This document shows positions 1-40,992 of a stretch of 40,992 nt of DNA, piece by piece. This DNA is from an uncultured bacterium (GTDB lineage: Bacteria; Verrucomicrobiota; Lentisphaeria; Victivallales; UBA1829). A program made the position numbers and the translations under genes. The first letter of the stretch is position 1. Every line of letters begins with the position of its first letter. The notes below the pieces were generated by a model, which did no database searches, was not told the origin of the DNA, and saw only the letters and a program-made list of their open reading frames with translations. The stretch covers positions 1 through 40,992 of the forward strand of contig CASERY010000072.1 in the NCBI GenBank assembly GCA_949290385.1, read 5' to 3'.

Positions 1-239
1 GATTCTGTCTGCTTCCCCCGTTTAAAAGATGCAGGAAGTGCTGCAACAGATATTTCCCCAAGGAGTAGAATAAGACGCCGTATGTATTCCGACAAAAACA
101 GTGTCTTTAAAAATGGTAGATTATTTTAGTCTTGCAATGCAGAATTGATATAGAGGAGAGGTCGCAAGGGAAGAAAGCCGGAAAACCGGGGCGAAAAGTC
201 TTGTTTCCTCATAAATTTCAGTTTTTTAGAAAATTTCTT
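1..239. other. Non-coding start of window, downstream of mrdA
   Basis: I see no supportable gene in this stretch. All three minus-strand frames are closed by TAA/TGA within it and no start codon opens a frame leaving the window. A short CCGG-AAAA-CCGG inverted repeat around 179-189 lies just downstream of the mrdA stop, but its T-tract is poor, so I do not call it a terminator. rodA, which often follows mrdA, is not visible here. Confidence 0.5.
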
Positions 240-2045
240 TTACTGTTGCGGGACCCATGCGTCAAAAAACTCTTTGATAATCGGAGCTGCTGTTCCTCCA
301 CCGGAGGCTCCATTTTCGATCACAAGAGCAAAAGAATAGATGTTTGAGTTGTGCGGATCGATGGCAAATCCGGCAAACCATACATTTTTAGAGGGTTTCC
401 CATTATAAACCACGTCTGCGGTCCCAGTTTTCCCATAGAGAGTCATACGGCTGGAGTTGGCTCTTCTGCCGCTTCCTTCGGAATCATGAACGACAAGATA
501 CATGCCGTGGCGGACAGCATCCAGAGATTTCTGAGATGCGGCAAGGTGGCCGCGGACTTGCGTGGCTGCATCGTACACACTGACTTTTTTTCCCCCGTTC
601 GGATCATAGATATGTTTGACCAGATAAGGGCGCAGCAGGACTCCCCCATTTCCAATTGCGGCAAAATAACAGGCCACCTGCAGAGGGGTTACTTCCACTT
701 TTCCCTGTCCGAATGCCACATAGGCGGTTTCCGCTTCATTCCATGAAGGTCCGTTTTTAGGGAGGTAGCCGCTCCGTTCTCCAAGTTCAATTCCTGTTTT
801 GGAGCCGATTCCGGCGGAGGCATACATCCTGGAAAGGGCATCGATGCCAATGGCGACTCCTTCATTGATGAAGTAAATATTGCAGGATTTCATGAGAGCA
901 TGTGCCAAATCCATTTCTCCATGGCCGTAGCGGTTGTTACATTGAATGCCGCGCCCGTAGCCGTAATGCGTCCTGCCGGTACAGTCTACCGTAAAGGAGG
1001 GGTCTACTCCGGACTCCATGACAGCAAGTCCGCAGAGGGGCTTGATGATGGAACCGGGCAGATAGGAACCCATGGTGGAACGGTTCAGAAATGGATGCAG
1101 GGGATTCTGATTCAGACTGTTGAATTTGTCTGTTGTGATCCGTGGAACGAAATCCTGCGGATTGTAAGTCGGTGCGGAAGCCATGGCCAGAACTTCGCCA
1201 GTCCGTGCATTCATAACAACCATGCTTCCAGCGTATCCGTCAAGGAGCTTTTCACAAAGTTTCTGAGCATGGGTGTCCAGGGTAAGTTGAAGATCAAAAC
1301 CGTTCTGGGCATGGGTGGGGGGCTCCAGCAGTTCATGGATATAGCCGCTGCTGTTGACCATGACAAGCATGTTCCCGGGAGTTCCACGGAGCTTCTCATT
1401 GTAGATGGATTCCAGTCCGGAACGGCCGATGATGTCGGAAATATAATAAAAATATTCTGCACGATCGTCCGCTTTGTCCGGATCTTCTGAAGAAACATAA
1501 CCCAGAACCTGCGCAGCTATGCCTCCCTGAGGATATTCCCGGACAGGTTCCGGCGCAATTTCCAGCCCTTTGATCTAAGGAAGCAGTTCAGCAAGACGGC
1601 CTAATTCAATTGGTGTCAGGTCCGTGAAAACTTCCAGAGGAATCCCCGGTCTCAGATTTTTATGACGCAGCACCTGATCATATGTAAGGGGATTCTATCT
1701 GCCAATGCAAATGGAAATGCGCTCCGCTTCATTGAGTACATTCATAATGGTTTTTTCAAGATTGGACTCCCGCATTTCTGCAAGATGAAAACGTACATTG
1801 TAGGAGACACGATTGTCTACAATGGGCGTTCCGTTGCGGTCCAGAATGGAGCCGCGGACTGCCGGAATCCGGATGCGGCGTGCGCTTTGTTTCATGGCTC
1901 TGGTCTGATAATATTCTGCTTTATGCACCTGCATGTTCCAGAGTTGAAGAGCCAAGGCAGAAAACAGTACAAACATCAGAAAGAAGATCAATCCGATTCT
2001 CAGCCGGGTACTGGTAATGGTAATGCCTGCTATATTTAGAATCAT
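240..2045 (-). CDS. mrdA: Penicillin-binding protein 2 (peptidoglycan transpeptidase), two in-frame TAG codons
   Basis: PBP2 is the class B transpeptidase that cross-links peptidoglycan during cell elongation. Read through TAG it is 601 residues, normal for the family. It has an N-terminal membrane anchor (about residues 10-30), a dimerisation region with GLESIYNEKLRG, the active-site SxxK motif (PGSIIKP, Ser about 332), SxN (KSCN) and KTG (YGKTGTAD, about 535). TAG lies at 1695-1697 (residue 117, GR*NPLTYDQ) and 1575-1577 (residue 157, LLP*IKGLEI). The frame and PBP2 homology continue unbroken through both, with no other stop, to TAA at 240. It starts ATG two bases after the mreD stop, so it is the last gene of the operon. 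Under the standard code it would look like a pseudogene, but the intact catalytic motifs argue for a working enzyme with UAG as a sense codon. Confidence 0.93.
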
Positions 2046-2047
2046 AA

Positions 2048-2551
2048 TCAGTTTTCCTCCTCTTCCCGGCGCTCTTTTTCATCCATTTCCAGTTCTGCCC
2101 TGGATGCCCAGAAGTGAAAGAGAAAGAACCAGAGGGGCAGCGTAATGGCGGTAAAGAGCGAACTGAGCAGCAGATGCGGTGCAAACTGAGGCAGTCCGAT
2201 CCATCCGCAGTGCAGAAGAATGCCGGGAAAATAAAAGACCAGAGGGATGACCGCTCCCGGAAGAATATGAAAGATAAAGGAACGGATCATTACCCTGTGA
2301 GTCCAAAACTCTCCAGCATACGAAATAATCACGGAGCTGATGACTGAAACAGGAAAAGAATATCCTGCAGTGAAGTCCAGAACAATACTGCCGAAAATGG
2401 ATGCGACAAGGACCAGTTTTATGGGAAATGCCGACGAGAAATAAAAAATCAGACAGGCAAAGAACGGCAGGAACAGGCCGAATGACCTGGCCAGCAGTTC
2501 CAGCAGAATGGCAGCTGCGCTGAAGAGAAGGACATAAAGAATGCGGGTCAT
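2048..2551 (-). CDS. mreD: Rod-shape-determining protein MreD
   Basis: MreD is a small polytopic membrane protein of the elongasome. This 167-residue protein is almost entirely hydrophobic, with about five or six predicted membrane segments and a charged C-terminus (ELEMDEKERREEEEN). Sequence similarity in MreD is weak, so the call rests on size, topology and position between mreC and mrdA. The ATG overlaps the TGA of mreC (ATGA, 2548-2551), which implies translational coupling and shows that TGA works as a stop here. It ends in TGA and contains no TAG. Confidence 0.85.
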   Translation of the reverse strand: MTRILYVLLFSAAAILLELLARSFGLFLPFFACLIFYFSSAFPIKLVLVASIFGSIVLDFTAGYSFPVSVISSVIISYAGEFWTHRVMIRSFIFHILPGAVIPLVFYFPGILLHCGWIGLPQFAPHLLLSSLFTAITLPLWFFLFHFWASRAELEMDEKERREEEEN

Positions 2552-3423
2552 TCCAGAGATTCCCTTTCTGTCAGAATCGATACAAACCGGAGACTTTCCA
2601 GGTCCAGAGCCGGTAGGACGGAGGAAACTGCATAAAGTCTGGAATCATCGAGCTGTGCGGCTTTTCCATTGGCGGCTCCAGCCAGAGTTCCGACATAAAT
2701 GCCGGCAGGGGTTGCATCGGAATAACCGCTTGTGGAGACAACTTCACCGAGTCCGTATTTGGCCCCGGCGGAGAGATATTTTACGATTACAGTTTCTTCA
2801 TTAGGCGTGTCAGATCCCTGCATGATTCCATGCGAGTTGGACTCGGGGAGAGCAACGCTTAAAATACATTCCGAGGACAGCAGTGTTGCAATGGTGGCCG
2901 TGTTTTCGGAGACGGATACAACACGTCCTACAGCTGCCGTGATCAGATTTCCCGATTCTTCAGAAGGAAACATGCCCACTGCAAGGTTGCCCACCTGAAC
3001 TCCGGAGGATTCTCCCCGGTCAACCGTGAAAGTCTCATTCCAGGAGACAGGGTCGCGCAGGATAATTTCTGCATGAACCGGATGAAAAAGGACAGGAGGA
3101 TTCATGTCCAGCAGAAGACGCAGCCTGGAATTTTCTTTTTCCAGACTTTCAATGAGACTGTTCTGTGCAGAAAGCTGTGCATTTTCGCGATACATGGCCT
3201 GAAGTGCGGAAGCCAGTTCTTGTCTGGATTTCATAAGCAACACCTCGTCCGAAATGGCGATTTCCGCATTTTTCAGCACTTTCAGATAGGGATAGTAGAA
3301 GTCCATGGAAAGCCTGGTGATGGTCCTTCGCAGCGATTGATAGGCCGCTGCAATAAGAATGAGCAGAACCAGAATGCTTAGAAAGATCAGTAAAATAGTA
3401 TGCGGGGCTTTTTTCTGTTTCAC
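2548..3423 (-). CDS. mreC: Rod-shape-determining protein MreC
   Basis: MreC is the bitopic periplasmic scaffold of the elongation machinery. The 291-residue protein has an N-terminal membrane helix (about 9-27, TILLIFLSILVLLILIAAAY), a coiled coil of Glu/Leu-rich residues (about 70-105), and the paired beta-domain region that follows (DPVSWNETFTVDRGESSGVQ, then AVGRVVSVSENTATI). It starts with GTG, overlapping the TGA of the upstream gene in a GTGA junction at 3420-3423, so that start is fixed by context. It ends in TGA, overlapping mreD. It contains no TAG. Confidence 0.92.
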   Translation of the reverse strand: MKQKKAPHTILLIFLSILVLLILIAAAYQSLRRTITRLSMDFYYPYLKVLKNAEIAISDEVLLMKSRQELASALQAMYRENAQLSAQNSLIESLEKENSRLRLLLDMNPPVLFHPVHAEIILRDPVSWNETFTVDRGESSGVQVGNLAVGMFPSEESGNLITAAVGRVVSVSENTATIATLLSSECILSVALPESNSHGIMQGSDTPNEETVIVKYLSAGAKYGLGEVVSTSGYSDATPAGIYVGTLAGAANGKAAQLDDSRLYAVSSVLPALDLESLRFVSILTERESLE

Positions 3424-5132
3424 TGGCGAGCATCTCCTTTGGCAAAGAAATCATATCGGTCAAGCGTCTCTTTCATCCCAGGGAAGATTTCTTCCGCCGG
3501 GTCTGGATAGAATTCTATCGCTTCCAATGTATGTTCAAAACGGTTTCCCGGAGTGGTATGACGTTTTTCCGCTTCAGCAAGATACTGGTCGAGTTTTTCT
3601 GCATTGGAAACGCTCTGGCGGAGCTGTGTCTCTGCCAGAAGAAGGGTCTCGGAAGCATTCAGATTCAAGGTCCGTACATCATAAGCCGTAATGGAATGGT
3701 TGGAAGGTTCTTCTGAAGACGGAGAAATTTTATAGGCTTGTTTTTGAGCCTGTGTTGAATCGGGAACGACAATCTCCGGAGTTCCTGCTCGGACAATGGA
3801 CTGTTTCGCGGGAAGGGGCTGTCCGTCAGGCGGACTTGTGCAACTGCTTGGATCCATAGATACGGAATCATCTGAAATAGAATTATTGCCGGTGGAGTCT
3901 TCTCCATAAAAACGTTGTTCCATACGAGCCGCATCTACTTCCAGTTGCAGGGCACTGCAGATCCTTCCCAGAGATTCGGTCGTAAGTGCATGGGATGTTT
4001 CCAGCAGCTTGCGGGTCTTCTGCTGAGCCCGGTTCAACAGGCGGATCCGAAGTTCCGGATCCGCACACTGGAATGGAAGCTCATGAAGAAAACAGCTTTG
4101 TTCGATGCCTTCGGCGGTAATAAAGGAGACTTTTCGAAGGTTTTCATACTGCTGCAAAGTCAGCGCTGGAGAAGCAGGAATGAAAATGCTCAACATATGA
4201 TCCTGTATTTTTCCCTGATACCAATGATTGAAAAGTGTTTCCAGTTTTTCTTCAGACAGCGTAGAAAGATAATTTTCCGGAAGAGTTTTCCCCTGTACAG
4301 GGGTGCTTAAGAGTTCTGCTTGTTTCAGCAGGATTTTATCGCCGCCGGACCGGCGGAAGCAAGCCAAAAGCAATCGTGCCTGATCTTGATGCGGAGAGGC
4401 CAGGGTTTGCAGAAGAATCTGTTCAAAAAACTTTTTGTCGCCGGAGAATTCAGAAGCACATATTTCAAGAAGCTGGAAAGCATATTCATCGGCTGCGGCA
4501 GCAAGATGCTTGAACTGACTGAAATGAAAACAGCTTACAGACTGTCTCAATGTCGGAAAAAATCCTTGTGCTGTCAATGCGTAAATAGCAGGATCTGCTT
4601 TAAAAATAACTCTGGAATTAAAGGAGGTTCCTTCCATGGCTTTCCGGGCGATGGCATGTACAATCCAATGGTTCCGGAGTTCCGAAGCGTCCCGGGAAAC
4701 AGTCCCAAGTCGAGCAAAGATCATCCAGGCCGTTACGGTATAGAGTTTTTCCGGATCCAGAGTTGTCCAGAGATCCAGATTGCCGGGAACGGAGAGGAGC
4801 ATTTCCTTTCGCTGGGCATAGATAATGTGCTTGATCTCACTGTCCGGATCATTATAAGGCCGGGCTGAAATGGAGACTGTATAGCTTCGGGATGTCATTG
4901 GGATTGTGGAATTGATAATGTCACGTATGCGTTCCGCAATATAGGAAGATAAATACGAAGTGTGATGGACCGACATTTCCGTGTCGTTTTGACTTTCAAA
5001 GGAGAATGTGGTCTGACCGGAAAGTTCTGCAGTATTTTGGAAAAAGAAAAGCAGACACAAAAAAAAGGATGAAAGAAGAATCCGGTTTCTGTTTCGGGGA
5101 GTTTTAAATATGCTGTAGCCAGAAGTTGCCAT
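3420..5132 (-). CDS. Unknown exported protein, first clear gene of the mreCD-mrdA operon
   Basis: I do not recognise this 570-residue protein. An N-terminal hydrophobic segment (about 18-32, LLSSFFLCLLFFF) preceded by Arg and Lys residues looks like a signal peptide or anchor. The middle (about 90-350) looks alpha-helical and carries no obvious catalytic motif. A Ser/Pro/Asp-rich low-complexity linker (about 420-480) is followed by a Leu/Glu-rich helical stretch (about 490-520) and a charged tail. It overlaps the mreC start by four bases (GTGA), which implies co-translation with the elongasome genes, so a role in envelope growth is likely but only inferred from position. mreB is not present at this locus. 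The upstream frame closes with TGA at 5139-5141, so ATG 5132 is the first available ATG. No strong Shine-Dalgarno is visible. It ends in TGA. Confidence 0.85.
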   Translation of the reverse strand: MATSGYSIFKTPRNRNRILLSSFFLCLLFFFQNTAELSGQTTFSFESQNDTEMSVHHTSYLSSYIAERIRDIINSTIPMTSRSYTVSISARPYNDPDSEIKHIIYAQRKEMLLSVPGNLDLWTTLDPEKLYTVTAWMIFARLGTVSRDASELRNHWIVHAIARKAMEGTSFNSRVIFKADPAIYALTAQGFFPTLRQSVSCFHFSQFKHLAAAADEYAFQLLEICASEFSGDKKFFEQILLQTLASPHQDQARLLLACFRRSGGDKILLKQAELLSTPVQGKTLPENYLSTLSEEKLETLFNHWYQGKIQDHMLSIFIPASPALTLQQYENLRKVSFITAEGIEQSCFLHELPFQCADPELRIRLLNRAQQKTRKLLETSHALTTESLGRICSALQLEVDAARMEQRFYGEDSTGNNSISDDSVSMDPSSCTSPPDGQPLPAKQSIVRAGTPEIVVPDSTQAQKQAYKISPSSEEPSNHSITAYDVRTLNLNASETLLLAETQLRQSVSNAEKLDQYLAEAEKRHTTPGNRFEHTLEAIEFYPDPAEEIFPGMKETLDRYDFFAKGDARQ

Positions 5133-5337
5133 ATGTGATCAGATATTTCCGCGTCCGGTAATAATATTTTGTTCGCAGTTCATTCAGACACCGGGAGACA
5201 GAATCTTTTTCCCAGGTGCAGAGGGATACGGCATTATCCCAGAACAATGTAGCGTTAAAGACTGAAAAATCAAATAAAAGATTCTTTTTTACAGGGGATT
5301 TAACGGTGGGGACAGGAAGGGAAAAATCTAACTGCAT
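5104..5337 (-). CDS. Possible small ORF upstream of the mre operon
   Basis: This 77-residue ORF has balanced composition, an AAGGA just before its ATG, and ends in TAA while overlapping the start of the downstream exported-protein gene by 29 bases. I recognise no family. It could be a leader gene whose translation feeds the weakly initiated downstream gene, or it could be chance. Confidence 0.22.
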   Translation of the reverse strand: MQLDFSLPVPTVKSPVKKNLLFDFSVFNATLFWDNAVSLCTWEKDSVSRCLNELRTKYYYRTRKYLITYGNFWLQHI

Positions 5338-5809
5338 ATGTCCTTCTGTATGTGGCCTCCTACAAGGCGATTGGAGAATTTTTAATCATTCACGTATGAA
5401 TCCCTGTCTAGGCTGATAAAAAGATAGGCTCCTTTTAAGGGGGATTCGCAATAGGTGTACAAATCTGCAGAATAAATACTCCATGGGAGAAAGAATCCAG
5501 GATGGAGGAGGGAAAACAGAACAGCAGAAAAACGGGAGAACAGAACTGTCGGCATAGGAGATACACTGCTCTGCAACAAAAGAAAAGAAATGGATGCCTT
5601 GCGAGATCGCAGCAGGGAACCCATCTTGCTGTGATTCACTTGCTTCTGATGAAATTCCCCATAAGGAGTTTTTAAAGGACAGCATTCAGACTTTCCCGGA
5701 TCTCTCTGACAAGAGATGAAATTCTCCATAAAAGGAGTTTCAGAAGCCTGAAGATAGATATCTTTTCCCGGAAAAATTGATTGCTGTCTTGACCTATTTT
5801 GAGAAAATA
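5338..5809. other. Intergenic region with an imperfect direct repeat
   Basis: I see no convincing gene here; the open frames are low-quality and mutually overlapping. The region contains two near-identical direct repeats, GATGAAATTCCCCATAAGGA (5648-5667) and GATGAAATTCTCCATAAAAG (5715-5734), each followed by GAG(T)TT. They could be regulatory sites or a remnant duplication. This stretch would also hold the promoter of the mre operon. Confidence 0.4.
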
Positions 5810-6364
5810 TTATCCGAGTTTTGTTTTCAGAATTAGGTGCGTTTCATGAAATGAAATCCATGCGGAGTCTGAAACACTGATTCCTGTTTTAAAAAACTGT
5901 ACGGTAGCTTTGATGCTTGCATGTCGATTTTTAAGCATTTCGAAGGACTGAAGGAAGCATTGAAATGGCTGGTCACTCCATCGGATATGGTCTTGAAGCC
6001 ATTCCTAGAGGAAACGAAGCAGTTTCAGAATTTCACAAATAGCCGCTCTGGCCGGGATGGAGGAATCGTGCCGGCAAAGCGGTGCTGAGATTTGTTTGAG
6101 AAAAAAGCGATGTTCCTGTCTGTGTACGGATGCAAAGGGATAATCCGCTTGAATCATGAGATTTTCTTCCAGCAGAAAGATCTGTTTCAGTTCATGCTGC
6201 TGGCGGATCATGGAATAATGAAGGGCGTCCAGTGAATAATACCGGGCGCGGGCCAGTTCATTCCGAAGAGTTCTGCAGCAGATTTGGAGCTGGTTGTCTA
6301 TTTGCTTTTCCCGGTAACTGTAAGGCAGGAAAGGTAACGTTGTGTGGTTATGTTTTCCGGACAT
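5810..6364 (-). CDS. Hemerythrin-like protein read through one TAG
   Basis: Bacteriohemerythrins are four-helix-bundle proteins with a di-iron site that binds oxygen. Up to the TAG at 6005-6007 the frame encodes 119 residues with a recognisable core: QIDNQL, then FLLEENLM, then the metal-binding YPFASVHRQEH. Reading through the TAG immediately gives EWLQDHIRWSDQPF, which matches the family's last helix (WL.xHI...D). The conserved C-terminal motif therefore lies downstream of the TAG, making this one of the strongest readthrough cases in the window. The frame ends in TAA at 5810, giving 184 residues. The start has a good AAAGGG about eight bases upstream. Oddly, two usual ligand histidines are replaced: IDxQH reads IDNQL, and HFxxEE reads IFLLEE. 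The iron site may be altered or lost. The last 45 or so residues beyond the hemerythrin fold are unassigned. Confidence 0.75.
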
Positions 6365-6544
6365 AAGATGATCCCTTTCTGTAAACCCTGAAAATATTTC
6401 GACAATAACATGTTCTAATTAGTTTGACATGCAAAGGAGATGCAAGTTCTTAATATATCAAAAAAATATGTGAATATTTAATGTAAAATACATTGGATTT
6501 ACGAAAAGAACAGTTCTTTTTTATTTGATCCATAAAAAAATCCA

Positions 6545-6599
6545 TAAAAAAGTTCCTCTTCCTCCCAAATTTATGTATTCGGCAGAAAAGGAAGAGGAA
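6545..6599 (-). terminator. Terminator of the secreted glycoside-hydrolase-like gene
   Basis: On the minus strand TTCCTCTTCCT pairs with AGGAAGAGGAA (6589-6599 with 6553-6563) and is followed by a T-rich tract (6545-6551). It lies directly downstream of the gene ending at 6613. The loop is long, about 25 bases. Confidence 0.6.
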
Positions 6600-6612
6600 T
6601 TCTTGTCAAGGC

Positions 6613-8928
6613 TTACAAGCTTTTGAAAACCAGAACCTGTTGTCCTTCAAGTTGCAGGTGTATTTCTTGTCCGGCTTCAATCCGAAGCGGGTTTTCGGAA
6701 AACATTTGCTCCATCTCCGGGAAAGTTCCGTTTAAATGAAATTCTGCATTGGAATTTGGATCTGCATTAATGACAATAAGCAGCACCTCTCCGTTAAGAT
6801 CCCAACGGACTGCATAACGGCCCGAAAGCGGCTGGACGGCTTCCAGTCTGGTACGTTTCCCATGAAGAAGAAATGCTTCAATGTGTTTTAATTCATCGCC
6901 GAGTTTCACTGCTTCGGATGTGACTTCAGGATAGGGTTTAATCGAAAAGGGATATCCATCATTCCATGTGTAAAGAAGAATCCCTTTGGCACCACCGGCA
7001 ATAACCTGATAAAACTGGCTGCGCAGCTGGGCAGGAGATGGCAGATCTCCGGGAGCATAACCGTAGCACCATAAGACCGCAAACGGAGCCTGGGGACCGC
7101 CGGCAAGGTCTGAGGAAAGACGTTCAAAAACTTCCCCGCAAGTGTGGATGGCACCGGGGAAATGGAAGGGATAATAATCACAGGCAATGATGTCTGCAAT
7201 GGGACGGTACATTTTAAAGGCTTCCGGAGAAACAATCACAGTATATTCCGGCCGGTCAGGATCCTCCTGCATGAGTTCACGTCTCAGCGGCATCAGAGAC
7301 TCCAGAGAGCGTCCGGCAAGATCCGGCTCATCCATGGTGTTCCAGGCAAGAATATTGTCAATGTGTCTGAGCTGCCGCACCTGGTTGCCGCCGACTCCTT
7401 CCAGAATGATCAGGATGTTGTGTTCGCGGGCCTTTTCTGCGAACTTTCGGAAATCGTCCAAGCGGTCATTGTAGCTGACATGCATGAGATTGAGGCCATG
7501 TTCAATACTGAAGTCCAACAGCTCGTCGCGCGGCTGGGTTTCCCGCCAGGATACCGTGTAGAATCCATACGGGAAAATGCGTTTCCCCTGATAGGTGATG
7601 AATCCTTCCCGGTCGACCATTGCCAGCGGTTCTTCATCTAGAATGGTGAAATCTCCGGATACCGCTTCATAAAGAACGGTTTCACTCCGGGTGTTTCCAT
7701 CCCGGGGGGCCGACTGCAGGATCCGAACCCGGACCTGATGCAGTCCGGCTGAAAGATGACTCAGATCAAGCTCAATGGATTCCGGTCCGGAAGCGCGGAA
7801 TTCCTCATATTTCTGCTGGTCAATATAGCATTCAAAACGGTAAGGACTTCCGGGCTTTTTGAGCGCGGGTGCAATCTGAAGCCGGAACGGAACAGTTTTT
7901 TTCATGGATGGGTAAATTCTGGGTGTGGCTGGTGACACCCAGGCCGCCGGACTGATTCTGCGTGAAAGTTTTGCGTGAAGATGAACTGGAGAATTCAGGT
8001 TGATTTCAAGCTGTTGACTGCCTGAATGAACTGGAAGCGATTCCCAACTGAGTTCCAGTTCCTCTCCGGGTGCGGTTTCATGATCGAATGGCATGGACTG
8101 TGATTTTCCGTTTGGAGGTGTAAACGTGATTTCCCCGGCTATGCGTCTGGATTCCTGTGAGGTATTGAGAAAATGAATGCCGATGCTGTGATCCGCAAAT
8201 TCTTCAGGCCAGAAGAGTTTTTTTACAGAGATTCCGCTTTCCCGCAGCTGATTGTGCATCAGAATGTTTTGGATCAGATCCGAAATGTTCTCCTGTCTCT
8301 GTGCGGATCTTGCGAGTTCAACAAAGGCTGTCACTGCAAGATATCCGGAGCCTGCGGGGTGTCCAATGAGCATGGGGGCTCCATCCGGACATCGGATCAT
8401 TACTTCCCAGGAGCCATCCGCCTGAAGGTGGTTCTGAATCCATCCGCCGGGCCGATGAGAGAAATGGTCCGTTACATGGCTGGGAAAGACCAAAATCTCA
8501 TGATCTGCTGGAAGATTGCTTCGGGCGGCTGTTTTATCTGCATTGATCGAACAGTATTCAGGAGCAACGGATGTCCCGGGAAGAATGGAGGAGACAACTT
8601 TGAGCATCTGATCGTTGTAGCTGCTGACAAACAGAATGCCGCCGTTTTCAAGATAGTTTTTCCATTCCTTTTCATATCCGGCAATGATTTCCGGCGTATC
8701 TTCGCAGAGAAGAGTCACAGCATAGTGGTTCCAGTCGGAAGGAGCCTCTGTTGCTTGTTCCGGAGTCTGTACCGTCACATCCCAGTCCGGACCTTGAAAT
8801 GCCTGTGCCAGTTTCGGGTTTTCAGTTCTGCTTATCAGAAGCAGGGATACAGGTGATTCAGCGGCATAAAGCGGAATCAGCCCCAGGAAAAGGATGAGAA
8901 AGGTGAAGATTTTTGATTTTGTGACCAT
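6613..8928 (-). CDS. Secreted multidomain protein: ThuA-like domain plus glycoside-hydrolase-type TIM barrel
   Basis: This is a 771-residue exported protein. The signal peptide is residues 1-22 (IFTFLILFLGLIPLYAAES). Residues 25-220 resemble a ThuA/glutamine-amidotransferase-like fold (YAVTLLCEDTPEII, NYLENGGILFVSSYND, HPAGSGYLAVT). A beta-rich middle follows, then from about residue 440 a barrel: REGFITYQGKRIFPYGFYTV, NLMHVSYNDRLDD, LAWNTMDEPDLAG (DEP, likely acid residue) and LLYTWNDGYPFS. The C-terminus (about 700-771) is a small beta domain. The likely substrate is a carbohydrate polymer; the specificity is unknown. The start is supported by AGGAG eight bases upstream. It ends in TAA with no TAG in a very long frame. 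Such proteins are common in polysaccharide-degrading Lentisphaerota, which is a family-level inference. Confidence 0.75.
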   Translation of the reverse strand: MVTKSKIFTFLILFLGLIPLYAAESPVSLLLISRTENPKLAQAFQGPDWDVTVQTPEQATEAPSDWNHYAVTLLCEDTPEIIAGYEKEWKNYLENGGILFVSSYNDQMLKVVSSILPGTSVAPEYCSINADKTAARSNLPADHEILVFPSHVTDHFSHRPGGWIQNHLQADGSWEVMIRCPDGAPMLIGHPAGSGYLAVTAFVELARSAQRQENISDLIQNILMHNQLRESGISVKKLFWPEEFADHSIGIHFLNTSQESRRIAGEITFTPPNGKSQSMPFDHETAPGEELELSWESLPVHSGSQQLEINLNSPVHLHAKLSRRISPAAWVSPATPRIYPSMKKTVPFRLQIAPALKKPGSPYRFECYIDQQKYEEFRASGPESIELDLSHLSAGLHQVRVRILQSAPRDGNTRSETVLYEAVSGDFTILDEEPLAMVDREGFITYQGKRIFPYGFYTVSWRETQPRDELLDFSIEHGLNLMHVSYNDRLDDFRKFAEKAREHNILIILEGVGGNQVRQLRHIDNILAWNTMDEPDLAGRSLESLMPLRRELMQEDPDRPEYTVIVSPEAFKMYRPIADIIACDYYPFHFPGAIHTCGEVFERLSSDLAGGPQAPFAVLWCYGYAPGDLPSPAQLRSQFYQVIAGGAKGILLYTWNDGYPFSIKPYPEVTSEAVKLGDELKHIEAFLLHGKRTRLEAVQPLSGRYAVRWDLNGEVLLIVINADPNSNAEFHLNGTFPEMEQMFSENPLRIEAGQEIHLQLEGQQVLVFKSL

Positions 8929-9390
8929 GAACGCATCTCCTCTTCTTTTTTTATAAACAAAATCAAGGCCTTATGGAAATTTCATCTGTCGGGGCCACCC
9001 CCACAAACGAATAACGGAAGAGTCACAGAATATATTGCAGAATTCTGCCCGGACTTCAGACATATTTTATGTTTATGGTGTTGTTTATTGCAGAATTGAT
9101 TTCATGGCTGTTCTTCCTTGTTGGTTTTATGGAAGAACGACCGGAAGTACAGATAAAGAACTAGTATAGGTGTTTTTCTGTAATTGCAAACCGATTTTGA
9201 ACTTTTATCTGTTTTTGCAGATACAGTCCTGCTGAGATTACAGAATAGAACAGGATAAAATCCGTTGTTATTTCAGAGGGTGCTGAAAAAAAGAAGGTCG
9301 ATTCCATGGGACTGTCTGTAAAAAATGCAGTATGGAAGATGGTGCAAAAAGATCCTGCAGGAACAGGGGGGAAACAGAGGACTGAAACTT
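8929..9390. other. Intergenic region upstream of the secreted hydrolase-like gene
   Basis: I see no credible gene. The stretch separates the oxidoreductase (ending 9391) from the hydrolase start (8928), both on the minus strand, and should hold the hydrolase promoter. It contains the perfect palindrome listed at 9037-9048 and a related half-site, TTGCAGAATT, at about 9088-9097. Confidence 0.4.
9037..9048. promoter_or_regulatory. Perfect palindrome, candidate operator
   Basis: GCAGAATTCTGC is a perfect 12-base palindrome about 110 bases upstream of the start of the secreted hydrolase-like gene. The half-site GCAGAATT recurs about 50 bases further upstream. This is the layout of a dimeric repressor or activator site, but no regulator is identified. 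Confidence 0.3.
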
Positions 9391-10512
9391 TTAAAGAGCA
9401 ATCCAGTGGCCTTCCCGACTGGATTGCCGCAGGGCTTCCATGATTTTTTCGAGACGAATTCCATCTGCAAGGTCGGGATGTGCAGGCTCATTTTTTGCCA
9501 CATGGTCCAAAAAACTGTAAAGGCAATGTACATGTGCGCGGAGCCAGCCCATGGGAGATTTTACGGAAGGAAAGCCGGCAGGTTTTGCAAAGCGCTGTCC
9601 GCAGTCGATGGCGGTCCAGCCTTTGAACCCGCCGAAAGGACTGTCTGAAAGGGTATTGTCATAAAAGAAAAGCTGATTGGGGTTCATGCCATTGAAACGG
9701 AGTGCTCCTTTGGAACCGTGAATTTCAAAGCGCAGCTCGTCTTCTGAACCGGAAGCAAGTTTCGTTGCAGTGACGGTTCCGCAGGCATGATTCTTAAGCC
9801 TGACAAGGGCCATCAGATTATCTTCTGTGGGAACCTGGGTTATTCCGCCGTTTCCATCCGGACGGCTTTTATAGGGTGTATAACAGGAGGCAGAAACCTC
9901 GGAGAAGGTTCCATCAAGAAGGTCATTCATAAGATCCAGCACATGACTGCCCAGATCCGCCAGGACTCCTCCCTTGAGTTTCCAGGGAAGAATAACCGTT
10001 TCAGGTTTTGCACTGCCGGAATGGAGAAAGTCCGCGCGAAATTCATGAATATCGCCCAGGGCCCCGGACTGGATGATTTGTTTTGCCCGGAGGGTAGCCG
10101 GAAGAAAACGGTACTGTAAGACCATCTGGGCAATTCCGGTGTAGGCGGGAAGTGCCTGTTCGATCATGATGGCTTCTTCGAGACTGCCGGTCAGGGGTTT
10201 TTCACAGTAGATATGCTTTCCTGCGGCCATGGCGGAGAGAAGGGCTTCCCTGTGGCAGTCGTTTGGAGAGGCAATGTCCACAATATCAATTTCAGGATCT
10301 TCGGTGATGCTTCTGAAATCGGTACAGGGAACAGTACCGTTTCCAAGAAAACTGGCTGCTTTTTCCGCAGTCCGGGCGTGGGACGTGCAGACACGGGTGA
10401 TGAGTGGTTTGAATGGACAGGGATCGTAAAAGTAGGGCAGATTATTCCAGCAATATGCATGGACTTTGCCAATGAATCCAAATCCGATCAGTCCGACTTT
10501 TAGTGTCTGCAT
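9391..10512 (-). CDS. Gfo/Idh/MocA family NAD(P)-dependent oxidoreductase
   Basis: Members oxidise or reduce sugars, inositols and their derivatives with NAD(P). This 373-residue protein has the N-terminal Rossmann motif (VGLIGFGFIGKVHA, GxGxxG), the diagnostic EKPLTGSLEEA (Lys of the EKP motif) and the C-terminal alpha/beta domain (LKGGVLADLGSHVLDLMNDL). I chose ATG 10512 because the Rossmann strand begins four residues later; a longer frame to 10566 would add 18 unconserved residues and run into the terminator. It ends in TAA with no TAG. Near the secreted hydrolase it may act on released sugars; that link is inference. Confidence 0.88.
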   Translation of the reverse strand: MQTLKVGLIGFGFIGKVHAYCWNNLPYFYDPCPFKPLITRVCTSHARTAEKAASFLGNGTVPCTDFRSITEDPEIDIVDIASPNDCHREALLSAMAAGKHIYCEKPLTGSLEEAIMIEQALPAYTGIAQMVLQYRFLPATLRAKQIIQSGALGDIHEFRADFLHSGSAKPETVILPWKLKGGVLADLGSHVLDLMNDLLDGTFSEVSASCYTPYKSRPDGNGGITQVPTEDNLMALVRLKNHACGTVTATKLASGSEDELRFEIHGSKGALRFNGMNPNQLFFYDNTLSDSPFGGFKGWTAIDCGQRFAKPAGFPSVKSPMGWLRAHVHCLYSFLDHVAKNEPAHPDLADGIRLEKIMEALRQSSREGHWIAL

Positions 10513-10532
10513 AGTGGTAGTACCCGGGGTTG

Positions 10533-10577
10533 AAAAATCTCCGGACAAGCGTGCCTGTATCGACAAGCTGTCCGGAG
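10533..10577 (-). terminator. Terminator of ilvE
   Basis: On the minus strand GCTCCGGACAGC pairs with GCTTGTCCGGAG with one bulge and is followed by ATTTTT. It lies 33 bases past the ilvE stop and separates ilvE from the oxidoreductase gene, which should therefore have its own promoter. Confidence 0.75.
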
Positions 10578-10609
10578 CATTGTTTTATCTGAAAGATAAG
10601 AAGACGGCG

Positions 10610-11638
10610 TCAGATTTCGAAGAGCCAGTTGTGCTTGTCTTCGATTTCCCCATACTGGATACCGGTAAGGGTGTCATAAAGTTTCTTGGAAACCGGGCCG
10701 CATTCATGGCCGTAGTTAATGACTTTGCCGCCGATTGTAATCGAAGAGATCGGGGTGATTACTACAGCGGTTCCGCAGGCGTCAACTTCTGCAAAATTTT
10801 CCAGTTCTGTGGCTTCAATTTTACGTTTTTCCACGGGGTAGCCGAGATCCTTGGCCACCTGCATCAGGGATTTGTTTGTAACGCTGGGCAGAATGGACGG
10901 AGAATCGGAAGTTACGTATTTGCCGTCCTTGGTAATGGCCAGGAAGTTGCTGGTTCCGAATTCGTCAATGTATTTGTGTTCTCTCGGATCCAGGAAAAGC
11001 GGAATCGGATATCCTGCCTGTTTGGCAAGTTTTGCAGGCATAAGGCTGGCTCCGTAATTACCGGCTACTTTAAACTGGCCCATGCCTTTAGGTGCGGCGC
11101 GGTCAAAATCTTCACAGACGAGAGCGGGGACGCCTTTCAAGCCTTCCTTATAATATTTGCCGACAGGCATGACCATGATGAGGAAGTCATAACGGTCTGC
11201 AGGTGCGACTCCAATCTGTGGACCTGTTCCAATATGGAGCGGACGAATATAAAGAGATCCACCGGATCCGTAAGGCGGGACATAGTCAATGTTATCCAGG
11301 ACAACGCGGCGTACTGCATCGAGGAACATTTCCTCAGGAACTTCAGGTCCCAGAAGCTGGTGAACAGTACGGTTCATTCTCTAGCTGTTTTCCTGCGGAC
11401 GGAAAACACGGACTTTGCCGTCTTTGCAGCGGAAGGCTTTGAGTCCCTCGAAGGCGGCCTGTCCGTAATGCAGGCAGGTCGCAGCAATGGACATGGTAAT
11501 GTATGGATCACTGGAAAGGGTTCCCTTGTCCCAGGAACCATTGGACCATGTGTAGCGAATGTGAGAACGGACGGGCATATAGCCGAATCCCAGGGATGCC
11601 CAGTCGATATCCTCTCTGATACCGCGTGCGTATGTCAT
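10610..11638 (-). CDS. ilvE: Branched-chain amino acid aminotransferase, one in-frame TAG
   Basis: This PLP enzyme transfers the amino group between glutamate and the branched-chain 2-oxoacids, the last step of Ile, Leu and Val synthesis. Read through TAG it is 342 residues, typical of the family. It shows YGQAAFEGLKAF and FRPQENS before the TAG, and RMNRTVHQLL, YIRPLHIGTG, the PLP-lysine region FKVAGNYGASL, DEFGTSNFL and ITPISSITI after it. The TAG (11381-11383, residue 86) falls inside the conserved FRPxxNxxRxNR segment, at a site where family members usually carry K, Q, R or E. Both halves are needed for a functional fold. AGGAG lies just upstream of the ATG. It ends in TGA and is divergent from pal. 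Confidence 0.95.
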
Positions 11639-11716
11639 AGTGTTCTCCTTGTGAAATAAGTTGATGGAAGACAGAGCGATTGTAAGTCAGGGTGTCCTCC
11701 GGATTTGTTTTTATAA

Positions 11717-11745
11717 AATTTACTTGCATTTTCGCGGTTAGTCAA
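11717..11745 (-). promoter_or_regulatory. Candidate sigma70-type promoter of ilvE
   Basis: On the minus strand TTGACT (11740-11745) and TAAATT (11717-11722) are separated by 17 bases, about 80 bases upstream of the ilvE start. The -35 matches the consensus at five of six bases and the -10 at four of six. Confidence 0.4.
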
Positions 11746-11765
11746 TGAAATTTGCAAAAAACTCT

Positions 11766-11794
11766 TTGAAATTTAGCTGTTCCTGGTATATCTT
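11766..11794 (+). promoter_or_regulatory. Candidate sigma70-type promoter of the Pal-like lipoprotein gene
   Basis: TTGAAA (11766-11771) and TATCTT (11789-11794) are separated by 17 bases, about 50 bases upstream of the ATG at 11846. The -35 matches five of six consensus bases and the -10 four of six. Confidence 0.4.
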
Positions 11795-11845
11795 GAAAAG
11801 GCAGGCAGAAAAGAGAATGACAATTTTATCGAGGATTGAATAAGT

Positions 11846-12520
11846 ATGAAAATGACAAAATTTATGATGATTGCCCTGTTGGGCTGCGGAATCACGGTTT
11901 TTTCCGCTTCCTGTGAACTTTTTGAAGATCCTTCTGATATGGAGGACAGTGAGTTCTACGTAGGGGATGACTATTATACTCCTGCCGGCAATGCTTCGCG
12001 CAGCACTTCCACTGCCAGTACCGGTACTCGTGGCAGAGATGGATATGATCTTGACAATGCAGACAATTATCCGGATTATGCCGGCAGCGATGTTTCTGAT
12101 GAGAGCGGCCCCTCGGCATATGAGGATCAAGTCGGCGGAGATCCATATGTGGACGGATTCGGTCCCAGAGTTCAGGAGGTAAGTTTTGAACCTGTCTATT
12201 TCAATTTTGACCAGAACACGATTCCGTATTCTGAAATAGTCAAAATTGATGTGGTGGTTTCTTACCTGAATGAGCATGCGGACCAGGGGGTAGTTATAGA
12301 AGGAAACTGTGATGAGCGCGGAACCTCTGAATACAATCGTGCACTGGGCGAAGAACGAGCCATCTCTGTGAAACAGCAGCTTCTTCAGCAGGGAATTGGG
12401 GAATCCAGAATCAAAACCCTGAGTTGGGGTGAAGATAAACCTGCTGTCAGCGGATCCACGGAAGATGCGTACAGATTGAACCGTCGTGCTGAGTTTGTCC
12501 CTGTGTATCTGGAAAGATAA
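11846..12520 (+). CDS. pal: Pal-like OmpA-family lipoprotein
   Basis: Pal anchors the outer membrane to peptidoglycan. This 224-residue protein has a lipoprotein signal (MKMTKFMMIALLGCGITV, lipid-attachment Cys in FSASCELF, about residue 23). A long acidic Ser/Thr/Gly/Asp-rich linker (about 30-105) follows, then a C-terminal OmpA domain: YFNFDQNTIP, VIEGNCDERGTSEYN (the Asp and Arg expected to contact diaminopimelate), ALGEERAISV, and NRRAEFV near the end. The linker is longer than in typical Pal. tolA/tolB/tolQR are not present nearby, so Tol-Pal function is not shown; a general OmpA-type lipoprotein is the alternative. It ends in TAA, with a strong terminator downstream. Confidence 0.88.
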   Translation: MKMTKFMMIALLGCGITVFSASCELFEDPSDMEDSEFYVGDDYYTPAGNASRSTSTASTGTRGRDGYDLDNADNYPDYAGSDVSDESGPSAYEDQVGGDPYVDGFGPRVQEVSFEPVYFNFDQNTIPYSEIVKIDVVVSYLNEHADQGVVIEGNCDERGTSEYNRALGEERAISVKQQLLQQGIGESRIKTLSWGEDKPAVSGSTEDAYRLNRRAEFVPVYLER

Positions 12521-12602
12521 CTGATTCTGGTGGAAAATCCACGTCTGGAACAATGCTGTACCGAATGCCGTCTTGTGCAACACAGCATTGAATAGAATCT
12601 GA

Positions 12603-12642
12603 AAGACCTGTTTGCCTGAAAATGGCAAGCAGGTCTTTTTTT
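12603..12642 (+). terminator. Strong Rho-independent terminator after pal
   Basis: AAGACCTGTTTGCC (12603-12616) pairs with GGCAAGCAGGTCTT (12624-12637) over 14 pairs with a seven-base loop, followed by a run of T. Confidence 0.93.
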
Positions 12643-12786
12643 ATTGGCTCATTTGGAGTCTTGACTATGCCTGTTTAAAGATCCGGAATTTTTCCTCAAG
12701 GAAGCTGATTTGGCGAAAAAACGAAAGAAGAAAAAGGAGGGGAGAGGAAGAAAAAATGGAATAAGTTTCTGCTCATCTTGGCGTTC

Positions 12787-13851
12787 TTACTTTGCTTCTT
12801 CCTCATAAAGATATCCTGGATTACCGGAGATCATGGTGGAATTTTTGTGATTTCCATAGTCATGAATCAGTTCCTGAGTGGCCGCCTTTGCAAGGGTATT
12901 GCAGGATACGGAACAGGCATTGCAGGCATTCAGTTCCATGCCGATGGCTGGAGACATGCTGCCTTTGCCGTTGTCATCCTTACCACAGCACAGAGTGTTG
13001 CCGGTGAAAGTGATTCCGGTACAGGAATCCATCCTGAAATGGACAGAGTCACAGGGAGGAGTCCATTCTTCTTTGCCGCTCCGGTAAATAAGATTGCCTG
13101 TCAAGGTTATTTGAGCGCAGTCACGTAGCTCAATGCCGCAGTGCCCGCTGCGGTCGATATAGTTTCCGGTGATATTCCAGTGGCTGCCGCGGTGAATTGC
13201 AATACCACAGCAACGGTTCCATTCAATGCGGTTGCCGGTCATAGTGACAGACGCATTTTCTTCAGCGGTGCGGACTCCGGCTCCTTTATTGCCGCTCATC
13301 CAGTTGTCGAGGACGAATCCATCCCAGCCACGGATGCAGAGACCGCTGCCACCATTGTGTTTCAAATGGGAATGACGAATGGAGAAACACCAGACTCTTT
13401 CAAGGTGAATGCCGTCTCCGGAAAAACCTTCAACGCGGCAGTTGTCAATGACAGGAGTATCTTCCTGTTTGCCGTAGTCAGGTTTGTCGATCATGATTCC
13501 GTGGATGGTGCGCGGGAACTCATCTCCGCATCCGCATAGACAGAGAGAGTACAGTTTTACCCCGAATGCAGATGTCAGATTGAACATGCAGCGGGAGGTG
13601 TCATCACTCCGGAGAACAAGAACAGTGCCTGCGGGTTTGCGGTAGGCAAAGTTCGCGCTTCCCCGGATTTCGATATTCGGACGAGCTTTTAATTCTCCTG
13701 TAATATATGTGCCGGGAGGAATGAAAACGGTTCCCTGGATTTTCTAGGCCTGGTCTATTGCTTCCTGAATGGGCCGGGTATCATCCGCGATGCCGTTTCC
13801 GGCTGCCCCGAAATCCCGAACGTTGAAAAAACCGTATCCGTGACTGTTCAT
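12787..13851 (-). CDS. Parallel beta-helix (pectate-lyase-like) protein, one in-frame TAG
   Basis: This 354-residue right-handed beta-helix protein is probably a carbohydrate-active or surface-binding protein. The N-terminus is the Pectate_lyase_3 signature: FFNVRDFGAAGNGIADDTRP, IQEAIDQA, then after the TAG KIQGTVFIPPGTYITGELK. The rest is a series of helix rungs with repeated NxI/GN patterns (GFVLDNWMSGNKGAGV, MTGNRIEWNRCCGI, ITGNYIDRSGHCGI, LTGNLIYRSG). The TAG (13744-13746, residue 36) lies in a conserved region between the first helix and the first rung. I chose ATG 13851 because it has AAGGA nine bases upstream and restores the full family N-terminus. A start at 13587 would delete the signature. 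There is no signal peptide. It ends in TAA. Confidence 0.85.
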
Positions 13852-13945
13852 CAGTAAGGTTCCTTTATGCTGGATTAGAATTTTTGCACAGGTTTGTGTC
13901 TGGTATACTTGAAAGCCGTATCATAAACAATACTGGGAGTATACC

Positions 13946-14107
13946 ATGGAAAGAATGATTTGCGAATACTTCTGCATGAAAAACAGAAAAAAGATGAGAG
14001 AAACTCCTGAAGATGCCGTTACAGAGGCTGTCGAAATAAAATCCATGAATGAAAAAAAACTGCTTCATGGGCTTGACATCCTTCCTGCATAGGCTGCGGT
14101 GTTCTGA
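13946..14107 (+). CDS. Possible small ORF with a near-terminal TAG
   Basis: ATG 13946 has a plausible GGGAG eight bases upstream. The frame gives 48 charged, Met/Lys/Glu-rich residues to a TAG (14090-14092), then AAVF and TGA. If UAG is sense the product is 53 residues; if it is a stop, 48. I recognise no family. Its gene would end about 100 bases before the WecA-type gene. This is low-confidence because short frames occur by chance. Confidence 0.35.
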
Positions 14108-14211
14108 CGGGAAAGAAAAATGAAGGCGGAACTTTTGAAAAAACTGTTATTTTTAAAAAAATTGTATTATATTACGCCAGAAGAGACCAACAGGAGACTG
14201 GAGATACTGAA

Positions 14212-15336
14212 TTGAAGGAATGGATTTTTTACGGCTGCACTTTTATGGCAGCTTTTGTTTTGACGGCCGGAGTTACTCCGCTTTTCCGCAGACTTGCAGC
14301 AGTCTGGGGATTCATGGATGTGCCAAAGGCGGAACAGCATAAACTGCATGGAAAGTAGACTCCGCTTCTGGGTGGAGCTGCTATGTTTTCCGGATGGATC
14401 CTGACTATTTTCGGCGGATTCGCAGGACTTGGGATTTTTGGGGAGTCGCTGGGACTGAACGATGTGATGGATGGTGCGCTGCGAATGAGCCGCGAGCTGA
14501 CGGCTATTTGTCTTTGTGCATTTCTCTCTGTCCTATGGGGACTCCTGGATGATAAGAAACCCATGAAGGCAGGGGTGAAATTTGCCGGACAGCTTTTCAT
14601 CGCCATTGGAATTGTTGTCGGAGGAGGAATCCGTCTTTCCTGCTTCATCGACAGTCCGGTGCTGACCAGTGTGCTGACTGTCCTTTGGATGCTCTTCATT
14701 TTAAATGCGATTAATTTTTTCGACAATATGGACGGTCTGGCGGTTGGCACAGCAGCCATAGCATTTTTATTCTTTACAATAGCGGCCGGCATCAATGGTC
14801 AGTATCTTGTAGCGGCGCTGGGAGCCTGCTCGTGTGCGGCTTCCTGTGGATTCTGGTTGTACAACAAAAATCCGGCATCTATTTTCATGGGGGATTCCGG
14901 AAGCCATTTCCTGGCTTTTCTGTTGGGAATTATCAGTGCCAAGGTGACTTACTACAGTCCGGAAATAGACTCAACACGATTTGCTGTGCTTTTGCCATTG
15001 TTTATTCTGGCTGTGCCGATTTTTGATGCTTTTGCGGTTGTTGTGATACGTCTTCATAACCATAAGCCGATTTACAAGGGAGATCACAATCATATTTCTC
15101 ACAGATTCCTGCACTTGGGAATGAGCAGGAAACGGGCTGTACAGGCGGTTCATCTGCTGGTGCTGGTTTCCTGCCTGGGGGCTCTGCCGCTTTTATGGTG
15201 TGATTTGAAGACTTGTATCGTCCTGATTGTGCAGGGGCTGACGATTCTTCTGCTTTTAACGGTGGTTCAGATGGCCTCACGACATGAATCTGGAGATTGC
15301 AGCGCAGTCAATATCCTGAAAAAAGAACAGCCCTGA
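14212..15336 (+). CDS. WecA/TagO-type undecaprenyl-phosphate sugar-1-phosphate transferase, one in-frame TAG
   Basis: These membrane enzymes move a HexNAc-1-phosphate from a UDP-sugar to undecaprenyl phosphate, starting glycan synthesis. The 374-residue protein has about ten membrane segments and the family motifs LLDDKKPMKAGVK, NAINFFDNMDGLA, IFMGDSGSHF and the C-terminal GDHNHISHRFLHLGMS, which points to the WecA/TagO branch rather than MraY. The TAG (14356-14358, residue 49) sits in HGK*TPLLGGAAMF, a conserved N-terminal motif whose marked position is variable. The N-terminal segment before the TAG (LTAGVTPLFRRLA, GFMDVPKAEQHKLHGK) is part of the family and would be lost under the standard code. 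I chose a TTG start because GGAG lies eight bases upstream. It ends in TGA. Confidence 0.88.
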
Positions 15337-15359
15337 GAATGGTATTCTTTGCAGGGCTG
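15328..15359. other. Hairpin over the end of the WecA-type gene
   Basis: CAGCCCT (15328-15334) pairs with AGGGCTG (15353-15359) across the TGA. No T-tract follows on the plus strand, so it is not a classical terminator; it may protect the 3' end of the message. Confidence 0.35.
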
Positions 15360-15492
15360 GCGGAAAGAAAAAACAGAAAGGGTAGACTGCTGCATCTGTA
15401 CTGGTGCCGGATGACAGCATAGACAGCCCTTCGACGGGTCCTGGAAATCCGGGGATTTTTCATTGAAATCAAAAAATATAAAGGAAGCATGG

Positions 15493-17700
15493 ATGAAAGG
15501 CAATATGCGTTTCCGTCGCCTGGGCGGCTCCTATCAGCTGATGATTGAAACGGCTGAAGATCTTCAGAATGTGCTGGAACTGAACGTTGCACACTGGGCT
15601 GTAACCAGCATAAAGATCAATTCCATGATTTGTGATTCGGCTTTTCTGGAAACGCTGGATTCCGGCAAAAACGGACGCATTCGTGCGGATGAAGTGCAGG
15701 CTGCTCTGCGTTGGCTTTTAAGCTATTATAAGGATGTTTCGGATATTGTTGCAGGTGCAGATCATCTGACATTATCTAAATTAAATCCGGAGAATCCGGC
15801 TGCAAGACTGATTCAGGAAAGCGTCCGGGTAGCCCAGCGGAATCTGAATCTTCCGGATTCAGATACCATTACGATGAATGAGCTGAATGATCATGCCAAT
15901 ATTATTTCCAATGCACTTCAAAACGGAGATGGTGTTATTCCTCCGGACCCGGTGGAATCGCTGGATCCGGAAGCTGCTGCATGTATTCGGGATATTATGA
16001 AACGGGTCGGATCTCATCCGGATGTCAGTGGGGTCCCGGGGGTATCCCAGGAGGATCTGGATACTTACGAGTCTCTGGCAAAGACCTATCTTGCCTGGAT
16101 AGACCGGAAGGAACAGGATGCCCGGACTCTGTTTCCCTTCGGAGATCATACCGCTTCATTTTATGCGGCTTTCCAGACCGTGGAAGAGGCTGTAGATGCC
16201 TTTTTCCGCAGCTGCGAAACACTGAATTATACAGCAGCAGGCGAGGCTAAGCTGCAAACTGTTGTTCATACCTTTGACCCTTTGAATGCCGCCTCGGTGG
16301 ATGCGTTTCTGGATCAATCTGTGATCGCGGAGGTGAATCGGGAATGCGTGCTCCGTCTGGACCAGCGGGTGAACCCCGTGTGGCGGGACAGGCTGACAGC
16401 TTTTTTCCAGGCGCAGGAACAATGCGGTCTTGATGGAAAATCCTTGTCATTAGCGGAATGGATCGCCCTCCGCAGGAATCTGGCGCCCTATGGGGCATGG
16501 ATCGCCTCCAAGAATACTTCGATTTTTGACGATGCAGAGTTGGACTGCATTCGTGCCTGGATGAATTCCGGGGTATGCGGACGGATTCGCGAACTGATGA
16601 AGGCGGATGTTGCCGTAGCAAAGAATCTGGATGGTTGCGGAGAAGCCCGCAAGCTGCTGCTCTATCAGAAAGATATGATGGAATTCCTGAACAATTTTGT
16701 GTGTATGCATAAGCTTTTTGAAAATGAGGCAAAGTCCATGATTCAGGTAGGAATTCTGGTTATGGACGGTCGTCAGTTTACGCTTTGCACACTGGTGCAT
16801 AATATTGCAGAGCATAAAGCCATTGCAGTGCGAAGTAATATTTGCGTCATGTATCTGGATATTGCCACGGAAGGCGGATCTGCTGTCAAGTCAATGAAAG
16901 TAGCCGTTGCCGTGACATCCGGACATATGCGGAATCTTTTTATCGGAAAAAGCGGAATCTTCTATACCCGCGATGGTTCTGTATGGGATGCAAAAGTGAT
17001 TGATTTCATTCAGCAGCCTGTTTCAATTGGAGAGGCTTTGTGTGCGCCCTTTCTGAAATTCGGCGAATTTATGCAGAAGCAGGCAGATAAGTTTTTCTCG
17101 ACTAAAAGTAAATCTTATGAAACCAATATTTCCAATGTCGTGGATAAAACGGCCTCTGCTCCTCCCGGTCAGATTGTCCCGGTTCCGGCTCCCGCTGCAG
17201 CACCTGCGGCGGCACCGGCAGGCAACGCATCCAATCCCATGATGCTGATGGGAGGTGGCATTGGCATTGCCGCGATTGGAAGTGCCTTTGCATTTATTGC
17301 GAAAAGTCTGTCCGGGATGTCTTTCTGGACGGTGTTTTCAATTTTGATGGGGATTCTGTTGATTTTTGGCGGTCCCATGATTTTATCGTCCATGCTGAAA
17401 CTTTTCCGCAGAAACCTGGCCGTTTTCCTGGAGGCAAACGGATATGCTTTGAACCGCCAGATGCGCATGTCGATCAAGATGGGCAGGATTTTTACTTTTT
17501 AGCCGAATCTACCCAAAGAATCTGTTTTCAAAAGGCCGGTGGATTTCATCAGCGCAAATGCGCCCCAGATACGAACCATGGGGCTCCGAATGAAAATTCT
17601 GCTGTGGATTCTCTGGGCGGCATGGCTTGCTTTCTGTGCATTTGCAGGATATTTCCTGATCTAGCCGCATTTAGCTAGCAAGTATCCGGGGATTTTTTAA
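15493..17700 (+). CDS. Unknown membrane protein with an EF-hand-like loop, two C-terminal TAG codons
   Basis: I do not recognise this protein, but it is long, well initiated and free of other stops. Near residue 50 it has DSGKNGRIRADE, a 12-residue EF-hand-type loop (D, G and terminal E in place), so calcium binding is possible. A largely helical central region follows, then an Ala/Pro linker (about 565-580), and two hydrophobic segments at about 585-635. A TAG at 17500 would end it at residue 669. The same frame continues with PNLPKESVFKRPVDF and a clear membrane helix (MKILLWILWAAWLAFCAFAG), past a second TAG at 17662 to TAA at 17698. Read through, it is 735 residues with a third membrane segment. 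The charged, basic residues beside that helix make it credible coding sequence. ATG 15493 has AAGGA upstream. Confidence 0.75.
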
Positions 17701-17817
17701 AAAGCGCGGCCTTTTGGCAGCAGATTTATTTTAATTGTGGAAATCTGCTGAAATTGTGCTATTTTTTCAGATAATCCAAAGAAAGACGTATTTTTCATTT
17801 TTCAGAAAGAAACAGGG

Positions 17818-19626
17818 ATGAAGGAAATCACTAAAATCAGAAATTTTTCGATTATTGCCCACATTGACCATGGAAAATCCACCCTGGCCGACCGACTGCT
17901 GGAGGCAACTCACACCATTGAAAAGCGGGACCTTGTGCACGATCAGCTTCTGGATGCAATGGATTTGGAACAGGAGCGCGGCATTACGATTAAATCCCAT
18001 CCTGTGAAAATGAACTACAAGGCTTTGGACGGAGAAGAATACGAACTGAACTTGATTGATACTCCAGGACATGTGGATTTCGCTTATGAAGTGAGTCGTT
18101 CCCTGGCGGCTTGTGAAGGCGCTTTGCTGGTGATTGATGCAACACAGGGCGTGCAGGCTCAGACTGTGGCAAATGTGAATATGGCCATGCGGCACAATCT
18201 TTTTATCATTCCTGTCATCAATAAAATTGACCTGCCGGCCGCGGATCTGAATATGTGCTACGACCAGATGGAGGAGATTCTGGCCATTCCCAGAGAAGAT
18301 GCCATTGCGGTTTCCGCCAAGGAAGGAATTGGCATTCCGGAAGTTCTGGAGGCTATTGTCAAAAGAGTTCCCCATCCGCAGGACTGGAGCGGAAAAGGAT
18401 GTGCGGCGCTGGTTTTTGACTCCATTTACGATGCGTACCGCGGAGTGGTGACCTATGTGAGAATTTTTGGGGGAATGCTGCAGCGCGGAGACCGCATACG
18501 TCTTCTCAGTACGGGTCTGGAATCGGAAATCAAGGAGGTCGGTGTGTTTACTCCGGAGATGAAGGCCTAGGAAGAACTGCATCCCGGATCTGTCGGCTAT
18601 ATTATTCCGAACATTAAGAGCCCGAGTGATGCTCGGATGGGCGATACGATTACAACAATCAAGAATCCCTGTGCAGAAGCTCTTCCCGGATTTCAGGAAG
18701 TAAAGCCCATGGTGTTCAGCGGAGTTTATCCCATTGATACTGCAGATTATGAACAACTGAAATTCAGTATGGCGAAACTTCAGCTCAATGATGCGGCTTT
18801 TGTCTATCAGCCGGAAACTTCTGCCGCGCTGGGATTTGGATTCCGCTGCGGTTTCCTGGGACTTCTTCATATGGAAATTATTCAGGAACGGCTGCGCAGG
18901 GAATACAATATGGATATTATTGCCACATATCCCAGCGTGATTTATCATGTGTACCTGAAAGGCGGGGAAATGGTTTTGGTGGATAACCCGGTCAATCTGC
19001 CGGATCCGTCGGAAATAGACAGAATTGAGGAGCCTATGATTCATGCAAAAATCATGTCTCCTTCCAGTTATATTGGGGATATCATGAATCTTGTGATGAG
19101 CAAGCGGGGTGTCTGCACCAATACGGAAAGCGTGGATGGGAAACACGTCATGATTACTGCGCATCTGCCTATGCACGAGATTTTGATTGATTTTCATGAC
19201 AAGCTTAAATCCATAACCCGAGGCTACGGAAGCATGGATTATGAACCTGCCGGATATCAGGCAGGAAAACTTGTGAAGCTGGATATTCTGGTGAATGGAG
19301 AACCTGTGGATGCTTTTGCAAGCATTGTGCATGCGGACAGTGCCTATGCCAGAGGCCGTGAACTGACAGAGAGACTATCGGAAGTCATTCCCCAGCAGAT
19401 GTTCCAGATTGCCATTCAGGCGGCTATCGGAGGAAAAGTCATTGCCCGTGAAACGGTCCGCCAGCTGCGCAAGAACGTTCTGGCAAAATGTTATGGCGGG
19501 GACATCACTCGCAAACGCAAACTTCTGGAAAAGCAGAAGGAAGGCAAGAAACGCATGAAACAGATCGGGCGGGTGAATATTCCGCAGGAAGCCTTCATTG
19601 CGGTTTTGAAATCGAAAGAAAACTGA
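17818..19626 (+). CDS. lepA: Elongation factor 4 (LepA), one in-frame TAG
   Basis: LepA is a ribosome-associated translational GTPase. Read through TAG it has 602 residues, the usual length. The G1 motif [14 protein letters not shown]2 region GITIK, G3 DTPGHVDF, G4 NKID and G5 SAK are all present. The C-terminal domain carries [20 protein letters not shown] and the family tail [20 protein letters not shown]. The TAG (18568-18570, residue 251) lies in [17 protein letters not shown], in the beta-barrel domain 2, at a site where E. coli has Arg and B. subtilis has a different residue; it is not a conserved position. The two halves join in frame with no other stop. It ends in TGA. Confidence 0.97.
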
Positions 19627-19721
19627 GAGGAAAAACTGCTCGTACGGACTGTTTCTGCCGGAGTAATGCAGTTTTTCCAGAATCTCCTCTCTTGAGAATC
19701 AGAATGATCCGGAGAATATGA

Positions 19722-21023
19722 ATGAATCTGATTGAAACCCTTAAAATCAAGCATCAAATCCGCCAGCTGCGAAACCGGGCGACGGATCTGCAGGCCCAGA
19801 TCCGTCATATGCTCCGTGTGGACGAGGATATTCTCCCGGAACCCAGTCAGAAGACATTAAACGGTCTTCTGGACGAATTGGATGCCTTGGATTTTTAGAA
19901 AGGACAGAAAACAACCGGTTGGAATGAAAAATGCCAGTAGGACCTGAATGCACTGGAGGAGAAAATTACGGAGCTGGAAGCCAGCTATACCCGTATTTCT
20001 GACTGTAAATCACTGTCATTCACGATGCGGGGATTTCTGGATGTGATTGTGGTGGCTTTGTCTGTGGCCTTTGGAATTCGTGCTTTGTTCGTGCAACCGT
20101 TCAAGATTCCCACCAGCAGTATGCAGCCAACCTTGTTTGGAATACATTACGTGGATGAGGCGGAGTCACAGCCGTACCGGAACGGGGTGATTAATTTCTT
20201 CCTGCCGCTGGGAATGTCTAAGGCTGAACTGACTCCGGGGAAGGCCGGTTTTCTCCGGGAAGGAGCGAGTCCGTTCCGCAGAAGCGTGGCAGATATGCTG
20301 AGTTGTGTGCTGGATCCGCTGAACTGTTACTGGGATGCGTCACGAGTGGCTGTGGGGGATATTTTGTATACCCTGCCGGGAAGCGATGTACGTGCAAATA
20401 TTTACAGATATCTGGACTTCAATCCGGAAAAGAAGTTTTTTCAGGAAGATGAAACGGTATTCAAGGGCTATCTGAGTGCAGGGGATCACTTGTTCGTAGA
20501 TCGTATGAGCATTCATTTTCTTCCGCTTGAAAGAGGAGATGTGTTCGTTTTCAATACGGAAAATCTAAGGGGGAGCAATGGGCTTCCGCTGTCCGGCTAC
20601 TATTATATTAAACGTCTGGTCGGACTGCCTGGAGATACCTTGAAAATTCAGAATCATGCTCTCTATATACGTCCCCGCGGGGAGACTGAGTTCAAAAGGT
20701 CGGATGAGTTTTCTCCAAAGTTCAGCAAAATTTATTCGGGTCAGGGCGGTTATCAGGGGTTCAATCCTGCAGGCCTCCTTGCAGAGGGGCGTGAATATAC
20801 TGTGCCGGAGGATCATTTCTTCGCTCTGGGAGACAATACTGCCAACAGTTACGACAGCCGTTACTGGGGACCGGTTCCCCGTGAAAATATTGTCGGACGG
20901 GCATTGAATATTTTCTGGCCGGTTTCCAGACGCTGGGGTTGGGTGGACCGCCTGCCGCCTCTGAATGTACCGACTGTGACACCTGAGTCTACAACACAGC
21001 CTTCGGCAATGCGTCTTCAATAA
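19722..21023 (+). CDS. lepB: Signal peptidase I, two in-frame TAG codons
   Basis: LepB removes signal peptides from exported proteins. This 433-residue protein is longer than typical because of an N-terminal cytoplasmic coiled-coil region (about 1-100) before the membrane anchor (MRGFLDVIVVALSVAFGIRA). Catalytic motifs follow: KIPTSSMQPTL (Ser) and YIKRLVGLPGD (Lys), then the GDNTANSYDSRYWG box. Both TAG codons (19896-19898, residue 59; 19938-19940, residue 73) lie in the coiled coil. The second gives KCQ*DLNALEEKITELE, where Gln fits the helix well. Starting only at ATG 20025 would keep the catalytic core, so this case alone is weaker evidence than ilvE or lepA. However, the frame upstream is open except for TAG, has GGAG before ATG 19722, and is rich in coiled-coil heptads. 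It ends in TAA. Confidence 0.88.
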
Positions 21024-21496
21024 GGAAAAGCCGCAGGAGTTCCTTCTTGATATCCGGAGTTTTCATTCCTGCATATCTTATTTATTTTTTCATACTGTTA
21101 CCGTAAGTCTGTGCAGAAGAGAAACACGTATTCCGGAGAAAATGGTATGCTGCAGTTGCCATACCTGCATCCATTTCAGAGCGGCTGATGAGTCCTTGCA
21201 GACAGGAAGAACTGAGATCCTTTTTTTGACAGAATAATAGGTCGTGCATGGTTTTAATCAGGAGCAAGAGAGAAGAATTTCTTTTTGTATGGCTTTCCTG
21301 AAATAAGAATTCGGCCTTTTCAGGAAGGGGAGAAGATAAGTTTTTAGTAAGTATATGGATAAATTTTTAAAAATTTTTCTTTTGCCGGTTTGTCCCTTCT
21401 TGTTTTTGCATCTGGAAAGGTTTAGAATACAGAAGAGTCCTGAAAATCAACTGGAAGTCAACTGGAAATAAAAAGCCTTATAGTGAGAGTGTATGT
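21024..21496. other. Intergenic region with hairpins and a tandem repeat
   Basis: I see no convincing gene. There is a GCAGGA...TCCTGC hairpin just after lepB followed by a T-rich stretch (possible weak terminator, about 21031-21090). A longer inverted repeat pairs TTCCTGAA with TTCAGGAA at about 21294-21324. An 11-base tandem repeat is listed separately. The region probably holds the promoter of the next gene. Confidence 0.4.
21447..21468. repeat. 11-base tandem repeat upstream of the exported-protein gene
   Basis: TCAACTGGAAG (21447-21457) is followed directly by TCAACTGGAAA. Tandem sites one helical turn apart, about 30 bases upstream of the ATG at 21497, would suit a regulator that binds one DNA face, but no protein is identified. 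Confidence 0.35.
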
Positions 21497-22162
21497 ATGA
21501 AAAAGTATTATTTGCTTGGACTTATGAGCATGACGGTTGTTGTTTTTGCCGGTGGCATCGGGTCCATGTTGTCGCCGGAATGTTCCGCACAGAATGCCGC
21601 GGTGGCAGAGAAGCCTGCAGAAGAACAGGAGGAACCTGAATGCTTCGAACTGCATCTGGTCCATCCGAAAAATGAAATTCAAAAAAATAAGCTGCGTGAA
21701 TTCCTGAAATCCGGAGGAAGTCTGAAAAAATTCCGAGGCGTTCCGAAAGGAACCTAGTTTTATAAGATTTCAGATAAAATGGACAGTTCTGTTGCCTCTT
21801 TAAGCGGCCCGGATCTGGCAGATTCCTATGTGCTTCTGGAAAAAGAGGCACGAATTTCCCTGCCGGAGCAAATGCAGACAGGCATTGTCGTTCAGACAAG
21901 GAACTATGACAGAGGCAATTCGGCATCTGTCAATTCTATTTATGGTGTGGCTGTGCAGCTGACGGAACCCGGACGTATCCAGTTTTCAGATGTGTCATTT
22001 TAGAATGTAGGAAGAGAATTCGCTGTGGTCGACACAAAAGCAAAAAAGGTCATCGGCATTTTCAAAATCAATTCAGGGGTGAGCAATGGACAGGTTATCA
22101 TTTTCACACATGAATCTTTGGCCGAGGCGCAGGAGCTTCTGGATCGTCTGAATCAAAAGTAA
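21497..22162 (+). CDS. Unknown exported protein, two in-frame TAG codons
   Basis: I recognise no family. The 221-residue product starts with a signal-peptide-like segment (YYLLGLMSMTVVVFAGGIG) and an acidic linker (about 30-50). A compact domain then follows (about 50-215) with FELHLVHPKNEIQKNKLREF, YGVAVQLTEPGRIQFSDVSF and VGIFKI-like beta stretches, ending in an amphipathic helix (SLAEAQELLDRLNQK). TAG occurs at 21755-21757 (residue 87) and 22001-22003 (residue 169). Reading through keeps protein-like sequence, including a clean C-terminal helix, to TAA at 22160. Under the standard code only 86 residues would be made. Confidence 0.7.
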
Positions 22163-22203
22163 AGCAAAAGAATTTTGCGGTTCAATCCCGTTGCAAGGTA
22201 TTT

Positions 22204-22235
22204 GTCTGCGAACTCGGAAAAGCACAGACTTTTTC
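22204..22235 (+). terminator. Likely terminator after the exported-protein gene
   Basis: GTCTG (22204-22208) pairs with CAGAC (22225-22229), extended by one mismatch and a further pair, followed by TTTTTCTTCCTTTTTT. It is 40 bases past the TAA. Confidence 0.55.
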
Positions 22236-22296
22236 TTCCTTTTTTAGAAAAACAAAGGGAAATGAACGCATTTTCCATATTTTTTCTGAAAAAAAC

Positions 22297-22324
22297 TTGC
22301 CAACGGGTTGATCGAATGTAAATT
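22297..22324 (+). promoter_or_regulatory. Candidate promoter of yajC-secDF
   Basis: TTGCCA (22297-22302, five of six consensus bases) and TAAATT (22319-22324, four of six) lie 16 bases apart. They would give a leader of about 150 bases before yajC. Confidence 0.35.
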
Positions 22325-22340
22325 ACGAAATAATGATGGA

Positions 22341-22411
22341 GGAACGGGGGAATATCTTTGATTCTCCGGTTCTTTCGTATTTTTTCCCCTCGCAAGGGTT
22401 TTGAGACCCTT
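22341..22411 (+). promoter_or_regulatory. Structured leader of yajC-secDF, possible attenuator
   Basis: A hairpin closes GAAC (22342-22345) with GTTC (22369-22372), with further pairing inside, and is followed by a T-rich tract (22373-22386), like a terminator. Downstream, AAGGGT (22394-22399) can pair with ACCCTT (22406-22411) or AGGG can instead pair with the CCCCT at 22386-22390. The two are mutually exclusive. This could be a regulated leader or just the terminator of the upstream unit. Confidence 0.35.
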
Positions 22412-22477
22412 TGAAAGAAAAAACTTAAGCCGAGATAAACTGAAACAATTATATGGATTTATAAAACAGGAGAAATT

Positions 22478-22882
22478 ATGAACACCGATCTCTTTATTCT
22501 GGCTCAGGAAGCCGCTGCACAGAGTACCTCTGCAACTGCAACAACCGAACAGGCAGCTTCCTCAAATACAGCGGAACCCGCTGCAGCGCCGGGAGGATTC
22601 CTGAGCGGATTGGGCGGAATGCTGCCCATGATTATTATTATTGTAGTAATGTTTTACTTGATGTTCCGCAGTCAGAAAAAGGAGCAGAAACGCCGTTAGG
22701 ATATGATTAATTCCCTGAAGAAAGGCGATAAGGTTGTTACTGTGGGCGGCATTTATGGAGAGGTCGCTGAGATCAAGGACGACTGCTTTATTCTTAAAGT
22801 TGCCAAGGATACAGAAATGAGTTTTGCGAAAAACGCTATTGCGAGCGTTCCCAGCGCCGGAGGAGAGGGTGTCAAGAAATGA
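22478..22882 (+). CDS. yajC: Preprotein translocase subunit YajC, one in-frame TAG
   Basis: YajC is a single-pass membrane partner of SecDF. Read through, it has 134 residues: an Ala/Thr-rich N-terminus, a membrane helix (MLPMIIIIVVMFYLMFRSQK) and the cytoplasmic domain SLKKGDKVVTVGGIYGEV. The TAG (22697-22699, residue 74) separates the helix from this conserved domain: KEQKRR*DMINSLKKGD. Relatives usually carry Q, K or E at this site, so it supports a polar residue and is consistent with Gln. Translation ends at TGA, which overlaps the ATG of secDF (ATGA, 22879-22882). That overlap shows the readthrough end is the true one, because the standard-code TAG would leave a 180-base gap before secDF. 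Confidence 0.95.
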
Positions 22883-25527
22883 GCAAACGTCCGATTCTCT
22901 TCCGAACCATATTCACCCTCATTGTGGTGGCCGTATTCGTATGGTCCATGTTCCCGTTGCGGGAAAGTGACTTTTACGAAACATTCCTGTCCACCGTGAA
23001 AGATCCCAAGGATCCCCAGATTGAGCAGCTGATCAGTCTGGCTAAAGAAAAACAGGCCAAGGACAAGGTGAATTATGCCTATCCGTCCATTGCACTGGAA
23101 GCTGCAGCCAAGGAGATGAAAATCAAGTCTGCGGATGGACGAGTTCATCCCATGGACCTGATCCAGTATATTAACCCGGTCATGGTGAAATCCCAGAAAC
23201 TGCAGAATAATGGTGATGTGATCTCCATGGTTCGCAAAAAAGCTGCAGGTTCCATTCATCTTGGTATTGACTTGAACGGAGGTGCGGAGTTTCTGCTTCA
23301 GCTGATTCCGGACGAGCGGGCCAAGGCAAATTTTGATAAATTCCGGGACAACGCTATTGAAACGTTGCGTAAACGCCTTGAAAGCCGGAGTATTTTCGAA
23401 TCTGAAATTTCTCCTGCGGGCCAGGACCTGATTTCAGTCAGGGTGCCCGTGGTTACAGAAGACGAAAAAGCTATTCTGGAAAAACTGATTCTGCGTTCCG
23501 CCAAGCTGGAATTCCGTTTGGTGCATCCGGATAACAACAGCGAGCTGGCTAAATTTTACAACTTCCTTGCACAGGGGCATGAGGCTTCTGAGTATCTGGA
23601 CACTCCGCCGGAAACGGAAATCATGTCCATTGAGAGCAGAAACGCCAAGGGAGAACTTGAAGTTACCTATTATCTGATTGAAAATGAAGTTCAGATGGAA
23701 GGCGATCAGATTGAGGATTCGTCTGTAGTGCTGGACCAGTTCAATATGCGACAGATCTCTCTGAGTTTTACAAAAGAAGGTTCTGACAGGTTTGCTGAAA
23801 TCACCTCGAAGAATGTGGGACGCCAGCTGGCAATTATTCTGGATGGAAAACTTTATTCAGCTCCACGTTTGAATGAGCCTATTATTGGAGGTCATGCGTC
23901 CATCTCCGGCAATTTCTCCCAGGATGAAGCCCAGGAACTGTCGGACTGTCTGGTCAGTGGAAGTTTGCCGTTTACAATTGTGATCGCATCCAGATCCGAT
24001 ATTGACCCGACCATTGGTTCAGAAACGGTTCGCCAGAGCCTGGTCAGCGGCATTGTAGGAACAATCCTTGTTATGCTGTTTATGCTGATTTATTATCGGA
24101 TGGCTGGTCTGATTGCAAACCTTTCTCTGATTTTCAACGCATTGATTATGCTTGGTGCTCTTGCCGCATTCAATGTAACTCTGACGCTGCCGGGTATTGC
24201 CGGTTTTATCCTGACCCTCGGTATGGCTGTGGATGCAAACGTGCTGATTTATGAACGTATTCGGGAAGAGTTGCGTCTGGGAAAATCTGTGGTCAATGCA
24301 GTGAATATCGGTTTCGACCGTGCCTTTTCCGCTATTTTTGACTCGAACCTGACGACCTTGTTCGTGGCACTGATCCTGTACTGGCAGGGATCCGGATCCA
24401 TTAAAGGCTTTGCCATGACGCTGGCAATTGGTATCTTTACGACCTTGTTTACTGCGGTATTCATGACGAAGCTGTTCTTTGACATTCTGTTCCGGTTTGT
24501 GCCGATCAAAGATTTGAAGATGATGAGTTTTCTTCATAATCCGAAAATCGATTTTATCAAGCTGAGCCGTTATACAATCACACTGTCTGTGATTATGGTA
24601 GTGGTGTCTCTTGGATTCATGGCCGTGAAAGGTCGTGCAATCCTGGGAATTGACTTTACCGGTGGTACCCAGCTGATTATCAACTATACCCAGCAGGATA
24701 AATCACAGAATGTGATTCCTCCCAGCGAGATCAAGGAATATCTGGCAAAACAGGGTTATGAAGCCAATGTAACCTATAAGAAAATTGGCGCAACCAGCAA
24801 CGATGACAATGGAACAAACGTGCTGGAGATTGTGATTCGTGATAAAGGCAATTCACAGGTTTCCTCTGAATCCAGCGAGAAACTTATCGAGGCAATGGAT
24901 GCAGCTTATCCCAATGTGAAATTTACGAAGTAGTCGGAATCCGTTCTGGGGGCTCTGATTGGAAAATCATTTATGATTTCCGCCATTATTGCACTGGCAT
25001 TGTCTATGGTGGGGATGATCCTGTATATGATGATCCGTTTCCAGTTCTCGTACTCCATTGCGGCGAATGTGGCGTTGATTCATGACGTTATTGTTTCAAT
25101 GGGAATTTATTTCATCCTGGGAGGCCAGTTTACTCTGCAGGTTGTGGCGTCTGTTCTCACCTTGATTGGATATTCGGTGAATGATACGATTGTAATCTTT
25201 GACCGTGAGCGTGAAAACCTGAAGCTTCAACAGGGGAAAACTTATTTTGAAATTGTCAATATGAGTATCAATCAGACTCTTGGAAGAACGATTCTGACCT
25301 CTGTATCTGTTCTGCTGATTCTGGCTGCACAGCTGCTCTTCGGCGGAAGCGGGATTCGTGACTTTATTGCCGTGATGTTTATCGGTTGTATCATCGGCGG
25401 TTATTCTTCCATCTTTATTTCTCCTGTTATTACGGCCTACTGGCACAAAGCCAATCCGAATGTCAAGGAGGTTGAAAAGACTTCTGAGAAGGACGGGGAA
25501 GCTTTAGAAACTGCTGAAAAAGTCTGA
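22879..25527 (+). CDS. secDF: Fused SecDF protein-export subunit, one in-frame TAG
   Basis: SecDF uses the proton gradient to drive late stages of Sec export. Here both parts form one 882-residue protein. The SecD part has LGIDLNGGAEFLLQL, a periplasmic domain, and membrane segments with LTLPGIAGFILTLGMAVDAN. The SecF part has FTGGTQLIINY and then LTLIGYSVNDTIVIFDRERE. The TAG (24931-24933, residue 685) falls in the SecF part, between its periplasmic segment and its membrane helices: KFTK*SESVLGALIG. Without readthrough, SecF would lose all but its first membrane segment. It ends in a double TGATGA. The second TGA suggests a strong need for tight termination. A terminator follows at 25579. 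Confidence 0.97.
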
Positions 25528-25578
25528 TGACAGCAGAACCGCTGTTAGGACGGCGGTATATGCAGAGATAAAAATGAA

Positions 25579-25613
25579 AACGGCTTTCTGTGGGTTCAGA
25601 AGGCCGTTTTTTT
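25579..25613 (+). terminator. Terminator of the yajC-secDF operon
   Basis: AACGGCTTTCTG (25579-25590) pairs with CAGAAGGCCGTT (25597-25608) with a six-base loop and one G-T pair, followed by a T run. Confidence 0.92.
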
Positions 25614-25754
25614 ATTGACATCTTTCATGCGGAAACAATTGAAAGGATGTATGGAAAGCTGGGAAATACATACTCAGTGAAGTGCAGAAATGTTCTGCAG
25701 ATAGATTCATTGCTGCAGGCTTCTGAGAATTTTGAAAATATGGGAAATACGGTT

Positions 25755-26408
25755 ATGCTGGATTCGGAAACATGTGAATTATTTGTAGTCCGCCACGGTG
25801 AAACGGAAGCTAATAAGACCGGACTTCTTCAGGGACATTTGGACACCCCTTTGGATGAAGCCGGCAGAATGCAGGCTTCTGCCGTGGCGGAACGCTTGAA
25901 AGATGAGATGTTCGATGGCGTAATCAGCAGCGATCTGGGAAGGGCTGCTGAGACGGCAAGAATCATTTTAAAATATCATCCGGAACTTCATTTGATGACT
26001 GATCCGGATTTGCGGGAACGCAATCTGGGAATTCTTCAGGGGCATCGTTATGAGGAGCTGATGCAGATGTATCCAGAAATCATGGCTTCTTTCAAAGTAG
26101 ATGGGAATGACATTCCTGTCCCGGGTGGAGAGAGCTTGAGTGAGTGCAATGAACGTCTGGCTGCATTTATGGAACGAACTGCAGATGGCAATCCCGGGAA
26201 GAGAATTTTAATTGTTACACATGGTGGAGCGCTTCAGTGTATGTTTCGTCATGCCGTTGGAGTGACTGCACCTGGAAATATCCGGCCGTTTTCAGGGAAT
26301 GCGGCAATCAGTGTATTTCGGCGGAAGAAAAAAGCCTGGCAGCTGATTACTTGGAATGACTGTAATCATCTGCGTCTTGTGCCTCAGAAGGATACGCTGG
26401 TTTACTGA
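25755..26408 (+). CDS. Histidine phosphatase family protein (phosphoglycerate-mutase-like)
   Basis: The family transfers or removes phosphate through a phospho-histidine. The motif FVVRHGETEANKTGLLQG contains the RHG catalytic histidine, and HRYEELMQMYPEI and ILIVTHGGALQCM (second catalytic His) follow. At 217 residues it fits the GpmB/CobC-type branch; the substrate is not clear. The start is uncertain: ATG 25755 has GGGA nine bases upstream; ATG 25740 is in frame five codons earlier. A longer frame to 25590 would begin inside the preceding terminator and is unlikely. It ends in TGA with its own terminator. Confidence 0.85.
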   Translation: MLDSETCELFVVRHGETEANKTGLLQGHLDTPLDEAGRMQASAVAERLKDEMFDGVISSDLGRAAETARIILKYHPELHLMTDPDLRERNLGILQGHRYEELMQMYPEIMASFKVDGNDIPVPGGESLSECNERLAAFMERTADGNPGKRILIVTHGGALQCMFRHAVGVTAPGNIRPFSGNAAISVFRRKKKAWQLITWNDCNHLRLVPQKDTLVY

Positions 26409-26435
26409 GATTTGCAACTTTGCGAAAAGAAAAAG

Positions 26436-26470
26436 CTGTCCGTTTCTGGATGGAAACAGGACAGTTTTTT
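26436..26470 (+). terminator. Terminator after the histidine phosphatase gene
   Basis: CTGTCC plus GTTTC (26436-26446) pairs with GAAAC and GGACAG, with one bulged A, followed by TTTTTT. Confidence 0.8.
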
Positions 26471-26608
26471 CCGAAAGGCTTGAATCTTTTCGTGTTGATG
26501 AATGACTTGGTCAGGATTTATTCCCGCCTCTGCTGTGCCGAAAATATCCGGATGAATAATTCCTATGAAGTATTCATTTCCCGCAGTCCGTATTGAACTG
26601 GAAAAACT

Positions 26609-27664
26609 TTATGCTTTGGGATCTTTTCTGCAACGCGGACATTTTCCGCCGGAGCACTGGCTGCAAATGCCATTGGGAGTGATTCCGCGCATAAAGAAGT
26701 CTTCCACGTTCTGAAGAGTTGTACGGGCAATGCTTGCCAGGGCCTCTTCGGTGAAGAACGCCTGATGGGATGTGATCAGAACGTTGGGGAATGTCATAAG
26801 CCGCGCCAGAACGTCATCATGAATGGCTGCATCGGAACGATCTTCAAAGAAGTATCCGGTTTCTTCTTCGTAAACATCCAGACCGGCAGAACCGATTTTG
26901 CCGCTTTTGAGACCTTCAATAAGGTCTTTTGTGCGGATGAGTTTTCCGCGGCTGGTATTGATAAGCATGACCCCGTCCTTCATCATGGCAATGGAGGATT
27001 CATTGATCAGGCCTGCATTGTCAGCGGTGAGGGGGCAGTGAAGGGAGATGATATCACTTTCACGGAAAATCTGTTCAAGAGGGACATATTCGAAATGGAA
27101 TTTTTTTGCGGCTTCAGGATCCGGGTAGACGTCGTAGGCGAGAACGCGCATGCCGAATCCCTGAATGACCTCTGCAAAGGCCTTTCCGATTTTTCCTGTT
27201 CCGATAATGCCGATGGTCTTTCCGCGGAGATCGTATCCAAGGAAACCATTGATGGTAAAATTGTTTTCCCGTACGCGGCAGTAGGCTCTGTGGATTTTCC
27301 GGTTCAGACATTGGATCAAGCCTATGGTGTATTCGGCAATGGCAAAAGGGGAATAACTGGGAACGCGAACCACATCAATTTTTCCATAGGCCGCGGCAAG
27401 ATCCACGTTATTGAACCCTGCACAGCGCAGTGCAATGAGTTTTACATTTCTTTCCGTGAGCTTTCGGATTGCTTCAGCGTCAATGGATCCATTGACAAAG
27501 GCACAGACGGCATCGGCATTTTCCGCCATGGATGCCGTGGAGGAATCGAGTCTGGGTTCCAGGTAGGAAATGGAAAAGCCGAAATCCTGGTTGACTTGGT
27601 CAAAGGATTTGCGGTCATAGGGTTTGGTATCGAAAAAGGCAATACGGATATCGGAGTGATTCAT
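26609..27664 (-). CDS. D-2-hydroxyacid dehydrogenase (D-lactate-dehydrogenase-like) with a Cys-rich tail
   Basis: The family reduces 2-oxoacids with NADH; this member most resembles fermentative D-lactate dehydrogenase. In 351 residues it has ALRCAGFNNVDL, the NAD-binding GIIGTGKIGKAF, the substrate Arg in NTSRGKLI, the Glu in GLDVYEEETG and the catalytic His in SHQAFFTEEA. After the family's usual end comes a tail, CSQCSGGKCPRC, with four cysteines in CxxC pairs, which could bind a metal. It ends in TAA with no TAG and is divergent from mutS. AAAGGG lies upstream of the ATG. Confidence 0.9.
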   Translation of the reverse strand: MNHSDIRIAFFDTKPYDRKSFDQVNQDFGFSISYLEPRLDSSTASMAENADAVCAFVNGSIDAEAIRKLTERNVKLIALRCAGFNNVDLAAAYGKIDVVRVPSYSPFAIAEYTIGLIQCLNRKIHRAYCRVRENNFTINGFLGYDLRGKTIGIIGTGKIGKAFAEVIQGFGMRVLAYDVYPDPEAAKKFHFEYVPLEQIFRESDIISLHCPLTADNAGLINESSIAMMKDGVMLINTSRGKLIRTKDLIEGLKSGKIGSAGLDVYEEETGYFFEDRSDAAIHDDVLARLMTFPNVLITSHQAFFTEEALASIARTTLQNVEDFFMRGITPNGICSQCSGGKCPRCRKDPKA

Positions 27665-27866
27665 GATAAAGGCCCTTTCTTGTTTTTTAACAGTTGAATG
27701 GATTCTGTGAATTGTTTTTCAGAGAGATCCGTAGAGAAAATAATACTGGAACGTTTAAAATACAATCATTTTTTAAAAAGTTGGCCTTTTTTCCAGCTTT
27801 CAAAATGAGACAAATGCTTTATAGTACTTTCAGAAAAATAGTTTAAAGAAAGAGAAAAGGACCGTA

Positions 27867-30461
27867 ATGCAGGAACCGAACAGAATTACTCCCATGATGA
27901 AACAGTATCTGGATGTGAAAGCGGAGACCCCCGCTGATTCCATTCTGATGTTTCGTCTTGGAGATTTCTATGAAATGTTTTTTGATGATGCCGCCAAGGC
28001 CGCTCCTGTTCTGGAAGTAGTGCTGACGCGGCGGGCAGGATATCCCATGTGCGGGGTCCCCTACCATGCGCTGGATGCTTATCTGCCGAAACTGCTTGAT
28101 GCCGGGTTCAAGGTTGCCATCGCTGAGCAGATGGAAGATCCGAAACTGGCGAAGAATATTGTGAAACGGGCGATCACCAGAATTATTACTCCGGGAACCA
28201 TTCTGGACTCCAATTTTTTGAAACCGGGCAGAAATAATTTTCTCTGTGCTCTTTACGCTGCTCCGAAAGGGAAATTTGGATTTTCGTGGCTGGATATCAG
28301 TACAGGGGAATTTATGACGGAGGAGCTGGAGGGAATGCGGGAACTGGAAAGTGAAATTCAGCGGCTTCAGCCGAGGGAATGTCTTCTGCCGGCGACTCTC
28401 CGGGAGGAATGGAACCAGTCAAAAAGTTTTCCCTATTCCAGCAAACCGGTTTTGTGGACGCCTGTGGATGACTGGTGTTTCAGTCTGGATACGGCCGAAG
28501 ATCTTTTGAAGCGCCATTTTCATGTTCTTTCTCTGGACGGCTTCGGACTTCATCAGTGCAATGCCGCTGTTCAGGCCGCTGGCGCTGTTTTACATTATGC
28601 TTCGGAAAATCTCCGCCATAATACGGGACATATTCAGAGCATCCGGCGGAACTTCTGTGGGGATTACCTTGGGCTGGATCCCATCTGCCAGCGGAATTTG
28701 GAACTGACGGAATCGCTTCATGGCGCAACCCGGGAAGGCACCCTGCTTGAACTTCTGGACCTGACAGGAACAGCCATGGGAAGCCGCCTGATGAGAGACT
28801 GGATTTTGAAGCCTCTGCGGAATGTGGATCAGATTATTGCCCGTCAGGATGTGGTGGGACTTTTGAAGGATGATCCTCTGACCTTGGCGGAAATCCGGGA
28901 GAATCTGGGCGCGGTGCGGGATCTGGAACGTCTGACTGCCAAATTGAATGCCGGTTCTGTGAATGCCAGAGACATGCTGGCATTGGGAAGCAGTATTGCT
29001 GTTTTGCCGGGACTTCATACCCTGCTGGATTCCTTTGATATGCCGCTTCTGATGCAGCTGCGCGATCAGATTGTGGAAATTCCGGAACTCAGTGAACGAA
29101 TTGCCTCCACCATTGCAGATGATCCTCCTGCGGTTCTCACAGATGGAGGCATTATCCGTTCTGGGTTCAATGCCGAGCTGGATGAACTGCGATCTGCTGC
29201 TACGGACGGAAAAAAATGGGTGGCGGAACTGCAGGCGAAAGAACAGGAACGTTCCGGAATTAAAAGCCTGAAAGTTCATTACAATAAAGTATTCGGTTAT
29301 TATATTGAGGTTTCAAAAAGCAATCTTGAACATGTGCCCCAGGACTATATTCGCAAGCAGACGCTGACGAACGGGGAGCGTTTCATTACTCCCGAGCTTA
29401 AAGAGATGGAAAGCAAAATTCTGGGAGCGGAAGACAAATCCAAGGCTTTGGAGCAGAATCTCTTTGAGGAGCTTCGCGCATTCGCGGAAACCTTCACGCT
29501 CCGGATTCAGACCTCTGCCCGGGCCATTGCTGTATTGGATGTGCTTTGTGCATTGGCGGAGTGTGCGTCGCGGCATCAGTATGTGCGCCCCCATGTGTCG
29601 GACAGCGATCTCCTGAAGATCCTTGGAGGAAGACATCCTGTGCTGGATGCAAAAATGGAAGGGGAGCGCTTTGTTCCCAACGACACTCTTCTGGATGGGG
29701 ATGAGAACCGCATGATGATTATCACCGGCCCCAATATGGCTGGGAAATCCACATATATCCGACAGACAGCCCTTCTGGTGATTATGGCACAGATGGGGTC
29801 GTTCATTCCTGCCGATGAGGCTTGGATTGGTGTGGCAGACCGGATCTTCACCCGGGTGGGGGCAATGGATGACATCGCCCGCGGACAAAGCACATTCATG
29901 GTGGAAATGGTTGAAACGGCCAATATTCTGAACCATGCAACCTCGAAGAGCATTGTGATTCTGGATGAAATCGGACGTGGAACAAGCACCTTTGACGGTC
30001 TTTCCATTGCGTGGGCTGTGGCTGAATTCCTGCTGGATCATCCTTCCTGCCGGGCGAGAACGCAGTTCGCAACACATTATCATGAGCTGACAGAGCTTGC
30101 ACTGGTCCGGAAAGGCGTCCGGAATTATAACGTGGCTGTGCGGGAGTACGGGGATCAGATTATCTTTCTGCGTCAGATTGTTCCCGGTGCGGCGGACAAG
30201 AGCTATGGTATTCATGTGGCCAAACTTGCCGGGCTTCCTCAGGAAGTCATTACACGAGCGCAGGAAATTCTGGAAAATCTGGAAAATAACGCTATTGCAG
30301 ATGCCGGGCTTCCTTCCATTACGAGTTCACGACTCAGGGAACACTCCGGTGTTTACCGGACAGATCGCAAAACCGTGCGGTGCGGCGGAAAATCTTCTTC
30401 GTCCAGAAATACGGACAACAGCGGAGAGCAGGAAGAACCTCTTCAGCCGACTTTGTTTTAA
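27867..30461 (+). CDS. mutS: DNA mismatch repair protein MutS
   Basis: MutS recognises mismatches and starts repair. This 864-residue protein has the mismatch-binding motif GDFYEMFFDDA near residue 33, the central lever and clamp regions, and the ATPase domain from about residue 615: GPNMAGKSTYIRQTA (Walker A), the Walker B region IVILDEIGRGTSTFDG and THYHELTEL. A C-terminal extension (about 830-864) is Ser- and Glu-rich. AAAGGA precedes the ATG. It ends in TAA with no TAG in 865 codons, so TAG use varies strongly between genes. Confidence 0.97.
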   Translation: MQEPNRITPMMKQYLDVKAETPADSILMFRLGDFYEMFFDDAAKAAPVLEVVLTRRAGYPMCGVPYHALDAYLPKLLDAGFKVAIAEQMEDPKLAKNIVKRAITRIITPGTILDSNFLKPGRNNFLCALYAAPKGKFGFSWLDISTGEFMTEELEGMRELESEIQRLQPRECLLPATLREEWNQSKSFPYSSKPVLWTPVDDWCFSLDTAEDLLKRHFHVLSLDGFGLHQCNAAVQAAGAVLHYASENLRHNTGHIQSIRRNFCGDYLGLDPICQRNLELTESLHGATREGTLLELLDLTGTAMGSRLMRDWILKPLRNVDQIIARQDVVGLLKDDPLTLAEIRENLGAVRDLERLTAKLNAGSVNARDMLALGSSIAVLPGLHTLLDSFDMPLLMQLRDQIVEIPELSERIASTIADDPPAVLTDGGIIRSGFNAELDELRSAATDGKKWVAELQAKEQERSGIKSLKVHYNKVFGYYIEVSKSNLEHVPQDYIRKQTLTNGERFITPELKEMESKILGAEDKSKALEQNLFEELRAFAETFTLRIQTSARAIAVLDVLCALAECASRHQYVRPHVSDSDLLKILGGRHPVLDAKMEGERFVPNDTLLDGDENRMMIITGPNMAGKSTYIRQTALLVIMAQMGSFIPADEAWIGVADRIFTRVGAMDDIARGQSTFMVEMVETANILNHATSKSIVILDEIGRGTSTFDGLSIAWAVAEFLLDHPSCRARTQFATHYHELTELALVRKGVRNYNVAVREYGDQIIFLRQIVPGAADKSYGIHVAKLAGLPQEVITRAQEILENLENNAIADAGLPSITSSRLREHSGVYRTDRKTVRCGGKSSSSRNTDNSGEQEEPLQPTLF

Positions 30462-30488
30462 GGAAGGATCAGCACAGAAGGTGAACGC

Positions 30489-32090
30489 GTGAAAATCTCT
30501 ATATCAGAACTGGCAGTCCCAGCACGTGGACTGGATTCTGCACCGGACCGGGAACTGGAACCTTGGATTGCCTCATACTGCGGCATAAAGACCTCTGATA
30601 TTGTATCCTATCATCTGGAGAGGAGGAGTCTTGATGCCCGGAAGAAACCGGATGTGAAAATTCTGTACCGTCTTGTTGTGGAGTTGAAAAAATCTGTCCG
30701 GCCGGAGAAACTGCGTCATCTTTCCCGGGGACCGGCATCCCCGGAGAAAACTGTATGGCATGAACCGGAACTTTCTCCGGGGAAAGTTCTGCAGAATCCT
30801 CTGATTGTCGGAGCGGGACCTGCGGGACTTTTTGCCGCACTGACCTTGGCTCTGGCTGGCTGCCGGCCGATTGTTGTGGACCGCGGATTTGATGTCGTTC
30901 GCCGAAAAAAAGATATAGACCATTTTTTTTCAACTCGTGTTCTTCAGGAGGACAGCAACCTTCTGTATGGGGAAGGCGGAGCCGGCACCTGGTCGGATGG
31001 AAAACTCTATACAAGGATCCGGGATCCGCGAATGGATTTTGTGATGCGCACCTTTGTGGAATGCGGGGCGGATCCGGAGATCCTTTATTTCAGTCATCCT
31101 CACATTGGTTCCGATCGTCTGCCTCATGTGATTGCAACTTTGCGTGAAAAGATTATTGCATTGGGCGGATCCTTCCTGTGGGGAACACATGTCCGGCAAC
31201 CATGGATCCGAAACGGAATCTGTTGCGGTGTGGAACTGGAGGATGGATCCCGGATGGAGGCTCCGCTGACCCTGATCGCCTGCGGACACAGTGCAAGACC
31301 TTTGATTCAGAGAATGCTGGATCAGCAGGTGGAAGGACAGCTCAAGGGCTTTCAGATTGGATGCCGAATGGAGCATCCCCAGTCCTTTATTGACTGGATG
31401 CAGTATGGGATGAAAAAACGTCCCGGATCACTGGGTGCGGCGGAATACAATCTTTCATCAAAGCCTTCGGCAGACGGTCGCTTCGGAGGGGCCACAAGCT
31501 TCTGTATGTGTCCCGGCGGAGAGATCCTTCCTGCTGTCTGCGAAACGAATACCCTTTGCACCAATGGCATGAGCAATGCTGCGCGCGACGGATTTTTTGC
31601 CAATGCGGCACTGGTAACGACGGTACCCCCTGAAAAATTTTCACGTCCGGAAGAAGCCTTTCGTTTTCTGCATATGCTGGAATCAAAATCTTTTGAAGCG
31701 GGAGGTGGTTTGTATGTGGCACCTGCACAGAGTGCGGCAGCTTTTGTAAAAGGGACTGCAGGAAAACTGCCGGATCGGGGTGGATCCTATCGACTTGGAA
31801 TGAAGCCGGACCGACTGGATCAACTTCTGCCGGATTTCGCGCTGGGAGCCTTGAAACGGGCGCTGATCCATTTTGATGCAGTCGCACCGGGTTTTTTGAA
31901 AGAGGGGATTCTGGTGGGACTTGAAACCCGCGTATCAAGTCCAGTGCGTTTCCTTCGGAATGCTGAAACGCTTTCTTCTTCTGTTCCTGGACTCTATATT
32001 GCGGGCGAGGGCGCTGGAATGGCTGGTGGCATCACGTCCGCTGCTGTGGACGGTGTAAAACTGGCAGAATCCATGATACGCTTCTGCTGA
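30489..32090 (+). CDS. FAD-dependent dehydrogenase (COG2509-type)
   Basis: This 533-residue flavoprotein has an N-terminal region with no FAD motif (about 1-95), then the dinucleotide fold IVGAGPAGLFAALTLALAG near residue 105 and VVDRGFDVVRRK. Mid-protein comes LLYGEGGAGTWSDGKLYTR, and near the end the FAD-contact GLYIAGEGAGMAGGITSAA. This matches a family of uncharacterised NAD(FAD)-utilising dehydrogenases; the substrate is unknown. It starts with GTG, with AAGGTG just upstream, 27 bases after mutS, so co-transcription with mutS is likely. It ends in TGA with no TAG. Confidence 0.85.
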   Translation: MKISISELAVPARGLDSAPDRELEPWIASYCGIKTSDIVSYHLERRSLDARKKPDVKILYRLVVELKKSVRPEKLRHLSRGPASPEKTVWHEPELSPGKVLQNPLIVGAGPAGLFAALTLALAGCRPIVVDRGFDVVRRKKDIDHFFSTRVLQEDSNLLYGEGGAGTWSDGKLYTRIRDPRMDFVMRTFVECGADPEILYFSHPHIGSDRLPHVIATLREKIIALGGSFLWGTHVRQPWIRNGICCGVELEDGSRMEAPLTLIACGHSARPLIQRMLDQQVEGQLKGFQIGCRMEHPQSFIDWMQYGMKKRPGSLGAAEYNLSSKPSADGRFGGATSFCMCPGGEILPAVCETNTLCTNGMSNAARDGFFANAALVTTVPPEKFSRPEEAFRFLHMLESKSFEAGGGLYVAPAQSAAAFVKGTAGKLPDRGGSYRLGMKPDRLDQLLPDFALGALKRALIHFDAVAPGFLKEGILVGLETRVSSPVRFLRNAETLSSSVPGLYIAGEGAGMAGGITSAAVDGVKLAESMIRFC

Positions 32091-32368
32091 TTTATCTGAA
32101 ATACGACCTCTTCAGGGCTGTTTGTAAAAATGTCGGACCTGAAAACTGGCATCGGGGTGGTGGGAAAAAATCGCGTATTGTGTTTGTCGTGTTTCTTTCT
32201 GGGAGATTTGCATGTTGTCCCGTTTTTTCAAAGGGTTGAAAAGAAAAAGTACTTGCTGACTTGCCGAGTTCCATGAAAGTATGGGCATTTTCCCCATGGG
32301 AAAGTGATTCTGATTCGGGGAGAGATCCGGTGGACAGAACGTTCACTTGTATGGAGCACGGGATTTAC

Positions 32369-33850
32369 TTATTCCAGCTGTTCTCCGGGGAGAACAGCGG
32401 ATCTCATGCCTACAACATTCGGTTCATCAACCACCCGGATGCTCCGGATTCCGAGTTCGTGCGCATAGAACTGATTGACAAAAGCATTTGAATCCTCTTT
32501 GAGAATATCCGTTTTGTACAGGGCGTTATAAGGACTTGTACCAGCCATGCTCCTGAAGACAAAATCCTGCTGATTCTTCTCTTTTTTCTGTAACATCACG
32601 TAGCGGATGCGGTTCTGCTGAATGTGTCTGGTGTAGGCAATATCCCTGAAGGCGAATGCCATGGAGAACAGGGCAATCAGAAATGCAGAAAGTGCGGAAG
32701 CTGGAATGATTCTTTCCTGAATCTGTCCATGCTGCGGGAGTTCGTGAAGCATCTTCCCGAAGGCACAGAGCAGAAAGATAAAGGAGCCAAAGACTGCGCG
32801 GGAGGGCGCATAGGGGGATAAAATCATGACATATACGGAACACAACCCCATCAGGATGAAGAGAAGAATTGTTCTGCCGCCAGACTTGATGAAATATTTT
32901 TTACCATAGACGGTAAACAGTATAATGCCGAGAAAAATGCATAACGGAAACAGAGCATAGATTGATTGAAATAAATAGCCTGTCTGCAGGAAAAAATTGA
33001 CAGCAATATCTGGAACGATATGTCCTTCTGCCGCCATCCTCACTTTGAGTCCGGGGGCAAACAGCAGCAGAGCAAAGCCTGCAAATCCGCCGAGCATTCC
33101 ACTGATTCCCCAGACGGGAATTTTGTGTTCGGATCTGAAGATTAGAAAGAGAAGAATTCCGGAAAAAAGTAGAACTGTTCCTGCCGTATTCTCGTTTGCA
33201 TTGCAGCCGATGAGTCCAGCAAAGAAAAGCGCTGGGATCAGAAGTTTTGGATGACGAACCTGAGCGGTTCCGTATTCAAAAGCCATCCGGAATGGATAGA
33301 AGAAGAGCAGATAAAAAAGTGCGGTCCACAAATAGCAGACTGCGCCGTTCATCCAGAAGAGCGTGAGGCCGGGCGCAGGACAGCTTATCCAGAAAAGTGA
33401 ACTCAGAAGAAGATAATGGGATGTCCGCACCTTCTGCTTTCCTGCTGCATGAACGGCGATCATTCGGATGACACAGGCTGCCGCGAATCCATTGAGAATG
33501 TTGAACCATATTTTGGAGCCCATGCAGAGAATTTGAATAGTGAACAGGAAAAAAATTCTGCCGCTCCAGTTAAAAAAAAGATTCCATTGAGATTCTGCCG
33601 CATCTGAGAGATGAAGGATGCGGTCTACTGCGTTGAACTGCATCTGGAAAAGAGGGACTCCTTCCGGATTTTTAAAAAATGCGAAATAGTCATCCAGCAC
33701 ATAAGGAGTTTGTGCGGTAAAGAAGGCAAAAATGAAAACAGTCAGAAAAAAAATCAGAGAAGAGGAAAAGATATGTCCGTTTCTGGTATGAAAAAAATGT
33801 CCTGTTTTGGAGAGATATTGCAGAACTGTTGAAAAAAACGAGTTATTCAT
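32369..33850 (-). CDS. Polytopic membrane protein (DUF6056-like)
   Basis: A hydrophobic 493-residue protein with about ten membrane segments (for example SLIFFLTVFIFAFFT, ILLFLIFRS, TILLFILMGLCSVYVMILS). The N-terminal TPYVLDDYFAF after the first helix resembles an acidic DD motif found in GT-C glycosyltransferase-type and DUF6056 proteins. I think it is related to DUF6056; a sugar-transfer role is possible but not shown. I chose ATG 33850 because a first membrane segment begins soon after; an upstream extension to 34210 is possible but looks non-coding. It ends in TAA with no TAG. It converges with the FAD gene. Confidence 0.65.
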   Translation of the reverse strand: MNNSFFSTVLQYLSKTGHFFHTRNGHIFSSSLIFFLTVFIFAFFTAQTPYVLDDYFAFFKNPEGVPLFQMQFNAVDRILHLSDAAESQWNLFFNWSGRIFFLFTIQILCMGSKIWFNILNGFAAACVIRMIAVHAAGKQKVRTSHYLLLSSLFWISCPAPGLTLFWMNGAVCYLWTALFYLLFFYPFRMAFEYGTAQVRHPKLLIPALFFAGLIGCNANENTAGTVLLFSGILLFLIFRSEHKIPVWGISGMLGGFAGFALLLFAPGLKVRMAAEGHIVPDIAVNFFLQTGYLFQSIYALFPLCIFLGIILFTVYGKKYFIKSGGRTILLFILMGLCSVYVMILSPYAPSRAVFGSFIFLLCAFGKMLHELPQHGQIQERIIPASALSAFLIALFSMAFAFRDIAYTRHIQQNRIRYVMLQKKEKNQQDFVFRSMAGTSPYNALYKTDILKEDSNAFVNQFYAHELGIRSIRVVDEPNVVGMRSAVLPGEQLE

Positions 33851-34390
33851 AGTGCTGTCTTCAATTTTGTCGCGTATTTTTTTCAAAATGATTTGATTGG
33901 CAGATTTTCTAATGTACAGTGGTCCGAAATCCTGAATGTTTTTCCGGCAATGGCACGGATATGGAAAAATTGGCTCGGTGGAGAAAAATGAGCCCGTTGA
34001 TTTCATTCTGCGCCGGACCAATATAGTATTCTCATGAATTGCTTGCAAGAAGAGAAGAGGAAGGTTTTCTAAAAAAGACATAAGAAGGGGACCTTCAGGG
34101 GCTGGAGAATGCAGAATTGTTGAAAAAAACAGAAAGGCAGTCTGCATCAGATTTCGGAAAAGAGTCTGGTCGATTCGCTGTACTGTGGAACGAAAGAGAA
34201 TTTCCTGCATGAACTTCTGGAAAAGGTATATTTTTTCAGCCGGATTCCCGGGAAATCGTGAGAGACAGGGAAAGAAATTTTTTTCAAAAAAAGGGTTTGA
34301 AAAAGATTTGTTTTCAAAAAATCCTGTGCTATGTTAAATTTCTTCCATCATATATTTGGAAATTGAACAAGCAGGGATGGCGGTTGTCTT
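33851..34390. other. Divergent intergenic region
   Basis: This 540-base stretch lies between the membrane protein gene (-) and the SNF2 gene (+). An open minus frame of 120 codons joins the membrane protein in frame, but its residues are not typical of a folded domain, so I treat it as non-coding. It is AT-rich near 34270-34340, with the direct repeat TTTTCAAAAAA at about 34281 and 34311. Confidence 0.4.
34308..34335 (+). promoter_or_regulatory. Candidate promoter of the SNF2 helicase gene
   Basis: An extended -10 (TGCTATGTT, hexamer 34330-34335) lies 16 bases after a weak -35 (TTGTTT, 34308-34313), about 55 bases before the start codon. Confidence 0.35.
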
Positions 34391-37300
34391 ATGGGTGAAA
34401 GTTTTGAAGCCAGGCTTATAGCATCTTCCTCTCAGGAAACTTTTAAAAAAGCAAAACATATCTTAAAAGCAGGAGAACTGCTCTGCTGTCATGAAAGTCT
34501 TCCCGGAACGATCCGAGCGATTTGCCGGGATTCCCGAGGCATGATTTACCGTACTGAATTGAAGGGATTCCCGAACGGACCGTTCCATGGGACCTGCAGC
34601 TGCGGAGCAGGCGGTTCCGCTCTCTGTGTTCACGCGATGGCGGCTGCACTGTATCATGCCAAGTATACGATCAAGGCAAAAGAAGTGCAGGAAGTCAAAG
34701 ACGGGCCTGCTCAGTATGCCGGTCTGAAATTTGCGGGGCTCCCTGAACTTCTGACTCAGGTTGTGAATCCGTCCAGTGCTTATGTGGAGATCAATGCAGA
34801 GTCTGAGTTTCCCCATGTACCGAGCAAGTGGGAGCGGGTGCCTCTGACTGTAACTTTGAAAATGGGGAAGCGTGAATATTTTGGCAACTTGAACAACCTC
34901 AGACAGTTGCATTTCAATAAAAACCTGGCGGTGGCTCTGCCTTTGACCGCTTTTCCGCTGCAGGATCGGCAGATTATCCGTTATCTGGCAATCAACGCAC
35001 AGCAGGATGGAACAAAACTGACATTGGATGCAGAGCAGTGTGCGGAATTCTTTCAATGTCTTATCGGATTTAAAAACTTCCGCCGAATGGGTGAAAAAGT
35101 TGTGGTTCACAGGGAGCTTGCCACTCCATTGCTTCTGCTGGAAAAAGTCCCTCGTGGAGGATATGTCCTGCGGTCCGCGATCATTGTCAATGGCGCACCT
35201 CTGCCTTTGAACGATGTCAAGGTGATTACGGGTCGTGCCGGATGCTGGGTGGGAATGCTGGGCGAATACTGGTGGATTCCTGCACAGACTGACGTGGCTT
35301 GGCTGCGCAGTTTTTTGCGCACAACGGTTCAGCCGTGCGACGGAAAGGCCGCAGAACTGCTTCTGAAGAATCCGGACTTGCCGATTCAGGTGATGCCTAC
35401 CGATGGGCTTTCTGTGAAGGAACTGCATTTTAAAACGCTGTATGATGGGCATATGAATGCAGATGGATCTCTTTCTCTGGAACTTCAGTTCGAATATAAT
35501 GGACGTTTATGTCGTGCCGATCAGTCCCGTCTTGGATCAAACCAGGGCGGAGATTTCTGGAGACGCAATACCCGTGGTGAATTTCAGGCATTCCAGGAGC
35601 TGATCAACTTCGGATTCCATATGCTGGAGAATAATAGTACAGGATCAGAAAACGATTTTTCTTTGATCCTCAGAGATCCTGAGGCTATTGGCATGTTTGT
35701 AGATGAGGTGGTGCCAGGATGGCTTCGCGAAAAACGCGACTGTCTGCTTTCTTCGAGTCTGGCAGCGCTCTGCGGGGATGCCGGAAGAATGCAGATCAGT
35801 GTGTCGGTGATGGATAAGAATGATCAGTATTTTGATCTGGCGGTTCAGCTTACCGGAGGAGGCGTTTCTGTGCGCTGGAAAGATTTGGTTGCTGCATCCG
35901 TCAATAACGAATACTATTTTAACGGTGGTGCCAACGGAGTGTTCATCAAGATCCCGGCAAAGCTCCGGCTTCTGGCAGGATCGCTGGCTCAGGTGGTAAC
36001 AGAACTGCCGCCCGATGCGGAGCATAGAGACTGTGACCTTCTGAGAATTCCCCGCCTGGCGGCCCTGTACTGGGCGGAGGCGGGTTCGGATATTCCCGGA
36101 GCCGTTCCACTGGATTTCCTGCGAATGAAGGTGGATCAGGATGTGCTTCTGGAGGATTTGAAGCATCCTCAGGATGCGGTCAATCATGAATTGCTGCGTG
36201 CGGATTTACGACCGTATCAGCAGGCAGGAGTGTTTTATCTGAAGCAAATGGCTCTGCGGGGACGCAATATGATTCTTGCCGATGAAATGGGGCTGGGAAA
36301 GACTGTCCAGACTCTGGCACTGATTACATCGAGTCCCAGGGATTTTCTCCCGGCGCTGGTGGTTTGTCCGACAAGCCTGGTGGACAACTGGGTGCGGGAA
36401 GCTGGAAAATTCGCGCCGTCGCTGAAAGTGCTGGAAATTTCAGGGCCTTCCAGAAAGAGTCTCTGGGAAAAAAGCTCTTCGCAGGACTTGTGCATTTGTT
36501 CCTATGCTTTGATCAAAAGAGATATAGCCTATCTGGAAAATCTGTCGTTCCGGTACCTGATCCTGGATGAGGCGCAGCATATTAAAAATCCTGCAAGTGC
36601 GAATGCTCAGACCTGCAAACGTATTTCCGCCGACCATAAGTTAGTGCTTACAGGGACACCGCTGGAGAATTCTGCGGAAGATTTATGGAGCATTTTTGAT
36701 TTTCTCCATGCAGGCCTGCTTGGAACACTTTCATCTTTCCGGACAAAATATATGGAGCTTCTTAAAAATGCAGATCTCAAGAAAGAGCTGTCCAGAAGAA
36801 TTGCTCCTTTTATTCTCCGGCGCAAAAAAGCAGACGTGTGTTCCGAACTGCCTCCGAAACAGGAACAGGTTGTCTATTGCGAGATGAACGACGTTCAGAA
36901 AAAACTGTATCGATTTTTTGCAGAAAAAGCACGTCAGTGCTGTGAAGATGTTCGGCTCGGAAAAGATGCTGCCGGCGGACATATGGCTATTCTTTCAAGT
37001 TTGCTGCGCCTTCGCCAGGTTTGCTGTGATCCGGCCCTTTTACCTGAGAATTTGCTGAAGGAAGCTGGTGGATCCGCGTTGGAATCGGTTGCCGATCGAG
37101 AGGCTTCCGCTAAGATGGAACTTTTACAGGAACTTTTGCAGGAAAGTATTGATAGTGGACACAAAGTGCTGGTTTTCAGTCAGTTTACGTCTATGTTGAA
37201 ACTGATGTGTCAATGGCTTGAAAAACAGGGAATTACCTACGCATATCTGGATGGTTCCACGAAGGATCGCATGGAACGAGTGGATGCTTTTAATAATTCA

Positions 37301-37615
37301 GCAGATATTCCGGTTTTCCTGTTGAGTTTGAAGGCCGGCGGGCTCGGCTTGAACTTGACATCGGCAGATACTGTGATTATTTATGATCCTTGGTGGAATC
37401 CTGCTGCGGAAGCGCAGGCTGCCGACAGGACCCACAGAATCGGGCAGACCCGCAGCGTGAATTGCATAAAACTGGTTGTCAAAGATTCTGTCGAGGAGAA
37501 AGTTCTGGAACTTCAGGATCGGAAAAAGGAACTTTTCGGAAGTCTGGTGGAGGATTCCGGTTCGGCTTTGAGCGGTATGACACTGGAAGACTTTGAATTC
37601 CTGCTGAAGGAATGA
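34391..37615 (+). CDS. SWIM-domain SNF2-family helicase
   Basis: This 1074-residue protein belongs to the bacterial SWI2/SNF2 ATPase family that translocates along DNA; roles in repair or transcription recycling are suspected but not shown. An N-terminal SWIM zinc motif (CSCGAGGSALCVHAMAAAL, Cys-x-Cys then Cys-x-His, about residue 60-80) is followed by a long unassigned region. The ATPase part has DEMGLGKTVQTLALI (Walker A, about 630), LILDEAQHIKN (DEAQ, about 725) and LTGTPLENSAEDLW. The C-terminal helicase lobe has VLVFSQFTSMLKLM, LLSLKAGGLGLNLT and DRTHRIGQTRSV (about 1016). It ends in TGA with no TAG. The Shine-Dalgarno is poor. Confidence 0.92.
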   Translation: MGESFEARLIASSSQETFKKAKHILKAGELLCCHESLPGTIRAICRDSRGMIYRTELKGFPNGPFHGTCSCGAGGSALCVHAMAAALYHAKYTIKAKEVQEVKDGPAQYAGLKFAGLPELLTQVVNPSSAYVEINAESEFPHVPSKWERVPLTVTLKMGKREYFGNLNNLRQLHFNKNLAVALPLTAFPLQDRQIIRYLAINAQQDGTKLTLDAEQCAEFFQCLIGFKNFRRMGEKVVVHRELATPLLLLEKVPRGGYVLRSAIIVNGAPLPLNDVKVITGRAGCWVGMLGEYWWIPAQTDVAWLRSFLRTTVQPCDGKAAELLLKNPDLPIQVMPTDGLSVKELHFKTLYDGHMNADGSLSLELQFEYNGRLCRADQSRLGSNQGGDFWRRNTRGEFQAFQELINFGFHMLENNSTGSENDFSLILRDPEAIGMFVDEVVPGWLREKRDCLLSSSLAALCGDAGRMQISVSVMDKNDQYFDLAVQLTGGGVSVRWKDLVAASVNNEYYFNGGANGVFIKIPAKLRLLAGSLAQVVTELPPDAEHRDCDLLRIPRLAALYWAEAGSDIPGAVPLDFLRMKVDQDVLLEDLKHPQDAVNHELLRADLRPYQQAGVFYLKQMALRGRNMILADEMGLGKTVQTLALITSSPRDFLPALVVCPTSLVDNWVREAGKFAPSLKVLEISGPSRKSLWEKSSSQDLCICSYALIKRDIAYLENLSFRYLILDEAQHIKNPASANAQTCKRISADHKLVLTGTPLENSAEDLWSIFDFLHAGLLGTLSSFRTKYMELLKNADLKKELSRRIAPFILRRKKADVCSELPPKQEQVVYCEMNDVQKKLYRFFAEKARQCCEDVRLGKDAAGGHMAILSSLLRLRQVCCDPALLPENLLKEAGGSALESVADREASAKMELLQELLQESIDSGHKVLVFSQFTSMLKLMCQWLEKQGITYAYLDGSTKDRMERVDAFNNSADIPVFLLSLKAGGLGLNLTSADTVIIYDPWWNPAAEAQAADRTHRIGQTRSVNCIKLVVKDSVEEKVLELQDRKKELFGSLVEDSGSALSGMTLEDFEFLLKE

Positions 37616-38097
37616 TTTTTAGCTTGGAAATATGTGAAAATCTTTGCCGGTTCTAGATATCCTGTATATCCCGGCTTTTTCTTTCAGCGCGAACTTGAAT
37701 TCCCGGATGAAGCTGCTGTTGGAGCCAGGTATTTTTCATGCATCGTGGTGGCTATGGAGGAGAAGAGGGGGCATGGGGGTGGAATGGCTGTTCTGCGAGC
37801 GTGTGCACTTTCTTGACAGACAAGAGAGTGTGCCGAAAAAGGTTGATGTTCAGAACAGAAACTGACAGAGGGACATGATCACTCGAAGAAGCGAGCCTGA
37901 GTTTTGTCTGAAATTTTCATCAGGGGGCATAGGGACATATTTTTGCAGAATTTGAAACATCTTGCCGTTTATTTTTACAATAAAACGTGCTGTTTCTTCT
38001 GTCGGGTGGTTTGCAAATCGTTTTTCGCGTATTACATTACAAAAAAAATACATGCTTGAATCTGATGATTATCAATTGAATATTTGGGGATAAACAC
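37616..38097. other. Intergenic region before the PpiD-like gene
   Basis: I see no supportable gene in these 482 bases. Short frames occur on both strands (a 60-codon plus frame and a 67-codon minus frame), but neither has a good ribosome-binding site or a recognised motif. The AT-rich part near 38035-38090 probably holds the promoter of the next gene. Confidence 0.4.
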
Positions 38098-39783
38098 ATG
38101 GGCATTCAAAGAATGAATAACGTGCTGGTAAAACACAGCAAATGGTTGTTTGGCATTATCACTGCAATTATTATTGTCTCTTTCGTGTGGTTTTTCACGC
38201 CGGGCGTAAGTGGAAATCTTCTTCTGGGCGGAATCGGCGGGAATTAGGAATACGGAAAGGTTTTTGACCGCGAGATAAGCTACGCGGATTTACACAACGT
38301 TGTGGTTTCCTTTGATCTCTTTGAGGCGGTGAGCCTGGGACAGCTTCCGAAAGGAACTTCTCAGAATATGGACGAGGAAATGTTCCAGACGGCATTCCCC
38401 TATGCCGCTCTGCTTAAAGTTGCCGAAATGGAAGGCCTGGAGGTAACAGATGAGGATGTGGCAAAATATCTGATTACACTCCCGGTATTCAAGGAGAACG
38501 GCAAGTTTTCTCAGGAGCGCTACAGCCAGTTTGTCAAAAATGCTGTAACGGGTTATGGTTATACCGAAAAACAGTTGGATCAGGCTTTGCGCGACATGCT
38601 TCTGATTACCAAACTGAATGACATGATAACAGCCGGAACTGTGGTGACAGAGAATGAACTTGAAGATTTCATGATGGAAAGCATGGCTCAGATTCAGGCT
38701 CGTAAAGTTGTGTTTGATCTGGAAAAAATAGATTCGCAGCTTAATGTCACCGAGGACGATCTGCTGAAATTTTTTGCAGCCAATTCTGATCGCTTTGTCA
38801 CAGAGCCTGTTTCTGGCGGACTCATGGCTTATATCCCGTATGGAGATGTTTCAGGAACTGCCGTAACAGATGAGCAGGTGAATGCCATGCTTCAGCTGGA
38901 ACCGGGTATTGACAAAATGTCTGATTCTGAAAAACAGGAAAAAGCTTCTCAAATCCGCGCTCTGCTGGAAAAGACCAACGCGGTTGAGAATGCTTCAGAG
39001 AAGATTGCAGACTTTTATCACAATGTGAGAGCTCTTGCCAAACAGCCTGAATTTATGGAAGATCCGGCAGAAGGCTTCCGTCATGAAGCCGCTGCCGCTG
39101 GACTCAGTGTAATGACTCTTGAAGGGTTGACAACAGCAACTCCGGCCTCTCAGTTCGTGGAAACGGACATGATCCGGGCATTGACTTCTCTGAAAAATCT
39201 TTATTCCATTACGAATGTGATTAAGGGATAGAACGGTTGTTATGTGGGGATGTTGCTGGATCGCCAAGAATCTGAACCTGCAAAATTCTCGGATGTGAAA
39301 GCAGAGGTGGAAAAGGCTTTTCGTCAGCAGAAGTCGATGGCTCTTTGCCAGGAGGCAATGAATGGGTTCCGCACAAAGATAACATCCTCTGAAAAACCCG
39401 GAGAGGATCTGGCATCTGCAGCGGCTGAATTCGGTGCTGAAATTGCAGCGTGCCCTGAAATTTCAGCGATTTCGCTGTTTAATGGCGGAGTCGCGTCCCT
39501 CTCTGCGGAGGAGCAGACTGCTGCAGTTCTGGCATTGCAGACACCTCTGAAAACGTTGTCCAATCCTATGCCCATGGGAAAAAATCTTGTAATGGTTTAT
39601 GTGGATGCAAAAATTTATCCTCAAGGGGATGCCTGGAAGGAAAGTTTGACAGAAGAATACCGTACTCTTTGTCTGAATGCTAAAAAAGAGCAGAAAATCC
39701 AGTCTTATCAGCGGTGGATTCTTTCGAATTGCATGATTACGGATGAGAATGCTCAGAAGAGCCAGGCGGAAAGCGCTAATTGA
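38098..39783 (+). CDS. Membrane-anchored PpiD/SurA-like folding factor, two in-frame TAG codons
   Basis: This 561-residue protein has the layout of PpiD: a short cytoplasmic start (MGIQRMNNVLVKHSKW), one membrane helix (LFGIITAIIIVSFVWFF), and a long periplasmic part with a SurA-N-like helical region (LKVAEMEGLEVTDEDVAKYL, FKENGKFSQERYSQFVKNA). I see no clear parvulin active site, so it may be a chaperone rather than an isomerase. TAG lies at 38245-38247 (residue 50, just after the membrane helix, GGN*EYGKVF) and at 39229-39231 (residue 378, VIKG*NGCYVGMLLDRQE). The first separates the membrane anchor from the rest, so readthrough is needed to tether the protein. GGGGA precedes ATG 38098. It ends in TGA. 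Confidence 0.85.
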
Positions 39784-39827
39784 GACAGACAATCAAACTT
39801 TTTCTGACAGCAGAATCTGACAAAGAG

Positions 39828-39860
39828 AAAAAAGGGGGCATTGATTCCTGTATCGCCCCC
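39828..39860 (-). terminator. Terminator-like hairpin pointing left
   Basis: GGGGGC (39834-39839) and GCCCCC (39855-39860) form a GC-rich stem with a 15-base loop. On the minus strand it is followed by TTTTTT, as in a Rho-independent terminator, while on the plus strand no T run follows. No minus-strand gene is seen to its right, so it may end an antisense or small RNA, or serve as a 3'-end hairpin for the plus-strand gene. Confidence 0.5.
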
Positions 39861-39932
39861 GCAATGTGGCAGAAAAAGAATGCAGACTGCATGGCAGGAG
39901 AAATCCTGTATTTCAGATGATTAGATTAGTTT

Positions 39933-39973
39933 ACTCCGGAAATGACAGACTGCGTTTTCCGGAGTTTCTTTTT
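39933..39973 (+). terminator. Terminator between the PpiD-like gene and ispF
   Basis: ACTCCGGAAA (39933-39942) pairs with TTTCCGGAGT (39956-39965), followed by TTCTTTTT. It should end transcription from the PpiD-like gene, so ispF would need a promoter between about 39974 and 40086. Confidence 0.85.
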
Positions 39974-40086
39974 AGACAAGGCCTGTGCTGTTGGAGCACT
40001 GGAAGGTCCGACCCTCGTCCAGACACAGAAAATATCTGTAGGAAGAAGACCTGCAGGATAGAAAAAAAGGCTGTTCTAGAACGAAT

Positions 40087-40575
40087 ATGAATTCTCCGAT
40101 TCGAATTGGATATGGCTGTGATATTCACCGTTTGGTGGAAGGCCGTGCACTTTATCTTTGCAATTGCAGAATCCCCTGTGAAAAGGGGTTGCTGGGGCAC
40201 AGTGATGCCGATGCGGCAATACATGCCTTGATCGATGCCTTGATTGGAGCTTTGGCTCTTGGAGACATCGGACATTTTTTCCCGGATACAGACCCGCAGT
40301 ACAAGGATGCTGCCGGGGATTTCCTCCTGAAAAAAATGTTGGAGAATCCTGCTTTCAAGGATTGGATACTGGGGAATGTTGATCTGACTATTATTGCACA
40401 GATCCCCAGAATGGCTCCTCATATTCAAAAGATGAGAAGCCGCCTTGCGGAACTGTTGAATACTTCCATTGACAATGTTTCCATCAAAGCTAAAACGGCT
40501 GAGAAGCTGGATTCCATCGGTGCAGGACTTGCCATTGAAGCGCGGTGTGTGGTTTTATTGTTTCAGAAAGCATAA
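40087..40575 (+). CDS. ispF: 2-C-methyl-D-erythritol 2,4-cyclodiphosphate synthase
   Basis: IspF makes the cyclic diphosphate intermediate of the non-mevalonate (MEP) isoprenoid pathway. The 162-residue protein is full length and has the zinc ligands GYGCDIHRL (Asp and His), GHSDADAAIHALIDAL (His), the DIGHFFPDTD motif, and the C-terminal VSIKAKTAEKLDSIGAG. It ends in TAA with no TAG. The Shine-Dalgarno is weak. The preceding terminator makes it a separate unit. Confidence 0.96.
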   Translation: MNSPIRIGYGCDIHRLVEGRALYLCNCRIPCEKGLLGHSDADAAIHALIDALIGALALGDIGHFFPDTDPQYKDAAGDFLLKKMLENPAFKDWILGNVDLTIIAQIPRMAPHIQKMRSRLAELLNTSIDNVSIKAKTAEKLDSIGAGLAIEARCVVLLFQKA

Positions 40576-40724
40576 TTTTGATCTTGACAGATCAAGAATG
40601 AAAGATAAGTTCCTGAAAAATTTTTTGTCCCCCCCGCATAATTCTCTTTCATCCCCGTTCAATCTGTTGAATTTTCAGTTTGTACAGACTTTTTATGTGT
40701 GTCCATTTTTTCATGTTTTTTAGG

Positions 40725-40973
40725 ATGGATGCTTTTGCTGGGACTTATTTTTTGATCGAAGGGAAGATGTGCCGTTGTCTTGTCCACGAAGGCTGGAAGG
40801 TGTCCTGTCCTTTTTCGTTCATGAAACAGAATCCGGGTTTCAAATTTCATACCGTAGACATCCCAAGTTTACCCTTTTCCGTTTGTGAAATGGGATCCGG
40901 GTGTGAAAGAATTAGAATCCTGGATTGTATACCGGAGAGATGTTGTCATTGCCGGCATTTTGGGCAACATTGA
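40725..40973 (+). CDS. Possible small Cys-rich ORF at the window end
   Basis: An 82-residue frame with Cys-rich spacing (for example RCCHCRHFGQH at its end) and TGA at 40971. It has no clear ribosome-binding site or known motif, so it may be chance. Confidence 0.2.
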   Translation: MDAFAGTYFLIEGKMCRCLVHEGWKVSCPFSFMKQNPGFKFHTVDIPSLPFSVCEMGSGCERIRILDCIPERCCHCRHFGQH

Positions 40974-40992
40974 TGTTAGAAAAAACAAGGGG

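Follow-up and report, generated by a model that had tools for sequence, protein, structure and literature searches.

The bacterial reassignments of stop codons described in the available portions of two reports concern UGA, which is read as Trp in Mycoplasmatales and others and as Gly in Absconditabacteria and Gracilibacteria; a recent report adds a case that lacks RF2, the release factor for this codon (PMC8629427, PMC13092985). As in those bacteria, a stop codon would have become sense here across a whole bacterial genome, but there the codon changed is UGA, whereas here it is UAG and the factor not found is RF1. Phages that read UAG as Gln, such as the Lak phages (PMC10746230, accessible part), also have a UAG that is likely Gln within genes; however, these are phage genomes in standard-code hosts, while in our case the codon lies in the bacterium's own housekeeping genes and a CUA tRNA was not seen. 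Recoded E. coli, as presented in the available text of PMC6207430, lacks RF1 and has RF2 and tmRNA, and here RF2 and tmRNA are likewise present and RF1 was not found; that strain is engineered and its UAG was removed, whereas this genome is natural and has UAG within many genes. In those eukaryotic nuclear codes that assign UAG (and UAA) to Gln, UAG is also sense and Gln is a common meaning (PMC8629427, same portions), but these are eukaryotic and use another release factor, unlike the bacterium described here. In agreement with the initial annotation, which knew of none, no published UAG reassignment of a bacterial chromosome was found in the literature searched, whose coverage excluded most subscription papers and bioRxiv.

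The window, that is, the whole stretch of 40,992 nucleotides analysed, belongs to a draft assembly (G000) of 168 contigs, 78% complete and likely from Lentisphaeria. The 17 in-frame TAG codons that had been annotated in 12 named genes of the window were all recovered, and each of these genes is a single frame without TAA, TGA or frameshift. They are given below with an 18th TAG; family matches are in residues.

240..2045, minus strand: mrdA (PBP2), TAG at 1695-1697 and 1575-1577; TIGR03423, 468 bits, over cut-off, single match 16-598 covering both TAGs
5810..6364, minus strand: hemerythrin-like protein, TAG at 6005-6007; PF01814, 26.9 bits (cut-off 25.3), 27-128 covering TAG residue 120
10610..11638, minus strand: ilvE, TAG at 11381-11383; TIGR01123, 369 bits, 36-342 covering TAG residue 86
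12787..13851, minus strand: beta-helix / pectate-lyase-like protein, TAG at 13744-13746; PF12708, 8-67 covering TAG residue 36
14212..15336, plus strand: WecA-type glycosyltransferase, TAG at 14356-14358; PF00953, 102 bits at 97-243, not covering TAG residue 49
15463..17700, plus strand: large protein, TAG at 17500-17502 and 17662-17664; based on its frame
17818..19626, plus strand: lepA, TAG at 18568-18570; TIGR01393, 951 bits, single match 6-599 covering TAG residue 251
19722..21023, plus strand: lepB-like signal peptidase, TAG at 19896-19898 and 19938-19940; PF10502, 123 bits, best stretch 251-399
21497..22162, plus strand: exported protein, TAG at 21755-21757 and 22001-22003; PF22599, 28 bits, 146-214 covering the second TAG (residue 169)
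22478..22882, plus strand: yajC, TAG at 22697-22699; TIGR00739, 93 bits, 45-124 covering TAG residue 74
22879..25527, plus strand: secDF, TAG at 24931-24933; SecD and SecF models over cut-off in one frame, SecF match 557-854 covering residue 685
38098..39783, plus strand: PpiD-like peptidylprolyl isomerase, TAG at 38245-38247 and 39229-39231; NF008054, 74 bits at 12-236, under the cut-off of 493
40039..40041, plus strand: 18th TAG, ahead of ispF, residue 19 of the frame; ispF domain matching residues 40-193

At the two mrdA sites the closest two proteins (75-77% identical) carry K,K and Q,Q. In the reference genome G008, the closest among the relatives searched, the residue at the yajC site is Q and that at the secDF site is K. 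Both TAGs of the lepB-like gene (residues 59 and 73) are N-terminal of the PF10502 stretch, and the 18th TAG probably precedes the true ispF start, because the ispF domain begins at frame residue 40. The large protein at 15463..17700 had earlier been called EF-hand-like, a name that found no confirmation: no Pfam family was matched at E 0.001. Our own list of window frames (n = 26) has 14 ending in TAA and 12 in TGA, and two of them (5382-5729 and 11738-12628) may not be genes. This list was built with TAG open and is thus incapable of revealing a TAG end; a test free of this bias is the comparison of conserved frames and gene ends with a relative, given below.

Gene models were obtained for 66 pieces of the assembly (923,900 bases, 34% of the total), where 351 in-frame TAG codons were counted in 224 of the 629 models, or 1.5 per 1000 codons. 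The coding score was best with TAG open (38,899), followed by the standard code (35,957), TAA open (35,376) and TGA open (33,811). When 2,556 ORFs of G008 were compared with the same pieces, the conserved frames of the 202 matches (70,401 aligned residues) contained 70 TAG, 6 TGA and 1 TAA. TAG-bearing frames over the model cut-off include SecY, DnaB, L9, L25, CarB, RecJ, LepA, IlvE, PheT and RF2; among core genes, pheT holds 3 TAG and dnaB 2, and secY, rplI, carB and the RF2 gene also have it. Coding scores, conserved-frame counts and TAG usage statistics support the use of UAG as sense beyond the window, and UAG is predicted from these comparisons to be read as sense genome-wide in this bacterium. 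A recoded phage (code 15) was discarded, since TAG sits in lepA, pheT, ilvE, secDF, mrdA, prfB, secY, dnaB, rplI, carB and recJ.

The draft state of the assembly, with its 168 contigs, and a TAG density that differs somewhat between pieces (chi-square per degree of freedom 1.68) could be taken as signs of pseudogenes, sequencing error or contamination. We find this origin scarcely credible, given that conserved frames hold 70 TAG and 7 stops of the other two kinds, and that, among the pieces for which 5 or more TAG were expected, a single one holds 1 or none. The database copy of the window mrdA (P0003, which represents 4 contigs) also argues against it: it is a fragment of 376 of the 601 residues and starts past both TAGs, as expected if the TAGs, inferred for those contigs, recur. 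If UAG is indeed sense, translation with the standard code would truncate proteins of this organism, as in this mrdA copy.

Gene ends were analysed at 174 C-termini conserved with G008. Of these, 171 reached TAA or TGA first, within 15 codons in 161 and later in 10, and 3 reached TAG first. One of these three TAGs lies within a lysine-rich tail that continues to TAA TAA, another is 36 codons past the end of the relative's protein, and the third coincides precisely with the end in the relative and is followed three codons on by a TGA; this last could be a genuine TAG stop. Conserved ends in TAG, which in large number would have spoken against the initial annotation, therefore amount to at most one exception among 174.

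The relatives retain RF1 and seldom use TAG, and none of their compared genes has TAG in frame. In eight relative samples of the family the observed/expected ratio was 0.13-0.28 for TAG and 0.00-0.03 for CTAG, and in G000 itself the TAG ratio is still low (0.26). None of 128 G008 genes ends in TAG; counted otherwise, TAG is the stop of 1 of 175 aligned genes and of 26 of 512 long uncurated ORFs. PheT, with its 3 TAG here, was matched in 126 other genomes of the order, partially in some cases, and none of these contains TAG in it; across the class 180 of 197 genomes were matched, with no other TAG holder among the matches listed. The lepA frame of a close relative (L055) is also without TAG.

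With respect to the release factors, no match over the cut-off of the RF1 model TIGR00019 was detected in the 78%-complete assembly, whereas 56 of the 61 genomes searched, G000 counted among them, exceeded it. The best match of the RF1 search in G000 was RF2 (prfB, 524.7 bits), whose gene is present and has an in-frame TAG at residue 42. It was also possible to locate the putative place of prfA. Other families of the order have rpmE (L31) directly upstream of this gene in 9 of 10 loci, and in G008 and G005 prfA is followed by an MsbA-like ABC transporter gene; here, on contig C43, rpmE (944-1147) adjoins the corresponding transporter gene (from 1550) with a gap of 402 bp, in which no RF1 remnant was found (best E 4.3). 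This slot is a composite of relatives, as the gene upstream of prfA in G008 differs from rpmE: by eye it is a candidate glutamine synthetase type III, with no NCBIfam family at 1e-20. No rpmE was found within the 1.17 Mb of G008 read, nor a transporter beside prfA in G004. An intact RF1, another finding that would have contradicted the initial annotation, thus did not appear either in the 78%-complete assembly or in the composite slot; because of that completeness, the gene could sit in the missing part.

Taking these data together, we consider it probable that UAG is a sense codon here, with Gln as its likely meaning, after codon disappearance, loss of RF1 and capture. The family would have avoided TAG until it was nearly unused; RF1 would then have become dispensable and prfA been deleted, leaving RF2 to terminate genes at UAA and UGA; UAG would have come back by mutation and been captured as sense. 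Decoding would be carried out by a glutamine tRNA, either a dedicated CUA tRNA encoded in the missing 22% or, through near-cognate pairing, the ordinary tRNA-Gln(CUG). If true, a chromosomal change of UAG without RF1, beside relatives that keep RF1, would make codon disappearance and capture testable.

The decoding tRNA was searched for in the 78%-complete assembly. None of the 46 tRNAs detected with the Rfam tRNA model (E 0.001) and ARAGORN has a CUA anticodon, and raising the Rfam threshold to E 10 adds just a 13.7-bit piece within the tmRNA, which is present in the genome. The absence of such a tRNA had been named in advance as part of an outcome contrary to reassignment, and on this point the result so far goes against the initial annotation. 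Two anticodon-T-loop patterns gave 14 hits, of which the two tRNA-like by eye were tested. One of the two (L297), considered as a suppressor tRNA, is a real tRNA-Arg(UCU); a relaxed ARAGORN run on 0.92 Mb, with 19 CTA calls in 5,958 predictions, was taken as noise. The other (L298; contig C164, 65-149, minus strand) has CUA in the loop and a gap-free 36-nt alignment to the variable and T arms of the G008 tRNA-Ser(GCU), with a score that 2 of 600 simulated sequences reached, the element having been pre-selected from several pattern hits. This alignment would suit a full reassignment of UAG to Ser through its own tRNA, and alanine, which aligns with TAG more often than any other residue (12 of 66 sites), would suit one to Ala. 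We hold a full reassignment to Ser, Lys or Ala to be improbable: the C164 element obtained no ARAGORN call, its best Rfam match was tRNA-Sec (19.4 bits, E 0.97), its fold was no stabler than shuffles (z 0.74), and the three residues fall behind Gln in the test described below. A 20-base piece of the element had no match in viral contigs. tRNAs with an 8/4 or 9/3 structure have been the subject of earlier work.

Some bacteria use UAG to encode pyrrolysine, and insertion of this residue at dedicated sites was also weighed. It is very improbable here, considering that the best PylS match in the 78%-complete assembly reached 20.2 bits (cut-off 178.15) and that the TAGs are scattered over housekeeping genes, mostly at polar, variable positions.

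The amino acid, on which the initial annotation made no claim, was assessed from the residues aligned with TAG, an early attempt on 18 sites being too small and replaced by larger tests. In the fullest one (65 aligned sites, the columns for 11 of them drawn from 12 closest proteins) Gln was ahead of Lys, the next residue, by 18 nats, with a bootstrap of 918/1000; Ser and Ala were behind by 20 and 31 nats, and the gaps were smaller in other tests. Q was also first in 19 deep columns. When a free share of any-residue sites was allowed, the lead of Gln fell to 7 nats, and to 4 nats in a context-matched test (bootstrap 190/300); a further test gave 381/500. Gln was the top of the 20 residues in every test, with bootstrap values from 63% to 92%, but its signal is far weaker than that of a normal sense codon. 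UAG is likely read as glutamine, as judged from alignments.

The Q log-odds at the 65 sites was -4, whereas sets of 65 genuine Q codons, drawn 500 times, averaged 80 and never fell below 46, and a Gln-plus-Ser mix scored 3.7 against -4.0 for Gln alone. TAG sites are thus much less conserved than true Gln codons, which would be surprising if CAG could change to TAG as a free synonymous substitution. It is possible, and we propose it tentatively, that this is a natural bacterium without RF1 or a dedicated UAG tRNA, in which UAG returned to hundreds of genes once TAG had all but vanished from the family and prfA had been deleted, and is read mainly as Gln by the ordinary tRNA-Gln(CUG). The codon would then be halfway through its capture, and the organism a natural equivalent of recoded E. 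coli. The low conservation, which also holds against the sense codons tested, would likewise fit a UAG that is simply unassigned, with neither RF1 nor a dedicated tRNA, read slowly and ambiguously by near-cognate tRNAs (chiefly that for Gln, followed by those for Lys, Ser, Tyr or others) and surviving at tolerant positions alone. That no CUA tRNA was found among the 46 is consistent with it, as is the base after TAG, which is A in 43% of cases compared with 28-30% for CAG, AAG and GAG (TTG and CAA also have 42%). When RF1 is deleted from E. coli, UAG is decoded through near-cognate suppression, for which Gln and Tyr are known (PMC6207430, in the text available). We nevertheless judge an unassigned UAG rather unlikely, since at 1.5 per 1000 codons TAG is common and stands in the core genes pheT, RF2, secY, dnaB, rplI and carB, where poor or ambiguous reading should have a cost.

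Each of the 17 in-frame TAG codons that the initial annotation had counted in 12 named genes of the window was found in frame. A family model was matched across a TAG on a single frame in mrdA, ilvE, lepA, yajC and secDF, and also in the hemerythrin-like, beta-helix and exported proteins. One further frame carries a TAG:
window 39985-40575, ispF frame, opening with GTG plus a TAG before the conserved domain.
The true start of ispF is probably the ATG at 40087. The source draft genome (G000), of which the window is contig C72, comprises 2,680,693 bases in 168 contigs and is 78.48% complete and 2.03% contaminated; the nearest named match of the window's LepA was a sheep-rumen Lentisphaeria MAG (83% identity), which suggests that G000 belongs to Lentisphaeria.

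The genome-wide test was carried out on 66 pieces of G000 (923,900 bases, 34% of the genome). Gene models with TAG open held 351 internal TAG within 224 of 629 genes and ended in TGA (323) or TAA (306), and the coding score peaked with TAG open, being lower when TAA or TGA was opened instead. Considering that such models cannot end in TAG, a second test was performed with the ORFs of the closest relative searched, G008, as queries (2,556). The 202 matches, covering 70,401 residues, contained in frame 70 TAG, against 6 TGA and 1 TAA; part of these TGA and TAA cases look like wrong-frame matches. TAG-bearing frames also exceeded the model cut-off for SecY, DnaB, ribosomal L9, L25, CarB and RecJ. 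The initial annotation had named many TAG ends at conserved C-termini among the findings that would refute its claim; in G000, 171 of 174 conserved gene ends carried TAA or TGA, and among the three where TAG was met first, one is compatible with a TAG stop. The sense reading claimed from the window is supported genome-wide, and we regard the use of UAG as sense in G000 as almost certain. Bacterial code changes known by 2021 are reported to have all reassigned UGA, before arginine codons were added (PMC8629427), and a 2026 report presents UGA cases (PMC13092985); titles and abstract openings of the literature searched named no UAG change in a bacterial chromosome.

RF1, whose absence or change had been proposed as a check, was not found: the 78%-complete assembly gave no match over the TIGR00019 cut-off, which was exceeded in 56 of the 61 genomes searched. 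The other four below it were G001 (415.8 bits, full length), G016 (its RF1 probably truncated by a contig end), G034 and G046. The best G000 match was RF2 (524.7 bits to prfB), with a TAG at its residue 42. Of 10 loci taken from families elsewhere in the order, 9 carry rpmE directly upstream of prfA (it matched the L31 model in the one such locus tested, L135); an MsbA-like ABC transporter lies directly downstream in G008 and G005, and was not found beside prfA in G004. The corresponding G000 genes adjoin each other:
contig C43 (L182), 944-1550, rpmE (L31, 94.6 bits) and MsbA-like ABC transporter, 402 bp apart.
This interval contained no RF1-like remnant. The expected position of prfA is pieced together from several relatives, and the gene may have moved to the missing 22%; taken with the TAG evidence, RF1 loss is the simpler reading, and we consider it very probable.

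G000 yielded 46 tRNAs (45 anticodons from ARAGORN, one contig-cut Glu(UUC) read by eye). The CUA-anticodon tRNA that the initial annotation had proposed to look for was not among them in this 78%-complete assembly; tRNA-Ile(GAU) and tRNA-Ser(GCU) were also missing from the calls, perhaps as expected given that completeness. Elements noted were:
contig C164 (L298), minus strand, 65-149, weakly structured tRNA-like element whose loop contains CUA;
end of C43 (L182), 20-225, two tRNA-Glu(UUC) copies;
start of C154 (L045), 1-69, third tRNA-Glu(UUC), cut, alike by eye to the C43 copies.
The C164 element is similar to tRNA-Ser(GCU) in the variable and T arms and, as a candidate UAG tRNA, is a lead only. 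C43 and C154 may join at the tRNA-Glu(UUC) repeat.

In the alignment of 65 TAG sites with relatives, Gln ranked first of 20 residues (log-odds -4.0; bootstrap 918/1000), followed by Lys (-21.9), Ser (-24.3) and Ala (-34.9). The 19 deep columns likewise placed it ahead (7.6, with Lys at 1.7 and Ala at 1.6), and it led by a less secure margin in a 58-site context-matched test (bootstrap 190/300) and without the deep columns (381/500). For true Gln codons, the log-odds averaged 80 over 500 samples of 65 and were never lower than 46; the TAG value lies far below, which indicates that TAG is placed at tolerant sites. A Gln-plus-Ser mix scored 3.7, and the 11 deepest columns split into Q/K/R-like and A/S/T/D-like groups. 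From these alignments we read UAG as glutamine, in a codon that would be young or weakly read, with glutamine the likely main residue; near-cognate reading of UAG is the main rival. The base after TAG was A in 43% and T in only 8% of cases (A: 28-30% after CAG, AAG or GAG, 42% after TTG and CAA), and this A-rich context may reflect decoding.

When the comparison was turned round, with G000 proteins as queries on G008, there was no TAG inside 170 matches (60,515 residues; 5 TAA, 1 TGA) and none at 128 gene ends; a separate count gave TAG in 1 of 175 G008 genes. PheT of G000 holds 3 TAG. Across the order it was matched in 127 of 137 genomes, part of them incompletely, with TAG in 0 of the 126 others, and across the class in 180 of 197, with TAG in no other among the matches listed. 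TAG observed/expected was 0.13-0.28 in eight family relative samples, which ranged in size from 5 kb to 1.17 Mb; G000 stood at 0.26 and loci from other families at 0.36. The scarcity in the family and the PheT distribution fit a route in which the codon would have disappeared, RF1 been lost and UAG then captured, an order of events that we infer. Hardly any CTAG occurred in the family samples, G008 included, and both of their strands strongly avoid TAG; CTAG counted 17 per 1.17 Mb in G008 versus 216 per 0.92 Mb in G000.
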